From the NCBI RefSeq assembly GCF_000613185.1, contig NZ_CCBB010000001.1:930001-994000 (forward strand): a stretch of DNA of 64,000 nt, in the 5' to 3' direction. Position numbers and translations under genes: made by a program. Under the pieces are notes generated by a model. It ran no database searches. It was not told where the DNA came from and worked only from the letters and a program-made list of their open reading frames with translations. Below, in pieces: positions 1 through 64,000 of this stretch (position 1 is the first letter of the stretch; every line of letters begins with the position of its first letter). Source of the stretch: Mycolicibacterium cosmeticum (GTDB lineage: Bacteria > Actinomycetota > Actinomycetes > Mycobacteriales > Mycobacteriaceae).

Positions 1-843
1 TGGAATGTCTACAGCGAGCCCACGCACGCCTCGGTGTACACCCCCGAGCATTCCCCCGACCGCGAGAAGATCAACGCCCAGCACCGCGAGATGGGCATCG
101 ACATCATCAACAACATGATGGAGATCAGGGAGAACCCGCGCCCGGGTCTGGTCAACGCGATGCTGCAGTTGCGCATCGACGGCGAACCGGCGCCGGACAT
201 CGAGATCCTCGGCAATCTCGGGCTGGTCATCGGCGGCGGTTTCGACACCACCACCGCGCTCACGGCCCATGCGCTGGAGTGGCTGGGACAGCATCCCGAC
301 GAGCGCGAGCGGCTGAGCCGGGAGCGCGCCACACTGCTGGATCCGGCCACCGAGGAATTCCTGCGCTTCTTCACCCCGGCGCCCGGCGACGGCCGCACCT
401 TCTCCGCGGATGTCGAGGTCGAGGGGCAACGGTTCAAGCAATATGAGCGGCTGTGGCTGTCCTGGGCAATGGCCAACCGCGACCCTTCGGTGTTCGACGA
501 GCCCAATGAGCTCATCCTGGACCGAAAAGGTAACCGGCACTTCAGCTTCGGCATCGGTGTGCACCGTTGCGTCGGTTCGAACGTGGCCAGGACGGTCTTC
601 AAGTCCATGCTGACCGCGGTGCTGGACCGGATGCCGGACTATGTGTGCGACCCGGAGGGCACCGTGCACTACGACACCATCGGTGTCATCCAGGGCATGC
701 GCAACCTGCCGGCGACCTTCACCCCGGGCAAGCCGCTGGGGCCCGGCCTCGACGAGACGCTGGACAAGCTGCAGCGCATCTGCAACGAGCAGGAACTGGC
801 CCGGCCCATCACCGAACGCAAGGAAATCGCGGTCATCGACTGA
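1..843 (+). CDS. Cytochrome P450, C-terminal part (5' truncated by window edge)
   Basis: The reading frame is open from the first base, so the N-terminus lies outside the window; about 280 residues are visible. The I-helix oxygen-binding segment reads GGGFDTTTA, the K-helix ExxR is in EEFLRFF, and the haem loop reads FGIGVHRCVGSN with the thiolate Cys. It is a soluble bacterial class I P450 that would hydroxylate a small hydrophobic substrate using electrons from a ferredoxin. Two 3-Cys ferredoxins and a NuoF-like flavoprotein lie downstream, but none is immediately adjacent. The substrate is unknown. Confidence 0.93.
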   Translation, partial: WNVYSEPTHASVYTPEHSPDREKINAQHREMGIDIINNMMEIRENPRPGLVNAMLQLRIDGEPAPDIEILGNLGLVIGGGFDTTTALTAHALEWLGQHPDERERLSRERATLLDPATEEFLRFFTPAPGDGRTFSADVEVEGQRFKQYERLWLSWAMANRDPSVFDEPNELILDRKGNRHFSFGIGVHRCVGSNVARTVFKSMLTAVLDRMPDYVCDPEGTVHYDTIGVIQGMRNLPATFTPGKPLGPGLDETLDKLQRICNEQELARPITERKEIAVID

Positions 844-954
844 CGACCGGGGCAATTCGGCGCGCGCAATTCTGTGAGTTCGGTAATATTCTGCGTCCCG
901 GAATGGAAATGTCCGGCAAAACCGCACGTCACGACCCCTTCGTCGCGCGACCCC

Positions 955-982
955 TTGGCATGTCGGCGCGTGCTGTTAGCCT
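955..982 (+). promoter_or_regulatory. Candidate promoter of the haem-binding protein gene
   Basis: TTGGCA at 955-960 and TAGCCT at 977-982 are separated by 16 bases and fit a mycobacterial housekeeping promoter (-10 TANNNT). Transcription would begin near 989, leaving an untranslated leader of about 80 bases before 1071. This is a motif match only. Confidence 0.4.
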
Positions 983-1070
983 GTCAAAAGGAACATGTAA
1001 CGCAACCGGCGCGGCCACCGAAAAGTAAGTGTCGCCGGAAACAGGTCGGGCGGGGAAAGGTATCTAGGTA

Positions 1071-1409
1071 ATGGTGAAAGTGTCGGGAAAGAAATTGGTG
1101 TTCACCCTGGTCGGGCTGGCGGCGTCGCTGCCACTGACCGCAGGTATCGCGTCGGCGACTCCTGACTTGAGCCCGGTGGTCAACACGACCTGTACGTACG
1201 ACCAGGTCATCGGCGCGATGAACGCCGAGCGGCCCGATCTCGCCGCCGAGTTCAACGCACAGCCGGTCGGTCAGGCGATGCTGCGCAACTTCCTGGCGTC
1301 CGGTCCGGCGGAGCGGCAGCGCACCGCCACCCAGATCGCCAACGCGCCGGGGGCCTCGCGGTACTTCGACGGGATCGCGCAGATCATCACCACCTGCAAC
1401 AACTACTGA
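1071..1409 (+). CDS. Secreted haem-binding (MHB-type haemophore-like) protein
   Basis: 112 residues. A signal peptide covers about residues 1-29 (basic VSGKK, a hydrophobic LVFTLVGLAASLPL core, and an ASA-T cleavage site). The mature part is mostly helical, with two Cys near its ends (about 42 and 109) that could form a disulphide, and it resembles the MHB/Rv0203-like haemophore family. It would act in the periplasm or outside the cell in haem capture. It is expressed alone, with a perfect hairpin just after its stop. Family assignment rests on recalled pattern rather than alignment. Confidence 0.7.
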   Translation: MVKVSGKKLVFTLVGLAASLPLTAGIASATPDLSPVVNTTCTYDQVIGAMNAERPDLAAEFNAQPVGQAMLRNFLASGPAERQRTATQIANAPGASRYFDGIAQIITTCNNY

Positions 1410-1419
1410 TCTCAGCACC

Positions 1420-1460
1420 GGATTCGGCGCGTCTCGGCATTGCCGAGACGCGCCGAATCC
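1420..1460. terminator. Bidirectional hairpin terminator between convergent genes
   Basis: Bases 1420-1439 and 1441-1460 are perfect 20-bp reverse complements around one central base. The hairpin starts 10 bases after the haem-binding protein stop and ends 3 bases before the converging acyl-CoA dehydrogenase stop. There is no long T tract, as is usual for mycobacterial terminators. Confidence 0.75.
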
Positions 1461-1463
1461 GTT

Positions 1464-2639
1464 TCAGCCGCGGGGCAGGCCGAGCACCTGTTGCGCGATG
1501 ATGTTGCGCTGGATCTCCGAGGTGCCCCCGGCGATGGTCCCCGAGAAGCTGCGCGCGTAACGCTCGAACCAGCTGGCGAAGTAGTGGTCCAGGTTCATGT
1601 GCGCGTAGGGGCCGCTGAACGACGGGTGGAGCAATCCGTCCGGGCCCGCCGCCGCCAGCGCGTTTTCCGAGGCGCGCAGTTCGGCCTCCGCCCCGAGCAA
1701 CTTGGGCACCGACACCGACGCCACGTCCACCTCGCCGCGCGCCGCCTTGGCCAGTCCGACGGAGCCGAGCAAGCGCAATGCCTGGTAGTCCATGATGGTG
1801 CTGGCCAGCTGATCGCGTTCCAAGGGTGTGGACGGCCGGAAATCCCCGATCGAGTTGGCGATCCGGTCCGCGAAGCCCAGCCACATCATGGTGCGTTCGT
1901 GGCCGAGCGAGCCGTTGGCCACCCGCCAGCCCTGGTTGAGGGGACCGATCAGGTTCTCCACCGGCACCCGGGCGTCGGTGAAGAACACCTCGTTGAAATC
2001 CTTGTCCTCGATATCGCAGATCGAGGCGAACGGCCGGCACACCACACCCGGTGTCGACGTCGGGATGACCAGCACGCTGATGCCCTTGTGCTTGGGCGCG
2101 TCGGGATCCGTCCGGACGAACGTCAGCAGCAGATCGGCATCGTGGGCGCCGGAGGTCCACACCTTCTGCCCGTTGACCACGAAGTGGTCCCCGTCCCGGA
2201 CCGCCCGGGTGCGCAGCGAGGCCAGATCCGATCCGGCGCTGGGCTCGCTCATGCCCAGCGACGCGGTTTGTTCGGCACGCAGGATGGGCACCGCCCAGCG
2301 GTGCTTCTGTTCCTCGGTGCCGAACGTCAGCAGCGAGGCCGCGATGATGTTGACGCCCTGCGGGTTGAAGCTGTGATAGATCCGCCGCTTGCACAGCTCC
2401 TCCAGGTGCACATAGGTCTGCAGCACCGAGGCGTTGCGCCCGCCGAACTCCGGCGGTTGCGCGGGCAGCAGCCAGCCGTTGTCGAACAGCAGCCGCTGCC
2501 AGTCGCGGGCCCATTGCGGCATGTGCGACACCGAACGCGGCCGTTCCAGCGTGACGGCGGCCGAGGGCAGGTGCTCGTCGAGGAAGGCCGAGAACTCGGC
2601 ACGGAACTCCTCGACGTCGGCATCGAAGGTGAGCTGCAT
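1464..2639 (-). CDS. Acyl-CoA dehydrogenase, catalytic subunit of a pair
   Basis: 391 residues, full-length ACAD fold: N-terminal helical domain, the FAD/substrate segment LGMSEPSAGSDLAS in the middle, and the C-terminal AGGTSEIQRNIIAQ with the catalytic Glu. It would oxidise an acyl-CoA to the 2-enoyl-CoA. Its start ATG at 2639 overlaps the stop of the preceding ACAD gene by one base (TGATG), so the two are translationally coupled. By analogy with FadE28/FadE29-type enzymes they probably form an alpha2beta2 heterotetramer acting on a bulky ring-bearing side chain. Confidence 0.92.
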   Translation of the reverse strand: MQLTFDADVEEFRAEFSAFLDEHLPSAAVTLERPRSVSHMPQWARDWQRLLFDNGWLLPAQPPEFGGRNASVLQTYVHLEELCKRRIYHSFNPQGVNIIAASLLTFGTEEQKHRWAVPILRAEQTASLGMSEPSAGSDLASLRTRAVRDGDHFVVNGQKVWTSGAHDADLLLTFVRTDPDAPKHKGISVLVIPTSTPGVVCRPFASICDIEDKDFNEVFFTDARVPVENLIGPLNQGWRVANGSLGHERTMMWLGFADRIANSIGDFRPSTPLERDQLASTIMDYQALRLLGSVGLAKAARGEVDVASVSVPKLLGAEAELRASENALAAAGPDGLLHPSFSGPYAHMNLDHYFASWFERYARSFSGTIAGGTSEIQRNIIAQQVLGLPRG

Positions 2640-3664
2640 CAGAACTCCTGGAAATTCGAGCGGTATTCGGCGGCGATGACGGCCCGGTGCTCGGCGGCGC
2701 CACCCAGCATCAGCTCACCGGCCTTGGCCCGCTTCAGCGCGAACTGCAGGTCGTTCTCCCAGGTGAAACCCATGGCCCCGAAGGTCTGCAGGCCGTGCCG
2801 GAACACCAGGGACTGGCACTCCCCCGCGCTGGCCTTGGCCATCGCCGCGGCGATGCGCCGACGCGGGTCCTCGGCGGCGATGGTGAGCGCCGCGAAGTAG
2901 GCCAGGGCCCTGGCCCGTTCGATCGCGACGTACATGTCGGTGGCCTTGTGCTGGATCGCCTGGAACGACCCGATGGGAACACCGAACTGGTGCCGGCTCT
3001 TGGCATGTTCCAGGGCAAGATCGAGGATCCGCTGGCACGCACCGACCATGGTGATCGCCATGCCCATCAATGCGACGTGCCGCGCCCGTTCGACCCGGTC
3101 GAGCGCCGCGGCCGGGTCCAGGTCGAGCCGGTCCGGCTCGTCGACCCGGACGTGGTCGAAAATCACCTCGGCGACGTGCAGTACCGGGTCGAAGACCTCG
3201 GCGCGCCGGATCGTCAGCGCGTCCGGCGCGATGACGAACACCCCGCCGGCGGTGACGACGGCGAGCCTCTCGGCTCGGTCCCCGTCCAGCACGAAACGTG
3301 CGGTGCCGTCGAGCAGCCAGCCCCGTGCGTCGCGGTGGGCGGTCACCCCGTCGTAGATCGCCGCCCCGGCCAGGGCCGGATCGAACCGGTCGCCGGCCAG
3401 CGGCGCGTACTGCGACAGCGTCGCCAGGAACGGCGTCGGATCGGTGGCCCGGCCCAGTTCCTCGAGCACGATCGCGAGCTCGACGGCGTTCTCCTGGTCG
3501 GCCAGCTCCGTCCAGCCGGCTTCCAGGTAGGACTGCCAGAGCGGCGCGGGGTCCTCCCCACGCTCGGCGATCCCCCGCACCAGCGACGGCGGGCACTGCT
3601 TGCCCACCGCGTCGCGTACCGTCTCCTGCCATAGCCGCTGGTCAGCGTCGAACTCGAGCAGCAC
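2639..3664 (-). CDS. Acyl-CoA dehydrogenase, partner subunit lacking the catalytic Glu
   Basis: 341 residues starting at GTG 3664, chosen because GGGAGG lies 6 bases upstream; the frame stays open to 3739 but that extension runs through an operator. It has an ACAD-like fold (KSRHQFGVPIGSFQAIQHK, then LQTFGAMGFTWENDLQF), but the GTSE motif carrying the catalytic base is replaced by LGGAAEHRA. This is typical of the non-catalytic partner of heteromeric mycobacterial ACADs. It is the first gene of a two-gene operon with the 1464-2639 subunit and lies behind the 3697-3713 operator. Confidence 0.88.
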   Translation of the reverse strand: MLLEFDADQRLWQETVRDAVGKQCPPSLVRGIAERGEDPAPLWQSYLEAGWTELADQENAVELAIVLEELGRATDPTPFLATLSQYAPLAGDRFDPALAGAAIYDGVTAHRDARGWLLDGTARFVLDGDRAERLAVVTAGGVFVIAPDALTIRRAEVFDPVLHVAEVIFDHVRVDEPDRLDLDPAAALDRVERARHVALMGMAITMVGACQRILDLALEHAKSRHQFGVPIGSFQAIQHKATDMYVAIERARALAYFAALTIAAEDPRRRIAAAMAKASAGECQSLVFRHGLQTFGAMGFTWENDLQFALKRAKAGELMLGGAAEHRAVIAAEYRSNFQEF

Positions 3665-3696
3665 GCGGCACCTCCCGCCTGGTCGTCCTGATTTGG

Positions 3697-3713
3697 CGAG
3701 AATATCATTCTCG
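3697..3713. promoter_or_regulatory. Operator copy 1 of the GAGAAYNNNATTCTY family
   Basis: CGAGAATATCATTCTCG is a perfect inverted repeat with 7-bp arms and a 3-bp spacer. It lies 32 bases upstream of the GTG of the minus-strand ACAD pair. Five further copies of the same architecture occur in this window. Confidence 0.7.
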
Positions 3714-3819
3714 TCATTGGTGTCGCCATTCTCCGACAATCAGTATGGGGTTTTACCGAGCTGGCGCTGCGCGACTGACCAGCATGGTCTCTCACCAGCA
3801 CGGATGTAAGCGATCCGCT

Positions 3820-3836
3820 GGAGAACATTATTCTTG
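3820..3836. promoter_or_regulatory. Operator copy 2 of the GAGAAYNNNATTCTY family
   Basis: GGAGAACATTATTCTTG has the same 7-3-7 spacing as copy 1, with two substitutions from the symmetric consensus. It overlaps the likely -35 of the amidohydrolase operon that starts at 3915, so a bound repressor would block RNA polymerase. Confidence 0.62.
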
Positions 3837-3861
3837 CTTTGGAAGAACAAGGATCTACACT
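3834..3861 (+). promoter_or_regulatory. Candidate promoter of the amidohydrolase operon
   Basis: TTGCTT at 3834-3839 and TACACT at 3856-3861 are separated by 16 bases. The predicted start is near 3868, about 47 bases before the GTG at 3915. The -35 overlaps operator copy 2. Confidence 0.45.
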
Positions 3862-3914
3862 GGGAGCAACTACGGCCGGCCCGCCCGGCATCGTGATGCG
3901 AAGGATGGCCCCTG

Positions 3915-5024
3915 GTGAAGCAGTTCAGTGACGGTTCGACGGTGGTGGACGTCCCCGTCGTCGACGCCAGCGTGCACATCTTCTTCGGCTCCAACCGCGA
4001 CCTGCGGCAGAACTTCCTGCGTGAGCCCTTCAGCAGCCGCGGCTTCCCCGACTACGAGATGGATTGGTACGGCGCGCCCGGTGGCGAGTACCTGAAACAG
4101 GCGACGGGACCCAACCGCGAATACCCCGGCTCCGACGTCGGACTGGTGGCCGAGCACCTGTTCGCCGACCGGGGCGTCGACGTGGCGGTGTTGCACCCGA
4201 TGACGCGCGGCATCATGCCCGACCGCCACCTGGGATCGGCGATCGCAGCCGCCCACAACGACATGATGGTCACCCGCTGGCTGGAGCACGACGAGTTCGG
4301 TGAGCGGTTCCGGGGCACCATCCGGGTCAACCCCGACGACATCGCCGGCGCCCTGCGCGAGATCGAGAAGTACCGGGACCATCCGCGCGTCGTGCAGATC
4401 GGTGTGCCGCTGCAGTCCCGCGAGCTCTACGGCAAGCCGCAGTTCTGGCCGCTCTGGGAGGCCGCCGAGGCGGCCGGCCTGCCGGTGGCCGTGCACATCG
4501 AGGTCGGCGCCGGAATCCAGTTCTCCCCAACACCTTCCGGCAAGACCCGCACGCACGAGCAGTACCTCTCGTTCATGTCGCTGAACTACCTGTACCACCT
4601 GATGAACATGATCGCCGAGGGCGTGTTCGAACGGATGCCGAACCTCAAGATGGTGTGGGCGGACGGCGCCGCCGACATGCTCACGCCGTTCATCTGGCGG
4701 ATGGACTGTTTCGGGCGGCCGCACCTTGAGCAGACACCATGGGCGCCCAAAATGCCCAGCGACTACCTGCCCGGCCACGTCTACTTCGTCCAGGGAGCCT
4801 ACGACGGGCCGGGTGATGTCGACTTCGCCGGCGAGTGGTTCGGCTTCAGCGGCAAGGAGGACATGACGATGTTCGGGTCGAGCTACCCGCACTTCAACGC
4901 CGCCGAGCTGACCGTGCCGGCGTCCTACAGCGCCGAACAGCGCGACAAGCTGTGCTGGCGCAACGCCGCCGAGTTGTACGGCATCCACAGTCCGGTTCTC
5001 TCGCCCGTCGCGGGCGCACAGTAG
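3915..5024 (+). CDS. Amidohydrolase-2 family protein with altered active site
   Basis: 369 residues, GTG start. Whole-length similarity to ACMSD-type amidohydrolases is clear from the TIM-barrel order, a central PVAVHIEVG strand and the FGSSYPHFN segment near residues 320-328. The expected metal-site acids are missing: the N-terminal motif reads DASVH (residues 17-21) where the next gene has DSDVH, and the late FGSDYPH-type Asp is Ser323. It may therefore be a non-catalytic partner of the following amidohydrolase (20-base gap). It is first in the operon and controlled by the 3820 operator. Confidence 0.85.
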   Translation: MKQFSDGSTVVDVPVVDASVHIFFGSNRDLRQNFLREPFSSRGFPDYEMDWYGAPGGEYLKQATGPNREYPGSDVGLVAEHLFADRGVDVAVLHPMTRGIMPDRHLGSAIAAAHNDMMVTRWLEHDEFGERFRGTIRVNPDDIAGALREIEKYRDHPRVVQIGVPLQSRELYGKPQFWPLWEAAEAAGLPVAVHIEVGAGIQFSPTPSGKTRTHEQYLSFMSLNYLYHLMNMIAEGVFERMPNLKMVWADGAADMLTPFIWRMDCFGRPHLEQTPWAPKMPSDYLPGHVYFVQGAYDGPGDVDFAGEWFGFSGKEDMTMFGSSYPHFNAAELTVPASYSAEQRDKLCWRNAAELYGIHSPVLSPVAGAQ

Positions 5025-5044
5025 AGGCAGCGAGGAGTCCGCCG

Positions 5045-6187
5045 ATGACCGTCACCGCCACCCCCCGGGTCGCCCCGGCCGAGCGCATCACCGTGCGCTG
5101 CGTCGACTCCGACGTGCACCCGATGCCGCGCCGCGGTGAGCTGGCCCCCTACCTGCCCGAGCCCTGGCGCAGCAAGTATTTCGGCTCGCACCCGGTGGGC
5201 GAGCAGATCTACTACGACGCACCCGATTACGCGCACTCCTACGCCATGCGGGTGGACGCCTTTCCACCCGATGGCGAGTTCGCCTGCAGCGACCCGGAGT
5301 TCGCGTTCAAACAGCTGATCATGGAGGCCGGCTCGGATATCGCCATCCTGGAGCCCACCCATGCCGAGAGCCGGCTCAGCGAAGCCACCCACGCGTTCTG
5401 CCAGGGGGTGAACTCCTGGCTGGCCGAGAACTGGCTGGACGCCAAGAACAACTGGCACGAGCGCTGGCGCGGGTCGGTGTGCGTCGCCATCGAGGAGCCG
5501 GAACTGGCCGCCGCCGAGATCCACAAGTGGGCCCAGCACCCGTACATGGCGCAGGTGCTCATCAAGGCCGAACCACGACCCTCGTGGGGCGATCCGATGT
5601 ACGACCCGATCTGGACGGCCGCCACGGACGAGGACATCACGGTGTCCTGTCACCTGTCCCGCGGTTATTACGAGACGCTGCCGATTCCTCCGGTCGGGTT
5701 CCCCAGCTACAACCACGATTTCATGGTCACCTACTCGCTACTGGCGGCCAACCAGGTGATGAGCCTCATCTTCGACGGCGTCTTCGACCGCTTCCCCACC
5801 CTGCGCATCGTCTTCGTCGAACACGCCTTCACCTGGATCCTGCCGCTGATGTGGCGCATGGACGCCATCTACGAAGCGCGCAAGGGCTGGATGGACATCA
5901 AACGCAAACCCAGCGAATACGTCAAAGACCACATCAAGTTCACCACCCAGCCGCTGGATTACCCGGACGACAAAACCGAACTGACCCGCGCATTCGAGTG
6001 GATGGAATGCGACAAGATCCTGCTCTACTCCAGCGACTACCCGCACTGGACCTTCGACGACCCGCGGTGGCTGGTCAAACACCTCCCCGAACACGCCCGC
6101 GAGAACATCATGTTCCGCAACGGCATCGGCACCTACAAGCTCCCCGACACCGTGCCCGCCCTCGAGGGACAGGTTCGGGTGTTCTAG
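5045..6187 (+). CDS. Amidohydrolase-2 family protein (ACMSD-like), intact
   Basis: 380 residues from ATG 5045, chosen for the GAGGAG upstream and because the open frame before it is out of family. It keeps the metal-site pattern DSDVH (residues 21-25) and the late Asp331 in YSSDYPHWTF. Such proteins hydrolyse or decarboxylate C-N, C-O or C-C bonds in ring catabolism. It shares family and architecture with the preceding gene, so a heteromer is plausible. The stop TAG overlaps the GTG of the Rieske protein by one base. Confidence 0.88.
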   Translation: MTVTATPRVAPAERITVRCVDSDVHPMPRRGELAPYLPEPWRSKYFGSHPVGEQIYYDAPDYAHSYAMRVDAFPPDGEFACSDPEFAFKQLIMEAGSDIAILEPTHAESRLSEATHAFCQGVNSWLAENWLDAKNNWHERWRGSVCVAIEEPELAAAEIHKWAQHPYMAQVLIKAEPRPSWGDPMYDPIWTAATDEDITVSCHLSRGYYETLPIPPVGFPSYNHDFMVTYSLLAANQVMSLIFDGVFDRFPTLRIVFVEHAFTWILPLMWRMDAIYEARKGWMDIKRKPSEYVKDHIKFTTQPLDYPDDKTELTRAFEWMECDKILLYSSDYPHWTFDDPRWLVKHLPEHARENIMFRNGIGTYKLPDTVPALEGQVRVF

Positions 6188-6576
6188 TGACGGAACCGAA
6201 TCCGCCACGCCTCGCCCAGGGCCGCGAGCATGCCGTGGCCACCGTCGACGAAATCCCACCGGGGACGCACAAACTGGTGCCGATCGGGCGCCACGGGGTC
6301 GGCGTGTACAACGTCAACGGAACCTTCTACGCCATCGCCAACTACTGTCCGCACGAGGGTGGCCCGCTGTGCTCGGGGCGGGCACGCGGCCTCAACGTCG
6401 TCGACGAGAACGTGCCCGGTGACGCGGTGATGGTGCGCGACAAGGAGTTCATCTTCTGCCCTTGGCACCAATGGGGTTTCGAACTGGCCACCGGGACCAC
6501 GGCCGTCAAACCGGAGTGGAGCATCCGCACCTATCCGGTGCGCGTCGTCGGCGACGCCGTACTGGTGCAGGCATGA
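6187..6576 (+). CDS. Rieske-type [2Fe-2S] ferredoxin-like protein
   Basis: 129 residues from GTG 6187 (TAGTG overlap with the preceding stop). The Rieske cluster motif is complete: CPH in NYCPHEGG and CPWH in IFCPWHQWGF, separated by about 40 residues. There is no transmembrane segment or catalytic iron domain, so it is a soluble one-electron carrier or a small accessory Rieske protein. Its position between an amidohydrolase and a hydrolase, with no oxygenase alongside, leaves its partner open. The P450s or the Rieske oxygenase at 50 kb are possibilities. Confidence 0.88.
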   Translation: MTEPNPPRLAQGREHAVATVDEIPPGTHKLVPIGRHGVGVYNVNGTFYAIANYCPHEGGPLCSGRARGLNVVDENVPGDAVMVRDKEFIFCPWHQWGFELATGTTAVKPEWSIRTYPVRVVGDAVLVQA

Positions 6577-7475
6577 CGAGCAGCGAAGGGCCCCAGCTCA
6601 AGCGGGGCGAGAAGATCATCGAGATCAACGGCGGCAACGTCGTCTACGAGATCCTGGGCAAGTCGGGTGATCTGATCGCGCTGACACCCGGCGGCCGATT
6701 CAGCAAGGACATCCCTGGGCTGCGACCATTGGCCACCGCGCTGGTCAAGGGCGGCTACCGGGTGCTGCTGTGGGACCGGCCGAACTGCGGCAAGTCCGAC
6801 GTCCAGTTCTACGGGCAGAGCGAATCGCACATGCGGGCCGAGACGCTCTACACCCTGATCGCCAAACTCGGTGTGGGACCGTGCATCATCGCCGGTGGCT
6901 CCGGTGGGGCGCGGGATTCGATGCTCACCACCATGCTGTATCCGGAGATCGTCACCAAGCTGGTGGTGTGGAACATCGTGGGTGGGGTGTACGGGTCGTT
7001 CGTGCTCGGCGGGCACTACGTGACCCCGAGCATCCTGGCGGTCCGTGGCCTGGGCATCGACGGATTGCTGCACGTACCGGAATGGCGGGAACGCATCGAG
7101 CAGAACCCGGCCAACCGGCGGCGCTTCCTCGACCTGGACCCCGACGAATTCCTCAAGGTGATGTTGCGCTGGCTCAACGCATTCGTGTCGAAGCCGGGCC
7201 AGACCATCCCCGGCGTGCCGGACGAGATGTTCGACAACATCACCGTCCCCACGTTGATCATCCGCGGCGGGGAGAACGACTGGGACCACCCGAAACGCAC
7301 GTCGCTCGAAGTGAGCTGCCTGATCAGGGGGTCCACCCTGATCGACCCGCCCTGGCCGGAGGATGCATGGGAACGTGCCGGTGAGAAGTTCGCCCGCAGC
7401 GGCGGAAAGAAGTTCTGCCTGTTCGACACCTGGGTGCAGGCCGCACCGGCCATCCTCGACTTCCTGGCCACCTGA
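6573..7475 (+). CDS. Alpha/beta hydrolase
   Basis: 300 residues, ATG start overlapping the Rieske stop (ATGA). The nucleophile elbow is GGSGGARDS in the C-terminal part of the first half, and the oxyanion-hole region is LTPGGRFS. The sequence VLLWDRPNCGKSD matches the conserved strand and turn seen in MhpC/BphD-like and esterase-like members. It would hydrolyse an ester, lactone or C-C bond produced by the flanking enzymes. It is the last gene of the 3915 operon and converges on the gene at 7482. Confidence 0.85.
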   Translation: MTSSEGPQLKRGEKIIEINGGNVVYEILGKSGDLIALTPGGRFSKDIPGLRPLATALVKGGYRVLLWDRPNCGKSDVQFYGQSESHMRAETLYTLIAKLGVGPCIIAGGSGGARDSMLTTMLYPEIVTKLVVWNIVGGVYGSFVLGGHYVTPSILAVRGLGIDGLLHVPEWRERIEQNPANRRRFLDLDPDEFLKVMLRWLNAFVSKPGQTIPGVPDEMFDNITVPTLIIRGGENDWDHPKRTSLEVSCLIRGSTLIDPPWPEDAWERAGEKFARSGGKKFCLFDTWVQAAPAILDFLAT

Positions 7476-7481
7476 GATGGA

Positions 7482-7943
7482 CTACTCCAGCAGGATGCGC
7501 ACCTCGCTGTTCAACGACGCCTCCAACGCGGTGTGGATCCGGCTCTCCGGGATGCGTTCCATGTCGGCACGGCGCAACGTCACCTCCACGATGTCCCAGC
7601 CCTGCCCGCCGGGGAGCCGGTGTACCCGGCCGGTCAGGCCGAAACCGGCGAGCACTCCATGCGCGTCGTCATCGGTGCCGCGGCTCACGAAGGTCAGCAC
7701 GCCGGCCACCGGCCGGGTGCCGAATGCCTTGCTGCACAAGGTGACGGCTTCGTCGGTGAGCACTTCGGCGTGCACACCGGTCAGCAGCACCTCGATCTGC
7801 CGCCGGCCCGCGGGAAGCGCCGCGAGGTCGGTGGCCACCACGTCGACGCCCAGGGCACGCAGGGTAGCCAGGCCCTCGACCAGCCGGGCCGGCGTCAGCT
7901 GCCCGAACGGATCCACGTCGACACGCACCACAGCGGTTCTCAC
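7482..7943 (-). CDS. Conserved hypothetical protein
   Basis: 153 residues from GTG 7943, which fits a leaderless transcript: TAGGCT (7956-7951 on the minus strand) ends 7 bases before the start codon. No catalytic motif was recognised. The protein has an alternating beta/alpha pattern (VVRVDVDPFG, VDVVATDLAAL, AGVLTFVSRG) and a helical C-terminus. It is soluble, with no signal peptide. It is divergent from the NuoF-like gene and converges on the hydrolase at 7475, so it is a single-gene unit. Function unknown. Confidence 0.65.
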   Translation of the reverse strand: MRTAVVRVDVDPFGQLTPARLVEGLATLRALGVDVVATDLAALPAGRRQIEVLLTGVHAEVLTDEAVTLCSKAFGTRPVAGVLTFVSRGTDDDAHGVLAGFGLTGRVHRLPGGQGWDIVEVTLRRADMERIPESRIHTALEASLNSEVRILLE

Positions 7944-7950
7944 GATCGCC

Positions 7951-7956
7951 AGCCTA
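7951..7956 (-). promoter_or_regulatory. -10 element for leaderless transcription of the 7482-7943 gene
   Basis: TAGGCT on the minus strand fits TANNNT and is 7 bases from the GTG, the spacing expected when the transcript begins at the start codon. Motif match only. Confidence 0.4.
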
Positions 7957-7991
7957 TCCGGATATGCGGCGCGGGAAGGGATCAGCCACCG

Positions 7992-9260
7992 ATGACCACC
8001 ACCACCGCAACGGATATCGCGACCGTCGTCTGGCCCGGCCTGACACCGCGCCTGCTCTCGGTCGGCCCCGAAAGCCTTTCCGACTACACCCGTTCCGGCG
8101 GATATCAGGATCTCGACGATCCGCGACGCTTGCTGGACGAGGTCGCCACGGCCGGCCTGCTGGGCCGCGGTGGTGCGGCGTTCCCGCTCGCGGTGAAGCT
8201 GCAAACGATGCGCGCGGCGCACCTCGCCGGGCGACCGACGGTTGTCGTCGCCAACGGCGAGGAGGGTGAGCCGGCGTCGGTGAAAGACCGTTGGCTGCTG
8301 CGTAACCGGCCGCATCTGGTGTTGGACGGGGTGCGGTTGGCCGCCCGGGTGATCGGCGCCGACCGCGCGTATGTGTACGTTTCGGATCCGCACGCGGCGG
8401 CCGCGGTGCACGCCGCGCTCGCCGAGGCCGACACCTCACCGCCGGTCACCGTGGTCACCGTCTACCCCGGCTATATCGCCGGTGAGGAATCGGCCGCGGT
8501 GCGCGTGATCAACGGCGGGCCCGCCAAACCCACCGACAAGCCGCCGCGGGTGTTCGAAGAGGGGGTGGCCGGGCGGCCCACGCTGGTGAGCAATGTCGAG
8601 ACGCTGGCGCACCTGCCGTATATCCAGCGGCACGGCGCGGAGGCGTTCCGTGCGCACGGCACCCAGGCGTCACCGGGTACCTTCCTGGCCACGGTCACCG
8701 GCGCGGGCCGGACGCCGGTGCTCTACGAGCTGCCGCACGGCACGCCCATTGCGGATCTGCTTGCCCTGCATGGTGTTTCCCCTGCCGAGGTGGCGGGACT
8801 GCTGATGGGTGGTTACTTCGCCGGGTTGCTCAACGCCACGGCGCTGAGCGCCGGCTTGGACCACGAGACGCTGCGCGCCCTCGGCTGTGGCCTGGGATGC
8901 GGAGCGATCGCGGTGCTCACCACGGACTGCCCGGTCGCCGTCGCCGCATCGGTGCTGGACTATTTCGACCGGGAGAACGCCGGGCAGTGCGGATCATGCT
9001 TCAACGGGACTGCCGCGATGGCCGCGGTGACCGGTGCGCTGCGTGCCGGCGCCGCCACCGCCGAGGACGTCGATCGGCTCCAGCGCTGGTCGGTGGTGCT
9101 GCGGGGACGCGGCGCGTGCGCGACGCTGGACGGCGCCGCCAACATCGCGGCCAGCCTGTTGGCCCAGTTCCCGGATCTCGTGCAGGCGCACCTGCACAGC
9201 CCGTGCGAGGGGTGCCGCTCCTTCGATGCCCGACGTCCCTTCGAGATCGAGGCCCTCTGA
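7992..9260 (+). CDS. Stand-alone NuoF-like NADH:acceptor oxidoreductase
   Basis: 422 residues from ATG 7992. NuoF hallmarks are present: GRGGAAFP (residues 59-65) and ANGEEGEP (87-94) for FMN/NAD binding, and GEESA near 164. The C-terminal iron-sulphur motif keeps C333, C336 and C376, but the first cluster Cys is Ala330; two extra Cys occur at 405 and 408. No other complex I subunit is nearby. Its stop overlaps a ferredoxin start by one base, so it probably passes electrons from NADH to that ferredoxin and on to a P450. Confidence 0.85.
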   Translation: MTTTTATDIATVVWPGLTPRLLSVGPESLSDYTRSGGYQDLDDPRRLLDEVATAGLLGRGGAAFPLAVKLQTMRAAHLAGRPTVVVANGEEGEPASVKDRWLLRNRPHLVLDGVRLAARVIGADRAYVYVSDPHAAAAVHAALAEADTSPPVTVVTVYPGYIAGEESAAVRVINGGPAKPTDKPPRVFEEGVAGRPTLVSNVETLAHLPYIQRHGAEAFRAHGTQASPGTFLATVTGAGRTPVLYELPHGTPIADLLALHGVSPAEVAGLLMGGYFAGLLNATALSAGLDHETLRALGCGLGCGAIAVLTTDCPVAVAASVLDYFDRENAGQCGSCFNGTAAMAAVTGALRAGAATAEDVDRLQRWSVVLRGRGACATLDGAANIAASLLAQFPDLVQAHLHSPCEGCRSFDARRPFEIEAL

Positions 9261-9478
9261 TGAGGATCAAGCTGGACCGCACCGTCTGCGACGGTTTCGG
9301 CGTCTGCGCCAAACATGCGCCCACATACTTCTCCTTGGACGACTGGGGTTATGCCAAGCTCGAAGGCAATGGTGTGGTCCCCGAGCAGGATCGAGACGCC
9401 GTGATGCGCGCGCTGCTGGACTGCCCGGTGCACGCGATCATCGAACTCAGCACCGCCGACACCAAGGCGGGCAGCTGA
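9260..9478 (+). CDS. 3-Cys ferredoxin ([3Fe-4S] type)
   Basis: 72 residues. Three cluster ligands are visible: Cys10 and Cys16 in CDGFGVC and a later Cys in LLDCPVHAI; the position that would hold the fourth ligand of a [4Fe-4S] cluster is Phe. This is the usual P450 redox partner type in mycobacteria. The start overlaps the NuoF-like gene (TGATG) and its stop overlaps the next gene, so reductase and ferredoxin are made together. Confidence 0.92.
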   Translation: MRIKLDRTVCDGFGVCAKHAPTYFSLDDWGYAKLEGNGVVPEQDRDAVMRALLDCPVHAIIELSTADTKAGS

Positions 9479-11127
9479 TGGCCGGGCGCCCCCTTCCCCA
9501 GCTGACGCTGCAGAACGAGTTCTTCTGGACCTCCGGCGCCGACGGCCGGCTACGTATCCAGGAATGCCGACGCTGCGAGGCGCTCCTCCACCCGCCCGCC
9601 CCGATCTGCCGGTACTGCCGCAGCCAGGATCTGGGTGTGCGCGCGGTGTCGGGCCGGGGCACCCTGGCCGGCGTCAGCGTCAATCACCGCTTCGGCTTCC
9701 CGGATCTGCCACCGCCGTACGTGATCGCCGAGGTGGCCATCGCCGAGGATCCACGGGTGCGGCTGACCACCAATATCGTCGACTGCGATCCGGACAAGCT
9801 GGAACTCGGCCAGCCCGTCGAGGTCCGCTTCCACCACGTCGACGACGTGTGGTTGCCGGTGTTCACCCTGGCTGCCGACCAGACGACACCGGCCGCCATG
9901 CCCGAGGACGAGATCGCGCCAACCGATTTCGGCGCGTACGTACGGCCGATGCGCACGACCGAGAAGTTCGAGGACCGCTCGGCGATCACCGGTATCGGGG
10001 CGTCGACACTGGGCCGCCGGCTGATGGTGCCCCCACTGTCGCTCACCATCGAGGCGTGCCGCGCGGCGGTGGCCGACGCGGGATTGACCTTCGACGATAT
10101 CGACGGCCTGTCCACCTACCCGGGCCTGGACGTCGCCGGCATGGGCGAGGGCGGGGTGTCGGCCCTGGAAGGTGCGCTGGGACTGCGCCCCACCTGGATC
10201 AACGGCGGAATGGACACCTTCGGTCCGGGCGGCTCGGTGATCGCGGCGATGATGGCCGTGGCGACCGGCATGGCCCGGCACGTGTTGTGCTTCCGCACGC
10301 TGTGGGAGGCCACCTTCCAGCAGCTGCTCAAGGACGGCAAGATGTCGCCGCCGGGCGGCGCCCGCACCACCAGTTGGCAACAGCCGTTCGGCGGTGTCTC
10401 GGCAGCACACACGTTGGCGCAGAATGCCTCCCGACATTTCCACCGGTACGGCACCACGCGTGAGACGCTCGGCTGGATCGCGCTCAACCAGCGCGCGAAC
10501 GCCGCCCTGAACCCCACCGCCATCTATCGGGACCCGTTGACGATGGACGACTATCTGTCCGCCCGGATGATCACGACGCCGTTCGGGTTGTACGACTGCG
10601 ATGTGCCCTGCGACGGTGCGGTCGCGGTCATCGTGTCGGCGGTGGAGACCGCGGGCGATCTGCCGAAGAAGCCGGTGCGCGTCGAGGCCGTCGGCACCCA
10701 GATCATCGAGCGGCTGGACTGGGATCAGACCACACTCACGCACGAACCTCAGGTACTCGGCCAGTCGGCGCATCTCTGGAGCCGGACGTCGTTGCGGCCC
10801 AACGATGTCGATGTCGCCGAACTGTACGACGGGTTCACCTTCAACTGCCTGTCCTGGCTTGAGGCGCTCGGTTTCTGCGGGATCGGTGAGGCCAAGGATT
10901 TCCTGGACGGCGGCACCACCATCGCCCGTGACGGGCTCATCCCGCTCAACACCCACGGCGGCCAGCTCTCGCACGGCCGCACCCACGGGATGGGACTGAT
11001 TCACGAAGCCGTCGTCCAGCTGCGCGGGGAGGCGGGCGAGCGGCAGGTGGCGGGTGCCAAGGTGGCGGTGGCCAGCAGCGGCGGACTGACCCCCAGCGGT
11101 GTGCTGTTGCTGCGGACCGATGACTGA
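9478..11127 (+). CDS. DUF35 (zinc-ribbon/OB) - thiolase-like fusion, putative acyl-CoA retro-aldolase
   Basis: 549 residues. Residues 1-140 are a DUF35 domain with a rubredoxin-like zinc ribbon (Cys30, 33, 44, 47) followed by an OB fold (GTLAGVSVNHRFG). From about 160 to the end is an SCP-X/Ltp2-like thiolase fold with the C-terminal NTHGGQLSHGRTHGMGLIH. In steroid degradation the aldolase Ltp2 needs the separate DUF35 domain of ChsH2; here both parts are one chain. It probably cleaves a beta-hydroxyacyl-CoA side chain. It follows the ferredoxin with a one-base overlap. Confidence 0.82.
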   Translation: MAGRPLPQLTLQNEFFWTSGADGRLRIQECRRCEALLHPPAPICRYCRSQDLGVRAVSGRGTLAGVSVNHRFGFPDLPPPYVIAEVAIAEDPRVRLTTNIVDCDPDKLELGQPVEVRFHHVDDVWLPVFTLAADQTTPAAMPEDEIAPTDFGAYVRPMRTTEKFEDRSAITGIGASTLGRRLMVPPLSLTIEACRAAVADAGLTFDDIDGLSTYPGLDVAGMGEGGVSALEGALGLRPTWINGGMDTFGPGGSVIAAMMAVATGMARHVLCFRTLWEATFQQLLKDGKMSPPGGARTTSWQQPFGGVSAAHTLAQNASRHFHRYGTTRETLGWIALNQRANAALNPTAIYRDPLTMDDYLSARMITTPFGLYDCDVPCDGAVAVIVSAVETAGDLPKKPVRVEAVGTQIIERLDWDQTTLTHEPQVLGQSAHLWSRTSLRPNDVDVAELYDGFTFNCLSWLEALGFCGIGEAKDFLDGGTTIARDGLIPLNTHGGQLSHGRTHGMGLIHEAVVQLRGEAGERQVAGAKVAVASSGGLTPSGVLLLRTDD

Positions 11128-11133
11128 CCGGCC

Positions 11134-11982
11134 ATGACAGACGTCCAGCGCCGCATGGTGATGGTGGGCGCGGTGCCGATGACGGCGCTGGTCGCCGCGG
11201 TTGCCGAGCCGCGCGCGGTGGTGGTCGCGATCCACGGCGGGGCCACCTCGTCGGTGTACTTCGATTGCCCCGGGCGGCCGGACCTTTCGCTGGTCCGCCA
11301 GGCCGCCACACAGGGGTTCACCGCCATCGCGCTGGACCGGCCCGGGTACGGCGCGTCGTCGCTGTATCAGGACGGCATGGATGCGCCGGAGAACCGTGTC
11401 GCCCTGGCCTGGGGTGCGGTCGACAAGATCGCTTCCGGTGAGCCGGTTTTCCTGCTGGGTCATTCGCTGGGTTGTGAGCTGGCGCTGCGGATGGCCGACC
11501 ACGAGCGCGTCGTGGGTATCTCACTGGCCGGTACCGGATTGAGCTACCACCCGGATGCGAAACCCTTGCTGGGTCAAGCGCGCGTGTCCCGCAGCGCGGC
11601 CGGCATCCGGGATCTGCTGTGGCAGCCGACCGCGTTGTACCCCGACGAGGTACTCACCGGTGGGCTGTCCGCACCAGGGGCGGCCTACGAGGGGGCAATG
11701 TCGGCGAACTGGCCGCACCGGGATTTCGCTTCCGTCGCCGCCGCGGTGCGGGTTCCGGTGCAGTTCAGTGCCGCCGACCACGAGAGCGTGTGGGAGTCCG
11801 GACCGGAGTCGCTGGCAGCGATCGCCGCCCTGTTCACGGCGGCGCCCCGAGTGGAGATCAACCACATGGCCCACAGCGGACACAATCTCAGTGTCGGGCT
11901 GTCGGCGGCCGAGTACCACCGGCGGGTGCTGGCATTCGCCGGTCAGTGTGTGTCGAGCGATATCGAAGCGGAGGCGGGTTGA
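11134..11982 (+). CDS. Alpha/beta hydrolase
   Basis: 282 residues. The nucleophile elbow is GHSLGCE, the oxyanion region AIHGGATSS, and the likely catalytic His is in HMAHSGHNLSVG near the C-terminus. It is soluble, with no signal. Possible roles are thioesterase, esterase or lactonase in the surrounding pathway. It starts 6 bases after the DUF35-thiolase gene and its stop overlaps the next dehydrogenase (TGATG), so it belongs to the same operon. Confidence 0.85.
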   Translation: MTDVQRRMVMVGAVPMTALVAAVAEPRAVVVAIHGGATSSVYFDCPGRPDLSLVRQAATQGFTAIALDRPGYGASSLYQDGMDAPENRVALAWGAVDKIASGEPVFLLGHSLGCELALRMADHERVVGISLAGTGLSYHPDAKPLLGQARVSRSAAGIRDLLWQPTALYPDEVLTGGLSAPGAAYEGAMSANWPHRDFASVAAAVRVPVQFSAADHESVWESGPESLAAIAALFTAAPRVEINHMAHSGHNLSVGLSAAEYHRRVLAFAGQCVSSDIEAEAG

Positions 11983-12800
11983 TGCGGGTCGGATTCATCG
12001 GATTGGGCAGCCAGGGCGGCCCGATGGCGCGCCGGATCGTCGAGGGTGGTTATGACACCACGCTGTGGGCGCGCCGCGCGGCGTCGCTGGATCCGTACGC
12101 CGGGACGGCAGCCAAGACGGCGAGCACACCCGCCGAACTGGGCGCGGCCAGCGACCTGGTGTGCTTGTGTGTGGTCGGTGACGACGACGTGCGCGAGGTG
12201 CTGTTCGGCGCCGACGGGGTGATGGAAGGTCTGGCGCCCGGCGGGATGGTGGCCATCCACTCCACCATTCACCCGGACACGTGTCGCGAGATCGCCGAAA
12301 CGGCATCGGCACAGGGGGTTTCGGTGATCGACGCGCCGGTCAGCGGCGGCGGCCCGGCCGTCGAGGCCGGGCAGTTGTTGGTGATGGTCGGTGGCGCCGA
12401 CGCCGATGTGGAAAAGGCCCGGCCGGTGTTCGCCACCTATGCAGACCCGATCGTGCATCTGGGTCCGCTGGGCAGCGGGCAGGTCGCGAAGATCCTGAAC
12501 AACCTGTTGTTCAGCGCCAACCTGGGTGCCGCGATGAGCACCCTGGAACTCGGCGAAGCGCTCGGGGTGCCGCGGGACAAGCTGTGCGAGGTCGTCTCCC
12601 GCGGCTCGGCCAACAGCAAGGCGCTCGGCAGCATCGCGGCCTTCGGCGGCACGCTGGACCACCTTGCCCCGATCGCCGGTGCGCTGCTGCAGAAGGACTG
12701 CCGGCACGCCACCGCGCTGGCCGAAGAGGCGTCCGCTCCGCAGGGTTCGGTGTTCACCGCTGCTGACACGGCGCTGGCGATCATGCACCACCCGCGCTGA
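11982..12800 (+). CDS. NAD(P)-dependent beta-hydroxyacid dehydrogenase (HIBADH family)
   Basis: 272 residues. It begins with the Rossmann motif VGFIGLGSQGGPMA, carries the substrate-binding signature DAPVSGGGPAVEAG (about residues 115-128), and has the catalytic Lys in GQVAKILNN. It would oxidise a 3-hydroxy acid or reduce a semialdehyde. It is directly followed by a paralogue at 12864, separated by a short tandem repeat. Confidence 0.88.
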   Translation: MRVGFIGLGSQGGPMARRIVEGGYDTTLWARRAASLDPYAGTAAKTASTPAELGAASDLVCLCVVGDDDVREVLFGADGVMEGLAPGGMVAIHSTIHPDTCREIAETASAQGVSVIDAPVSGGGPAVEAGQLLVMVGGADADVEKARPVFATYADPIVHLGPLGSGQVAKILNNLLFSANLGAAMSTLELGEALGVPRDKLCEVVSRGSANSKALGSIAAFGGTLDHLAPIAGALLQKDCRHATALAEEASAPQGSVFTAADTALAIMHHPR

Positions 12801-12856
12801 TGAGCGCTTGCGCGAAGAAGAGACAACACCGATGAGCGCTCGCGCGAAGAAGAGAC
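12799..12856. repeat. Two tandem copies of a 26-bp intergenic repeat
   Basis: Copies at 12799-12824 and 12831-12856 match at 25 of 26 positions with a period of 32. Each begins GATGAGCGCT and ends GAAGAAGAGAC. The first copy overlaps the stop codon of the upstream dehydrogenase and the second ends 7 bases before the next start. It resembles the short GAGCG-rich dispersed repeats seen between mycobacterial genes. Confidence 0.7.
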
Positions 12857-12863
12857 GTTACTG

Positions 12864-13646
12864 ATGGAGGTCGGGTTCATCGGCGCCGGCCGGATGGGCG
12901 CCCCGATGGTGAGTCGGCTGGTCCAGGCCGGCCATCGGGTGACGGTGCTGGGCCGCACCGCCGAGAAGCGCACGGCGATCGCCGAACTCGGCGCCATCGC
13001 CGCCGGCGATATCGCTGCCGTCGCGCTCGAGGTGGTGGTGCTGTGCGTGTTCACCGATGACCAGGTGCGCGCGGTGTGCGCGGGCCCGCTACTGGACGCC
13101 ATGCCGGCCGGTGCCACGCTGGTCATCCACACCACCGGAAGTCCGCGCACCGCGCAGTGGATCGCCGAGCGGGCACCACACGTCGCGGTGGTGGACGCGC
13201 CGGTGAGCGGTGGACCACACGACATCGCCGCCGGACGGCTCACCGTGTTCGCCGGTGGCACCGACGACGCCATCGCAGGGATCAGGCCGGTGCTGGCCAG
13301 CTACGCGGATCCGTTACTGCACATGGGCCCGCTGGGCGCCGGCCAGGGCATGAAGTTGGTCAACAACACCATGTTCGCCGCGCAGATCGGATTGGTCGCC
13401 GAGGCGGTGCGGATGGGCGCACACCTTTCGATCGACGAGACGGCACTGCTCGGCGCGCTTGCTCACGGTAGCGGCGCCAGCCGCGCGCTGGAGATGATCG
13501 AGCGGGCCGGATCCACGCAGCGGTTCATCGGCGCCGTCGGTGAGTTCCTCACCAAGGATGTGGCCGTCGTGCAGCGGACGCTGGCCGATCTCGGCTTCGG
13601 TCTCGGCGCGCTCGAGCCGGTGGTCGGCGCCGGCGTGCCGGATTGA
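12864..13646 (+). CDS. NAD(P)-dependent beta-hydroxyacid dehydrogenase, second paralogue
   Basis: 260 residues. Rossmann motif VGFIGAGRMGAPMV, substrate motif DAPVSGGPHDIAAG and GQGMKLVNN with the catalytic Lys. It is similar in order and length to the preceding gene but clearly diverged, suggesting a duplication with different substrates or stereochemistry. The start ATG at 12864 follows the second copy of the 26-bp repeat. Confidence 0.88.
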   Translation: MEVGFIGAGRMGAPMVSRLVQAGHRVTVLGRTAEKRTAIAELGAIAAGDIAAVALEVVVLCVFTDDQVRAVCAGPLLDAMPAGATLVIHTTGSPRTAQWIAERAPHVAVVDAPVSGGPHDIAAGRLTVFAGGTDDAIAGIRPVLASYADPLLHMGPLGAGQGMKLVNNTMFAAQIGLVAEAVRMGAHLSIDETALLGALAHGSGASRALEMIERAGSTQRFIGAVGEFLTKDVAVVQRTLADLGFGLGALEPVVGAGVPD

Positions 13647-13693
13647 GCCGCACCGAAATCGGTGTTTCCGGCGTGTCCCGACGCCACCACTGT

Positions 13694-13722
13694 TAGCGTT
13701 ACAGTTTTACAGCCTTCCGTAA
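13694..13722 (+). promoter_or_regulatory. Possible promoter and TTAC-N8-GTAA palindrome before the P450
   Basis: TAGCGT at 13694-13699 fits a -10, and TTACAGCCTTCCGTAA at 13707-13722 has 4-bp inverted arms. Together they lie in the 116-base gap before the P450 start. No convincing -35 is visible. Confidence 0.25.
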
Positions 13723-13762
13723 TGTGGCTGGGGTGCCCGCCCACCCCGAAGGAGGACCAGGA

Positions 13763-14965
13763 ATGACGACGGCCGAACTGGTTTTCGATCCATTCTCCGA
13801 GGAGTACTTCAACAACCCGTTCGAGATCTATCGGCGCATGCGCACCGAGGCACCGCTCTACTACAGCGCCGACCAGGATTTCTACGCCCTCACCCGTCAT
13901 GTCGATGTGGCGGCCGCGCTCAAGGACCACGAGTCCTTCTCCTCGTCACGCGGGTGCGATCTGGCGATGGTGCAGAGCGGTGAGCCGCCGCAGAAATCGA
14001 TCATCTTCATGGACCCACCGGACCATCGCCACATGCGCAGCCTGCTCAACAAGGCGTTCACCCCACGTGCCATCCAAGCCCAGAAGGACACCATCGTCGA
14101 GCAGATCGATCGGTTCCTGGACAACATCACCGGCGATGAATTCGACGTCGTGCAGGATTTCTCCGGGCCGTTCCCGGTCGAGGTGATCACTCGGATGGCG
14201 GGCGTCGAAGAGGACTACCGCCAGCAGGTGCGGCACTGGATCGACACCAGCCTGTCGCGCGAACCCGGACAGGTCGGATATTCCGAGGCCGGCATGAAAG
14301 CCAATATCGACACGGCAATCTATTACTACTCACTCGTCCAGAAGCGCCGGGAGAACCCGCAGGACGACATGATCAGCCGCCTCATCGCCGCGGAGATTCC
14401 CCGCGATGACGGCGAATTGCACAAGCTCGACGATATCGAGATCACCGGCTTCGCAACGCTGCTCGGCGGTGCCGGTGCCGAGACGGTCACCAAGCTGATC
14501 GGCACGGCGGTGGTGCTGTTCGCCAAGCACCCGGAGCAGTGGCAGAAGCTGCTCGACGACCGCGAGCTGGTCCCGTCCGCGGTCGAGGAGCTGCTGCGGT
14601 ACGAGGGACCGGTGCAGTACAACGTGCGGTACACCCTCAAGGAGGCGCACGTGCCCAGCGGGGTCATCCCCGCGGGCAAACCGGTGTTCCTGATCAGCGC
14701 CGCCGCCAACCGCGATCCCGACGCGTTCACCGACGCCGACAGGTTCGACATCGAGCGTGATCGCACCGAGGCGCAGAACCTCGGGCTGGGCTACGGAATC
14801 CACAGCTGCCTGGGCGCGGCGCTGGCGCGCATGGAGAGCACCATCGCGCTGGAGAAGTTGCTCGACTTCATGCCGCGCTACGAGGTGGATTTCGCGGGCC
14901 TGGAACGGGTGCGGATGCAGAATGTGGCGGGCTACGCGCGGGTCCCGGTGCGGGTGACCAGATGA
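13763..14965 (+). CDS. Cytochrome P450
   Basis: 400 residues from ATG 13763, chosen for AAGGAGGA six bases upstream; a GTG-led extension to 13724 lacks this. I-helix GGAGAETVTK (residues 235-244), K-helix E276-R279 in EELLRYEGP, and the haem loop LGYGIHSCLGAAL with Cys349; the usual Phe of that loop is Leu. A soluble monooxygenase whose ferredoxin is encoded in the overlapping next gene. Substrate not predictable. Confidence 0.95.
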   Translation: MTTAELVFDPFSEEYFNNPFEIYRRMRTEAPLYYSADQDFYALTRHVDVAAALKDHESFSSSRGCDLAMVQSGEPPQKSIIFMDPPDHRHMRSLLNKAFTPRAIQAQKDTIVEQIDRFLDNITGDEFDVVQDFSGPFPVEVITRMAGVEEDYRQQVRHWIDTSLSREPGQVGYSEAGMKANIDTAIYYYSLVQKRRENPQDDMISRLIAAEIPRDDGELHKLDDIEITGFATLLGGAGAETVTKLIGTAVVLFAKHPEQWQKLLDDRELVPSAVEELLRYEGPVQYNVRYTLKEAHVPSGVIPAGKPVFLISAAANRDPDAFTDADRFDIERDRTEAQNLGLGYGIHSCLGAALARMESTIALEKLLDFMPRYEVDFAGLERVRMQNVAGYARVPVRVTR

Positions 14966-15156
14966 GCCGCATCGAGGTGGATTTCGGGTTGTGCGAGAGC
15001 AACGGTGTCTGCATGGGCGTCATCCCGGAGGTGTTCGATCTCGACGATCAGGACTATCTGCACGTGCTCACCGAGGAAATCACGCCGGCCAACGAGCATC
15101 AGGTGCGCGAAGCGGTCCGGCAATGTCCGCGCCAGGCGATCGCGATCGTGGACTGA
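14962..15156 (+). CDS. 3-Cys ferredoxin, partner of the preceding P450
   Basis: 64 residues. Cluster ligands are Cys11 and Cys17 in CESNGVC and Cys55 in RQCPRQAI; the fourth position is Asn. The start overlaps the P450 stop by 4 bases (ATGA), giving tight coupling. It would receive electrons from a ferredoxin reductase or the NuoF-like protein and deliver them to the P450. Confidence 0.92.
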   Translation: MSRIEVDFGLCESNGVCMGVIPEVFDLDDQDYLHVLTEEITPANEHQVREAVRQCPRQAIAIVD

Positions 15157-15250
15157 GCGGCACTTCGCCGCACATCCCACCCGTCGTGCCGTTGGCACTT
15201 GTCGATCGACGCCACACGACTTGTCGTACCCCTCTGCCAGAATTGGTGTC

Positions 15251-15598
15251 ATGTCCACCGCCGCAGCGTCTTTGGAGCCCAAAGAGCGGTTGGCGGTGCT
15301 GTTCGGTGAGATCGGTGAGTTGTGCGGGCAACGCAACGCCATCGACGGCCGGTTGGTCGAGATCGTGGCCGAGATCGCGCACGAGGACTTGGCCGGGATG
15401 ACCGGCTGCCGCTCGATCGCGGCCCTGGTGGCCTGGAAAACCGGGGTAACACCCCGCAACGCCGAAACCATGACCGCCGTCGCGCACCCGCCCAGCACAG
15501 CACCGCCGAACGTCGCCCCGTACAAGGGCCCGGCCGGGGAACGCGCCCAATGGTGGTGGTACCAACCCTTCCAACCACCACCGACGAGCGAGAACTGA
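15251..15598 (+). pseudogene. Remnant of a 13E12/DUF222-HNH family gene
   Basis: An open frame of 115 residues. The first 75 (LAVLFGEIGELCGQRNAIDG through GMTGCRSIAALVAWKTG) resemble the N-terminus of mycobacterial 13E12/DUF222 proteins, which normally run to about 400-500 residues with a C-terminal HNH nuclease. Here the frame jumps to a short Trp/Pro-rich tail and ends, with no HNH motif. This looks like an internally deleted copy. Its stop lies in a 15-base palindrome shared with the stop of the converging gene. Confidence 0.6.
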
Positions 15599-15605
15599 CG
15601 TGACG

Positions 15606-15896
15606 TCAGGCGCCGAATCCGTTGAGGATCACGGCATTACAGTCGGCCGCATTCTGCCGTAGTTTGGCGGCGGCCTGATAGGCGTCCGAGTAGTACCAGT
15701 CGTTGGCCGCCTGGACTGATTCGAATTCCAGCAGCACGGTTTGCGTGCATTCCCAGGTGCCCTCGATGACCGTCGGTTTCCGGTCGACGGCCAGGATGGT
15801 GGCGCCTGCCATCGCGGGGCCGGCCGCCTTGGCGTATTCGCCCATCCCCGCCGGGTCGGTGATCGTCTCGGTCAGCAGGACATACCCTTTGGCCAC
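15606..15896 (-). CDS. DUF1330 family protein
   Basis: 96 residues from GTG 15896, which begins 5 bases after the preceding ferredoxin stop. It has the alpha/beta ferredoxin-like dimer fold expected of DUF1330 (KGYVLLTETITDP; TVLLEFESVQAANDWYYSDAYQAA). Family members are small dimeric barrels, often next to oxidative catabolic genes, possibly binding or isomerising a product. Third gene of a P450-ferredoxin operon. Confidence 0.78.
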   Translation of the reverse strand: MAKGYVLLTETITDPAGMGEYAKAAGPAMAGATILAVDRKPTVIEGTWECTQTVLLEFESVQAANDWYYSDAYQAAAKLRQNAADCNAVILNGFGA

Positions 15897-15901
15897 GTTG
15901 T

Positions 15902-16099
15902 TCAGTTCCCTTCGGTGATGCTGATTGCTTGCTCCGGACACCATTCGACGGCATCCCTGACACCGGAGGCATATTCGTCGGGCACCTCGTCGAGAAGCAC
16001 CTCGGCGTAACCGCCGTCGGCCAGGGTGAAGACCTCGGGGCATGCCGTCAGACACATCCCGTGGCCCCGGCATCGGTCCTCGTCGACCGTCACCTTCAT
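15902..16099 (-). CDS. 3-Cys ferredoxin, partner of the minus-strand P450
   Basis: 65 residues. Ligands are Cys10 and Cys16 in CRGHGMC, with His in the fourth position, and Cys54 in VEWCPEQAI. An extra Cys20 follows. This is the CxxHxxC type common in mycobacterial [3Fe-4S] ferredoxins. The start overlaps the P450 stop by 4 bases. Confidence 0.93.
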   Translation of the reverse strand: MKVTVDEDRCRGHGMCLTACPEVFTLADGGYAEVLLDEVPDEYASGVRDAVEWCPEQAISITEGN

Positions 16100-17376
16100 G
16101 TGTCGAACTCGAGATGCAGGTCGATCAGGCCGCGCAGGATGAACGTCGGGATGTACCGGTAGTGACGGGCGTCGGCGGGACCGTGCTTGTCCTCCGCGAT
16201 CCGGATGTCGGTGGTCCGGTCGAGCAACCGCTCAAGGGCCACCTTGGTTTCCGCGCGAGCCAGCGGCGCGCCCGGGCAGCTGTGGATACCGCGCCCGAAC
16301 GCCAGGTGCTGGCGGGCGTTCTTGCGTGCCGGGTCGAAGGAGTCGGGATCATCGAACCGGCGCGGGTCCCGGTTGGCGGCGCCGTTGAGCACCATGACGG
16401 TGGTTCCCGAACCGAGTTCGGTGTCACCGACCGTGACCGGGCAGCGCGACAATCGGAAGTCACCCTTGACCGGGCTCTCGATGCGTAACGCCTCTTCGAT
16501 GAAATTCGGTATGAGGCCGCGGTCTTCCCGCAGCCGGGCTTGGATATCGGATCGCTCGGCGATGACCTTCAATGCCGTACCGAGCAACCGCACGGTGGTT
16601 TCCTGCCCCGCCGAGAAGACATTGGTGGCCACCCGGGCCACGTCCCCGACGTCGGGGATGGAGCCGTCCGGGAACGTGGCCTCGGCCATGCCGGTCAGCA
16701 CGTCGTCGCGCGGGTTGGCGCGCCGGTCCTGGATGTAGTCGGCGAAGATCCCGTACAGGAACTCCAGCGGGCTGTGCGCCAAGGCTTCGTCACCGGTTCC
16801 GCCGACGCCGCCGCCGGCATGGTTGCCGATGTTCTCGACGAACGAGTCCCGGTCTTCGTCGGGGATGCCGAGCAGGTCGGCGATCACCAAAAGGGTGAAC
16901 GGCCCGGCGAAGCCCTTGATGAATTCGCCCCGGCCGCCGTCGAGGAAGGTATCGAGCACCTCGTCGGCCAGCTTCCACATCGCGTCCTCGTTCTCCTTGA
17001 GGCGCTTGGGCGTGATCAGCCGCATCAACAGGGCACGGTGGTCGGTGTGCGTCGGCGGGTCCAGTGTCGGCAGCTGGTCGCTGAACGGCAGTTCGTCACG
17101 GTGCTTCTCGATGAGCGCGCTGACCTCGTCTTTGGACAGGCCCTCCAGCGGCACGGGGAACCCCGGGAACGGACCGGTGACCGACGTGACGGATGAGAAC
17201 GTGTCGGCATCGTTGTAGACCTGCACGGCCTCGTCCCAACCGGTCACCATGGTCACGCCGTACGGACCGTTCCGGTGCACGGGACAGCCGCCCCGCAGGG
17301 CCTCGAAGTAGGGGTAGGGATCCTCGACCAGCCGCGGGTCGCGGAAGAAGTCCAAGTCGGTCAAGCCGTCCGCCAT
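16096..17376 (-). CDS. Cytochrome P450
   Basis: 426 residues from ATG 17376; the frame stays open further upstream but that part crosses the operator. I-helix SAGQETTVRLLG (residues 255-266), K-helix E295-R298 in EEALRIESP, and the haem loop FGRGIHSCPGAPL with Cys367. It heads an operon with its own ferredoxin and a DUF1330 protein. Operator copy 3 lies 30 bases upstream, placing it in the putative GAGAAY regulon. Confidence 0.95.
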   Translation of the reverse strand: MADGLTDLDFFRDPRLVEDPYPYFEALRGGCPVHRNGPYGVTMVTGWDEAVQVYNDADTFSSVTSVTGPFPGFPVPLEGLSKDEVSALIEKHRDELPFSDQLPTLDPPTHTDHRALLMRLITPKRLKENEDAMWKLADEVLDTFLDGGRGEFIKGFAGPFTLLVIADLLGIPDEDRDSFVENIGNHAGGGVGGTGDEALAHSPLEFLYGIFADYIQDRRANPRDDVLTGMAEATFPDGSIPDVGDVARVATNVFSAGQETTVRLLGTALKVIAERSDIQARLREDRGLIPNFIEEALRIESPVKGDFRLSRCPVTVGDTELGSGTTVMVLNGAANRDPRRFDDPDSFDPARKNARQHLAFGRGIHSCPGAPLARAETKVALERLLDRTTDIRIAEDKHGPADARHYRYIPTFILRGLIDLHLEFDT

Positions 17377-17405
17377 CTGCGCTCCGTTTCGGCGATCTCT
17401 CTCGG

Positions 17406-17422
17406 AGAGAATCCAATTCTCA
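17406..17422. promoter_or_regulatory. Operator copy 3 of the GAGAAYNNNATTCTY family
   Basis: AGAGAATCCAATTCTCA: perfect 6-bp arms (GAGAAT and ATTCTC) around a 3-bp spacer. It is 30 bases upstream of the minus-strand P450 start. Confidence 0.68.
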
Positions 17423-17482
17423 TCTTTGGGTATCAGATTTCCACAACCGTCCTGGTCCGTCAACGGGCGGCGGCATTCCCCC

Positions 17483-17542
17483 GCGAGCAGACACAGGCTC
17501 CCGCGCTTCGGGGCCACTTTGCGGGAGTCTGTGTCTGCTCGC
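17483..17542. repeat. Large hairpin with 22-bp arms
   Basis: Arms 17483-17504 and 17521-17542 are reverse complements with one mismatch, around a 16-base loop. The outer arm starts GCGAGCAGACACAG. It lies between two divergent genes, so it is not an obvious terminator. It resembles dispersed GCGAGCAGAC-containing intergenic hairpins of mycobacteria. Confidence 0.75.
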
Positions 17543-17550
17543 CACGCAAA

Positions 17551-17568
17551 AGTTGACCCTGGTCAACT
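17551..17568. promoter_or_regulatory. Palindromic operator upstream of TetR 17595
   Basis: AGTTGACCCTGGTCAACT has perfect 8-bp arms with a 2-bp spacer. It covers the -35 area of the TetR promoter. The core TGACCNNGGTCA recurs at 17623. Confidence 0.62.
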
Positions 17569-17582
17569 CCACCTGCTGGCGA

Positions 17583-17588
17583 TATCGT
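17583..17588 (+). promoter_or_regulatory. -10 element, probable leaderless start of TetR 17595
   Basis: TATCGT ends 6 bases before the ATG at 17595, the spacing for transcription starting at the start codon. No ribosome-binding site is present upstream of this ATG, in agreement. Confidence 0.42.
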
Positions 17589-17594
17589 CGAGAA

Positions 17595-18242
17595 ATGGCA
17601 GCCGCTCCCCGCCCAGACACATCTGACCGCGGTCAGCGTCGCGCCTCCCTCGCCCAGGCCCGGTCGAAAGAGACCAGGCGCCTGCTCGTGCAGGCCGCGA
17701 TGGCGTTGTGGCGCACCAACGGTTACGCGAACACCACGGTGGCCGACATCTGTAAGGCGGCCGGGGTATCGAAGGCCCTGTTCTACTTCTACTTTCCCCG
17801 CAAAGAGGATGTGCTGTTCGAGGTCGGCGTCATGTCCACGCGGTCGGCGCAACGCGTCGTCGCCGGCATGCTCGACGACGACTACGACGTCGCGGCGGTC
17901 ATCACCGCGGCCCTGTCGGACCTGGAACGCTCCATGGCACGCAATCCGCGCGAGTTGGTCATCGAGACCATCCTCGAGGGGTACCGCCACGAACACCGGA
18001 TCCTGGCCACCGGTGAATCGCCCGACCTGGACAGCGGCATGTTCACCGCACTGTTCGAGCGTGCCACCGCCGACGGCAAGCTGCCGGCCGGCACCGATGT
18101 CCCCCACCTGGCGTACCTGGCGATGACGTTCGTCAGCGAGGGCGCCCGGCATTGGGCGGCCGGCTCCTTCGGGGACCGCTCGTTCGCCGACGTGGTCGCG
18201 GCGGACATCCTCACCCTGATCGCCGGATACCGGAGGAGTTAG
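17595..18242 (+). CDS. TetR-family transcriptional regulator
   Basis: 215 residues. The helix-turn-helix is at about residues 45-75 (TTVADICKAAGVSKALFYFYFPRKEDVL), followed by a helical ligand domain with no assigned ligand. It is the first gene of a plus-strand operon with an acyl-CoA dehydrogenase, a kinase-like protein and a quinone reductase. Two TGACCNNGGTCA palindromes, one over the promoter and one over codons 10-14, suggest autoregulation. Confidence 0.93.
   Translation: MAAAPRPDTSDRGQRRASLAQARSKETRRLLVQAAMALWRTNGYANTTVADICKAAGVSKALFYFYFPRKEDVLFEVGVMSTRSAQRVVAGMLDDDYDVAAVITAALSDLERSMARNPRELVIETILEGYRHEHRILATGESPDLDSGMFTALFERATADGKLPAGTDVPHLAYLAMTFVSEGARHWAAGSFGDRSFADVVAADILTLIAGYRRS
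17623..17636. promoter_or_regulatory. Second TGACCNNGGTCA palindrome, inside the TetR coding start
   Basis: CTGACCGCGGTCAG is a perfect 14-bp palindrome over codons 10-14 of the TetR gene. Its core matches the 17551 operator, with centres about 70 bases apart. Confidence 0.5.
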
Positions 18243-18244
18243 TC

Positions 18245-19552
18245 ATGGCATGGGATTTCGAGACCGACCCGCAGTTCCAGGAGTTACTGGACTGGGCCGA
18301 CGACTTCGTGCGTGCCGAAGTCGAGCCACTCGACCTGATCTGGCCGCACCTGCAGTTCACCCCACTCGATGACACCCGCCGCGCCGTGATCGACCCGCTC
18401 AAGGAACAGGTCAGGCGGAAGGGATTGTGGGCCACCCACCTCGGACCGGACCTCGGCGGCCAGGGTTACGGGCAACTGAAACTGGCTCTGCTGAACGAGA
18501 TCCTGGGCCGTTCGCAGTGGGCACCGATCATCTTCGGTTGTCAGGCGCCCGACACCGGTAACGCCGAGATCATCGCGCACTACGGCACGCCCGAGCAGAA
18601 GGAGCGCTACCTGCGCCCGCTGCTCGACGGCGAGGTGTTCTCCTGCTATTCGATGACCGAACCGCAGGGCGGTGCCGATCCGACGCAGTTCAAGACCTCC
18701 GCGGTGCGCGATTCGGATGGGGTCAGCTGGATCATCAACGGCCACAAGTTCTTCTCCTCGAACGCCTCCACCTCGTCGTTCCTCATCGTCATGGTGGTGA
18801 CGAACCCGGATGTCAGCCCGTATCAAGGCATGTCGATGTTCCTGGTACCCACCGACACGCCCGGGGTGCGGATCGAGCGCAACTGCGGCCTGTACGGCGA
18901 ATCCGACGGTCAGGGCTCGCATGCCCTCATCCACTACGACAATGTGCGCGTTCCGGATTCGGCGCTGCTCGGCGGTGAGGGTCAGGCCTTCGCCATCGCC
19001 CAGACGCGGCTGGGCGGTGGCCGCATCCACCACGCCATGCGCACCATCGGGCTCGCGCAGCGGGCGCTGGACATGATGTGCGAGCGCGCGCTCAGCCGCC
19101 ACACCGCCGGCAGCCTGCTGGCCGACAAGCAGGCCGTCCAGGGCTACATCGCCGACTCCTACGCCCAGCTCACGCAATTCCGGTTGCTGGTGCTGCACAC
19201 CGCCTGGGAGATCGACAAGTACAACGACTACAAGTTGGTGCGCAAGGACATCGCCGCGGTGAAGGCGGTGATGCCGACGGTGCTGCACGATATCGCCTGG
19301 CGGGCGATGCAGGTGCACGGCGCCCTCGGCGTGACCAACGAAATGCCGTTTCTCGGCATGGTCACCGGCGCGGCCGTGATGGGCCTGGCCGACGGGCCCA
19401 CCGAGGTGCACAAGACCACGGTGGCCAAACAGGTGCTGCGAGACTATTCTGCCAGCGACGACGTGTGGCCCACCGACTGGTTGCCGCGCAAACGTGCAGC
19501 GGCACAAGCGAAATACGCCGAATACCTGGACCTTGAGGTCGGCAACCTGTGA
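18245..19552 (+). CDS. Acyl-CoA dehydrogenase
   Basis: 435 residues, ATG at 18245 preceded by GGAGGAG. FAD and substrate motifs are clear: YSMTEPQGGADP in the middle domain, then WRAMQVHGALGVTNEMPF, and the catalytic Glu in MGLADGPTEVHKTTVAKQ. The relation is to ACAD10/11-type enzymes, which fits the phosphotransferase-like gene that overlaps its end. A homo-oligomer is likely because no ACAD partner is adjacent. Confidence 0.92.
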   Translation: MAWDFETDPQFQELLDWADDFVRAEVEPLDLIWPHLQFTPLDDTRRAVIDPLKEQVRRKGLWATHLGPDLGGQGYGQLKLALLNEILGRSQWAPIIFGCQAPDTGNAEIIAHYGTPEQKERYLRPLLDGEVFSCYSMTEPQGGADPTQFKTSAVRDSDGVSWIINGHKFFSSNASTSSFLIVMVVTNPDVSPYQGMSMFLVPTDTPGVRIERNCGLYGESDGQGSHALIHYDNVRVPDSALLGGEGQAFAIAQTRLGGGRIHHAMRTIGLAQRALDMMCERALSRHTAGSLLADKQAVQGYIADSYAQLTQFRLLVLHTAWEIDKYNDYKLVRKDIAAVKAVMPTVLHDIAWRAMQVHGALGVTNEMPFLGMVTGAAVMGLADGPTEVHKTTVAKQVLRDYSASDDVWPTDWLPRKRAAAQAKYAEYLDLEVGNL

Positions 19553-20568
19553 GCATCGACATCGACCGGCTGACCGCCTGGCTGGATGACAACGGCCATC
19601 CCGGCCGGGGCGAACCGGCCGAGGTCGACCTCCTGTCCGGTGGAACCCAGAACGTCATCTACCGGATCACCCGCGGCGAACATCAGTGCGTGCTGCGCAT
19701 GCCACCGGCGGGCGCTCCGGCCGACCGCGACAACGGGATCCTGCGCGAGTGGCGCATCATCGAGGCACTCGACGGGACCGACGTCCCGCACACCGCGGCC
19801 CTCGGGGTCTGTTCGGACGCAACCGTTCTGGGCCGGCCGTTCTACCTCATGGGATACGTCGACGGTTGGTCACCGATGGACTCACGGCACTGGCCGGAAC
19901 CGTTTCACTCCGATCACAGCCTGCGCCCCGCTCTGGCTTACCAACTGGCCGAAGGCATCGCGCTGCTCGCCCAAGTGGATTGGCGGGCCCGCGGCCTCGC
20001 TGATCTGGGCCGCCCCGATGGCTACCACGACCGCCAGGTCGCGCGCTGGACCGGTTTCTACGACCGGATCAAGAACCGCGAACTCGACGGGCTCGACGTC
20101 GCCACCGCATGGCTGCGCACCCATCGCCCGTTGGATTTCCTGCCCGGCCTGATGCACGGGGACTATCAGTTCGCCAATGTGATGTACCGGCACGGCGCAC
20201 CCGCCCGGCTGGCCGCCATCGTGGATTGGGAGATGGGCACCGTCGGCGACCCGAAACTGGACCTGGCGTGGATGGTGCAGGGCTGGCCGGCCGACACCCG
20301 CGCGCCCGAAGCCGCCGAGTCCGGGTATGTCGACATGCTGGACATGCCGTCGCAGGAGCAGGTGGTGGCGCACTACGCGCAGGTGTCCGGGCGTCAGGTC
20401 GACGACTTGGACTACTACCTGGTGTTGGCGAAGTGGAAGCTGGCGATCGTGCTGGAGCAGGGTTTCCAGCGCGCCGGCGATGACGAGAAGCTGCTGGCGT
20501 TCGGCCCGGTGGTGGCCGAGCTGATGCGCTCGGCCGCCGACCTCGCCGAGTCCAGTACCTACCGGTGA
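19549..20568 (+). CDS. Aminoglycoside phosphotransferase (APH)-fold kinase
   Basis: 339 residues, GTG start overlapping the ACAD stop (GTGA). The kinase-like motifs are GLMHGDYQFANVMY (catalytic loop, HGDxxxxN) and AAIVDWEMGTVGDP (metal-binding Asp). In mycobacteria such proteins sit beside ACADs much as the two parts of mammalian ACAD10/11 are fused, where they phosphorylate 4-hydroxyacyl-CoAs. A role in handling hydroxyacyl-CoA intermediates is therefore more likely than antibiotic resistance. Confidence 0.85.
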   Translation: MSIDIDRLTAWLDDNGHPGRGEPAEVDLLSGGTQNVIYRITRGEHQCVLRMPPAGAPADRDNGILREWRIIEALDGTDVPHTAALGVCSDATVLGRPFYLMGYVDGWSPMDSRHWPEPFHSDHSLRPALAYQLAEGIALLAQVDWRARGLADLGRPDGYHDRQVARWTGFYDRIKNRELDGLDVATAWLRTHRPLDFLPGLMHGDYQFANVMYRHGAPARLAAIVDWEMGTVGDPKLDLAWMVQGWPADTRAPEAAESGYVDMLDMPSQEQVVAHYAQVSGRQVDDLDYYLVLAKWKLAIVLEQGFQRAGDDEKLLAFGPVVAELMRSAADLAESSTYR

Positions 20569-21530
20569 GGGCGGCCGTCTGTCCGGCGTACGGGCCGCCG
20601 GAGGTGGTTCGGGTCGAGGACATACCCGACCCTGAGCTCGCCCCGGGCCAGATTCGGATCCAGGTCCACGCGGCAGCGGTCAACTTTCCCGACGTGCTGC
20701 TGGTCGCCGGCCGGTACCAGGTGCCGGTGCCACCGCCGTTCATCCCAGGCAGCGAGTGCGCGGGTGTGGTCACCGAGATGGCCGGCGACGTCACCGGTTT
20801 CACCATCGGTGACCGGGTCACCGGGACCTCGATGTCCGGTGCGTTCGCCGAACAGGTGTGCCTGCCGAGCACGGCCGTCACCCCGATCCCCGGCATGGTC
20901 GACGACCGCACGGCAGCCGCCTTCGGCGTCGCCCACCGCACGGCGTATCACGCGTTGCGGTCGGCGGCGCGGATCGGCCCCGGCGACGACGTCATCGTGC
21001 TGGGCGCGGGGGGCGGAGTCGGGCTGGCGGCCGTGCAACTGGCCACGGCGCTCGGGGCCCGCGTGATCGCGGTCGCATCGACGGACGAGAAGCTCTCTGT
21101 CGCAAGGAAACACGGTGCGCAGGCGGTCGTGAACCACCGCGCCGGCGACCTGCGGGCCGCATTGCGCGCGGTGATCCCCGATGGTGCGCACGCCGCGCTC
21201 GACCCCGTGGGCGGTGATCTGTCCGAGCCCACGCTGCGCGCGCTGCGCCGCGGCGGCCGGTACGTGACCATCGGCTTCGCCTCGGGAACCATTCCCCGCA
21301 TCCCGTTGAACCTCGTGCTGGTCAAAGGCATTGCGCTGCTCGGCTTTCAGTTCCAGGACGTGCCGGCCGACGAGTTCGCCCGCAACGAGGCCGAACTGGC
21401 GGAATGGCTGGCGCGGGGAACCGTCGCGCCGCACATCGGGGCGGTGTATCGGCTGGAGCAGATCGCCGCGGCGCTGCGCCACGTCGCCGACGGACTGGCC
21501 GTCGGCAAGGTGATCGTGCAGGTCGGCTGA
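20565..21530 (+). CDS. Zinc-free quinone oxidoreductase family (MDR superfamily)
   Basis: 321 residues, GTG start overlapping the kinase stop by 4 bases. GroES-like N-terminal half (HAAAVNFPDVLLVAGRYQ), then a Rossmann half with VIVLGAGGGVGLAAVQLA. The structural and catalytic zinc ligands of alcohol dehydrogenases are absent, as in NADPH:quinone reductases and enoyl reductases. It would reduce an enone or quinone. Last gene of the 17595 operon. Confidence 0.88.
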   Translation: MRAAVCPAYGPPEVVRVEDIPDPELAPGQIRIQVHAAAVNFPDVLLVAGRYQVPVPPPFIPGSECAGVVTEMAGDVTGFTIGDRVTGTSMSGAFAEQVCLPSTAVTPIPGMVDDRTAAAFGVAHRTAYHALRSAARIGPGDDVIVLGAGGGVGLAAVQLATALGARVIAVASTDEKLSVARKHGAQAVVNHRAGDLRAALRAVIPDGAHAALDPVGGDLSEPTLRALRRGGRYVTIGFASGTIPRIPLNLVLVKGIALLGFQFQDVPADEFARNEAELAEWLARGTVAPHIGAVYRLEQIAAALRHVADGLAVGKVIVQVG

Positions 21531-21546
21531 GGCCCGGCTCAACTCC

Positions 21547-21588
21547 GACCAGTCATGGTCGATAGATATGCCCACATAGTGATCTATG
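21547..21588. promoter_or_regulatory. Two palindromes upstream of the mmpS/mmpL operon
   Basis: GACCAGTCATGGTC (21547-21560, 5-bp arms, spacer 4) and CATAGTGATCTATG (21575-21588, 5-bp arms, spacer 4) lie in the 219-base gap before mmpS. They may be auxiliary operator sites. Confidence 0.35.
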
Positions 21589-21604
21589 GCACATTCTGAC
21601 CGTT

Positions 21605-21619
21605 TGACCAAAATGGTCA
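21605..21619. promoter_or_regulatory. Operator abutting the -10 of the mmpS/mmpL operon
   Basis: TGACCAAAATGGTCA has perfect 6-bp arms around AAA. It ends one base before TACGCT (21621-21626), a TANNNT -10 placed 7 bases before an ATG at 21634. A repressor bound here would block the promoter. Confidence 0.55.
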
Positions 21620-21633
21620 GTACGCTCCTAGCC

Positions 21634-21753
21634 ATGATCGGACAGCTGGTGCTGCACAGATCGATCGCACCCACTCACACCGAAGGACTTCAGATGATTG
21701 ACAGCGCCGGCTGGAACAGGACCAATATTCGCGACGCGGGGAGACGGCGATGA
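21634..21753 (+). CDS. Leader peptide (39 residues) coupled to mmpS
   Basis: The frame starts at ATG 21634, 7 bases after the -10 TACGCT, so its transcript would be leaderless. It ends in TGA at 21751-21753, overlapping the mmpS ATG at 21750 (ATGA). The peptide starts MIGQLVLHRS and ends NIRDAGRRR, with no recognisable domain. The positions suggest translation of the leader delivers ribosomes to mmpS. Whether the peptide has its own function is unknown. Confidence 0.45.
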   Translation: MIGQLVLHRSIAPTHTEGLQMIDSAGWNRTNIRDAGRRR

Positions 21754-22175
21754 CCAAGACCCTCAGCCGCGTCTGGTTACCCGCCCTCGTCGTCATCGCG
21801 GTGGTGCTAGGCGGCCTCACGGTGTCCCAACTGCGGTCGGTGTTCGGCTCGAACCCCGTCGTCGTGACCCCCAAGGGATCCGACAGTGCCGCCGATTTCA
21901 GCCCGAAGGTCGTCGTCTACGAAGTCTTCGGAACAGGCTCCAGCGCGGTGATCAACTATCTGGATCTCGACGGCAAGCCCCAGCGGGTACCGACGACGCC
22001 CTTGCCCTGGAGTGTGCGGTTGACGACCACGAACCCCTCCACAACTCCCAACATGCTGGCCCAGAGCGACGGCCAATCCATCAGCTGCCGGATCACGGTC
22101 GATGACGTGGTCAAAGACGAAAGGACGTCCACCGGCGTGCACGCCCAGACCTTCTGCTTGGTGAAATCCGCATGA
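21750..22175 (+). CDS. mmpS: MmpS-family membrane accessory protein
   Basis: 141 residues. One N-terminal transmembrane segment (about residues 8-30, [20 protein letters not shown]), then a periplasmic beta domain with two Cys (ISCRITV and QTFCLVKSA) likely in a disulphide. MmpS proteins support the MmpL transporter encoded next, whose start overlaps the mmpS stop by 4 bases. The exported lipid or siderophore cannot be inferred. Confidence 0.92.
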
Positions 22176-25069
22176 GCGCACCCGTAGACGACACCCCGAC
22201 CGAAGCGATCTCCGCCGCGCGCCACCGTGCCCATCCACGGATCCCGCGCTTCATCCGCACCTTTGCCATCCCGATCATCCTCGGCTGGATCGCGATCATC
22301 GCCGTGCTCAATACCGTTGTCCCCCAACTCGAAGAGGTGGGCAAATTGCGTGCGGTATCGATGAGCCCGAACGACGCGCCGTCGATGATCGCGACGAAAC
22401 ACGTCGGCGAGGTGTTCAAGGAGTACAAGACCAGCAGTTCGGTGATGATCGTGCTGGAGGGCGATCAACCGTTGGGAGCCGAGGCGCACGCCTACTACGA
22501 CACGATGGTTCGAGAACTGCGTGCCGACACCGAACACATCCAGCACGTCCAGGATTTCTGGGGTGACTCGTTCACCGCGGCCGCTGCCCAGAGCACCGAC
22601 AACAAGGCCGCCTACGTGCAGGTCTACATCGCCGGCGATCAGGGCGAGGCGCTGGCCAACGAATCGGTGGCCGCGGTCCGCAAGGTCGCCGCCGAAACAC
22701 CGGCGCCCCAAGGGGTGAAGGCCTACGTGACCGGACCGGCAGCCACCCAGGCCGACCAGAACATCGTCGGTGACGAGAGCATGAAGACCATCGAGCTGGT
22801 CACGTTCGGGGTCATCATCGTGATGCTGCTGATCGTGTACCGCTCCGTCGTCACCACGCTGATCGTGCTGGTGATGGTGGCAGTCGGACTGACAGGCGCC
22901 CGGGGCATCGTCGCATTCCTCGGCTATCACAACGTCTTCGGCCTGACGACCTTCTCGACGAACATGGTGGTGACCCTGGCCATCGCCGCGGCCACTGACT
23001 ACGGGATCTTCTTCATCGGCCGCTACCAGGAGGCGCGCCGTAGCGGCAAGGACCGCGAAGCGGCGTTCTACGACATGTATCACGGCACCGCACATGTCGT
23101 GCTGGCCTCCGGCCTGACCATCGCCGGCGCGACCTTCTGCCTGCACTTCACCCGGCTGCCCTACTTCCAGACCATGGGCATCCCACTGTCGATCGGCATG
23201 TCACTGGTCGTCGCCGCGGCCCTGACCCTGGGGCCGGCCCTCATCGCGGTGTGCAGCCGATTCGGCAACGTCCTGGAACCCAAGCGGCTCAAGAAAGCGC
23301 GGGGGTGGCGGCGCATCGGCACGGCCACCGTGCGCTGGCCGGGAGCGATCCTGATCGGTGCGGTCGTGGTGTCGCTGGTCGGCTTGCTCACCCTGCCCGG
23401 CTACCACACGACCTACAACGACCGCATCTACCTACCCGCCGACATCTCGGCGAACGTCGGATACGCCGCCGCGGACCGGCATTTCTCGCAGGCCAAGATG
23501 AATCCCGACCTGATGATGGTCGAAACCGACCACGATATGCGCAATCCCGCCGACTTCCTGGTCATCGACAAGATCGCCAAGGCACTGGCCCGGGTGCACG
23601 GAATCGCACAGGTGCAGACCATCACTCGCCCCAAAGGCGAGCCGATCGAGCACTCCACCATTGCCTACAGCGTCGGGCAGAGCGGCGTCGGGCAGATCAT
23701 GAACAACGACTACCAGCAGACGGTGATCGCCAACACCCTCAAGCAGGCCGACGAGATGCAGACCACGATCGACTCGATGGAGAAGATGCAGGCCATCACC
23801 GAGCAGCTGGCCGCTGTCACCAAAAGCATGGCCACCAAGATGGACACCACCTCGTTGGACATCCAGGATCTGCGCGACGACATGGCCGATTTCGACGACT
23901 TCTTCCGCCCCATCCGCAATTACCTGTACTGGGAACCGCATTGCTTCGACATCCCGATGTGCCAGTCGTTGCGGTCGGTCTTCGACGCCCTCGATGGCAT
24001 CAGCAAGATGTCAGACGATTTCCAGGGCCTGGTACCCGATATCCAGCGCATGGCCGACCTGATGCCACAGATGGTGGCAATCATGCCGCCGATGATCGCG
24101 TCGATGAAGAGTCAGAAACAGATCATGCTCAACCAGTACCAGGCCCAGAAGGCCCAACAGGACCAGACGCAGGCGCAGCAGAACAACAACACCGCCATGG
24201 GTGAGGCGTTCGACCAAGCGAAGAACGATGATTCGTTCTACCTGCCGCCGGAGGCCTTCCAGACCGACGACTTCAAACGCGGCATCAAGTTGTTCCTGTC
24301 CCCCGACGGTCACGCCGTGCGCTTCACCATCTTCCACCAGGGTGATCCGCTGACCGAGGAAGGCACCTCGCGCATCGAAGCGCTCAAGGTGGCGGCCGCC
24401 GACGCCATCAAGGGCACCCCTTTGGAGGGCTCCTCGGTCTATCTCGGGGGCAGCGCGGCCATGTACAAGGACATGCAGGAAGGGGCCAATTACGATCTGC
24501 TGATCGCCGCGGTCGCCGCCCTGATCCTGATCTTCCTCATCATGGCCGTCCTCACCCGCGCGATCGTGGCCGCGGCGGTGATCGTCGGCACCGTGGTGCT
24601 GAGCCTTGCCGCGTCCTTCGGGCTCTCGGTGTTGTTGTGGCAGCACATCGTCGGAATCCCGTTGCACTGGATGGTGCTGCCCATGTCGGTGATCGTGCTG
24701 TTGGCCGTCGGCGCGGACTACAACCTGTTGTTGGTGTCCCGCATCAAGGAGGAGATCCACGCCGGACTGAACACCGGCATCATCCGCGCCATGGTGGGCA
24801 CCGGCGCCGTCGTGACGGCTGCGGGCCTGGTGTTCGCGTTCACCATGGGTTCGATGGCGGTCAGCAGCCTGATCGTGATCGGCCAGGTCGGCACCACCAT
24901 CGGGCTGGGCCTGCTGTTCGACACCGTCGTGGTGCGCTCCCTGATGACGCCGGCGATCGCCGCTCTGCTGGGCAAGTGGTTCTGGTGGCCGCAACGGGTG
25001 CGCCAGCGCCCGGTCCCGTCGAATTGGCCGGCACCCATCCAGAAGTCACCCGAGGAGGCCCTGTCATGA
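22172..25069 (+). CDS. mmpL: MmpL-family RND transporter
   Basis: 965 residues. Topology is one transmembrane helix at about 30-50, a first periplasmic loop, helices clustered at about 205-385, a large second loop to about 770, and the final helices to about 930. The proton-relay Asp-Tyr pairs are present in both halves: D276-Y277 in [10 protein letters not shown] and D849-Y850 in VGADYNLLL. The second loop contains Met/Gln-rich coiled-coil-like helices (about 510-690). It exports a lipid or small molecule by proton motive force. Confidence 0.95.
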
Positions 25070-25416
25070 AGTTCGCCATCGGTATCGTGATCGCCTGCGC
25101 CGCAATCGGGTTGGCTGCTCCCGGGCAAGCCGACCCGTCCTTCGACCGGGATCCGGACACCAACTTCGCCCACGAGTTGCACACCTACGGCATCTACGGG
25201 CAGAAGGACTACAACGCCTGGATCGGCAAACTGGTCTGCAAACGGCTCTACAACAACGTCGACCACGACGCGTTCGCCTCGGCCACGTTCATCGGCGACA
25301 ACCTCGACCGACACAACACCACCCAACAGAACTGGCAGTTCCTCGGCGCCGCCCTGAACTACTACTGCCCGGAAAAACGCGTCATCCTCGACCAGGCCGC
25401 CGCCGCCCAGCACTGA
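25066..25416 (+). CDS. Secreted DUF732-like protein
   Basis: 116 residues, ATG overlapping the mmpL stop. Signal peptide about 1-22 ([22 protein letters not shown]). The mature part has a helical DUF732-like pattern with two Cys ([10 protein letters not shown] and LNYYCPEKR) that may be bonded. Such small secreted proteins commonly follow MmpL genes in mycobacteria and may help move cargo across the periplasm. The exact role is unknown. Confidence 0.78.
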
Positions 25417-25430
25417 ACCGGAGAAACACC

Positions 25431-25880
25431 ATGGCATCCACCGCAATCCGCTTCGGCATCGCAGGACTGGCCCTGGCCGGCGCCCTGACCACCTCGGGTA
25501 TCGCTTCAGCCGACGCCACCGATGACTACCCCATCCCCAACCGCATCCTCAAAACCCCCTGCACCGCCGAACAGATCATGGCCGCCGCCCGCGACGTCGA
25601 ACCCGTCTACTACGAGCGCTACATGATCGACTACAACAACAAACCCGCCGCCGACCAACAAGGCGCCCAAGACCGCATCCACTGGTTCTTCTCCCTGGAC
25701 TACGCCGGCCGACGCCAATACTCCGAAGACACCGCCACCAACGCCTTCTACGAACAAATGTCCTGGCGCTGGCCCAACTGGGCAAAACTGTTCTTCAACA
25801 ACAAAGGCGTCGCCGCCCACACCACCGACATCTGCCAGAATTACCCGGCAGGCGACATGTCGGTCTGGGACTGGCACTAG
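25431..25880 (+). CDS. Secreted mycobacterial protein (DUF5078-like)
   Basis: 149 residues. Signal peptide about 1-27 with an ASA-D cleavage site. The mature part begins ATDDYPIPNRILKTPCTAEQ and has two Cys (about 44 and 135) and many aromatic residues. It resembles the mycobacteria-specific DUF5078 group; this assignment is from memory. It is 14 bases after the DUF732-like gene and probably the last member of the mmpS-mmpL transcript. Confidence 0.65.
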   Translation: MASTAIRFGIAGLALAGALTTSGIASADATDDYPIPNRILKTPCTAEQIMAAARDVEPVYYERYMIDYNNKPAADQQGAQDRIHWFFSLDYAGRRQYSEDTATNAFYEQMSWRWPNWAKLFFNNKGVAAHTTDICQNYPAGDMSVWDWH

Positions 25881-25961
25881 ACCCGATGCACAACGATCGG
25901 CATTCCCTGTCACCGGGCAGGGTGCGCACCTGCGAAAGCGACGGCAGGTCCTGATGCCACC

Positions 25962-25974
25962 TTCGACCGTCGAA
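25962..25974. promoter_or_regulatory. Palindrome upstream of TetR 26032
   Basis: TTCGACCGTCGAA: perfect 6-bp arms with one central base, 57 bases before the proposed GTG. It is a candidate autoregulatory site and differs from the TGACCA operator of the mmpS promoter. Confidence 0.35.
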
Positions 25975-26031
25975 CGGCTATGTTTCGAAGCAGCCGCCAT
26001 ACCGACGTCGATGTCTGGAGAGAACTTTCCC

Positions 26032-26736
26032 GTGCTGCCCGAACACAGCTCGCCCAAAGCCGCTCGTATCCTCGAAGCCGCGGGTCAGCTGCTGGTCGCT
26101 CGCGGCGCCAAAGGTGTCACCATCGCCGACGTCGCGCAGAAGGCGTATGTGGGCAAGGGCACCGTCTATCTGTACTGGGCGAGCAAGGAAGAGCTCCTGC
26201 TCGGCCTCATCGGCCGAGAATTCCTCGCCGTCGCCGAGACGTTGACGGCCGAGCTCAACCGGGACCCCGACTGTGCGCGCCCATCCCGGTTCTGCCCGCT
26301 TGCGTTGAACACCATCGACGCCAGCCCCTTGGTTTCCGCATTGCAGGCGCACAACGATTCGATTCTCGGCCTGCTCACCGACCATCCGCTGTCCACGAGC
26401 ATCTATGAAGCGCTCGGACCGGTGGCAATGCTGCGAACGATCGTGCCGATCTGGCGTGAGTGCGGATTGGCCCGCACCGAGTGGGATGCCGGCGACCAGA
26501 TTCTTGCTGTGCACGTGTTGATCTCAGGGTGCATCATCGTCAGGGCCGAACCCGCACTCCTGGAAACGACCAGCGACCCCATCGCGGTTTTCGCACGCGC
26601 CATCGCCACCATGCTGGAAACCGAGGATCCGAGTCGGGACCAGGTCGAGGCAGCCGCGGTCGCGATCAAGAAGTTCCTCGCCGACGGCAGCGCGAAGGTG
26701 CTGGAGCTCATCAGCATGCCGGGGGCCGCTGAGTAG
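26032..26736 (+). CDS. TetR-family transcriptional regulator
   Basis: 234 residues from GTG 26032, preferred because GGAGAG lies 9 bases upstream; ATG 26011 and 25954 are in-frame alternatives without such a site. The helix-turn-helix is at about residues 28-58 (VTIADVAQKAYVGKGTVYLYWASKEELL). The C-terminal domain is helical with several Cys. Placed directly after the MmpS/MmpL genes, it is the natural candidate to control the exporter. It converges on the diguanylate cyclase gene. Confidence 0.9.
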   Translation: MLPEHSSPKAARILEAAGQLLVARGAKGVTIADVAQKAYVGKGTVYLYWASKEELLLGLIGREFLAVAETLTAELNRDPDCARPSRFCPLALNTIDASPLVSALQAHNDSILGLLTDHPLSTSIYEALGPVAMLRTIVPIWRECGLARTEWDAGDQILAVHVLISGCIIVRAEPALLETTSDPIAVFARAIATMLETEDPSRDQVEAAAVAIKKFLADGSAKVLELISMPGAAE

Positions 26737-26747
26737 CAGCACGCCGC

Positions 26748-27734
26748 TCATGCCGTCGCGATGTCCGGATCGTCCCGAAGGGGGCGCCCGCGGCTGCGGT
26801 ACAGCGCGGCATCGGCGCGGCGGTACAGGACGGCGATATCGGCTTCCGGTGAAGCCGCGGTGGCGGTGCCGAAGCTGACCTCGGGCGTCTTCGCCCGCAC
26901 GGTGCGCAGGAATTCGCCGACGACGTCGGGAAGCCCACCGACGATGCAGACGGCGAACTCATCGCCGCCCAGCCGGGCCAGCGCCGCACGCCCGGACAGC
27001 GCCCGTTGCCATTGCCGGGCGTACTCGGTGATCCGGCGGTCCCCCGCCTGATGGCCATAGGTGTCGTTGAGACTCTTGAGCCCATCGATATCGAGTGCGA
27101 TCACGGTGACCGGCACCGCCGTCCGGCATCGGCTCAGCAGGGTCGAGGTTGCGATCTCCCAGCCGGCGCGATTGAGCAGACCGGTCAGAGGGTCGGTGCA
27201 TGCCGCGCCGAACATGGCCCGGATCAGCAGGCCGAAGGACTCGGCCGCGGCGGCGATGGCGACGGCGATGATGAGAAAGGTGATCACCCCGACGTGCCGC
27301 GCCGGGGCGATGGCCACGGCACCGGCACACGCCGCGATGAGCACGGTGATCAACGCCCACGCCCGGGCCGGCGGATGAAAGGCCCGAAGGTACATGGCGA
27401 GGAACATCGGCGCGATCAGGCACACGTATTCGGCGGTCATCGTGACGTGGAAAGCCATCACGATCGGAGTCGCCGCGATCGCGGCCGCCGTGGCCACGGC
27501 GACGCGCTGCGGCCGAAAGGCCGAGTACACCAGCGCGGTGACCCCCAGCACGATCGCGACGATGCCGCCGACCGGGTTGCCGTACGCGATGTCGGTGCGT
27601 ACCGGGAACAACGTGAACACCACGCCGTACGCATACAGAAAAGTGGTCGCGCTCAAGTAGATTCGCAGTAGCCGCACCTGCTGCCTGCGCCCGGCATGGG
27701 CGTCGGCCCCGGCGGGCCACCTCAGGCGGTACAT
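26748..27734 (-). CDS. Membrane-bound diguanylate cyclase (GGDEF)
   Basis: 328 residues from ATG 27734. About six hydrophobic segments fill residues 25-180, acting as a membrane sensor. The GGDEF domain follows, with PLTGLLNRAGWE at its start and an intact LGGDEFAVCIVG active site. The RxxD inhibitory site five residues before GGDEF is absent, so c-di-GMP feedback inhibition is unlikely. No EAL phosphodiesterase domain is attached. It is a single-gene unit, divergent from the DeoR operon. Confidence 0.9.
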   Translation of the reverse strand: MYRLRWPAGADAHAGRRQQVRLLRIYLSATTFLYAYGVVFTLFPVRTDIAYGNPVGGIVAIVLGVTALVYSAFRPQRVAVATAAAIAATPIVMAFHVTMTAEYVCLIAPMFLAMYLRAFHPPARAWALITVLIAACAGAVAIAPARHVGVITFLIIAVAIAAAAESFGLLIRAMFGAACTDPLTGLLNRAGWEIATSTLLSRCRTAVPVTVIALDIDGLKSLNDTYGHQAGDRRITEYARQWQRALSGRAALARLGGDEFAVCIVGGLPDVVGEFLRTVRAKTPEVSFGTATAASPEADIAVLYRRADAALYRSRGRPLRDDPDIATA

Positions 27735-27893
27735 GACCGTTAACCTGCCTTCGAGTCCGGTGATCGTCAACTGAGAAGTCTGCGCGGCCGCGACGCCCCT
27801 GTGGCCGGCCTCACCTTTTCGGCTTGACGCCACCCGGTCACTAATCCACACTTGCAGGCATCCGCAGTCAGATTTCCACATGGATGGGTGCGC

Positions 27894-28655
27894 ATGCTTC
27901 CGGTTGTTCGGCACGACGCCATCGTCGACGCGGTCAATGCCGCGTCGACGATCAGCACGGATGAGCTCGTCCGGATGCTCGGGGTCTCCGCCGAAACCGT
28001 GCGCCGTGACCTGGCCCTTCTCGAGGAACGCGGGGCGATCCGCCGGGTGCACGGCGGCGCCGCGACCGTCGCACCGCGCGGCGAGGAGCCGTCCTTCACC
28101 GAACGGGCCGGCATCCATCGACCGGCCAAATCGGAGATGGCCCGGCTGGCGGCCGGACTGCTCGAGTCAGGACAAACCGTCACCATCGACATCGGCACCA
28201 GCGCCGTCGAGGTGGCCAGGGCCATCCCGCACGGCTGGCGCGGCACCGTGGCCACGCCCTCGCTGCTGGTCGCCGTCGAACTGGCGGGCCGGCCCGGCAT
28301 CGACGTCCTGGTGTCCGGCGGACGCGTCCGTGGCGGTGATCTGGCCTGCTCGAACGGGCACGCCAAGGCGATGTTCACCGATCTGTACGCCGACATCGCG
28401 TTCATCGGGTCCGGCGGCGTGGACGCCACCGCCGGACTGACCGACTACCACCTCGACGAGGTGGACGCCCGCCGCACCATCATCGCCAACAGCGCCCGAT
28501 CGTTCATCCTCGCCGACTCGTCGAAGCTCGGTCAGATCGCACCCCATCGGGTGTGCGGACTGGCTGCGGTCAGCGGGCTGATCACCGAACGGGATTCCGC
28601 TCCGGCGGTCACCGCGGCCATCCGCGAGGCGGGAGGTGTCGTGCTGTCAGCGTGA
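27894..28655 (+). CDS. DeoR-family transcriptional regulator
   Basis: 253 residues from ATG 27894, with GGATGGG just upstream. The DeoR helix-turn-helix is at about 16-50 (ISTDELVRMLGVSAETVRRD), followed by the signature RRVHGGA and a DeoRC sugar-phosphate sensor domain (DIGTSAVEVAR, FIGSGGVDATAG, ILADSSK). Family members sense a phosphorylated sugar or polyol. It is immediately upstream of a permease-kinase-dehydrogenase operon, so its inducer is probably the product of that kinase. Confidence 0.93.
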   Translation: MLPVVRHDAIVDAVNAASTISTDELVRMLGVSAETVRRDLALLEERGAIRRVHGGAATVAPRGEEPSFTERAGIHRPAKSEMARLAAGLLESGQTVTIDIGTSAVEVARAIPHGWRGTVATPSLLVAVELAGRPGIDVLVSGGRVRGGDLACSNGHAKAMFTDLYADIAFIGSGGVDATAGLTDYHLDEVDARRTIIANSARSFILADSSKLGQIAPHRVCGLAAVSGLITERDSAPAVTAAIREAGGVVLSA

Positions 28656-28668
28656 CGGCCAAAAGGGT

Positions 28669-28694
28669 GCGGGCGGCGTTGCAGCGCCGCCCGC
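28669..28694. other. Strong hairpin between deoR-like gene and permease
   Basis: Perfect 10-bp GC arms (28669-28678 and 28685-28694) around a 6-base loop, 13 bases after the regulator stop. There is no T tract. It may attenuate read-through or set relative expression of regulator and transport genes. Confidence 0.5.
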
Positions 28695-28732
28695 TGGACC
28701 GAACATTCAAAACCAGTCAGAAAGCACGATCC

Positions 28733-30235
28733 ATGACACATACTCCCACATCCGCGGACCCGGCCGACGCGTCCGGCGTCGCCCGCTTCGGCTACCGCGA
28801 ATCCTTCGAGCGCACCACCGGCCGATTCGCCTCGTTCGCGGTCGCCTTCGCGTTCGTCTCGATCGCCACCGGCATCTTCACCACCTACGGAAGCGTTCTC
28901 AATTCCTCTGGCCCGCTGGGCATCTGGACCTGGCCCATCGTGGTCATCGGCCAGCTCGCCGTCGCCCTGCTCATCGGAGCCCTCGCCGCGCGGATACCCG
29001 TCACCGGCTACGCCTATCAGTGGGTGTCGCGGCTGGCCAATCCCGTGCTCGGTTGGATCACCGGATGGGTGTCCTTCACCTTCCTGGCCATCGTGGTCAG
29101 CGCCGTCGACTACACGGTGGCCGCCACGGTGCTGCCCGCCCTGTTCGGCTTCCAGGGCACCCCGGCCACCGCATTTCTGATCACCGCGACCGTCCTGGTG
29201 TTGCAGGCTGTCCTGGTGGGTCTGTCGACGAAATGGACCGAGCGGGTCAACAACTTCGCGGTGACCGCCGAGCTCATCGGCATGGTCGCGCTGGTGGCGT
29301 TGCTGCTCATCGTCGGCGTCATCGCACACAAGCTGCACGTCGGCAACCTGTTCTCCACCGGGGACGTGTCACCCGAGAATTACTGGAGCTTCGGGACTGC
29401 GACCTCGGCCGGCCCCTGGATGCTCGGCTTCCTGCTGGGCGCCTTCACCATCGTCGGATTCGAATCCGCCGCCAATCTCGCCGAGGAAACCAAACGGCCG
29501 GAAGTCGTTGTCCCCCGCGCCATGTGGCAAGCGGTGTTGGCGTCTGGTGTGCTCGGCTTCCTGTTCCTGCTCGTGGTGACGGCGGCGGTGAGCAACCCCG
29601 GCGAGCTCGCCGAGTCCGGCACCCCGATCGCCGACGTCATCCAGGACATCCTCGGATCGTTCGTCGGCACCGCGCTGCTGGTGCTGGTCGCCATCGCGAT
29701 CTTCGCGTGCGGTCTGGTCATCCTGATGACCGGGGTCCGGCTGGTGTGGGCCATGTCGCGCGACGAACGTTTCCCCGGCTGGCAGGTGCTGCGCACCGTC
29801 TCCCCGCGCTTCAAGACGCCACTGAACGCCACGGTGTTCATGACCGTCGTCGCGGCGGCCATCCTCGGGTTGTTCTCCACCAGCACCGACGCCCTCTTCA
29901 AACTGTTCTCGGCCGCAACGCTTCTGCCCGCGATCATCTACGCAATCACCGTGGCGCTCTACATCACCAAACGGCGCCGGCTTCCCCGCAGCGCCGGCTT
30001 CAGCCTGGGCCGATTCGAACTGCCGATCATCGTCGTCGCGGTGGTGTGGCTGGTGTTCGAACTGTCGTTGTTCCGCGACGCCTCCTTCCGTGACCCCTGG
30101 CTCTACGTCCTGGTGATGGTCGTCCTCGGTGCCGTCTACCTCGGCTACCTGCTGGTCACCCGCGGCACCCGTGGGCTCCGGATGCCCGAGATGCGGTCCA
30201 TCGACGCCGAACTAGACGAAGCGGCCACGCCATGA
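28733..30235 (+). CDS. APC-superfamily permease
   Basis: 500 residues with about 12 transmembrane segments. The N-terminal SIATGIFTTYG region and the later GAFTIVGFESAANLAEETKR segment are typical of amino acid/polyamine/choline permeases of the APC family. Its placement with a sugar/polyol-type kinase is unusual, because APC transporters normally carry amines or amino acids. The following kinase start overlaps its stop by 4 bases. Confidence 0.9.
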   Translation: MTHTPTSADPADASGVARFGYRESFERTTGRFASFAVAFAFVSIATGIFTTYGSVLNSSGPLGIWTWPIVVIGQLAVALLIGALAARIPVTGYAYQWVSRLANPVLGWITGWVSFTFLAIVVSAVDYTVAATVLPALFGFQGTPATAFLITATVLVLQAVLVGLSTKWTERVNNFAVTAELIGMVALVALLLIVGVIAHKLHVGNLFSTGDVSPENYWSFGTATSAGPWMLGFLLGAFTIVGFESAANLAEETKRPEVVVPRAMWQAVLASGVLGFLFLLVVTAAVSNPGELAESGTPIADVIQDILGSFVGTALLVLVAIAIFACGLVILMTGVRLVWAMSRDERFPGWQVLRTVSPRFKTPLNATVFMTVVAAAILGLFSTSTDALFKLFSAATLLPAIIYAITVALYITKRRRLPRSAGFSLGRFELPIIVVAVVWLVFELSLFRDASFRDPWLYVLVMVVLGAVYLGYLLVTRGTRGLRMPEMRSIDAELDEAATP

Positions 30236-31659
30236 CGGTGCTGGCCATCGATCAGGGCACCTCGGGCACCAAGGCCATCGTGGTGGACCCCGCCGACGGC
30301 GTCTGCGGGGTCGCCGAGGTGCCGGTGCACCCGCGGTATCTGGACGGAGGCGGGGTGGAGCAAGACCCCGGCGAGCTGTTGGAGTCGGTCCTGGCGGCCG
30401 GGCGCGCCGCCGTCGCCGAGGCGCACCGGCCCATCGCGGCGGTGTCGCTGGCCAATCAGGGCGAGACGGTGTTGGCCTGGGACCCGGCCAGCGGACGCCC
30501 ACTGACCCAGGCCATCGTCTGGCAGGACCGCAGAGCCGAAGCACTGTGCTCGGAACTGTCCGAGCACCGCGAAACCCTGACGGCACGAACGGGCCTGGTG
30601 CTCGATCCCTATTTCTCCGCACCCAAGATGGCGTGGCTGCGCCGCAACGTCGAGTCCGCGGGTGTCGTGACGACCTCGGACACCTGGCTGCTGCACCAAC
30701 TGACCGGCGAGTTCGTCACCGATGCCACCACCGCCAGCCGGTCGCTGCTGACCGACCTCGGCGGCGACGGCTGGAGTGCCGACCTGCTCGCCCTGTTCGG
30801 GCTCGCCGGGGAGTCGATGCCGAGGATCGCCGGGAACGACGAGATCGTCGGCGCCACTTCGGCATTCGGAGGCGATGTTCCCGTCGGCGGTATCGTCGTC
30901 GACCAGCAGGCGGCATTGCTGGCCGAAGGCTGTCTGGCGGCGGGCACCGCGAAATGCACGTTCGGTACCGGCGCCTTCCTGCTGGCGAACACCGGCAACA
31001 CGCCGGTGCTCTCCAGCACCGGGCTGACCTCGTCGGTGGCCTGGCGAGTGGCCGGGCGCGACACCTTCTGCGTCGACGGGCAGGTCTACACCGCCGCATC
31101 GGCGGTGCGCTGGCTGGCCTCGCTCGGCATCATCACCGGCGCCGCCGACCTGGACGCTGTCGCCGCCGCGGACAACGCCGGTGTGCTGTGTGTCCCCGCC
31201 CTGGCCGGCCTGGCCGCGCCGTGGTGGCAGTCGGGTGCCACCGCAACGTTTTCCGGGATGACGCTGTCCAGTGAACGCGGCCACCTGGTGCTGGCGCTGT
31301 TGCAGGGCATCGCCGCCCAGATCGGGGAGCTGGTGACCGCCATCGGACCGCAGACCACACTGACCCGGCTGCGCGCCGACGGCGGGCTGACCCAGTCCAG
31401 GGTGCTCATGCAGGCGGTCGCCGATATCTTGCAAGTGCCCGTCGACGTATACCCGTCACCACATGCCACGGCACTGGGCGCCGCGGCGCTGGCCCAACTG
31501 AGCCTGCATCCCGCCCGGGGGCTGCCCGGAGTCGTCCCGCACTGGTCGGCTTCGGCGAGTTACGAACCGGCCTGGAGCCCCGAGCGTTCCGCCGAATTCC
31601 GTTCGCTGTGGCGAGCCTTGGCCTCCACCACCTACCCGCACCCTAGGAACCCCGAGTGA
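30232..31659 (+). CDS. FGGY-family carbohydrate kinase, glycerol-kinase-like
   Basis: 475 residues. Both FGGY domains are present: IDQGTSGTKAIV at the N-terminus, VWQDRRA, and LDPYFSAPKMAWLR, which matches the glycerol kinase active-site region, then KCTFGTGAFLLAN in the second half. It would phosphorylate glycerol or another short polyol. It lies upstream of a GlpA-like dehydrogenase, as in glycerol or erythritol use. The APC transporter makes a simple glycerol role uncertain. Confidence 0.9.
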   Translation: MTVLAIDQGTSGTKAIVVDPADGVCGVAEVPVHPRYLDGGGVEQDPGELLESVLAAGRAAVAEAHRPIAAVSLANQGETVLAWDPASGRPLTQAIVWQDRRAEALCSELSEHRETLTARTGLVLDPYFSAPKMAWLRRNVESAGVVTTSDTWLLHQLTGEFVTDATTASRSLLTDLGGDGWSADLLALFGLAGESMPRIAGNDEIVGATSAFGGDVPVGGIVVDQQAALLAEGCLAAGTAKCTFGTGAFLLANTGNTPVLSSTGLTSSVAWRVAGRDTFCVDGQVYTAASAVRWLASLGIITGAADLDAVAAADNAGVLCVPALAGLAAPWWQSGATATFSGMTLSSERGHLVLALLQGIAAQIGELVTAIGPQTTLTRLRADGGLTQSRVLMQAVADILQVPVDVYPSPHATALGAAALAQLSLHPARGLPGVVPHWSASASYEPAWSPERSAEFRSLWRALASTTYPHPRNPE

Positions 31660-33077
31660 ACACCACCCATGACGTCGCCGTGATCGGCGCCGGTATCGTC
31701 GGCGCGGCCATCGCCCGCGAACTGTCCGGCCACCAACTGTCGGTGGCGTTGCTCGACGCCCGAGATGATGTCGGCGACGGCACCAGCAAGGCCAACACCG
31801 CGATCCTGCACACCGGGTTCGACGCCAAACCCGGCACGTTGGAATCCGCGATGGTCAGCCGCGGCTATCGGCTGCTGTCCGAATACGCCCGCCACACCGG
31901 CATCCCGATCGAGCACACCGGCGCCATCCTGGTCGCCTGGGACAACGAGCAGCTCGACGCCCTGCCCGGCTTGCGCGACAAGGCCGTCGCCAACGGCTAT
32001 CGGCACTGCGAGATCATCGACGCGGCAGAGGTCTATCGGCAGATTCCGCACCTCGGCCCCGGCGCCCTGGGCGGGTTGACCGTCCCCGACGAGTCGATCA
32101 TCTGCACGTGGACGGTCAACCTGGCACTGGCCACCGACGCCGTGCACCGAGGCACCACCCTGCTGCGGGGCCACCGCGTCGAAAGCGTCGACGTGGGACC
32201 GGAGTTCACCACGCTGCACACCACCGCCGGGCCGGTCACCAGCCGCTGGGTGGTCAACGCGGCGGGGCTGGGTGCCGACGTCGTCGACGCCCGGTTCGGC
32301 TTCGAACGGTTCACCGTGACACCACGGCGCGGCGAGCTGATCGTGTACGACAAGCTGGCGCGCCGGCTGGTCGACAAGATCGTGTTACCGGTCCCCACCG
32401 CCCGTGGCAAGGGGGTGCTGGTGAGCCCGACCATCTACGGCAACGTCATGCTGGGACCGACCTCCGAAGACCTGCAGGACCGCACCGCGACCGGCACATC
32501 CGAGGCGGGATTCGAGTTCCTGCTGGACAAGGGTCACAAGCTGATGCCCGATCTGCTCGCCGAAGAGGTGACCGCGACGTACTCCGGCTTGCGCGCCGCC
32601 ATCGACCACGGCGACTACCTCGTGGCCCCCGACGCCGCCCAGCGGTACCTGCTGGTGGGCGGCATCCGGTCCACGGGCCTGACCGCCGGTATGGCGATCG
32701 CCGAACACGTCGTGAATGAATTGCGTTCGGCAGGACTGGATCTCGTACCCAAGCATGAGCTCCCGGAGCCGCCGCGGATGCCGAACCTGGGTGAGGCGTT
32801 CATCCGCCCGTACCAGGACGCCGACCGCATCGCCGCCGACCCCGCGTACGGCAAGATCGTCTGCTTCTGCGAGCGGGTCACCGCGGGTGAACTGCGCGAC
32901 GCCTGCCGCTCCCCCATCCCCCCGGCAGACCTCGACGGCCTGCGCAGGCGCACCCGCGTCATGAACGGGCGTTGCCAGGGCTTCTTCTGCGGCGCCGAAG
33001 TCCAGGAGTTCCTGGACGCCACGCCGACCGGCGCGGTGCACGCACGCACCACCCATCCCGAGGAGATCGCACTGTGA
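31656..33077 (+). CDS. FAD-dependent glycerol-3-phosphate-dehydrogenase-like enzyme with BFD domain
   Basis: 473 residues, GTG start overlapping the kinase stop. N-terminal FAD Rossmann motif VIGAGIVGAAIA (residues 8-19), a DAO/GlpA-like fold to about 365, then a BFD-type [2Fe-2S] domain with CFC in KIVCFCERVT and C-x4-C in GRCQGFFCGA. It would oxidise the phosphorylated polyol and pass electrons through the cluster to the next flavoprotein. Similar kinase/GlpA/flavoprotein sets occur in glycerol loci of other bacteria. Confidence 0.88.
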   Translation: MNTTHDVAVIGAGIVGAAIARELSGHQLSVALLDARDDVGDGTSKANTAILHTGFDAKPGTLESAMVSRGYRLLSEYARHTGIPIEHTGAILVAWDNEQLDALPGLRDKAVANGYRHCEIIDAAEVYRQIPHLGPGALGGLTVPDESIICTWTVNLALATDAVHRGTTLLRGHRVESVDVGPEFTTLHTTAGPVTSRWVVNAAGLGADVVDARFGFERFTVTPRRGELIVYDKLARRLVDKIVLPVPTARGKGVLVSPTIYGNVMLGPTSEDLQDRTATGTSEAGFEFLLDKGHKLMPDLLAEEVTATYSGLRAAIDHGDYLVAPDAAQRYLLVGGIRSTGLTAGMAIAEHVVNELRSAGLDLVPKHELPEPPRMPNLGEAFIRPYQDADRIAADPAYGKIVCFCERVTAGELRDACRSPIPPADLDGLRRRTRVMNGRCQGFFCGAEVQEFLDATPTGAVHARTTHPEEIAL

Positions 33078-34318
33078 GCACCACCAAGACCGTCGACGTC
33101 GTGATCGTCGGCGGCGGACCGGCCGGTCTCACCGCGGCGGCCGAACTCGCCCCCGACCTCGATGTGGTCGTGCTGGAACGGGAGTCGGCAGCCGGTGGTA
33201 TACCCCGGCACAGCGACCACCCGGGATACGGCATCCGCGACCTCAGACGTTTCCTGAGCGGCCCCGAGTACGCCCGCCGGCTGGTCCGCCGGGCAACCCA
33301 CGCCGGCGCCACCATCCGCACCGACACCATGGTGACCGGCTGGGCAGGCGACCGCGCGCTGGAAGTCACCTCACCGCAAGGGCGGTACCGCCTCGACGCG
33401 GGTGCCGTCATTCTGGCGACCGGGGCCCGCGAGCGGCCCAGGCCGGCGCGGATGATCCCGGGCGACCGGCCGTCCGGTATCTACACCACCGGTCTCCTGC
33501 AGAACCTGGTTCATCTCAAGCACCGCGCCGTCGGCCGGCGTGCGGTCGTGGTGGGTGCCGAATTGGTCAGTTACTCCGCGGTTCTCACTCTCCGGCACGC
33601 CGGATGTGAGACCGTGCTGATGACCACCACGCACTCGTCGCCGGAGTCCTACGCGGTGTTCAACCTCGCCGGCCGCTCGCCGTTGTTGGGACTGGAGGTG
33701 GCCACCCGCAGCAGGGTGGCCCGCATCATCGGAAAGCCGGCCCTGGAGGCGGTGGAAGTCGAAGACCTCGACACCGGTCGGCGCCGCATCGTGGACTGCG
33801 ACACGCTGGTGCTGACCGGCGACTGGATTCCCGACAACGAACTGGCCCGTAGCGCCGGGCTGGACATGGACCCGAAAACCCTTGGGCCATTGACGGACAC
33901 CGCATTGCGGACCAGCCGTCCCGGCGTTTTCGCGGTGGGTAATCTGTTGCACCCGGTGGACACCGCCGATATCGCGGCGCTCGACGGGCAGCACGTCGCC
34001 GACCCGGTGCGGGCTCACCTGCGTGGTGTGACGGCCACCGAGGACGGGTTGCGGCTGCGGGTGCAGGCGCCACTGCGGTGGATCACCCCGGGCATCGTGC
34101 GCCCGGGCGACGACGCGCCGTCGCGTGGACGGCTGCTGTTGTGGACCGATCACCTGGTCCGCGTTCCGACGGTCACGATCCGCCAGGACGGCCGGGTCAT
34201 CGCCCGAAAGACGTTGCCCTGGCCGGCATCACCGGGGCGGGTGTTCCGGGTGCCGTCCCGTTTGCTCGACGGTGCGGACCCCGGGGGCGGACCGGTGACC
34301 GTCTCGGTCACCGGCTGA
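33074..34318 (+). CDS. NAD(P)/FAD-dependent oxidoreductase (partner of the GlpA-like enzyme)
   Basis: 414 residues, GTG start overlapping the upstream stop by 4 bases. FAD-binding VVIVGGGPAGLTAAAEL at the N-terminus, a mid NAD(P)-type region GRRAVVVGAELVSYSA, and a late FAD strand GVFAVGNLLHPVDTADIAA. It belongs to the class II disulphide-reductase-like flavoproteins that accompany BFD-containing dehydrogenases. It likely completes a two-flavoprotein dehydrogenase complex. It converges on the gene at 34321, leaving two bases between stop codons. Confidence 0.85.
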   Translation: MSTTKTVDVVIVGGGPAGLTAAAELAPDLDVVVLERESAAGGIPRHSDHPGYGIRDLRRFLSGPEYARRLVRRATHAGATIRTDTMVTGWAGDRALEVTSPQGRYRLDAGAVILATGARERPRPARMIPGDRPSGIYTTGLLQNLVHLKHRAVGRRAVVVGAELVSYSAVLTLRHAGCETVLMTTTHSSPESYAVFNLAGRSPLLGLEVATRSRVARIIGKPALEAVEVEDLDTGRRRIVDCDTLVLTGDWIPDNELARSAGLDMDPKTLGPLTDTALRTSRPGVFAVGNLLHPVDTADIAALDGQHVADPVRAHLRGVTATEDGLRLRVQAPLRWITPGIVRPGDDAPSRGRLLLWTDHLVRVPTVTIRQDGRVIARKTLPWPASPGRVFRVPSRLLDGADPGGGPVTVSVTG

Positions 34319-34320
34319 CG

Positions 34321-34824
34321 TCAGCTGGCGGGCACCAGGTCGGCGGCCACCGCCGGACACGACATCACGCCGCAGCGGAAGGCCTCGACCCGCTCGACCG
34401 GGTGCGCATCGCCGACGGCGGCCAGCGCCTGGGCCTTGAACGCCCGGGCAGCCGCGCTGAGCTCGTGCAGCATGGAGTCCACCGTGCTGTCCAACTCCTG
34501 CGGCCAGCTCTCACCCCACAAGGTCACCTCGGTGAGGCCCTGGTCCAGGGCGCCCAGGACGCCGTCACGCACCCGCTCGTCGGCGACGAACAGGTCGGCG
34601 GCCACGGCGACCGTCTGGGGGTGCGGGCGCTCCTCCCAGTCGCGCATGGCGGTCTCCAGATCACCGGTCTGGACCCCGAGGATGCGCAGCGGGCGCAGAT
34701 CGTCGTCACCGGAGATCAGCACCGTGACATCCCAGCCGGCCATCACCCGGTCGACCAGCCAGCCGCCGGCGGACCGGACCACGTCGGCCACACTCGGCGC
34801 CACCACGTCCAGCCGGTACCTCAT
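34321..34824 (-). CDS. Conserved hypothetical protein
   Basis: 167 residues, start overlapping the TetR stop by 4 bases (ATGA), so the two form a cotranscribed pair. It starts MRYRLDVVAPSVADVVRSAG and contains GWDVTVLISGDDDLRPLRILG, an alpha/beta strand pattern, then a helical C-terminus ending in a Cys-containing FRCGVMSCPA. No signal peptide or membrane segment. Function not recognised. Co-transcription suggests it works with, or is controlled like, the regulator. Confidence 0.65.
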   Translation of the reverse strand: MRYRLDVVAPSVADVVRSAGGWLVDRVMAGWDVTVLISGDDDLRPLRILGVQTGDLETAMRDWEERPHPQTVAVAADLFVADERVRDGVLGALDQGLTEVTLWGESWPQELDSTVDSMLHELSAAARAFKAQALAAVGDAHPVERVEAFRCGVMSCPAVAADLVPAS

Positions 34825-35450
34825 GGCGTCGTCCTGCTCGGCGCGAAGTCGCGGGCCAGCGCCTCGGCGTAGCCCTTGAACACCTCGGCTAGAGGAATCG
34901 AAGGATCGAGTAGCCATGCGGTCTCCATTCCGTTGACGAAGGCGAGAATCTCCACGGCCTTGGTGGCCGGGTCCAAGTCGGTGCGGTAGCGGCCTTCGCG
35001 CTGGCCACGGCGGATGCCCGCGGCGACGATGTTCACCGCGGCCTGCTGGCGGGCCACCAGTCGGTCGTGCAACGGCGCGTCGGGCTGGATGTTCTCCACC
35101 AGCAGCACGGTGAAGGTGCCGACCAGGGCCGGTGCCCGGTCGAAGCGTTCGGCGACCCGCCCGATCTGGTCGATCAGGTCGGCGCCGCGGTCGGCGTGGG
35201 TGTCGTCGTCGAAGTCCCTGGCGTCGAGGACGGCGTGCAGCAAGGCTTCCTTCGAGGGGAAATGGTGCAGCAGGCCGGCGGTGCTGACCCCGGCCTCCCT
35301 GGCGATCTGGGCCAGCGAGGTGCTGCGCCAGCCGTTGCGGGCCAGCAGGGTCTCCGCGGCGGCGAGAATGCGCTGCTTGCGGTCCTCCCCCTTGGCGAGA
35401 AGCGACTCGTAGCGCCGGGATCCCCGCGTCGTCGCCGATATTGCTGTCAC
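34821..35450 (-). CDS. TetR-family transcriptional regulator
   Basis: 209 residues from GTG 35450, preceded by GAGGAG; the frame extends to 35516 but that part overlaps the promoter. Helix-turn-helix at about 35-65 (TSLAQIAREAGVSTAGLLHHFPSKEALL). An inverted repeat overlapping its own promoter at 35472-35499 suggests autorepression. Its only clear co-gene is the unknown protein at 34321-34824. Confidence 0.93.
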   Translation of the reverse strand: MTAISATTRGSRRYESLLAKGEDRKQRILAAAETLLARNGWRSTSLAQIAREAGVSTAGLLHHFPSKEALLHAVLDARDFDDDTHADRGADLIDQIGRVAERFDRAPALVGTFTVLLVENIQPDAPLHDRLVARQQAAVNIVAAGIRRGQREGRYRTDLDPATKAVEILAFVNGMETAWLLDPSIPLAEVFKGYAEALARDFAPSRTTP

Positions 35451-35471
35451 CGATCTCCTCGGGCTCGCCAA

Positions 35472-35516
35472 CCAACCAACTGAACACACAGTAGGTTGGT
35501 TTACGCGCTGTGACAA
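35472..35516 (-). promoter_or_regulatory. Promoter with embedded operator of TetR 35450
   Basis: On the minus strand, TTGTCA (35516-35511) and TACTGT (35493-35488) are 17 bases apart, a near-ideal promoter. The inverted repeat 35472-35482 / 35489-35499 (11-bp arms, one mismatch, 6-bp spacer) covers the -10 and start site. Confidence 0.62.
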
Positions 35517-35647
35517 GGGTCTCAGTTAACAAATTCCGGGCGCGCTGTCACGCCACCGGCGGCCGGGTCCGCCGCCGCCCTACGTTCAGATGGCCCTCAC
35601 GGCGCAGACCACTCGCACTTTCGCGCCATCACGGCCATGTCAACGGC

Positions 35648-36586
35648 CTAACCGGCAGCCAGCCGGGGAAAGAGCGCCAGCGCATTGCCGTGGTCGATGG
35701 CGTCGCGTCCCGCGTTGTCCAGCCCCGGGAACACCTGGAGTCCTTCCCCGAAGTACCGGCCGACGACGGTCGGGCCGAACGGCCAGTCACTGCCGAACGT
35801 CACGTGCCCGGGCTTGGCGAAGGCCAACAAGGTGGGCAATGCCGCCGGGCTGGACGACAGCGCGGTGTCGAAGTAGAAGCCGGCAAATTCGTCGAGCACC
35901 GTGCCGGGATCGCGACCCGTTTCGCTGACGATCGCCAGCGCCATCCGGTGCGAGGCGTAGGGCACGAAGCCGCCGCCGTGACTGAGGATGAACCGGATGT
36001 TGGGGTACTTTCGCCGGATCCCGTTGCGGACCAACAGATACGCGGCGCGGGTGGTGTCCAGCAGGAAGTCGGTGGCCCACGGCAGCACGCCGGGTACGGC
36101 CGGGCCCGGCAGCTCGTCGGGATGGATGAACACCACCGCCGATCGCGCGTCCAGGGCCGCCCACAGCGGGTCCTGACCCTCCTCACCCAGATACACGCCG
36201 GCATTGTTGGCCAACAGCACCACTCCGTCGGCGCGCAACTCGTCGAGTGCCCGGACCGCCTCGGCCACTGCCGGATCGACATGGGGCATGGGAACGACGG
36301 CGAAGAAGCCGAATCGATCCGGTTGGGCCGCCACGAGATCGGCCGCATGGTCGTTCAGGTCACGCGCCAGCGCGGCGGCGTCAGCGGGTGCAGTCAGAAA
36401 ATGCGTGCCGGGGGCCGACACCGACAAGATCGCCGTGTCGACGCCGAGTTCGGTCATCGCCGCCAGCGATCCGTCCGGGCTCCAGTCCGGCAGTGCCCGT
36501 CCGCCGGCATCCTCGATACCGGCTCGCCGCATCGCGTCCCGATACTCCGGCGGGATCATGTGGTGGTGGGTGTCGATGCGTGCCAT
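35648..36586 (-). CDS. Amidohydrolase-2 family (ACMSD-like) enzyme
   Basis: 312 residues from ATG 36586, with GAGGAGG upstream. The metal site is complete: HHH in DTHHHMIP (residues 5-12), a mid VVFIHPDELPG His, FILSHGGGFVPYASHR, and the late Asp in TFGSDWPFGP. Such enzymes decarboxylate or hydrolyse semialdehydes and hydroxybenzoates in ring catabolism. It is the last gene of the 39987-to-35648 meta-cleavage operon, 13 bases after the dioxygenase. Confidence 0.9.
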   Translation of the reverse strand: MARIDTHHHMIPPEYRDAMRRAGIEDAGGRALPDWSPDGSLAAMTELGVDTAILSVSAPGTHFLTAPADAAALARDLNDHAADLVAAQPDRFGFFAVVPMPHVDPAVAEAVRALDELRADGVVLLANNAGVYLGEEGQDPLWAALDARSAVVFIHPDELPGPAVPGVLPWATDFLLDTTRAAYLLVRNGIRRKYPNIRFILSHGGGFVPYASHRMALAIVSETGRDPGTVLDEFAGFYFDTALSSSPAALPTLLAFAKPGHVTFGSDWPFGPTVVGRYFGEGLQVFPGLDNAGRDAIDHGNALALFPRLAAG

Positions 36587-36599
36587 GGCCGTGTCCTCC

Positions 36600-37595
36600 T
36601 CAGTTGTCGGGAATGCCGGCACCTGCGAGGGCCGGGACGGTGTCTTCGTGACGGGCCAGTGACCGAGCGCCCGTCGCGAACTGGGCCAGCTTGTCCACGA
36701 TGGTCTGACCATGTGGCGTGTGACCCCAGATGCTGATGCCCTGGTATGTGGCGGGCTGCCACGTGGTTTCGTCGACGACGATCGGGTTCCAGCCCACCTC
36801 CCATTCGAAGCCGGACGGGGTGACGGCGTAGTAGGACAGTTCCCGGTCGTTGGTGTGCTGCCCGACATCGAGTGCCATGCCGAAGCCGAGCGCTCGCACA
36901 CGTTCGTAGGATCGGGTCAGGTCGTCCAGATCCGCCACCTGGATGTTGAGATGTTGGACCCTGGTGCGAATGGGGTTGACCGGTAATCGGTTCACCGCCG
37001 CGATCGCCACCGAGTGATGGCGGGCGTTCATGCGCAGGAACCGGATCTTCAGCTTCATCCCGCTGATCGTCTCGTCGATGTAGTCGGAGAGCCGGGCGTC
37101 GAAGACCGCGTCGTAATAGCCCCGCATCTGGTGGGGTTTCTTGGAGGTGACGGCGACGTGGCCGATGCCGTACTGCCCCGTCACGAATCCGCCGGTCCCG
37201 AGGATCACCGGTTCGGTCGAGATCGCCGCCCGCACGAAGACCTCCTGATACAGCCCGTTGGGTCCCGGGAAGCGCACCAGGCGCTGCACCCCGCGCAGGG
37301 CGGCCTCGTCTGCGGTGCCCTCGGTGGCGGGAACGCCGTGTCCGCTCACCCGGCGCAGGATCTCGTCGAGGGTGTCGTGGTCGCGGGCCTGCCAACCCAA
37401 GGTGATGACGTCCTCGGCGGGTCCGCGCTGCAGCAGGAATCGGCAGGCATGCTCATCCAGCCGGAATCGCACCGCATCGGCGTCGGCATCGTCGACGTGC
37501 ATGCCGATCGCTTCGCGGCCGAAGCGGCGCCACTCCGCGAACCGCTCGGTCTCGATCACCAGATAGCCCAGCCGGACCCGGCCGAAGACGTTCAC
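36600..37595 (-). CDS. Type I extradiol dioxygenase (BphC/HsaC-like)
   Basis: 331 residues from GTG 37595 (GTGA overlap with the hydrolase stop). It has two VOC modules. Iron ligands are predicted at His146 (GIGHVAV), His215 (RVQHLNI) and Glu266 (FEWEVGW), with the PROSITE-like YYAVTPSGFEWE stretch. It would cleave a catechol-type ring next to the hydroxyls. The following C-C hydrolase acts on its product, supporting the role. Confidence 0.92.
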   Translation of the reverse strand: MNVFGRVRLGYLVIETERFAEWRRFGREAIGMHVDDADADAVRFRLDEHACRFLLQRGPAEDVITLGWQARDHDTLDEILRRVSGHGVPATEGTADEAALRGVQRLVRFPGPNGLYQEVFVRAAISTEPVILGTGGFVTGQYGIGHVAVTSKKPHQMRGYYDAVFDARLSDYIDETISGMKLKIRFLRMNARHHSVAIAAVNRLPVNPIRTRVQHLNIQVADLDDLTRSYERVRALGFGMALDVGQHTNDRELSYYAVTPSGFEWEVGWNPIVVDETTWQPATYQGISIWGHTPHGQTIVDKLAQFATGARSLARHEDTVPALAGAGIPDN

Positions 37596-38461
37596 GGCTC
37601 GAACACCGAAGGCTCGGAGAGGAATTCGGTCACGAGCCGGTTGAACAGGTCGGCGCGTTCCCACTGCATCCAGTGTCCGGTGCGTGATGTCATCACGAGT
37701 TCGGCATGTGGCAAGCTGCGCAGCAGCAGCGGCCCACCGGCCGGCCTGTTCACCAGGTCATCACGGCCCCAGAGGATCAGGGTGGGCGTGGGCAGCGCCT
37801 TCAGGCGAGGGTCGCGGGTCAGGTCCATTCGCCACAGGGTGCGCAGCGCCCACGGCCCGGATGGCCGCGTCAACGGCGGGTCGGCCACCACCTCCGGGTC
37901 GATCGATGCGGTATACCGGATGTCGATGAGCTCGTCGGGAACCGAAGCACCGTCGTAGACAAGGTAGTTACGGATGAAGTCGGCCAGTTTGGCTCGGCTC
38001 GGCCCGGCACCGGCGTAATAGGACAGCAAGCTGTTGAGTCCGCGGGTGGGCAGCGTCCTGGTGGTACCGATTCCGCCCGGGCCCATCAGGACCATCTTGC
38101 CGACGCGATGCGGGTGGTCCAGCGCGAGCCGCAGCGCCGCGGCCCCGCCGTAGGAGTTTCCGACCAGATGTGCGGTGCCGATCTGCAGTTCGTCGAGCAG
38201 ACCGCGGACGGCATCGGCGAGCGAGCCGAACGGATCGCGTTTGTCGATCTTCTTCGTCGAGCGCCCGTACCCGGGCATGTCGGGCACGATCACCCGGAAG
38301 TGCCGTGCGAGTGCGTCGATATTGCGCGAATAGTTCGTCACGCCGGAGGCGCCGGGACCGCCGCCGTGCAAGAGCACGATCGCGGGGCCGGTGCCGGTTT
38401 CGGCGACGAAGATCCGCCGGTCGCCGACGGTGACGGTCCGTTCGGTGAGTGTGCTGGTCAT
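37592..38461 (-). CDS. Meta-cleavage product hydrolase (BphD/HsaD-like)
   Basis: 289 residues. Alpha/beta hydrolase with GGGPGASG oxyanion loop, nucleophile Ser103 in VGNSYGGAAAL, acid in LILWGRDDLVN, and His in SRTGHWMQWE, all typical of C-C bond hydrolases of meta pathways. It splits the ring-fission product into a 2-hydroxydienoate and a carboxylic acid. Both ends overlap its neighbours by 4 bases. Confidence 0.93.
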   Translation of the reverse strand: MTSTLTERTVTVGDRRIFVAETGTGPAIVLLHGGGPGASGVTNYSRNIDALARHFRVIVPDMPGYGRSTKKIDKRDPFGSLADAVRGLLDELQIGTAHLVGNSYGGAAALRLALDHPHRVGKMVLMGPGGIGTTRTLPTRGLNSLLSYYAGAGPSRAKLADFIRNYLVYDGASVPDELIDIRYTASIDPEVVADPPLTRPSGPWALRTLWRMDLTRDPRLKALPTPTLILWGRDDLVNRPAGGPLLLRSLPHAELVMTSRTGHWMQWERADLFNRLVTEFLSEPSVFEP

Positions 38462-39987
38462 GCGGGGGCTCCTGTCAGGTCGGTGCGGCGCAGGCCGGCC
38501 GGTGGTCTCGTCAGCGGGCGGCCTGATCTACTTGCGGTATAGACGAATCCGTCGGGACGCAGCACCACGGTGTCGGCCTTGCGGGCGCGCAGCCAGCGCA
38601 CCAGTTCGGGCTGACTGACCCGCAGGGTCGTTGCTCCCATGCGCTGCCAGGCCTGGGCTCCCGGCGGCAGAGCAGCGGTGTGCAGCAACGCCCACCGCCC
38701 GTCCAGGTGATCGTCCAGCGGCTTGGTTTCGCCGTCATGGACGATGTGCGGTTGTGGTATCTGCCAGCCGACCGCGGGGCCACCGCCGGCGGCGAAGAAC
38801 CCGGCGGTGTACCGGGCGGCCGGAATCCACCAGAACTTCTGCCCTTTCGTCAGGACGCCCGGCAGCCGGGTCAAGGCCCGCAGGATGTGGTTCCGCAGCG
38901 CGGCGATCACGGGCCGGCGTTCGGTGATGACCCGGCCCACCAAGACGGCGCGGCGGGTCACCTCGACCACATGTGGCTTGCGTTCTGCCTCATAGGAATC
39001 GAGCAGTTCTTCCGGGGCGCCGCCGGCCAGCACGGCCGCCAGTTTCCAGCACAGGTTGGCGGCGTCGCGCACGCCCGCCGACATCCCTTGCCCGATCCAC
39101 GGTGGCATGGCGTGGGCGGCGTCACCGGCCAGGAACACCCGGCCGATCCGCCACCGATCGGCGACCCGGACATGGTGGCTGTAGACGACGGCCCGCAGGA
39201 CCTCGACGTGGTCGCTCGTGATGCCTTGCGCGGCAAGGACGTTGCGTACCGCCTCGGCGGTGACCAGATGTCGCTCATCCTGGCCGGACCGGACCGGGTA
39301 TTCCCAACGGTGGTGGCCGAGCGGAGTGGGGCAATCCACCATGGGCTGATCGGGATCGCAGTGGAAGCGTAAGCGGTCGTGAGCGTCCCACTCCTTGCGC
39401 ACCTTGGTGTCGATGACCACCCAGCGTTCGCCGTAGGTACGTCCCGTGTATCCCACCCCGAGCAGACCGCGGGTCGGCGACGAGCCACCGTCGGCCGCGA
39501 TCACATAGGACGCGCGCAGCCGGGTGAAGCCGTCGGTGCGCAGGTCGGCCAGCAGCAGTTCGGCGTGGTCGGCGGCGTTGGTGACGCGCAGGCATTCCCG
39601 CTCGAGGAGCACGTCGACGTTGGGGAACCGGGTTACCCCGTCGCGCAACACCTCGTCAACCGCCGGTTGGTACAGGAACTGCTGGGCGGGGTGGCCGCAC
39701 CCCCGGCCCTCGATGACCGTCTCGACGAACGGCCGGCCGTCGGTATCGACGAAGGCCACCGGGCGGTTGGGCAACATGTCGCGCTTCAGCCGGTCGGCCA
39801 GCCCGACGGATTGCCAGATCCGCAGCACCTCTTCGTCGGTGGAGATGGCCCTGGCACGACCGTAGATATCGGGGTCGCGTTCGATCACCACGACTTTGAG
39901 GCCGAGCCGCCCCAGCAGGTTGGCCGCCGTGGCGCCGGTCGGGCCGTAGCCGATCACGGCCACGTCATAGGTGTCGCAGGTGTTCAC
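38458..39987 (-). CDS. FAD-dependent aromatic hydroxylase (MhpA-like)
   Basis: 509 residues from GTG 39987 with GGAGGG upstream. Group A flavin monooxygenase motifs: VIGYGPTGATAANLL at the N-terminus, the mid DGGSSPTRGLLG strand, and FLAGDAAHAMPPWIGQGM. Length and C-terminal thioredoxin-like extension fit 3-(3-hydroxyphenyl)propionate-type hydroxylases. It probably makes the catechol for the dioxygenase. First gene of its operon, controlled by the 40004-40041 operator. Confidence 0.92.
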   Translation of the reverse strand: MNTCDTYDVAVIGYGPTGATAANLLGRLGLKVVVIERDPDIYGRARAISTDEEVLRIWQSVGLADRLKRDMLPNRPVAFVDTDGRPFVETVIEGRGCGHPAQQFLYQPAVDEVLRDGVTRFPNVDVLLERECLRVTNAADHAELLLADLRTDGFTRLRASYVIAADGGSSPTRGLLGVGYTGRTYGERWVVIDTKVRKEWDAHDRLRFHCDPDQPMVDCPTPLGHHRWEYPVRSGQDERHLVTAEAVRNVLAAQGITSDHVEVLRAVVYSHHVRVADRWRIGRVFLAGDAAHAMPPWIGQGMSAGVRDAANLCWKLAAVLAGGAPEELLDSYEAERKPHVVEVTRRAVLVGRVITERRPVIAALRNHILRALTRLPGVLTKGQKFWWIPAARYTAGFFAAGGGPAVGWQIPQPHIVHDGETKPLDDHLDGRWALLHTAALPPGAQAWQRMGATTLRVSQPELVRWLRARKADTVVLRPDGFVYTASRSGRPLTRPPAGLRRTDLTGAPA

Positions 39988-40003
39988 AGGCCCTCCGGTT
40001 GAT

Positions 40004-40041
40004 CTGTAGTGATCGCTACGGTACTGTAGCGATCACTACAG
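40004..40041. promoter_or_regulatory. Tandem operator with divergent promoters for the meta-cleavage cluster
   Basis: A perfect inverted repeat with 16-bp arms (40004-40019, 40026-40041) and a 6-bp spacer. Each arm is itself nearly palindromic (GTAGTGATCGCTAC), so it reads as two sites 20 bp apart. Plus promoter: TTGATC 39999-40004, 17 bases, TACTGT 40022-40027. Minus promoter: TTGACC 40047-40042, 18 bases, TACCGT 40023-40018. Both are buried in the repeat. Confidence 0.8.
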
Positions 40042-40063
40042 GGTCAAGAGTTGGGAGTGCCGG

Positions 40064-40690
40064 ATGCCAGAAACCCCCAAGCCCCGCCGCAAGCGCGCCG
40101 ACGGCGAGCTGTCGCGCGAGCGAATCCTTGATGCCGCCACCGAGATCGCCTCCGAGCGCGGTTATGAGGGCACCAGCATCTCGCTGGTCAGCAAGAAGTG
40201 TGGACTGCCGGCGAGTTCGATCTACTGGCATTTCAAGGACAAGGACGACCTGCTGGCCGCCGTCATCGAGCGCAGTTTCGGGGCGTGGCTGCAGTCCTGG
40301 CAGCTGCCCGCCGACGGTGAGCCGCGGGAGCGGATCAACGCCATGGCCATGCAGATCGCCAAGGCGCTGCTCGACTCCCCCGACTTCCTGCGCTTGGGCC
40401 TGATGCTGTCCCTGGAGCGCCGGCCGGTCGAGCCGCGAGCCCGCGCGATGTTCCTACAGGCCCGCGCGCAGGCCGCGGATTCGCTGTCCGAGACCCTGCG
40501 AGAGTTCACCACCGGACTCGACGAGTCGCAGCAGCGGCTGCTGGTGACCTACGCGATCGCCGGTGGTGACGGATTGTTCCTCGCCAAGGAGATCGGCGGC
40601 GATGCGGTCGACCTGCCCGCGCTGCTGGAGATGCACGCGAACGCGCTCTACGACACCGCGCGCCGGCTCATCGCCGAAAACGAATCGTGA
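40064..40690 (+). CDS. TetR-family regulator of the meta-cleavage cluster
   Basis: 208 residues, ATG 40064 with GGGAG upstream. A basic N-terminus (PKPRRKRADGELSRERIL), helix-turn-helix at about 37-67 (TSISLVSKKCGLPASSIYWHFKDKDDLL), and a helical sensor domain. Divergent from the hydroxylase gene with the 38-bp operator between them, it almost certainly represses both directions. The ligand is probably a pathway intermediate. Confidence 0.94.
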   Translation: MPETPKPRRKRADGELSRERILDAATEIASERGYEGTSISLVSKKCGLPASSIYWHFKDKDDLLAAVIERSFGAWLQSWQLPADGEPRERINAMAMQIAKALLDSPDFLRLGLMLSLERRPVEPRARAMFLQARAQAADSLSETLREFTTGLDESQQRLLVTYAIAGGDGLFLAKEIGGDAVDLPALLEMHANALYDTARRLIAENES

Positions 40691-41139
40691 CCACCGGTGC
40701 CGCACGGGCCGCGGTGCCCGTCGTCGCCGCGGTCGGCCGCTCGGCGCAGGTGCGCTATGCCGAGGTGGTGACGTCCCTCGCCGCGCGGTCGACCGGGCCC
40801 GACACCCGGCGCGACATCGACGATCACATCGAACAAACCTGCGCCGCCTTGGTTTCCGACGGCGGCGCAGACATCGCGAAGGCGATCGTGGTGATCAACC
40901 CCGCCGACCCGCCGGTGCCGACGCGCTACACGGTGTACTGCCTGGCGGCCGGAGACTGTGACGCCGTGGCCGTCGAGCGCGATGTCACGGCCGCCGTCGA
41001 CAGCGTGCGCGGTGGCCTGCCCGGACTCCGGCTCGCCAAGCCGGTGCAGTTCGAGGGCCTGGGGCCGGTGCACCTGCCGCGGGTCGGGCCGTTCTACGGC
41101 ACCCGCGTCACCGCGCTGCTGGAGATCGGCACACCGTGA
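40687..41139 (+). CDS. Stand-alone acetaldehyde dehydrogenase dimerisation domain (DmpF/MhpF C-terminal domain only)
   Basis: 150 residues, GTG start overlapping the TetR stop. The sequence aligns with the middle of acylating acetaldehyde dehydrogenases: [54 protein letters not shown], and [19 protein letters not shown]. The whole NAD-binding domain, the catalytic Cys motif (MVTCGGQ in the family) and the final helix are missing. It overlaps the aldolase by 4 bases, exactly where the full dehydrogenase is expected. It cannot be a dehydrogenase by itself; an aldolase-binding role is inferred. Confidence 0.82.
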
Positions 41140-42182
41140 GCCACGACGTCTTCGTCAGCGATGTGACGTTGCGCGACGGCATGCATGCCGTACGTCACCA
41201 GTACACCCTGGCCCAGGCCGCCGCAATCGCCACCGCCCTGGACGCCGCCGGGGTGGATTCCATCGAGGTGGCCCACGGCGACGGCCTGGGTGGGTCGAGC
41301 TGTGTGTATGGCTTCGGCGCGCACAGTGATCTGCAGTGGATCGAGACGGTGGCCGGTGTCGTCGACCGGGCGCGGGTGGTCACGCTGGTGCTGCCGGGCA
41401 TCGGCACGCTGCGCGACCTGCGCGACGCACGGCACGCCGGCGCCTCCGTCGTCCGGGTCGCGACGCATTGCACCGAGGCCGATATCGCGGCCCGGCACAT
41501 CGCGGCCGCGCGCAACCTGGGCATGGACACCGCCGGCTTCCTGATGATGAGCCATCTGGCCGAACCGTGGCAGCTCGCCCAGCAGGCAAAGCTGATGCAG
41601 GACTACGGCGCCACCTGTGTGTACGTGGTGGACTCCGGTGGCGCGATGACGATGCGCGATATCGCCGACCGGGTCACGGCACTACGCCAAACCCTCGACG
41701 CGACAACCGGTATCGGCATCCATGCTCATCACAATCTCTCGCTGGGCGTGGCCAACTCCATCGTCGCGGTCGAACACGGCGCCGACCGGGTCGATGCCTC
41801 GCTGACCGGGATGGGCGCCGGCGCAGGCAACGCCCCCCTGGAGGTGTTCATCGCCGCCGCGACCAAACTCGGCTGGCGCCACGGCTGCGATCTGCACGCC
41901 CTGCAGGACGCCGCCGAGGACCTGGTCCGGCCGTTACAGCAGCGGCCGGTCCGGGTGGACCGGGAAACCCTCACCCTCGGCTTCGCGGGCGTGTATTCCA
42001 GTTTCCTGCGGCACGCCGAATCGGCGGCACAGCGTTACGGCGTCGACGCCCGGCTGCTGCTCGAGGAGGCCGGTCGGCGGGGCTTGGTGGGCGGCCAGGA
42101 GGACATGCTGATCGATATCGCCCTGGGACTGGCCGGCCGACGGTGCGCTGAAACCGTTACAGACCGAGGTCTTTGGCGATGA
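41136..42182 (+). CDS. 4-hydroxy-2-oxovalerate aldolase (DmpG/HsaF-like)
   Basis: 348 residues. The metal and catalytic residues are present: R13 and D14 in VTLRDGMHA with H17, and the HxH in [11 protein letters not shown] near 199. It cleaves 4-hydroxy-2-oxoacids into pyruvate and an aldehyde. Normally it channels the aldehyde to acetaldehyde dehydrogenase, which here is only a dimerisation domain. Its 3' end overlaps the converging ACAD by 26 bases. Confidence 0.93.
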
Positions 42183-43305
42183 TCACTTTCATCACCTCGC
42201 TGGTGCCTGCGTAGATCCGGGCCACCCGGGCATCGGTGTACAGCCGCGCGATCGGGTACTCCATCATGTAGCCGTACCCGCCGAACAGCTGCAGGCAGCG
42301 GTCGATCACCCGGGCCTGCATCTCGGTGCAGAACAACTTCACCCGCGCCGCATCCGGTGCCGACAGTTCACCGTCCACGTGCAGGGCGACGGCCCGGTCC
42401 AGCATCGCCTGGGCGGCCTCGACCTCCGCCGAACAGGCGGCCAACTCGAACTTGGTGTTCTGGAAGGACGCCACCGGGGTGCCGAAAGCCTTGCGGTCCT
42501 TGGTGTAATCGATGGCCGCAGCGATCGCCGACCGGGCTTGGGCCACCGAGCCGACCGCGACCGTGAGCCGCTCCTGGGGCAGGTTGTGGCCGAGATAGCC
42601 GAACGCCTCGTCCACCTCACCGAGCACGTTGGCCGCGGGGACCCGGACGTCGGCGAAGGACAGCTCCGCGGTGTCCTGCACCTTGCAGCCCATCTTCTCC
42701 AGCTCACGGCCGCGGGTGAAGCCGGGCATCCCGTCCTCCACCACGAACAGGGTCAGCCCCCGTCGCCGGTTCTCCGGGTCGGTGGAGGTGCGAGCGACGA
42801 CGACGACCAGATCGGCCTGCATGCCGCCAGTGATGAAGGTCTTGGCGCCGTTGAGGATCCAGTCGTCGCCGTCACGCACCGCGGTGGACCGCATGCCGGC
42901 CAGATCCGACCCCGTGCCCGGTTCGGTCATCGCCACCGCGGTCAGCAGGGTGCCGTCGGCCAGCCCGGGGAACCATCGCTTGCGTTGTTCCTCGTTGGCG
43001 TAGTGCAGGAAGTACGGCAGGATCACCTCGAGCTGGGTGCGCACCGTGGACAGGGTCACCAGGGCCCGGGCCGCCTCCTCCTGCAGCACCACGTTGTAAC
43101 GGTAGTCCGGCTCGCCACCGCCGCCGTATTCCTCGTCGATGGCCATGCCGAGCATGCCGAGCGAACCCATCTTGGCGAACACCTCGCGGGGCATCCGGCC
43201 GCCCTTCTCCCATTCGGGATAGGCGGGTACGACTTCTTTTTCGACGAAGTCACGGGCGAGTTCACGGAACGCCTGGTGGTCCTCGGTGAAGAGATTGCGT
43301 TGCAC
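42157..43305 (-). CDS. Acyl-CoA dehydrogenase
   Basis: 382 residues. FAD-binding [31 protein letters not shown], the C-terminal [15 protein letters not shown], and the catalytic Glu in [16 protein letters not shown]. It is a canonical short-to-medium or branched-chain ACAD. It is the last gene of the minus-strand run that begins at 49840, 11 bases after the thiolase, and overlaps the aldolase gene tail to tail. Confidence 0.93.
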
Positions 43306-43316
43306 GTCTGCTCCTG

Positions 43317-44462
43317 TCAGGCCACCAGCTCGACCAGTGTGGCGTTGGCGGTGCCGCCGCCCTCACACATGGTCTGCAGGCCGTAGCGAATTCCGTTGTC
43401 GCGCATGTGATGGATCATCCTGGTCATCAGCACCGCGCCCGATGCGCCGAGCGGGTGGCCCAGCGCGATGGCGCCGCCGAGCGGGTTCAGTTTGGCCTCG
43501 TCGGCGCCGGTCTCGGCCAGCCAGGCCAGCGGCACCGGGGCGAACGCCTCGTTGACCTCGAATACGCCGACCTCGTCGATGCCGACACCGGCCTTGCGCA
43601 GCACCTTCTCGGTGGCCGGGATGGGGCCGGTCAGCATCAGCACCGGGTCGGCGCCGGTGACCGCACCGGCCCGGTACCGGACCAGCGGGGTGAGCCCGAG
43701 TTGCAATGCATGCGCGGCCGTCATGACCAACAGCGCGGCCGCCCCGTCGGAGATCTGGGACGAGTTGCCGGCGTGGATGATTCCGTCTTCGGTGAACGCC
43801 GGCTTGAGCCCGGCGAGCTTTTCGGCGGTGGTGCCGCGCCGGATTCCCTCGTCCGCGGCGATCACGTCGCCTTCGGTGAACACCGGGACGATCTGGTCGA
43901 TGAACGCGCCGGCATCCTGCGCGGCGGCAGCTCGTTCGTGTGACCGAGCGGAGTATTCGTCGCAGCGGGTGCGCGACAGATTCCACTTCCGGCAGATCAG
44001 CTCAGCGGAGATGCCCTGATTGAACGAGAAACCGTCATACCGGGCAAGCACTTTCGGGCCGTACGGTTGGCCCGTCTGGCGTGCCGCGCCCAGCGGCACC
44101 CGGCTCATCACCTCCACCCCACCGGCGACCACGATGTCCTGCTGCCCGGACATCACCGCCTGCACCGCGAAATCCAGTGCCTGCTGGCTGGATCCGCAGG
44201 CCCGATTGACGGTCGTTCCAGGAATGTGCTCGGGCCAGCCGGCTGCCAGAACCGAGTAACGCCCGATATTGCTGGACTGGTCACCGACCTGGGAGACGCA
44301 GCCCCACACCACATCGTCGATGACACCAGGGTCCACGCCGGTGCGTTCGACCAGTTCCTTGAGCACCACGGCGGACAGGTCGGCGGCGTGTTGGTCGGAC
44401 AATCCGCCGTTGCGCTTGCCGACGGGGGTGCGCACGGCTCCGACGATCACGGTTTCACGCAT
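43317..44462 (-). CDS. Thiolase (acetyl-CoA acetyltransferase family)
   Basis: 381 residues. Nucleophilic Cys89 in NRACGSSQQA, the His in LGHPLGASGA, and the second Cys in QTMCEGGGTANA, with all three active-site motifs intact. It carries out thiolytic release of acetyl- or propionyl-CoA in beta-oxidation. It is 3 bases from the enoyl-CoA hydratase gene and part of the same operon. Confidence 0.95.
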   Translation of the reverse strand: MRETVIVGAVRTPVGKRNGGLSDQHAADLSAVVLKELVERTGVDPGVIDDVVWGCVSQVGDQSSNIGRYSVLAAGWPEHIPGTTVNRACGSSQQALDFAVQAVMSGQQDIVVAGGVEVMSRVPLGAARQTGQPYGPKVLARYDGFSFNQGISAELICRKWNLSRTRCDEYSARSHERAAAAQDAGAFIDQIVPVFTEGDVIAADEGIRRGTTAEKLAGLKPAFTEDGIIHAGNSSQISDGAAALLVMTAAHALQLGLTPLVRYRAGAVTGADPVLMLTGPIPATEKVLRKAGVGIDEVGVFEVNEAFAPVPLAWLAETGADEAKLNPLGGAIALGHPLGASGAVLMTRMIHHMRDNGIRYGLQTMCEGGGTANATLVELVA

Positions 44463-44465
44463 GAG

Positions 44466-45266
44466 CTACTCCTTGGTGGTCTCGACGGCGGACGGTACCG
44501 CCCAAGTTCCGGTGAAGGACGGGTCGCGCTCGGCGGCGAACGCCGCATACGCCTCACCCGCGTCTGTGGTGGCGAAGTTGCCCGGCTGCGCCCGCGCCTC
44601 GTTGGCCAGCGCCTGCGCAAAGCTGACTGCGGCCCCGTCGTTGAGCAGCGCCTTGCTCTGCGCCAGCGCGAACGGCGGCCCACCGGCCAGCCGTCCGGCC
44701 AGCTCGTCGACGAAGGCGTCGATCTCGGTGGCCTCCTGCACCCAGCTCACCAGGCCGAGCCGGTGCGCCTCCGCGGCGGAGATCATGTCTGCCAACATCA
44801 CCAGCCGCTTGGCCTGTTGCAGCCCGACGATTTTCGGCAGCAGCCAGGAGCCGCCCAGATCCACCGAGAGGCCACGTTTGGCGAAGATCTGGCAGAACCG
44901 CGACTCGGGGGTGGCGACCACGAAATCGCACCCGAGGGCGAGGTTCCAGCCCGCCCCCACGGCCACACCGGTCACCTTGGCGATGGTGGGCACGCTCAGG
45001 TTGTGCAGGGTGAGCGCGACGTCGGTGAGCCGCTGCAGCTTACGCCTCGGATGGACCGCCTCGCCGGTGCCGATATCGGCTCCCGAGCAGAACGCTCCGC
45101 CGGCACCGGTCAGCACGACGGCCCGGACATCATCGGACGTGTCGGCCGCGCGCAGGGCCTGCGCCAGCGCCAGCCACAGTTCGGGATCGATGGCATTCCT
45201 GCGCTCGGGCCGGTTCAGCGTCAGGGTCCGTACGCCGCCATGGTCCTCGCTGAGTAGCACGCTCAT
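44466..45266 (-). CDS. Enoyl-CoA hydratase/isomerase family protein
   Basis: 266 residues, crotonase fold. Oxyanion-hole segments are AFCSGADIGTG and VTGVAVGAGWNLALGCD. The residue that follows the second segment (about ATPESRFCQIF) is where hydratase acids lie, but the exact catalytic acid is not certain. The start overlaps the CoA-transferase stop by 4 bases. It hydrates the ACAD product in the local beta-oxidation route. Confidence 0.9.
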   Translation of the reverse strand: MSVLLSEDHGGVRTLTLNRPERRNAIDPELWLALAQALRAADTSDDVRAVVLTGAGGAFCSGADIGTGEAVHPRRKLQRLTDVALTLHNLSVPTIAKVTGVAVGAGWNLALGCDFVVATPESRFCQIFAKRGLSVDLGGSWLLPKIVGLQQAKRLVMLADMISAAEAHRLGLVSWVQEATEIDAFVDELAGRLAGGPPFALAQSKALLNDGAAVSFAQALANEARAQPGNFATTDAGEAYAAFAAERDPSFTGTWAVPSAVETTKE

Positions 45267-46468
45267 GGGTACGCCGCTCCGATGGCACCGTCGGCGCGCA
45301 ACAGGGCGACCGCGTCGGCCGCGTAGCCGAGTTCGCGCAACACCGCGTCGGTGTGCTCACCCAGTCCGGGAACCGCGCCCATGCCCATCTCGAAATCGCT
45401 GATCACCGGCGGCGGCAACAGTGCTTCGATCGTGCCGTTGGGGGTGGCGACATCCCGCCACCGGTCCCGGGCCCGCAGGTGCGGATGGGCGATCACCTCA
45501 CTGGGCAGGTTGTAGCGCGAATTGCCGATCCCGGCCCGATCCGCGGTCTGCTGAATATGGTCCAGATCATGGCGGGCGCACCAGCTTTCGATGGCGTCGT
45601 CGATTTCGGCGCGGTGCGCGCAGCGGTCGGAGTTGGTGGCGAACCGGGGATCGTCGGCCAGGTCCGGACGGTCGATGATCTCGCGGGCCAGCCGCTGCCA
45701 TTCGCGGTCGTTGGTGGTACCCAGCACCACCGTCTGGCCGTCGCGGGTGGCGAACGATCCGTACGGCGCCACCGCCGGTGAGCTCATCCCCAGGGGCGTC
45801 TGGTCGACACCGGAGTGCTGGGTGTAGGTCAGCTGATAGCCCATGATGTCGGTCATGGTGTCGAACAGGCTCACCGCCACGGAAGGGGCAGGGCCGGCGT
45901 GTCCGCCACGTGCCCGGCCCAGCAGCAGCGCCATGATCGACAGCGCCGAGTACAGACCGGTGCTGATATCGGCGACGGCTGCCCCGGGTTTGGCCGGCAT
46001 CCCGGCGTGGCCGGTGGACGCGCAGGAACCCGACTCGGCCTGCACCAGCAGGTCGTAGGCCCGCTTGTGCGACAGTGGGCCACCGGGCCCGTATCCGTCG
46101 ATCTCCAGCGAAATGACCTGTGGGTGCCGTATTTTCAGGTCATCCGGGGACAGCCCGAGTCGCGCCGTCGCACCCGGTGCCAGGTTGGAGACGAAGGCAT
46201 CGGAACGGTCGAGCAACCGGTGCAGCACCTCCATCCCGGCCGGGGATTTCAGGTTGAGCGTCACCGATTCCTTGCCCCGGTTGGCCCACACGAAATGGGC
46301 GGCCTGCCCGAGCACCACATCGTCGTAGTCGCGGGCGAAATCACCACCCACCGGGTTTTCGATCTTGATCACCCTGGCCCCGAAATCGGCCAGCACCCGC
46401 GTGCACATCGGCGCGGACACTGCCTGTTCCATGGCGATGACGGTGATGCCGGCAAGTGGTGCGGTCAC
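45263..46468 (-). CDS. CaiB/BaiF-family CoA-transferase (family III)
   Basis: 401 residues. The N-terminal Rossmann-like region contains ADFGARVIKIENPVGGD; the catalytic Asp139 lies in KRAYDLLVQAESG. It moves CoA between acids, activating or recycling a pathway acid without ATP. It sits between an SDR and an enoyl-CoA hydratase in a beta-oxidation operon. The GTG-region start at 46468 follows a short GAGCG repeat. Confidence 0.93.
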   Translation of the reverse strand: MTAPLAGITVIAMEQAVSAPMCTRVLADFGARVIKIENPVGGDFARDYDDVVLGQAAHFVWANRGKESVTLNLKSPAGMEVLHRLLDRSDAFVSNLAPGATARLGLSPDDLKIRHPQVISLEIDGYGPGGPLSHKRAYDLLVQAESGSCASTGHAGMPAKPGAAVADISTGLYSALSIMALLLGRARGGHAGPAPSVAVSLFDTMTDIMGYQLTYTQHSGVDQTPLGMSSPAVAPYGSFATRDGQTVVLGTTNDREWQRLAREIIDRPDLADDPRFATNSDRCAHRAEIDDAIESWCARHDLDHIQQTADRAGIGNSRYNLPSEVIAHPHLRARDRWRDVATPNGTIEALLPPPVISDFEMGMGAVPGLGEHTDAVLRELGYAADAVALLRADGAIGAAYP

Positions 46469-46471
46469 GAC

Positions 46472-46504
46472 AGGGCTCGTGGTTCGCTCGTAAACTCGCT
46501 CACC
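46472..46504. repeat. Short GAGCGA-type dispersed repeat
   Basis: On the minus strand this reads GTGAGCGAGTTTACGAGCGA followed by ACCACGAG, containing two GAGCGA units. It fills the gap between the SDR and the CoA-transferase. It resembles short dispersed mycobacterial intergenic repeats, a match made from memory. Confidence 0.4.
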
Positions 46505-46507
46505 ACT

Positions 46508-47269
46508 TCACATAACCATGCCGCCATCGACCGGCAGCACCTGCCCGGTGATGTACGACGCGGCATCCGAGGCCAGGAACACGAACGCGCCGGCGACCTC
46601 TTCGGCCTCGGCCCAGCGTTTGAGCGGGATGCGGTTCATCATGTTGGCCGCGAACTTCTCGTTGGTGCGGATGGTCTCGGTCATCGGGGTCGCCGCCAGC
46701 GGAGCGAGCGCGTTGACCATGATGCTCTTCGGCGCGAGCTCGCGGGCCAGCGATTTGGTCATGCCGATGATGCCGGCCTTGGCCGCCGAGTAGTTGACCT
46801 GGCCCAGCGTGCCGGTGATTCCCGCCGAGGACGTCACGTTGATGACGCGCCCGGTCCCGTCGGTCGGGATGTGCGGCAGCGCCGCCTGGGTGACGTGGAA
46901 GGTTCCCATCACGTGGATGTCGAAGGTCAGCCGGAAGGTTTCGTCGGTCAGCTTCGGGAACATCGCGGGCGAGGTCACCCCGGCGTTGTTGACGACGATG
47001 TGCAGGCTGCCCGACCCCAGGCCGGCGGCCTGCGCCGCCGCGGCCACCGCCGCGTCCCGGTCGCTCACGTCCAACGGTGCGCTGTCGGCCTTGCCGCCCG
47101 CGGTGTTGATCCGCTCGGCGACGGTCGCCGCCGCCTCCGCACTGATATCGGTGACCAGCACGGCCGCTCCCGCCGCGGCCAGCGCCTCGGCCACCCCGGC
47201 GCCGATACCGGCCCCGGCGCCGGTCACCAGCGCCGAGCGCCCGGTCAGATCGAAATAGGTTCGTGCCAT
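46508..47269 (-). CDS. Short-chain dehydrogenase/reductase (SDR)
   Basis: 253 residues from ATG 47269; the upstream in-frame extension is out of family. Cofactor motif TGAGAGIGAG (residues 15-25), NNAG, catalytic Ser and YxxxK in TSSAGITGTLGQVNYSAAKAG, and the C-terminal GQVLPVDGGMVM. It is a 3-hydroxyacyl-CoA or 3-oxoacyl reductase type. In this operon it likely does the 3-hydroxyacyl-CoA dehydrogenase step. Confidence 0.93.
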   Translation of the reverse strand: MARTYFDLTGRSALVTGAGAGIGAGVAEALAAAGAAVLVTDISAEAAATVAERINTAGGKADSAPLDVSDRDAAVAAAAQAAGLGSGSLHIVVNNAGVTSPAMFPKLTDETFRLTFDIHVMGTFHVTQAALPHIPTDGTGRVINVTSSAGITGTLGQVNYSAAKAGIIGMTKSLARELAPKSIMVNALAPLAATPMTETIRTNEKFAANMMNRIPLKRWAEAEEVAGAFVFLASDAASYITGQVLPVDGGMVM

Positions 47270-47282
47270 CGGTCGGGCTCCT

Positions 47283-48473
47283 TCAGTAGCTCTTGGGCAG
47301 GCCCAGAACATTGGTGCCGAGGAAGTTCAGGATCATCTCCTGGCTCACCGGCGCGATCTTCATCAGACGTGACTCGCGGAAGAACCGGGAGATGTTGTAC
47401 TCCTCGGAGTAGCCCATCCCACCGTGGGTCTGCAGTGCGCGGTCCGCCGCCGAGAACCCGGCATCCGCACACAGATACTTGGCCATGTTGGCTTCCCGGC
47501 CGCAGGGTTTTCCGTTGTCGTACAGCCAGGTGGCCTTGCGCAGGATCAACTCGGCGGCGTCCAGCCGGGCCAACGAGTCGGCCAGTGGGAACTGGATGCC
47601 CTGGTTCATCCCGATCGGCCGGTCGAACACGACGCGCTCGTTGGCGTATTTCACCGCCCGGTCCAGCGCCACCCGGCCGATGCCGAGCGCTTCGGCGGCG
47701 ATCAGCATCCGTTCCGGATTCAGCCCGTGCAGGATATACGAAAAGCCCTTGCCCTCTTCACCGATGCGGTCACAGACCGGGACCCGCAGATCGTCGATGA
47801 ACACCTCGTTCGAGCTGACGGCGTTGCGGCCCATCTTCCTGATCGGCCGGATGTCGACGTGGTCGCGGTCGATGTCGGTGAGGAACAGCGTCAGCCCTTC
47901 GGTCGGTTTACCGCCGCGCTTCTCGACGTCGTCCCGGGATTCGGTGCGGGTCAACAGCAGGATCTTCTCCGACTCCAGCGCCTTGGAGATCCACACCTTG
48001 CGCCCGTTCACGACGTACGCGTCACCATCGCGCTTGGCGAACGTGGTGATGCGCGAGGTGTCCAGGCCCGCACCGGGTTCGGTGACACCGAAGCAGACGT
48101 GCAGGTCACCGTTGGCGATCCGGGGCAGGGTGGCGGCCTTCATCTCGTCGGAGCCGAACACCACCACCGGTTGCATGCCGAAGATCGACATGTGGATGGA
48201 GCTGGCGGCGTTCATCCCACCGCCGGAGCGGGCCACCTCCTCGGCGAGGATGGTGGCCTCGGTGATGCCCAGGCCGTGACCGCCGTACTCCTCGGGGATG
48301 GTCATGCCCAGCCAGCCGCCGGCGGCGATGGCGTCGTAGAACTCGGTCGGGAATTCGTGCGCCTGGTCCTTCTGCATCCAGTAGTGGTCGTCGAACCTGG
48401 CCGCCAGCTCCGCCACCGACTTGCGGATCAGCTGCTGGTCCTCGGTCGGCTCGAAGTTCATTCCGCCGGACAT
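47283..48473 (-). CDS. Acyl-CoA dehydrogenase
   Basis: 396 residues, ATG 48473 with GAGGAG upstream. HVCFGVTEPGAGLDTS for FAD and substrate, LQTHGGMGYSEEYNI near the C-terminus. The usual GTSE is altered to APVSQE, but the Glu stays at the aligned position, so catalysis is possible. It belongs to the same operon as the SDR, 13 bases apart. A 10-bp hairpin separates it from the upstream amidohydrolase. Confidence 0.92.
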   Translation of the reverse strand: MSGGMNFEPTEDQQLIRKSVAELAARFDDHYWMQKDQAHEFPTEFYDAIAAGGWLGMTIPEEYGGHGLGITEATILAEEVARSGGGMNAASSIHMSIFGMQPVVVFGSDEMKAATLPRIANGDLHVCFGVTEPGAGLDTSRITTFAKRDGDAYVVNGRKVWISKALESEKILLLTRTESRDDVEKRGGKPTEGLTLFLTDIDRDHVDIRPIRKMGRNAVSSNEVFIDDLRVPVCDRIGEEGKGFSYILHGLNPERMLIAAEALGIGRVALDRAVKYANERVVFDRPIGMNQGIQFPLADSLARLDAAELILRKATWLYDNGKPCGREANMAKYLCADAGFSAADRALQTHGGMGYSEEYNISRFFRESRLMKIAPVSQEMILNFLGTNVLGLPKSY

Positions 48474-48501
48474 CTACGTCTCCTCGATTCGCATGGCGGT
48501 A

Positions 48502-48526
48502 CGCCGGCGCGCCTGCCGCGCCGGCG
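48502..48526. other. Hairpin between amidohydrolase and ACAD genes
   Basis: Perfect 10-bp arms (48502-48511, 48517-48526) around a 5-base loop in the 68-base gap of a same-strand gene pair. No T tract. It may cause partial termination or protect the downstream transcript. Confidence 0.5.
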
Positions 48527-48541
48527 CCCGTGTCGCCGTGA

Positions 48542-49840
48542 TCAGTCTTTGACGCCGCTCACCGCGCGGGCGCTGGCGGTGAAGTCGGCGACGCTCGAGC
48601 CGGCCCGGTCTTTTTGGTGGCTCAGCGCCTGGATCGAAACATCGTGTCCGGCAGCCTGTTTGCGCAGCGCGCCGACGGTCGCTTGCTCGCGCGGGATCTG
48701 CGTGAACGGGTCGAAGTGGTAGAGCCGCATGGCGTTCGCGTGGGTGATCTTGTCGATCTCGTCGTCGGGCACGTCGTAGGTGTCGAACACCGCGCCCAGT
48801 TCCTCGGGTGCGCCCGGCCACATGGAGTCCGAGTGCGGGTAGTCCATCTCCCAGCAGATGTTGTCGATGCCGATCATGTGCCGGTTCTTCACGCCGACGG
48901 GATCGGAGATGAAACATGTCATGAAGTGCTCCCGGAACACCTCGGACGGCAGCTTGCCGCCGAAGTCCTGGTGCGTCCAGGTGGAGTGCATCTCGTAGGT
49001 GCGGTCCACCCGATCCAGAAAGTAGGGAATCCAGCCGGTGCCGCCCTCGGACAGGGCGATCTTGAGGTCCGGGTAGGCCTTGATGGGGGCCGACCACAGC
49101 AGGTCGGCCGCGGCCTGCACGATGTTCATCGGCTGCAGGGTGATCATCACGTCCATCGGCGCGTCCGGCGCGGTGATGGCCAGTCGGCCCGACGATCCGA
49201 TGTGCACGTTCATCACGGTGTCGGTGTCCACCAGGGCATCCCACACCGGCTTCCAGTACTCCAGGTCATGGAAGCTCGGGTAGCCCAGGGCGGCGGGATT
49301 TTCGGTGAAGGTCAGCGAGTGCACGCCTTTCTCGGACACGCGGCGGATCTCGGCGGCGCACAGTTTCGGGTCCCAGATGGCCGGGATCGCCATCGGGATG
49401 AACCGGCCGGGATGCGAACCGCACCATTCGTCGATATGCCAGTCGTTGTAGGCCTGCACCAGGGCCAGCGAGAACTCGGCGTCCTCGGTGGCGAACAGCC
49501 GGGCGGCGAAACCGGGGAACGACGGGAAATTCATGGTGGCCAGCACGCCGCCGGCGTTCATGTCCTTGACCCGCTCGGCGGCGTCGTAACAGCCCTTCCG
49601 GATCTCGTCGAGGCCCTGCGGCTCCAGGCCGTACTCCTCCTTGGGCCGGCCCGCGACGGCGTTGAGCGCCACGTTGGGGATGACTGTGTCGCGGAACTGC
49701 CAGGTGTCGGATCCGTCCGGGTTGTGCACCAACCGCGGCGCTTCGTCCGCGTACTTGGCCGGCAGGTGGTTCTTGAACATGTCGGGCGGTTCGATGATGT
49801 GGTCGTCGACGCTGATCAGAATCATGTCGTCGTGGTGCAT
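48542..49840 (-). CDS. Amidohydrolase-2 family protein
   Basis: 432 residues. Metal-site start SVDDHIIEPPDMF (residues 10-22; Asp-Asp-His rather than HxH, common in the mycobacterial subgroup) and the late Asp in ICWEMDYPHSDSMWP. It is longer than ACMSD-like enzymes, with a C-terminal extension after about 370. It heads the minus-strand beta-oxidation run and is divergent from the Rieske oxygenase operon, suggesting one pathway. Confidence 0.88.
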   Translation of the reverse strand: MHHDDMILISVDDHIIEPPDMFKNHLPAKYADEAPRLVHNPDGSDTWQFRDTVIPNVALNAVAGRPKEEYGLEPQGLDEIRKGCYDAAERVKDMNAGGVLATMNFPSFPGFAARLFATEDAEFSLALVQAYNDWHIDEWCGSHPGRFIPMAIPAIWDPKLCAAEIRRVSEKGVHSLTFTENPAALGYPSFHDLEYWKPVWDALVDTDTVMNVHIGSSGRLAITAPDAPMDVMITLQPMNIVQAAADLLWSAPIKAYPDLKIALSEGGTGWIPYFLDRVDRTYEMHSTWTHQDFGGKLPSEVFREHFMTCFISDPVGVKNRHMIGIDNICWEMDYPHSDSMWPGAPEELGAVFDTYDVPDDEIDKITHANAMRLYHFDPFTQIPREQATVGALRKQAAGHDVSIQALSHQKDRAGSSVADFTASARAVSGVKD

Positions 49841-49876
49841 AGCTGTCCCTTCGCCGATCCGTCACGCTCGTCGAGC

Positions 49877-49923
49877 TTGATTCTCCATAGATGCAAACTA
49901 ACTTCTCATACTGCGAGAATCAA
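49877..49923. promoter_or_regulatory. Spaced inverted repeat upstream of amidohydrolase 49840
   Basis: TTGATTCTC (49877-49885) and GAGAATCAA (49915-49923) are perfect 9-bp reverse complements 29 bases apart. They share the ATTCTC/GAGAAT half-sites of the operator family but in a spread layout. A third half-like TTCTC lies between them. Confidence 0.42.
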
Positions 49924-50049
49924 TGTCCGAGCCTCGCCCTTGAGCCCCTGACCGCGCTTTTTCGCCGAACGCCGACCTGCCGCCGGACCGCATCCACGAT
50001 CCCCGCCATTGACCATACGACCAAAAGGTGGAAATCTGTTAGTCAGATA

Positions 50050-50066
50050 TGAGAATATGATTCTCG
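50050..50066. promoter_or_regulatory. Operator copy 4 of the GAGAAYNNNATTCTY family, over a -10
   Basis: TGAGAATATGATTCTCG with 6-bp perfect arms. TATGAT (50056-50061) inside it is a good -10 for the Rieske oxygenase operon, whose GTG lies 78 bases downstream of that element. Confidence 0.7.
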
Positions 50067-50138
50067 TAGCGGAGAAGACGACCGCGGGAGCGTTTCCCGG
50101 GTTCGTCCCGACCACATCGCACACAGGAGAGGTACACC

Positions 50139-51476
50139 GTGGCATTTTTCCCGAAACCGGCTGCCGGCAGCTGGACCGAGAACTGGCCCGAGCTCGGGAC
50201 CGCCCCGGTCAACTACGAGGATTCGATCGACCCCGAGCACTGGAAGCTGGAGCAGCAGGCGATCTTCCGTAAGACGTGGCTGCAGATGGGCCGCGTGGAA
50301 CTGATTCCCAAGAAGGGTCGCTACATCACCCGCGAGCTGCCCTCGGTCGGGGCCGGCACGTCGATCATCATCGTCAACGACGGTGACCAGATCCGGGCCT
50401 TCTACAACCTGTGCCGCCACCGCGGCAACAAGCTGGTGTGGAACGACTACCCCGGCGAGGAGGTGTCCGGCAGCTGCCGCCAGTTCGTCTGCAAGTACCA
50501 CGCCTGGCGTTACGACCTCCAGGGTGAGCTCACGTTCATCCAGCAGGAACAGGAGTTCTTCGACATCGACAAGGCCGACTACCCGCTCAAGCCGGTGCGC
50601 TGCGAGGTCTGGGAAGGCTTCATCTTCGTCAACTTCGACGACGACGCGGTGTCACTGGAGGAGTACCTCGGCGAATTCGGCCAGGGCCTGAAGGGCTACC
50701 CGTTCCACGAGATGACCGAGCACTACAGCTACCGCTCGGAGATCAAGGCCAACTGGAAGCTGTTCATCGACGCGTTCGTCGAGTTCTACCACGCGCCGAT
50801 CCTGCACATGAAGCAGGCGGAGAAGGAGGAAGCCGAGAAGCTGGCCAAGTTCGGCTTCGAAGCCCTGCACTACGACATCAAGGGTGACCACTCGATGATC
50901 TCGTCCTGGGGCGGCATGTCGCCGCCGAAGGACCTGAAGATGGTCAAGCCCATCGAGCGCATCCTGCACAGCGGCCTGTTCGGTCCGTGGGATCGGCCCG
51001 ATATCAAGGGCATCCTTCCCGACGAGCTGCCGCCGGCGATCAACCCGGGCCGGCACAAGACCTGGGGCCAGGACTCGTTCGAGTTCTTCCCGAACTTCAC
51101 CCTGCTGTTCTGGGTGCCGGGGTGGTACCTGACGTACAACTACTGGCCGACCGGTGTGGACAGCCACATCTTCGAAGCGGACCTGTACTTCGTGCCGCCG
51201 AAGAACCTGCGCGAGCGTCTCTCCCAGGAACTCGCCGCGGTGACGTTCAAGGAGTACGCGTTCCAGGACGCCAACACGTTGGAAGCCACGCAGACCCAGA
51301 TCGGTACCCGCGCGGTGCTCGACTTCCCGCTGTGTGATCAGGAGGTGCTGCTGCGCCACCTGCACCACACCGCACACAAGTACGTCGACCGGTACAAGGC
51401 CGAACAAGCGGCCACGTCCAACGGCGCGAGCAACGGCGCCGCGAAGGCGTCGGAAAAGGAGCAGGTAAATGTCTAA
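50139..51476 (+). CDS. Rieske non-haem iron oxygenase, alpha subunit
   Basis: 445 residues, GTG 50139 after AGGAGAGG. The Rieske domain has C92-x-H94 (LCRHRGNKL) and C118-x2-H121 (VCKYHAWRY). The mononuclear iron site has D211, H218 and H223 in FIDAFVEFYHAPILH. It hydroxylates an aromatic or steroid-like ring using electrons from a reductase, but no reductase, ferredoxin or beta subunit gene is adjacent. The next gene may be an accessory protein. Operator copy 4 controls it. Confidence 0.94.
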   Translation: MAFFPKPAAGSWTENWPELGTAPVNYEDSIDPEHWKLEQQAIFRKTWLQMGRVELIPKKGRYITRELPSVGAGTSIIIVNDGDQIRAFYNLCRHRGNKLVWNDYPGEEVSGSCRQFVCKYHAWRYDLQGELTFIQQEQEFFDIDKADYPLKPVRCEVWEGFIFVNFDDDAVSLEEYLGEFGQGLKGYPFHEMTEHYSYRSEIKANWKLFIDAFVEFYHAPILHMKQAEKEEAEKLAKFGFEALHYDIKGDHSMISSWGGMSPPKDLKMVKPIERILHSGLFGPWDRPDIKGILPDELPPAINPGRHKTWGQDSFEFFPNFTLLFWVPGWYLTYNYWPTGVDSHIFEADLYFVPPKNLRERLSQELAAVTFKEYAFQDANTLEATQTQIGTRAVLDFPLCDQEVLLRHLHHTAHKYVDRYKAEQAATSNGASNGAAKASEKEQVNV

Positions 51477-51798
51477 GCTGCCTGAGGAATTCGCCGATCT
51501 GGAGCGGTTCAGCGACTGGTGCCTGCCGACCGAGGAGGAGCGCTACCAGAAGCGCCTCGCCTCGACCATGGACGAGATGCAGGACCTCTACGACGCCGGC
51601 ATGGCGCGCCTCGAGGACATCATGGTCTACGTCGACGCACGCTTCCCGCTGTCGAGCATGCCGGCGGACGCCAAAGCGCTGGTGCACCTGGGCCAGTCGA
51701 TCGTCCAGGTCAGCTTCCCGGTCGAGGTGTGGAAGCAGCCGCGCGTACTGGACAGCGGCGCGGCGTACATCAACCTGATCAAGGAGCCGGTGGTTTGA
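51469..51798 (+). CDS. Conserved protein coupled to the Rieske oxygenase
   Basis: 109 residues; its ATG lies inside the oxygenase gene (8-base overlap). It starts MSKLPEEFADLERFSDWCLP and is acidic and helical, with the segment YQKRLASTMDEMQDLYDAG. No known cofactor motif, signal or membrane helix. The overlap with the oxygenase suggests a small accessory or subunit-like role. Function unknown. Confidence 0.7.
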   Translation: MSKLPEEFADLERFSDWCLPTEEERYQKRLASTMDEMQDLYDAGMARLEDIMVYVDARFPLSSMPADAKALVHLGQSIVQVSFPVEVWKQPRVLDSGAAYINLIKEPVV

Positions 51799-51799
51799 C

Positions 51800-53047
51800 G
51801 TGTTGACCCTCAGAGCTGCGGGTCTTCTCGACGTCGATGCCGGGGCGATCGTTCGCCCCGGCATCGTTCGTGTCGACGGGGACCGGATCATCGCCGTGGC
51901 AGACGGCGCACCGGATTCGGCGATCGGCGTCGACGACGAGGTGATCGATCTCGGCGACGCCATCCTGCTGCCCGGGTTGATGGACATGGAGGTCAACCTG
52001 CTCATGGGCGGCCGCGGCGAGAACCCCGGCCTGTCCCAGGTCCAGGACGACCCACCCACCCGCGTCCTGCGCGCCGTCGGCAACGCCCGACGCACCCTGC
52101 GCGCCGGCTTCACCACCGTGCGCAACCTCGGCCTGTTCGTCAAGACCGGCGGCTACCTGTTGGACGTGGCGCTGGGCAAAGCCATCGACGCCGGTTGGGT
52201 GGACGGGCCCCGCATCGTGCCCGCCGGGCACGCCATCACCCCGACCGGCGGCCACCTCGACCCCACCATGTTCGCCGCCTTCATGCCCGGTGCACTGGAA
52301 CTCACCGTCGAAGAGGGCATCGCCAACGGGGTCGACGAGATCCGCAAGGCGGTGCGCTACCAGATCAAACACGGCGCGCAATTGATCAAGGTCTGCGTGT
52401 CCGGCGGCGTCATGTCGCTGACGGGTGAGGCCGGCGCCCAGCACTATTCGGACGAGGAACTGCGCGCCATCGTCGACGAGGCCCATCGCCGCGGACTGCG
52501 GGTGGCCGCCCACACGCACGGCGCCGAGGCCGTCAAACACGCCGTGGCGTGCGGCATCGACTGCATCGAGCACGGCTTCCTCATGGACGACGAAGCCATC
52601 CAGATGCTCGTCGACAACGACCGATTCCTGGTCACCACCCGCCGGCTGGCCCAGGCCATGGACGTCTCACACGCACCGAAAGCACTGCAGCAGAAGGCCG
52701 CCGAGATGTTCCCGAAGGCCGAAACCTCGATCAAGGCCGCCTACGAGGCCGGGGTGAAGATCGCGGTCGGCACCGATGCCCCGGCCATCCCCCACGGCCG
52801 CAACGCCGACGAACTGGTCACCCTGGTGGAGTGGGGCATGCCCCCGGCCGCCGTGCTGCGCTCGGCCACCACCATCGCCGCCGACCTCATCAACGCCGAC
52901 GACCGCGGCCGACTCGCCCCCGGACTGCTCGCCGACATCATCGCCGTCCCCGGCAACCCCCTGGACGACATTACCGTTACACAGTCGGTTACATTTGTAA
53001 TGAAGGGCGGTAAGGTCTACAAGAATGAGTACGCCGATGGCTCCTAA
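51800..53047 (+). CDS. Amidohydrolase (imidazolonepropionase-like) with lost HxH
   Basis: 415 residues, GTG 51800. The composite-domain start and the barrel are typical (LPGLMDMEVNLLMGG, LIKVCVSGGVMS, VAAHTHGAEAVKHA, CIEHGFLM, AVGTDAPAIPHG). The N-terminal HxH metal pair expected after PGLMD is E64-V-N66, so one metal cannot bind in the usual way. It may have altered metal use or a non-hydrolytic role. It is in the Rieske operon and overlaps the SnoaL-like gene by 23 bases. Confidence 0.85.
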   Translation: MLTLRAAGLLDVDAGAIVRPGIVRVDGDRIIAVADGAPDSAIGVDDEVIDLGDAILLPGLMDMEVNLLMGGRGENPGLSQVQDDPPTRVLRAVGNARRTLRAGFTTVRNLGLFVKTGGYLLDVALGKAIDAGWVDGPRIVPAGHAITPTGGHLDPTMFAAFMPGALELTVEEGIANGVDEIRKAVRYQIKHGAQLIKVCVSGGVMSLTGEAGAQHYSDEELRAIVDEAHRRGLRVAAHTHGAEAVKHAVACGIDCIEHGFLMDDEAIQMLVDNDRFLVTTRRLAQAMDVSHAPKALQQKAAEMFPKAETSIKAAYEAGVKIAVGTDAPAIPHGRNADELVTLVEWGMPPAAVLRSATTIAADLINADDRGRLAPGLLADIIAVPGNPLDDITVTQSVTFVMKGGKVYKNEYADGS

Positions 53048-53555
53048 CCGAACAGACGACCTGGTCGAGATCCAGCAGCTGCTGGCCAAGTACGCGGTCA
53101 CCATCACCCAGGGTGACATCGACGGCCTGGTCAGCGTCTTCACCCCGGACGGCACGTACAGCGCCTTCGGGGAAACCTATGCGCTGGAACGTTTTCCGGT
53201 TCTGGTGGACGCCGCACCCAAGGGCTTGTTCATGACCGGCACCGCGCTGGTCGATCTCACGGAGGGCGCCGACACCGCCAGCGGCACCCAGCCGCTGTGC
53301 TTCATCGAGCATTCCGCACATGACATGCGCATCGGCTACTACCGGGACACCTACGTCCGCACCGAAGCCGGGTGGCGGCTGAAAACCAGGGCCATGACCT
53401 TCATCCGCCGCAGCGGTGCCCACGACCACGGCCGGCCGCACGCGATCGGCCGACCCACAGCGGATGTCGCCGGCCGAGCGGCTCCTACGGCCGATGTCGC
53501 CGGCCGAGCGGCTCCTACGGCCGACGTCGCCGGCCGAGCGGCTCCAGAAGCATGA
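53025..53555 (+). CDS. SnoaL-like/NTF2-fold protein with repeat tail
   Basis: 176 residues. Residues 8-130 form an NTF2-like cone fold (LLAKYAVTITQGDIDGLVSVFTPDGTY; GWRLKTRAMTFIRRSG). After about 140 comes a tail of three PTADVAGRAA units encoded by a 30-bp DNA repeat, beyond normal family length. Start 53025 overlaps the amidohydrolase; ATG 53037 is an alternative. Such proteins can be isomerases, dehydratases or small hydrolases; the specific role is unknown. Confidence 0.8.
   Translation: MSTPMAPNRTDDLVEIQQLLAKYAVTITQGDIDGLVSVFTPDGTYSAFGETYALERFPVLVDAAPKGLFMTGTALVDLTEGADTASGTQPLCFIEHSAHDMRIGYYRDTYVRTEAGWRLKTRAMTFIRRSGAHDHGRPHAIGRPTADVAGRAAPTADVAGRAAPTADVAGRAAPEA
53461..53547 (+). repeat. 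30-bp tandem repeat, 2.9 copies, inside the SnoaL-like gene
   Basis: The unit runs from GATGTCGCCGGCCGAGCGGC and is repeated at period 30 with one or two changes. It is in frame with the SnoaL-like gene, adding a ten-residue unit each time, and ends 5 bases before the next gene's ATG. Confidence 0.9.
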
Positions 53556-54703
53556 CCGATCTCCACAACCCCCAGAATTTCCGCGCCGCGCTGCGCACCT
53601 GGCTCGCCGAGTCCGACCTCACCCCACCGGACGACCACTCGCTCGAAGGGCACATGCGGCAGTTCGCTCGAGTGCAGAAGGCGCTGTACGAGGCCGGCTG
53701 GAGCCGGTACGGCTGGCCCGAACACGCCGGCGGGCTCGGCGGACCGGCGATGCTGCGCGCCATCGTGGGCGAGGAGGTGGTGGGCCGACGGCTGGCCGAG
53801 CCGGGACCGTACTCGATGCTCGAAGTTCTGGCGCCGACCATGATCGATTACGCCACACCGGAATTGGCCGCCGAGATGGTGCCCAAGCTACTCAGCGGCG
53901 AAGAGCAGTGGTGCCAGGGCTTCTCCGAGCCCGGCGCGGGTAGCGACCTGGCGTCGCTGACCACCAGGGCCGAGGAGCGCGACGGCAAGTGGATCATCAA
54001 CGGGCAGAAGGTGTGGACCAGTTTCGCCCAGTTCTCGCACCGGTGCATCCTGCTGGCGCGCACCGGCGCGCCCGACGCCCCGCCACATGCTGATTTCCCG
54101 TCACTTCGCTCGCCCCACGCCAATATCACCGCGTTCTTCATCGACACCGACACCCCGGGCATCACCATCCGCCCGCTGCACACCATGCACGACGTCGACG
54201 AGTTCTGCGAGGTGTACTTCGACAACGTCGAGGTCGACGCTAGCCGGATGCTCGGCAAGCCGGGCGACGGGTGGCAACTGGCGATGGACCTGCTGCCCTA
54301 CGAACGCTCGACCTGCTTCTGGCAACGCATCACGTATCTGTACGAACGATTCGACGCCCTGATCGCGGAGGTCAAAGGGCAAGGGCAGGTGGTGGATTCG
54401 GACATGGGTGAGGCCTACCTGGCGCTGCACACCCTGCGCTGCCGGTCCCGTGCCACGCAGCACCGGCTGGCCGACGGGCACAGGCTCGGCCCGGACACCT
54501 CGGTCGATAAGGTGTTGCTGGCCGGGGCCGAACAGCGCCTCTACGACACTGCCCGCGATCTGCTCCCGGGTGTCGTCGAGCTCGAGGACACCGACTGGCG
54601 CACCGAGTACCTGTACTCGCGGGCGGCCACCATCTACGGCGGCACCGCCGAGGTGCAGCGCAATATCATCGCCCGCCGCCTGCTGGACCTCGGGAAGGAC
54701 TGA
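53552..54703 (+). CDS. Acyl-CoA dehydrogenase, catalytic subunit of a pair
   Basis: 383 residues, ATG overlapping the SnoaL stop (ATGA). QGFSEPGAGSDLASL and IINGQKVWTSFAQ for the substrate region; catalytic Glu in IYGGTAEVQRNIIARR. Followed after 2 bases by a short non-catalytic ACAD-like partner, so they probably form a heteromeric enzyme as in steroid side-chain oxidation. Confidence 0.93.
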   Translation: MTDLHNPQNFRAALRTWLAESDLTPPDDHSLEGHMRQFARVQKALYEAGWSRYGWPEHAGGLGGPAMLRAIVGEEVVGRRLAEPGPYSMLEVLAPTMIDYATPELAAEMVPKLLSGEEQWCQGFSEPGAGSDLASLTTRAEERDGKWIINGQKVWTSFAQFSHRCILLARTGAPDAPPHADFPSLRSPHANITAFFIDTDTPGITIRPLHTMHDVDEFCEVYFDNVEVDASRMLGKPGDGWQLAMDLLPYERSTCFWQRITYLYERFDALIAEVKGQGQVVDSDMGEAYLALHTLRCRSRATQHRLADGHRLGPDTSVDKVLLAGAEQRLYDTARDLLPGVVELEDTDWRTEYLYSRAATIYGGTAEVQRNIIARRLLDLGKD

Positions 54704-54705
54704 CG

Positions 54706-55515
54706 ATGACCACGGCACTCGATCCCGAGTCGTTGACACTGCTGGAAGACACCCTTCGCAAGACCATGCTCGCCACCTCCGGTCCGGCGCTCGACGCGGC
54801 GCTCACCGAACTGGGCTGGGCCGAGATGCTGACCGACGTCCCCGAGCTGGCGGTGCCGCTGGTCTTCCGACTGCTCGGCGAAACCGGTTCGCACGCTTCG
54901 GTGCTCGTCGACGTCGTGTTGCACGCGACCGGCAACACCATCGGCGACACGGTCGAGCTGCCGCTGCCCTACACCGGCAACGGCTGGGTGGTGTGGGACC
55001 GGGTCGCCACCGAAGGCGGCTCGGCACTCGGCGGGCTCCCGCTGCGTCGCGAGGACGAGGGCTACCCGATCCGGGTGGCCGAAGCCCGGGTCGCGGTGGG
55101 CTGGTGGCTGGTCGGCTCCGCTCGCGCCATGCTGTCGCTGGCACGCCGGCATGCGCTGGACCGGGTGCAATTCGGCAAGCCCATCGCCTCGTTCCAGGCC
55201 GTTCGGCACCGGCTGGCCGAGACGCTGGTGGCCATCGAAGGCGCCGAGGCGACACTGACCCTGCCCGGCGCGGACAACCCGGACCTGACCGCGCTGCTCG
55301 CCAAGGCCGCGGCGGGCAAGGCGGCGCTGACCGCCGCCAAGCATTGCCAGCAGGTGCTCGGCGGCATCGGCTTCACCGAGGAACACGATCTGCATCGGCA
55401 CGTGAAGCGCGCCCTCGTGCTCGACGGCCTGCTCGGCAGTTCGCGGGAGCTGACCAAGAAGGCCGGCGCCGGCCTGCGAGCCAGGGGCTCGGCGCCCCGG
55501 CTGGCGCAGTTGTAG
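54706..55515 (+). CDS. Short acyl-CoA dehydrogenase-like partner subunit
   Basis: 269 residues, well below the usual 380. The middle beta-barrel is mostly lost and the protein is two helical parts (ARRHALDRVQFGKPIASFQA; LGGIGFTEEHDLHRHVKRA). The catalytic GTSE is absent. This fits the structural partner of a heteromeric ACAD, coupled to the preceding catalytic subunit. It ends the Rieske operon. Confidence 0.88.
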   Translation: MTTALDPESLTLLEDTLRKTMLATSGPALDAALTELGWAEMLTDVPELAVPLVFRLLGETGSHASVLVDVVLHATGNTIGDTVELPLPYTGNGWVVWDRVATEGGSALGGLPLRREDEGYPIRVAEARVAVGWWLVGSARAMLSLARRHALDRVQFGKPIASFQAVRHRLAETLVAIEGAEATLTLPGADNPDLTALLAKAAAGKAALTAAKHCQQVLGGIGFTEEHDLHRHVKRALVLDGLLGSSRELTKKAGAGLRARGSAPRLAQL

Positions 55516-55578
55516 CTTCTCCATCGCCGAGCGGTCCGGAAAGCGGCTTTCCCGGTAGCCCTTATGCAAAGGCGAAAA

Positions 55579-55595
55579 TGAGAATACTATTCTCA
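55579..55595. promoter_or_regulatory. Operator copy 5 of the GAGAAYNNNATTCTY family (most symmetric)
   Basis: TGAGAATACTATTCTCA is perfect over 7-bp arms. It covers the -35 position for a -10 TAGAAT at 55608-55613, upstream of TetR 55651. This is the strongest copy and its place suggests that TetR controls itself. Confidence 0.75.
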
Positions 55596-55607
55596 TCATG
55601 AGAAAGC

Positions 55608-55613
55608 TAGAAT
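55608..55613 (+). promoter_or_regulatory. -10 element of TetR 55651
   Basis: TAGAAT fits the mycobacterial -10. The start would be near 55620, followed by a GGAGGGGGG Shine-Dalgarno stretch and the ATG at 55651. Confidence 0.5.
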
Positions 55614-55650
55614 CTCCGACACGAGCGTACGGAGGGGGGCGAGCACCGCG

Positions 55651-56370
55651 ATGCCCAGGCGTTCTCCGGTACAGTCCACTCATGTTCTCCCGAATCGGCA
55701 GGCAGCTGAGCAGCCGGTGACCAGCGCAAACGAAGAGCCCGCTTGGAAGCAGCGTGCGGTCGAGCGGTCCATCAAGACCGCCAAACTCCGCGCCGCTCAG
55801 CGCGTGCAGCGTTTCCTCGACGCCGCCCAGTCGATCATCATCGAAAAGGGCAGCACGGACTTCACCGTGCAGGAGGTCGTCGACCGCTCCCGCCAGTCGC
55901 TGCGCAGCTTCTACCTGCAGTTCGACGGAAAACATGAGTTGCTGCTCGCCTTGTTCGAGGATGCGCTGAGCCGCTCGGCCGATCAGATCCGGGCCGCCAC
56001 CGCCAGCCAGTCCGATCCGCTCGACCGGCTCAAGGTCGCCATCGAGTTGCTGTTCGAGTCCTCACGTCCGGACCCCACCGCCAAGCGACCGCTGTTCACC
56101 GACTTCGCACCCCGCCTGCTGGTGTCGCACCCCTCCGAGGTGAAGGTGGCGCACGCTCCCCTACTGGCGCTGCTCACCGAGTTGATGGAGGAGGCCGCCG
56201 AAGCCGGGAAGCTGCGCCCGGGCGTCAACCCCCGCCGGATGGCCGCGATGACCATGCAGACCGTGATGTTCGTCGCCCAATCCAGTGGCAGCGACGACGC
56301 CACCAACAAGCCGATCTCCGCGCAAGAAGTCTGGGACTTCATCGCGCACGGTTTCGCCGGCCCCAGCTAG
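55651..56370 (+). CDS. TetR-family regulator, candidate master of the GAGAAY regulon
   Basis: 239 residues, ATG 55651 behind GGAGGGGGG; GTG 55717 is a possible shorter start. After a 40-residue basic or polar N-terminal extension, the helix-turn-helix lies at about 70-100 (FTVQEVVDRSRQSLRSFYLQFDGKHELL). C-terminal helices follow with no assigned ligand. Operator copy 5 overlaps its promoter and copy 6 lies just downstream before the SDR operon. This makes it the best candidate to bind all six sites. Confidence 0.9.
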   Translation: MPRRSPVQSTHVLPNRQAAEQPVTSANEEPAWKQRAVERSIKTAKLRAAQRVQRFLDAAQSIIIEKGSTDFTVQEVVDRSRQSLRSFYLQFDGKHELLLALFEDALSRSADQIRAATASQSDPLDRLKVAIELLFESSRPDPTAKRPLFTDFAPRLLVSHPSEVKVAHAPLLALLTELMEEAAEAGKLRPGVNPRRMAAMTMQTVMFVAQSSGSDDATNKPISAQEVWDFIAHGFAGPS

Positions 56371-56421
56371 TCGCCGCCGGTCCCCGCATGCCTTCCGGCG
56401 CAGGGTTACCGCCATACCGCA

Positions 56422-56438
56422 TGAGAACGACATTCTTC
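56422..56438. promoter_or_regulatory. Operator copy 6 of the GAGAAYNNNATTCTY family
   Basis: TGAGAACGACATTCTTC: same 7-3-7 layout with the C/T variants also seen in copy 2. It lies 122 bases before the SDR start. Confidence 0.6.
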
Positions 56439-56560
56439 TAAGCAAAGAGTTTAGTTGTCCCGATTTGAATCTGTCATTGACATGGGGCAACCAGCGGTGA
56501 CAGAGTGCTGAGCAAGTGCCAAAGAGGCCGCACACAGACTCGAGGGAGAAGCGAGGACAC

Positions 56561-57406
56561 ATGGCTGGGCGGGTAGAGGGCAAGGTTGCGTTCGTCACCG
56601 GTGCCGCGCGTGGACAGGGTCGCAGCCATGCCGTGCGGCTGGCCGAAGAAGGCGCCGACATCATCGCCATCGATATCTGCGGACCCATCCGCCCGGGCGT
56701 GGAGACCGCCATCCCGGCATCCACGCCGGACGATCTCGCGGAGACCGCGAATCTGGTCAAAGGCCTGAACCGCCGCATCGTCACCGCTGAGGTCGACGTC
56801 CGGGACGCGGCCGCCGTCAAGGCCGCCGTCGACAGCGGCGTCGAGCAGCTGGGCCGCCTGGACATCATCGTCGCCAACGCCGGGATCGGCAACGGCGGCG
56901 ACGTCTTGCACGAGACCACCGAGCTGGACTGGGACGAGATGATCGACATCAACTTGTCGGGCGTCTGGAAGTCCGTCAAAGCCGCTGTCCCGCACATCAT
57001 CTCGGGTGGACGCGGAGGATCGATCATCCTGACCAGTTCCGTCGGCGGCCTCAAGGCCTATCCGCACTGCGGCAACTATGTGGCGGCCAAGCACGGTGTC
57101 GTCGGCCTGATGAGGAGCTTCGCCGTCGAGCTCGGGCAGCACAATATCCGCGCCAACTCGGTACACCCCACCCATGTGAGCACCCAGATGCTGCACAACG
57201 AGGGCACGTTCAAGATGTTCCGTCCGGACTTGGACAACCCCGGACCGGACGACATGGCACCCATCTGTCAGCTGTTCCACACGCTGCCCATCCCGTGGGT
57301 GGACGCGGTGGACATCAGTAATGCGGTGTTGTTCCTCGCCTCCGATGAGGCGCGTTACATCACCGGCGTCACGCTGCCGGTGGACGCCGGCAGCTGCCTG
57401 AAGTAA
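56561..57406 (+). CDS. Mycofactocin-coupled-type SDR oxidoreductase
   Basis: 281 residues from ATG 56561 (GAGG upstream); an in-frame start at 56516 is less likely. Signature VTGAARGQGRSHAVRLAEEG, a longer loop after the second strand as in mycofactocin-associated SDRs, and the catalytic Ser/Tyr/Lys in TSSVGGLKAYPHCGNYVAAKHG. These enzymes keep a bound NAD cofactor and use mycofactocin as electron carrier. It likely oxidises a ring alcohol. Confidence 0.88.
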   Translation: MAGRVEGKVAFVTGAARGQGRSHAVRLAEEGADIIAIDICGPIRPGVETAIPASTPDDLAETANLVKGLNRRIVTAEVDVRDAAAVKAAVDSGVEQLGRLDIIVANAGIGNGGDVLHETTELDWDEMIDINLSGVWKSVKAAVPHIISGGRGGSIILTSSVGGLKAYPHCGNYVAAKHGVVGLMRSFAVELGQHNIRANSVHPTHVSTQMLHNEGTFKMFRPDLDNPGPDDMAPICQLFHTLPIPWVDAVDISNAVLFLASDEARYITGVTLPVDAGSCLK

Positions 57407-57409
57407 TCG

Positions 57410-58483
57410 ATGTCCGACACCGTCCTGGTCACCGGGGCCTTCGGTCTCGTCGGCTCGGCCACGGTCAGAGCACTCGCGGCCGAAGGCCGCCGGGTGGTGG
57501 CCACCGACCTCGGCACCGACGCGAATCGTGCCAAGGCACAGGCGCTTCCGGCAGAGGCCGAAGCCCGCTGGGCCGACCTGACCGTCCCCGCCGAGGTTCA
57601 GCGGCTCATCGCCGACGTCGCGCCGGAAGCGATCATCCACCTGGCCGCGGTGATCCCGCCGCCGATCTACCGCAACCCTGGCCTGGCCCGCAAGGTCAAC
57701 GTGGACGCCACCAAGACGTTGGTGGACGCCGCGGTCGCTGCCCCCGCTCCCCCGCGCTTCGTGCAGGCATCGAGCAACGCGGTGTACGGCTCCCGTAATC
57801 CGCATCGTCACCCGGATCCGGTCACCGCCGAGACCCCGCCCCGCCCGACCGAGCTGTACGGCGGACACAAGTTGGAATCCGAGGCGTATGTCCGGGCGTC
57901 AGGACTGGATTGGGTGGTGCTGCGACTCGGCGGCGTGATGAGCACCGATCTGAGCGCCATGACGTTCAGTCTGGACGCACTCTTCTTCGAGAGCGCATTG
58001 CCCGTGGACAACCGCATCCACATGGTCGACGTGCGGGACGTGGCAAGCGCTTTCGCCGCAGCCACCGTCGCCGACGCGGTCGGCGAGATCCTGCTGATCG
58101 CCGGTGACGAGACGCATCGGATGCGCCAAGGTGATGTCGGTTCGGCGCTGGCCGCCGCTCGGGGACTGCCCGGTGTGCTGCCGCCCGGACGCCCCGGTGA
58201 TCCCGACAGCGACGACGATTGGTTCATCACCGATTGGATGGACACCACCCGGGCTCAGGAGGTGCTGAAGTTCCAGCATCACTCCTGGCCGGCCATGCTG
58301 GACGAGATCCGGGCCCAGACCGGCTGGAAGCGCCACCCGACCCGAATGATGGCGCCATTGGCCCGGGCGTTCGTGAAACGTCAAGGTGCTTACCGCAATT
58401 CGCCCGGCATCTATGCCGATCCGTGGCGGGTGCTCAGCGCGCGGCTCGGCCCGACCGGACTGGACTCCGCGCAGCGGCCTTGA
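57410..58483 (+). CDS. NAD-dependent epimerase/dehydratase (extended SDR)
   Basis: 357 residues, starting 3 bases after the SDR stop. Cofactor motif VTGAFGLVGSATVRAL, and the YxxxK in TELYGGHKLESEAY. Relatives act on nucleotide sugars or on 3-beta-hydroxysteroids and terpenoid ketones; a 3-beta-HSD-like role would suit this locus but is inferred. Shares the operator copy 6 promoter with the SDR. Confidence 0.88.
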   Translation: MSDTVLVTGAFGLVGSATVRALAAEGRRVVATDLGTDANRAKAQALPAEAEARWADLTVPAEVQRLIADVAPEAIIHLAAVIPPPIYRNPGLARKVNVDATKTLVDAAVAAPAPPRFVQASSNAVYGSRNPHRHPDPVTAETPPRPTELYGGHKLESEAYVRASGLDWVVLRLGGVMSTDLSAMTFSLDALFFESALPVDNRIHMVDVRDVASAFAAATVADAVGEILLIAGDETHRMRQGDVGSALAAARGLPGVLPPGRPGDPDSDDDWFITDWMDTTRAQEVLKFQHHSWPAMLDEIRAQTGWKRHPTRMMAPLARAFVKRQGAYRNSPGIYADPWRVLSARLGPTGLDSAQRP

Positions 58484-58494
58484 GCCGCGCCGAT

Positions 58495-60888
58495 TCAGCG
58501 CACGGCCTTGTGCCGGCCGGCCCTGCCCGGTTCGGTGCCGATCACGCCGTCGTCGGCCAAGGCTTCGATCTGGTCGTCGGTCAGGCCGAGCGCGGTGAGC
58601 ACCTCGTGGTTGTGCTCACCGAGCAAAGGGGCCGGTTCACGGTGAAAGGTCGTCGGCCCGTCGACCAACTTCACCGGCAGGGTGCTGTGCGGGGCAGCGA
58701 CGTTCACCGGGTGCCCGACATGCTCGAAGAAGCGGCGATGCCGTAGCTGGGGCAGCTCGGTCTGCCGGTGTGGCTGCATCACCTTCGCCACCGGCACGCC
58801 GGCCGGCCAGAGGAGGTCGACGATCTGATCACCCGTGCGGGCGCGGCACCACGCAGCCAGCCGCTCGTCGAGCGCGTCGTGGGCGGCACGGCGCCCCTCC
58901 GCGTGCTCCAGCGCCGGATCGCATGCCCAGTCCGGTGCGCCGAGGGCCGAACGCAGCGCCTGCCACTGCTCGTCGCTCTGGACGGCGATGGCCACCCAGC
59001 TGTCGTCTCGGCCGAACTCGTCGATCTCAGCACTCTGGTAGAGGTTCTGGGGTGCGGCGACCGGACCCCGGTTGCCGTCGCGGTGTAACAACGCGCCGGT
59101 GGCCGAATACTCGATCACCTGCTCGGCGGCGATGTTGAGTGCGGCGTCGACCATGGCCGCCTCGACCAGTACGGCCTGCCCGGTCGTGCGGCGGTGTTCC
59201 AGCGCCAACAGCAACGCGTTGAGGGCGTGCACACCGGCGTTCGGGTCACCGACCGAATACGGCTCGACCGGGGTGCGGTCCGGATAGCCGGTCAGCCAGC
59301 TCAACCCGGACACGTCCTCGATGATGTAGGCGAAAGCCGGGTTGTCCCGCCACGGCCCGTCGAGCCCGAAGCCCGGCATGCGCACCATGATGATGTCATC
59401 GCGCAGCGCCTTCACCGCGTCGAAGTCGAGGCCCAGCTGGTCGATGACGCGCGGGGTGAAATTCTCCACCACCACGTCGGATTCGGCGATCAAGCGCAGC
59501 AGCAGTTCACGGCCCGCCTCGGTCTGGAAGTCGATCGTCACGCTTTTCTTGTTCGTGTTGAGCGCGCTGAAGATCGGCGAACGCTCCCACCACTGCTCCA
59601 CCGTGCTGGGGATCCCGGCGATCAGCCGGGTGCCGTCGGGGCGCGAGGTCGATTCCAGATGGATGACATCGGCCCCGAGCATGCCGAGTGCGTGCGTGCA
59701 CGACGGTCCCGCCCAGAACGTCGTCATGTCCAGGACGCGTAAGCCGGTGAACGGCAACCGGTCCCGGTCGTGAGGCGTGGTGGGCGCCGGGCGTGGCGGC
59801 AGGGCGGCCGCGCGCACCTCGTCGGTGTGCTCGCCGAGGGCGGGTGGGGGTGCGGGCGCGCGCAGCGCGGCGCCGGTGAAACGGTACGGCGGTCCTGGCT
59901 GGACGAATCCACCGGCCGGGTTGGGCACGAAGGTCTCGCGTAGCACGAAATGGTCCATCGCGGTGACGTTCTCGCCGTTGCCGACCGGTGCGTTCGGGAT
60001 CCGGAAGGCCGCCGCGATATCACGCAACTCATCGGCCGGCTGCCGGCGGATCCACTCGTACAGCTCGTCGGCGTGCCGATTGGCCTGCTCGGTGATGGTC
60101 AGCTCGGCGGTCTCGTCGATCCATTCCTCATGCCCCGACATGGCGCACAGATCCCACCACTGCTGGGCGGTGCCGCAACCGAGTGCCACCAACCCGTCGG
60201 CGGCCTGCGCCACCCCAGGCACCGTCGGCCGGCGTTCGGTCCGCCACGGCCGCCCGAGCGTTTCGAAGTAGGTGACCGGGTAATAGGTCAGGCACAGGAT
60301 CTGCGCCTCCAGCTTGGACAGGTCGATGAGTTCACCATGCCCGTCGCGCAGTGCTCGCGCCCGGAACGCAAGCGTCATCGCGGCGGCGTAGGCCCCGCTG
60401 AGCCACTCGCCCACCTGGCCGCCGATGGTGACCGGCGCCCGGTCCTGGGTGCCGCGGCCGATGCCGATCGCGCCGCCGGACCATGCCTGCAGCGTGAACT
60501 CGGTGGCGGGGCGGGCACTCCACGGGCCGTCCAGACCGAACGGGGTGATGGCCGTGACGATCAGGTGCGGATGCCGGCGATGCAAGTCGACGGGTGAAAC
60601 CGATTGCGCCGCAGTGGACTCCGGTGACCACACCACCGCATCCGCGCCCGCGAGCAGCCGGTCCAGCAGTTGTCGGTCGGCGATCACGCTGCGCTTACCG
60701 CCGGCCAGGAAGGCGAACAGGGCGCCGGGTGCGGTGCCCGAGGCCGACCAGCCGCGCAGTGGATCACCCTCCGGGGCTTCCACTTTGATGACGTCTGCGC
60801 CACCGTCGGCGAGGATCTTGGTGGCGTATCCGCCGGCGATCCCGCTGGACAGGTCGACGACGGTGTAGCCGGTCAGTGGTGGGTTCAT
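58495..60888 (-). CDS. Fused double CaiB/BaiF CoA-transferase
   Basis: 797 residues, two CaiB domains in tandem (about 1-360 and 379-797). Both N-terminal regions read like CaiB (GYATKILADGGADVIKVEAP; CTHALGMLGADVIHLEST). The catalytic Asp of the family (YDxxxQA motif) is Glu130 in the first half and Ala520 in the second, so normal CoA-transfer chemistry is doubtful in at least the second half. It is first in the visible order after the M24 and crotonase genes, running with them in one minus-strand unit. Confidence 0.85.
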   Translation of the reverse strand: MNPPLTGYTVVDLSSGIAGGYATKILADGGADVIKVEAPEGDPLRGWSASGTAPGALFAFLAGGKRSVIADRQLLDRLLAGADAVVWSPESTAAQSVSPVDLHRRHPHLIVTAITPFGLDGPWSARPATEFTLQAWSGGAIGIGRGTQDRAPVTIGGQVGEWLSGAYAAAMTLAFRARALRDGHGELIDLSKLEAQILCLTYYPVTYFETLGRPWRTERRPTVPGVAQAADGLVALGCGTAQQWWDLCAMSGHEEWIDETAELTITEQANRHADELYEWIRRQPADELRDIAAAFRIPNAPVGNGENVTAMDHFVLRETFVPNPAGGFVQPGPPYRFTGAALRAPAPPPALGEHTDEVRAAALPPRPAPTTPHDRDRLPFTGLRVLDMTTFWAGPSCTHALGMLGADVIHLESTSRPDGTRLIAGIPSTVEQWWERSPIFSALNTNKKSVTIDFQTEAGRELLLRLIAESDVVVENFTPRVIDQLGLDFDAVKALRDDIIMVRMPGFGLDGPWRDNPAFAYIIEDVSGLSWLTGYPDRTPVEPYSVGDPNAGVHALNALLLALEHRRTTGQAVLVEAAMVDAALNIAAEQVIEYSATGALLHRDGNRGPVAAPQNLYQSAEIDEFGRDDSWVAIAVQSDEQWQALRSALGAPDWACDPALEHAEGRRAAHDALDERLAAWCRARTGDQIVDLLWPAGVPVAKVMQPHRQTELPQLRHRRFFEHVGHPVNVAAPHSTLPVKLVDGPTTFHREPAPLLGEHNHEVLTALGLTDDQIEALADDGVIGTEPGRAGRHKAVR

Positions 60889-60891
60889 GGC

Positions 60892-61860
60892 CTATTCGGG
60901 TTTCGCCCGGTTCTTCTTCGAGAGCCGGAACTCGGGTGGGAATTTGCTGTCGTTGTCGTTGACCGCCGCCGCCAGCCCGGTATCGATGGACTCGAACATG
61001 TCCAGGTCATCGTCACTGTCATTGGCCACCCCGTTGCCCATCGACTCGAAGAAGGCCGACAGCAGGCTGCCCATGTACTCACCCTGCTGTTGCTTGAAGA
61101 TCTCGAAGAACATCTTCTGCTGAAAGATGGTGTCCACCGGCCGGTTCCGCGCACACGCCAGCGCATATTTCTCGGTCTCGGCCTCGAGTCGGTCGCGGGC
61201 CACCACCTTGTTGAGGAAGTTGCAGTCATACATCTCGGCGGCGGTGAAGGGCCGGCCGGTGAAGACCATCTCCTGGAACTTGCGCAGCCCCATCATCTGG
61301 ACCCACGTCCACATCCGCGGACCCCAGCCGTGGTACCGGAACGACGGATGCCCGAACAGGGCGTCGTCACTGGAGATGACCAGATCCGCGTCGGCGCACT
61401 GATAGAAATGCCAGCCGTAACAGTAGCCCTTGGCCTCGACGATGCTGATCTTCTTGAAATCCTGCAGTGCCCGATTCCCGGCCTGGGAGTTGGCGTACCA
61501 GGCGCTGATGGTGGCGCCATTGCGGAACGTCCCCTTCGGGGGGTACGCCACGTCGCCGATGCCTGCGACATCGTCGTCATCCAGCCGCAACTCCGCCAGC
61601 CGCGCCGCCGGGTTGTCGTTGCCCTCCATGAACTCCGGAAGGTCGGCACCGCTGCCCAGGTTGTCCCCGACACCGCGGATGATCACCACCTTGACCTCGT
61701 TGTCGGTGTTGGCCGCCCGCAGGATGTCGGCGTACCGCAGCCGGGCCATCGACGTCGGCGCGTTGAGGAATTCCGGCCTGTCGAAGGTGATGGTGGCGAT
61801 CTTGGTCGCGGGGTCCTTGCGGTAGAGGATGATCTCCTCCGGGGAGGGCCGATCAGGCAT
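60892..61860 (-). CDS. Enoyl-CoA hydratase/isomerase family protein with long C-terminus
   Basis: 322 residues from ATG 61860, longer than typical crotonases by about 60 C-terminal residues. Oxyanion elements GDNLGSGADLPEF and VEAKGYCYGWHFYQCADAD. The C-terminal part is rich in Met/Phe/Glu helices (FQQKMFFEIFKQQQGEYMGS). It overlaps the M24 gene start by 8 bases, and precedes the CoA-transferase by 3 bases. Confidence 0.88.
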   Translation of the reverse strand: MPDRPSPEEIILYRKDPATKIATITFDRPEFLNAPTSMARLRYADILRAANTDNEVKVVIIRGVGDNLGSGADLPEFMEGNDNPAARLAELRLDDDDVAGIGDVAYPPKGTFRNGATISAWYANSQAGNRALQDFKKISIVEAKGYCYGWHFYQCADADLVISSDDALFGHPSFRYHGWGPRMWTWVQMMGLRKFQEMVFTGRPFTAAEMYDCNFLNKVVARDRLEAETEKYALACARNRPVDTIFQQKMFFEIFKQQQGEYMGSLLSAFFESMGNGVANDSDDDLDMFESIDTGLAAAVNDNDSKFPPEFRLSKKNRAKPE

Positions 61861-62986
61861 GGGCCGCTTCTCCGTACAACGGGGCATTGGTGAGCACCTC
61901 GGCACCGTCGGCCGTGATCAACACCGCATCCCGGGTGAACACCGCGCCCACGCCCTGCTCCCAGACGTAACCGGTGACGGCGAGCACCATGCCCGGCTCC
62001 AGGATCTCCGAATCCGCGGTGGCCCGTAAGTCCGGCGAGACCACCGGCGGGTCGAAACCCAGACCGAGGCCGTGTGCCACCGGCATGGCAGGCAACCGCT
62101 CGCCGGCGTGGGCGTAGGCATCCAGCAGCGCACTGGCCGGTGCGCCGGGACGGCAAGCGTCGATCAGTCTGCCCCACAGGTCATCCCGGCGCCGGAACAG
62201 CGACCGGACGGCCTCGGTCGGCTCGCCGACGTGCACCGTCCTGGCCACCTCGCCGACATATCCGTCGGCGAGCACACCCGCGGACAGCGCCACCAGGTCA
62301 CCCTCCCGCACCCGGCCGTCCCCGGCCGCGCGCCGCCAGGGGTGTTCGGTGGAGGTCACCCAGGCCGCGTCCTGGGTGGCGGGGGTGCTGACCCCGCCGG
62401 CGGCCTCGGCCTCGAGCACGGCGCCCGCCAGGACCTGCTCGGTGATTCCCGGTTCCAACTGCGTCACGCCACGGGCCAGCCCCTCCTCGGCGACCAGCAG
62501 TGCTCGCCGCAAGGCCGCGATCTCCTCGGGCGTCTTGACCCGCCGGGCGGCACGCATCGCCTCCTCACCGTCGACCAGCTCGGCTTGGGGGAAGGCCATC
62601 GGCAACAACGTCGCGAAGGTGGGTGTCAGCGCATCGGTTCCGACCCGGTGTGCGGTGGCGGTGCCGGTGATGTTCTGCAGCACGCCGATCAGCGTCATCG
62701 GGTTCCACGCCAGGCCGTACAGGTGCTCGTGCGGGATCTCCTCCGGGATGCCCTCGTCCCACGTGCTGTTCAGGTGGATCTCACCGGTGGCGCGGACGAA
62801 GGTGCAGATCGGCCCGAACGGCCGGGTGCCCACCACCCACAGTTGTGGCGCACCGGAGATGTAGCGGACGTTGGCCTGCCTGCCGAGTACCAGCACGTCG
62901 AGGTCGTGGGCCTGCATCTGCGCCAGGGCGCGCTCCCGACGGCTGAAGCGCAATGCGCGGTCGTCGGCCTCGATGTCAACTCCCAC
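61853..62986 (-). CDS. M24-fold protein with degenerate metal site (creatinase-like)
   Basis: 377 residues from GTG 62986, chosen for GAGG upstream; ATG 62998 is an alternative. Two-domain creatinase/prolidase layout, but the metal ligands are changed: the first Asp region reads ALSAGVLADGYVGEVARTV, where the family has Asp in two places, and the last Glu pair is FTRDAVLI. His in AHGLGLGFD remains. A non-metal, creatinase-like mode or a structural role is likely. It overlaps the intact M24 gene by 11 bases. Confidence 0.82.
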   Translation of the reverse strand: MGVDIEADDRALRFSRRERALAQMQAHDLDVLVLGRQANVRYISGAPQLWVVGTRPFGPICTFVRATGEIHLNSTWDEGIPEEIPHEHLYGLAWNPMTLIGVLQNITGTATAHRVGTDALTPTFATLLPMAFPQAELVDGEEAMRAARRVKTPEEIAALRRALLVAEEGLARGVTQLEPGITEQVLAGAVLEAEAAGGVSTPATQDAAWVTSTEHPWRRAAGDGRVREGDLVALSAGVLADGYVGEVARTVHVGEPTEAVRSLFRRRDDLWGRLIDACRPGAPASALLDAYAHAGERLPAMPVAHGLGLGFDPPVVSPDLRATADSEILEPGMVLAVTGYVWEQGVGAVFTRDAVLITADGAEVLTNAPLYGEAAHA

Positions 62987-64000
62987 TGGGCACCTCATAC
63001 GGGTCGTACGGATATGCGGTCAGCGGCATCCAGCCGCTTTCGGTGACGACCACGATCTCCTCGCCGCGGTAGCCACCCGTGCCGTCCTCCCAGACCACCG
63101 GCTCGAAGACCAACAACATGCCGGCGGGGAAGACGAAGGTGTCGTCCCATTCCTGGCCGAGATCCGTCCCGATCATCGGCATTTCGGCCGCGCTGGTGCC
63201 GATGCCGTGGCCCAGATAGAAATGCGGCAACCAGGGCTTGCGGCCCCCGGCGGCGGCGGTGGCCGCCCGGCCCAGGTCCCCGCAGGTCGCACCGGCCTTG
63301 GTCACCGCGAGTACGGCGTCGACGATGGCACGCCACTTGTCGAACTGCTGTTGCTGGGCCGGTGTCGGATCCTGACCGACGATCCAGGTGCGACCGTGGT
63401 CGGAGCAGTAGCCGTGATAGGCGATCGACACGTCGGTCCACAACACGTCGCCCTGGGCAACCTCTCGTTCGGTGGTCAGCAGGGGCAGTGCGAGGTCGCC
63501 CGTGGTGGTCCAGGTGCCTTCGGCCCGGGACGCCGGCATGACCTGCCAGATGGAGTCGAACATGTTGGTCGTGGCGCCGAGTTCGAAAGTGCGGCGGACG
63601 AATTGCGCGGACAGGTCGATCTGGCGCGCCCCGGGAGTCAAGGACTGCTGGATTTCCCCGACGGCCTGTTCGGTGATCTGGCAGGCGCGCCGGATACACG
63701 CGATCTGGTCGATGGTCTTGACCAGTTTCGCCGCACCGACCACGGCGGCCGCATCCACCGGTGCGCTGGGGAACAGCGCGCTGCCGGCCCGGCGCATCGC
63801 ACCGGTCAACTCGTCGACGCCGATGGTGGCTCCGGCGGGTACCAGCCCGGCCAGAATCTTGGCGAATTCGCCTACGCCCTCCTCGAATTCGAGGTAGACG
63901 GCGCCGTGCAGGTGGTCGTCGGGCAGACCGGACTCCATCGCCGCACCCTCCCGAAACGGCAGGAACAGGTGCGGATGAGCGTCGTCGGCGAGCACGACGG
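62976..64000 (-). CDS. M24-family metallopeptidase/prolidase-like (N-terminus outside window)
   Basis: 339 visible residues, frame open past the right edge. Metal ligands are intact: two Asp in LWTDVSIAYHGYCSDHGRTW, His in YLGHGIGTSAAEMP, and Glu in LVFEPVVWEDG and RGEEIVVVTE. It would hydrolyse an N-terminal proline-like or C-N bond. It is translated with its degenerate M24 partner, suggesting a heteromer. Confidence 0.88.
   Translation of the reverse strand, partial: VVLADDAHPHLFLPFREGAAMESGLPDDHLHGAVYLEFEEGVGEFAKILAGLVPAGATIGVDELTGAMRRAGSALFPSAPVDAAAVVGAAKLVKTIDQIACIRRACQITEQAVGEIQQSLTPGARQIDLSAQFVRRTFELGATTNMFDSIWQVMPASRAEGTWTTTGDLALPLLTTEREVAQGDVLWTDVSIAYHGYCSDHGRTWIVGQDPTPAQQQQFDKWRAIVDAVLAVTKAGATCGDLGRAATAAAGGRKPWLPHFYLGHGIGTSAAEMPMIGTDLGQEWDDTFVFPAGMLLVFEPVVWEDGTGGYRGEEIVVVTESGWMPLTAYPYDPYEVPSGS

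Follow-up and report, generated by a model that had tools for sequence, protein, structure and literature searches.

Six copies of a 17-bp inverted repeat as probable operators of an autoregulated TetR-family protein in Mycolicibacterium cosmeticum

Introduction

Several described systems resemble the locus studied here, as far as the accessible parts of the papers cited go. KstR (Rv3574/MSMEG_6042) is an autoregulated TetR-family protein with a short palindrome before many lipid-type catabolic genes, and its site partly overlaps the -10 element (PMC1995591). KstR2 is a TetR autorepressor whose sites stand in divergent promoters, at 22-82 bp upstream of the starts; in its repressor regulon the site lies 22-39 bp before four of five starts (PMC3068626). 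In mycobacteria the TetR autorepressor BkaR controls a CoA-ester pathway (PMC3920632), and for Lcin1 of the Nocardioides simplex bile-acid cluster a palindrome is predicted over a steroid-type cluster (PMC7593942). In M. neoaurum the KstR3 operon is atf1-chsH4-chsE6-kstR3 (PMC10398937). The CYP150A5/CYP190A3/CYP188A3 region of M. marinum places CYP150 family P450s beside small ferredoxins, and CYP150A5 converts beta-ionone to 4-hydroxy-beta-ionone (PMC6237146).

The motif considered here, GAGAAY-NNN-ATTCTY, differs from those described for these regulators. A first-pass annotation had found it unlike the operators of KstR and KstR2, and comparison with the published operators bears this out (PMC1995591, PMC3068626). 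The KstR2 operator AnCAAGnnCTTGnT (3 sites and 15 genes, compared with 11 sites in our genome) was read by eye in none of the 11 sites, and neither was the BkaR operator GTTA(N)T(N4)A(N)TAAC, which serves about 10 genes. The Lcin1 motif is TCCCGGT[C/G]ACCGGGA (PMC7593942), and the available text on the M. marinum P450 region describes neither regulator nor operator there. The 8-mers GAGAATTT and GAGAATTC, given among the predicted sites of Rv0081 (PMC4757040), differ from this spaced palindrome. The annotation had also called the regulon unreported. In the literature searched, no paper was found with the motif in five spellings, and papers on TetR surveys, KstR3, the mycofactocin/amidohydrolase/mce cluster, P450 families, terpenoid clusters and M. 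marinum locus tags do not describe the regulon. Together with the differing KstR, KstR2, BkaR and Lcin1 motifs this supports the claim, though not in absolute terms, since the comparison covered written motifs and the image logos of PMC4482099 (30 TetR genes) fell outside it.

Results and Discussion

Six Sites in the Window

The window, the whole 64,000-nucleotide stretch of DNA analysed, holds six 17-mers that all match GAGAAY-NNN-ATTCTY with 7-3-7 spacing, as the first-pass annotation had read them. Four (3697, 17406, 50050 and 55579) have perfect 6-bp arms, and those at 3820 and 56422 carry the imperfect pair GAGAAC...ATTCTT. All six, taken here as putative operators, lie upstream of operon starts, with 30-79 bp from site edge to start by our own gene calls, which come from a GC-frame script of ours with no trained caller behind it.

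The perfect operator at 3697..3713 (CGAGAATATCATTCTCG) stands 33 bp before an acyl-CoA dehydrogenase (ACAD) pair on the minus strand, formed by a small-subunit-type gene (2642..3664; all models below cutoff) and its partner (1464..2639, named by eye). A second, imperfect operator at 3820..3836 shares this divergent promoter and precedes an amidohydrolase (PF04909; 3915..5021, plus strand) by 79 bp. This gene opens a plus-strand run to about 15156 with a Rieske ferredoxin, a hydrolase, a NuoF-like protein, a ferredoxin, a thiolase/OB protein, two HIBADH-like proteins, a P450 and a ferredoxin, some of them named by eye. In genomes G099 and G147, too, the main site is accompanied by a weaker one at a distance of about 122 bp, parallel to that at 3820. 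The operator at 17406..17422 lies 30 bp before a CYP150-like cytochrome P450 on the minus strand (16099..17376), whose best solved relative is CYP150A6 (6dcd, 499.8 bits) and whose ortholog is preceded by a site in G147, G099 and G052.

The operator at 50050..50066 separates two diverging runs. On the minus strand an amidohydrolase (48545..49840) is followed by an ACAD, an SDR, a CoA transferase, an enoyl-CoA hydratase, a thiolase and an ACAD (SDR, hydratase and last ACAD by eye). On the plus strand, 73 bp away, a Rieske oxygenase large subunit (50139..51473) begins a run to 55515 with a small protein, an amidohydrolase-type protein, a SnoaL-like protein and an ACAD pair. The site at 55579..55595 (TGAGAATACTATTCTCA), a perfect 14-of-14 palindrome and a putative autoregulatory operator, lies 56 bp before a TetR-family gene (55651..56367, plus strand). 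The imperfect operator at 56422..56438 lies 78 bp before a mycofactocin-coupled SDR (56516..57403, plus strand; TIGR03971 389.7 bits, cutoff 300), which is followed by an NAD-dependent epimerase/dehydratase-type protein (PF01370; 57410..58480, plus strand). Later alternative starts, GTG at 55717 in the case of the TetR gene, give 122 bp (55579) and 195 bp (56422) instead; the true SDR start may be later because the TIGR03971 profile begins at residue 20.

Controls for Chance and Position

The pattern GAGAAYNNNRTTCTY gave 10 strand hits (the six sites) in the window against a mean of 0.06 and a largest count of 2 in 100 dinucleotide shuffles. A further control, matched for composition and covering 144 kb around the window, gave 7 perfect palindromes for the true half-site and 0 in total for the 59 other permutations of GAGAAT. 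A chance origin is thus unlikely, as had been proposed. The scan of the 6.46-Mb genome found 11 sites (19 strand hits) against 0 for the reversed-pattern control, and 9 of the 11 fall within one 113-kb segment of which the window is part.

The motif is not found equally often inside genes. By our own calls all 11 genomic sites are intergenic, as are 80 of the 81 sites across eight genomes, to be set against an intergenic fraction of 0.105, a figure that takes no account of the A+T richness of intergenic DNA. The tally counts once any site met twice in overlapping stretches, uses contexts of at least 45 bases and omits two places of G147 at a contig end that resemble copies of two others. On the sequence evidence, the six repeats are very probably real switches beside gene starts.

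The same orthologous genes have sites in different genera when our genome and seven relatives are read site by site: the TetR gene and an AMP-binding enzyme/ferredoxin promoter in 8/8 genomes, and the ACAD pair, one amidohydrolase and one SDR in 7/8 each. Nor is the motif absent from orthologous promoters. A strict copy is kept 71-80 bp before the start of the regulator ortholog at 80/80 named mycobacterial loci, a strict site stands at 71/71 promoters of the amidohydrolase next to site 50050, and the ACAD partner (1464..2639) has a site in front at 57/57 loci, the same divergent site as that of the TetR gene where looked at. For the ACAD gene 932639 there were 0 loci to score, and the Rieske gene was scored at 71 loci with 1.1 kb upstream. 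The SDR site, of the 56422 type, is weak here and a site lies within 420 bp in only 29/78 loci. Matrix scoring covered the 41 loci where the SDR follows the regulator within 1.5 kb, in the same TetR-SDR order, and gave at least 15 bits in 35. The scan of the region around the window also yielded weak sites at C1:900307, 904735, 927397 and 927551; its matrix includes sites from this very region, which makes its top scores partly circular.

The Proposed Regulator and Its Co-inheritance with the Motif

The product of 55651..56367 has an N-terminal TetR helix-turn-helix (PF00440, 30.1 bits, cutoff 24) and a C-terminal part scoring below cutoff for TetR_C_43 (24.4 bits against 27). Its AlphaFold2 model is nearly all helical, but with a mean pLDDT of only 63, and PDB relatives are weak (best 35.2 bits). 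The segment QSLRSFYLQFDGKHELLLALFEDAL, covering the recognition helix, is identical in 8 aligned orthologs. In the alignment of the putative autoregulatory site, 81/81 sequences agree at all 12 positions of the arms and at 2 of the 3 in the spacer; rows were admitted when the strict pattern occurred close to where it was expected (81/81 passed, none dropped). Conservation at the named loci is not confined to the operator, because the DNA after it is also well conserved.

Among 151 genomes of the family, 33 have the ortholog (best match of at least 66% identity) and 32 of these have the strict motif, which occurs in 9 of the 118 genomes without the ortholog, exactly one copy each; absence was judged from 11-18 candidates scored per genome. 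The association has a Fisher p-value of 1.8e-23 with kinship ignored, which is too small because relatives are not independent. Within the five genera that show both states (g9, g11, g22, g23 and g28), the motif is present in 19/20 genomes with the ortholog and in 3/22 without it, one copy each. In a replication, 18 further same-genus genomes with the ortholog had 6-12 sites each and one without it had 1 site; one control match was seen in three of the 18 (20 genomes scanned). G098, which has the ortholog, lacks a strict motif and shows a degraded 10-of-14 match before the regulator gene and 2 sites under a looser pattern; G141, G076 and G092 have the ortholog and a single strict site each.

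The proposal that a single regulator coordinates the sites thus gains from both the co-occurrence and the 80 regulator loci with a site of their own, and one shared operator with one regulator is strongly supported on comparative grounds. The best explanation overall, to which we give a probability of roughly 0.87, is that a single autoregulated TetR-family protein, the product of 55651-56367, uses the repeats as its operators.

Mechanism and Alternative Readings

A TetR dimer would bind the 17-bp palindrome T-GAGAAT-NNN-ATTCTC-A. The operator would overlap core promoters close to starts and probably the -10 element; the centre of the autoregulatory palindrome is TACTAT or TAGTAT in nearly all loci, which fits the TANNNT type. 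The regulator may then keep its own gene repressed together with some nine or more transcription units, the majority spread across about 113 kb, until it is released by a catabolic intermediate (possibly a CoA thioester) and the whole set comes on. The same protein could instead be an activator, or a repressor at some units and an activator at others, and the 29 of 76 sites whose nearest called start is over 50 bp away would also suit activation (a start was called within 400 bp for 76 of the 80 intergenic sites of the eight genomes). We consider this improbable, as 46 of the 76 lie 17-50 bp before starts, an arrangement like that given for the KstR2 repressor regulon (PMC3068626).

It is less probable still that another local regulator reads the sites. 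The TetR protein at 17601-18239 stands divergently beside site 17406 in this genome, and the promoter of an IclR protein (C1:1007835), also divergent, carries a site in relatives. At E<=1e-40, however, the former was found in 4/151 genomes and the latter in 16/151 (11-22 candidates scored per genome where absence was called), whereas 41 genomes have the motif and 33 have the 55651 ortholog; four of the IclR hits fall in genomes of genus g10, all motif-free. A search of plasmids for a regulator carried there gave one partial match (27.5%) only.

Assignment of the sites to a steroid regulator (KstR, KstR2 or KstR3-like), as a distant arm of the cholesterol regulon, is very unlikely. The KstR half-site TAGAAC does resemble GAGAAC/T, and the stretch has enzyme types like those of steroid genes (ACAD pairs, KstD-like and HsaD-like proteins, P450s). 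Yet the KstR operator TnnAACnnGTTnnA has a different half-site and a spacer of 2 bp (PMC1995591) against 3 bp here, and KstR-type places exist elsewhere in the same genome (63 against 30 for the reversed control). None of them lies on C1 828,883-1,209,537, an absence that is weak alone because about one is expected there by density. The regulator itself scores 19 bits with the NF033703 KstR model (cutoff 280). The ortholog in M. neoaurum ATCC 25795 (L085), which was compared with KstR3 by gene order only, lies between the ACAD pair and the SDR and thus outside the KstR3 operon (PMC10398937).

The repeats, being perfect, intergenic and with 3-nt loops, could also be read as attenuator or terminator hairpins in RNA, or as palindromes that arise by chance where intergenic DNA is richer in A+T. 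This reading can practically be dismissed, given the permuted half-sites of equal composition, the sites that divergent promoters have in common and the co-inheritance of the motif with one regulator; the window has no Rfam match.

Pathway and Distribution

For an autoregulated TetR protein at 55651-56367, it is plausible that the genes it would control act in one pathway. NCBIfam models for genes directly after the sites score far below cutoffs, the mycofactocin-coupled SDR excepted, so the substrate is not readable from annotation; the enzymes present would suit a bulky, cyclic substrate of isoprenoid-like structure. Tentatively, and with less than even confidence, we propose that environmental mycobacteria have a complete, so far undescribed pathway for breaking down a bulky isoprenoid-type ring compound with quaternary or gem-dimethyl carbons, and that this regulon is its control layer. 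Such a pathway would have its own Mce importer, ring attack by P450, Rieske and KstD-like enzymes, heteromeric ACADs, a B12-dependent 2-hydroxyisobutyryl-CoA-mutase-like enzyme to pass the branched carbons, and the TetR protein sensing a CoA-ester intermediate.

The operator gives a ready list of candidate co-regulated genes and makes one testable set of scattered "acyl-CoA dehydrogenase", "amidohydrolase" and "P450" annotations. Deletion of one gene should turn the programme on, and knowledge of the substrate is not needed for it. The regulator appears to control a large, seemingly undescribed set of breakdown genes common to many environmental mycobacteria. In the order sample, 28 genomes of this genus encode it, counting that of the window, and at least one is without it; those with the regulator have, where counted, 3 to 15 sites by pattern strictness. 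A large catabolic programme in environmental and opportunistic mycobacteria thus appears to be without a described regulator or substrate.

The palindromes and the genes beside them

The first-pass annotation had placed six copies of a 17-bp palindrome (GAGAAY-NNN-ATTCTY, in a 7-3-7 layout) before operon starts. They were read in the sequence at exactly the coordinates it gave, 3697, 3820, 17406, 50050, 55579 and 56422 (CGAGAATATCATTCTCG, GGAGAACATTATTCTTG, AGAGAATCCAATTCTCA, TGAGAATATGATTCTCG, TGAGAATACTATTCTCA, TGAGAACGACATTCTTC), and the placement agrees at all six with our own gene calls, on which all gene positions relative to sites are based. The sites at 3697 and 3820 precede an acyl-CoA dehydrogenase (ACAD) pair and a divergent amidohydrolase operon, 17406 a P450, 55579 a TetR gene and 56422 a mycofactocin-coupled short-chain dehydrogenase (SDR); 50050 lies between an amidohydrolase and a divergent Rieske operon.

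The pattern GAGAAYNNNRTTCTY matches these six places in the window and no others, and 100 dinucleotide shuffles of the window gave a mean of 0.06 strand hits. The genome-wide scan that the first-pass annotation had suggested found the motif at 11 places in 6.46 Mb, against 0 for the pattern read backwards. Nine of the 11 fall within C1:903,083 to C1:1,015,912, a span of the window's contig that includes the window (C1:930,001-994,000). Outside the window, C1:903083 stands before an amidohydrolase, C1:1013651 before an SDR and a MeaB-like gene, and C1:1015898 before an AMP-binding enzyme and a 2Fe-2S ferredoxin. By eye, C1:729315 is about 200 bp before a 2-oxoacid oxidoreductase-like gene, and the site at 2113080 of a second contig, C3, about 21 bp before a second ACAD pair. 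The C1:729315 site recurs in a relative (G099), inside a 2.4-kb stretch at 78% DNA identity.

A matrix built from this region's sites and those of relatives, run over the window with its flanks (144 kb), scored 15 places higher than 8 bits, 13 of them intergenic, and 0 in the reversed sequence. The half-site GAGAAT forms 7 perfect palindromes there, against 0 for 59 other permutations; in 80 named loci of relatives the real half-site palindrome occurs 152 times and any permuted one at most once. Among the weaker matrix places, C1:900307 precedes a gene whose product has no Pfam match and looks Mce-associated by eye, and C1:927397 and 927551 lie between an SDR and an aldehyde dehydrogenase heading a same-strand run with MlaE permease and Mce-like genes; these mce genes may belong to the regulon. 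The catabolic stretch is interrupted at 27894-34318 by site-free genes that by eye comprise a DeoR-type regulator, a transporter-like gene, a sugar/glycerol-kinase-like gene and two flavoprotein genes.

Conservation at orthologous promoters

Orthologs of the TetR protein were sought among named genomes and the best 80 loci kept, so at least 80 exist; these share 84-92% identity and are nearly all from Mycobacterium or Mycolicibacterium, with one uncultured Mycobacteriaceae. A strict site stands 71-80 bp before the ortholog start in 80/80 of them. When 81 sequences were anchored on this site, no variation was seen in the 12 arm bases or in two of the three spacer bases; the preceding 40 bp are mostly variable, and the following 40 bp are also conserved over much of their length. 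Directly after it, at 55600-55616, a longer imperfect 17-bp repeat (GAGA...TCTC) shows good conservation among the named loci and could serve as a second half-operator or as a promoter element.

In these loci the motif was present at the orthologous promoters of the amidohydrolase (strict site at 71/71) and the ACAD (57/57); where individual loci were read (L129, G147, G052), the regulator and the ACAD gene share one site divergently. For the Rieske gene a site lies within 420 bp upstream in 5/75 loci and within 1.1 kb in 71/71, the distance being due to an intervening small gene (one such locus, L129, was read in detail). Conservation is weakest at the SDR site, which lies within 420 bp in 29/78 loci and exceeds 15 bits in 35 of the 41 where gene order is kept.

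Site-by-site reading of seven relatives from four genera, together with the own genome, placed 80 of 81 distinct sites between genes rather than inside them; for 76 a start was called no more than 400 bp away, and 46 of those precede it by 17-50 bp. The TetR promoter and the AMP-binding enzyme/ferredoxin promoter carry a site in 8/8 genomes each, the ACAD pair, one amidohydrolase and one SDR in 7/8 each, and the CYP150-like P450 in 4/8, all four of this genus. Three relatives (G052, G099, G147) have a site between an HsaD-like hydrolase and an IclR gene; at the corresponding place in the own genome, C1:1007594-1007835 (13594-13835 of the fetched stretch L015), the matrix finds nothing scoring over 8 bits, which marks a lost or relocated member.

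The probable reader of the sites

Two other regulators adjoining sites, either of which might have been the reader, were found in 4/151 and 16/151 family genomes and do not track the motif. The ortholog of the TetR protein encoded at 55651-56367 (+) is present in 33 of the 151, counted where the best match reaches 66% identity (one further genome, the 34th, has only a 27% match and was left out), and the strict motif in 41. The motif occurs in 32/33 genomes with the ortholog, against 9/118 without it, one copy each; a few such single copies are expected by chance, on a rough estimate from base composition. Within the five genera that show both states, 19/20 genomes with the ortholog have the motif, against 3/22 without.

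In a second sample, of the order, the ortholog was detected at E<=1e-40 in 30/249 genomes: this genus accounts for 28, among them the window's own genome, and another genus in the family for 2, with none outside the family at that threshold. One genome of this genus is among those listed without it. Site counts in 20 genomes, made with pattern GAGAAYNNNRTTCTC, gave 6-12 sites in the 18 newly sampled genomes of the genus with the ortholog, 1 in the single one without, and 2 in G098 (genus g28, ortholog present); the reversed control matches once in 3/20.

Two genomes (G022, G096) have a second regulator copy of about 60% identity preceded by the same site, and in G022 the recognition helix, aligned there, is nearly identical. 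Three genomes of this genus (G283, G328, G357) each carry two close regulator copies, 78-80% identical to the query. At the level of sequence, the combined results leave little room for a reader other than the 55651-56367 protein, and the predicted large TetR regulon is well supported.

Relation to known regulons and probable mode of action

The motifs of KstR, KstR2, BkaR and Lcin1 differ from this one. KstR-type places number 63 genome-wide, against 30 for a reversed control; none of those listed falls in this stretch, which adds little since about one is expected there by density alone. The regulator's gene setting also differs from that of M. neoaurum KstR3 (PMC10398937). The motif had been called unreported, and the literature searched, with five spellings of the motif, gave no description of it or of the regulon; the logos of a mycobacterial TetR survey (PMC4482099), given there as images, possibly include an earlier glimpse of the motif.

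The site layout matches that of KstR and KstR2, dimeric TetR autorepressors: part of the KstR operator falls on the -10 element (PMC1995591), and KstR2 sites lie 22-82 bp before controlled starts (PMC3068626). At the regulator's own promoter the two fixed spacer bases are A and T, giving a centre TACTAT or TAGTAT (TATTAT in the named locus L105), and this operator centre fits a putative TANNNT -10 element. Judging from the family, the regulator would repress its targets and a ligand, perhaps a CoA thioester, would release it from DNA.

Putative target genes and possible substrate

Genes that follow a site, or share a run with one that does, include four PF04909 amidohydrolases, Rieske oxygenase and ferredoxins, ACAD pairs, P450s, AMP-binding enzymes, mycofactocin-coupled SDRs, and thiolase and ChsH2-type OB proteins. 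The gene that follows 17406 encodes a P450 most similar to CYP150A6; CYP150A5, of the same family, hydroxylates beta-ionone (PMC6237146). Candidate members in the same stretch of the own genome are two KstD-like flavoproteins, an HsaD-like hydrolase with an MhpA-like hydroxylase, and a B12 mutase. The HsaD-like gene has a strict site 20-22 bp upstream in G052, G099 and G147. The B12-dependent mutase (split) and a MeaB-like GTPase, at 4335-6319 of the fetched stretch L016 and 18749-19624 of L015, lie at the edge of the regulon; with 509.8 bits, the best solved relative of the mutase is 2-hydroxyisobutyryl-CoA mutase, while methylmalonyl-CoA mutase gives 466.9.

This gene content points, at low to moderate confidence, to a bulky cyclic substrate of isoprenoid type; it could instead be a set of related substrates. 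In the amidohydrolase/P450 run, a NuoF-like protein (Complex1_51K + NADH_4Fe-4S, 7533-9257) stands alone beside small ferredoxins, a possible relay of NADH electrons to the P450 ferredoxins.
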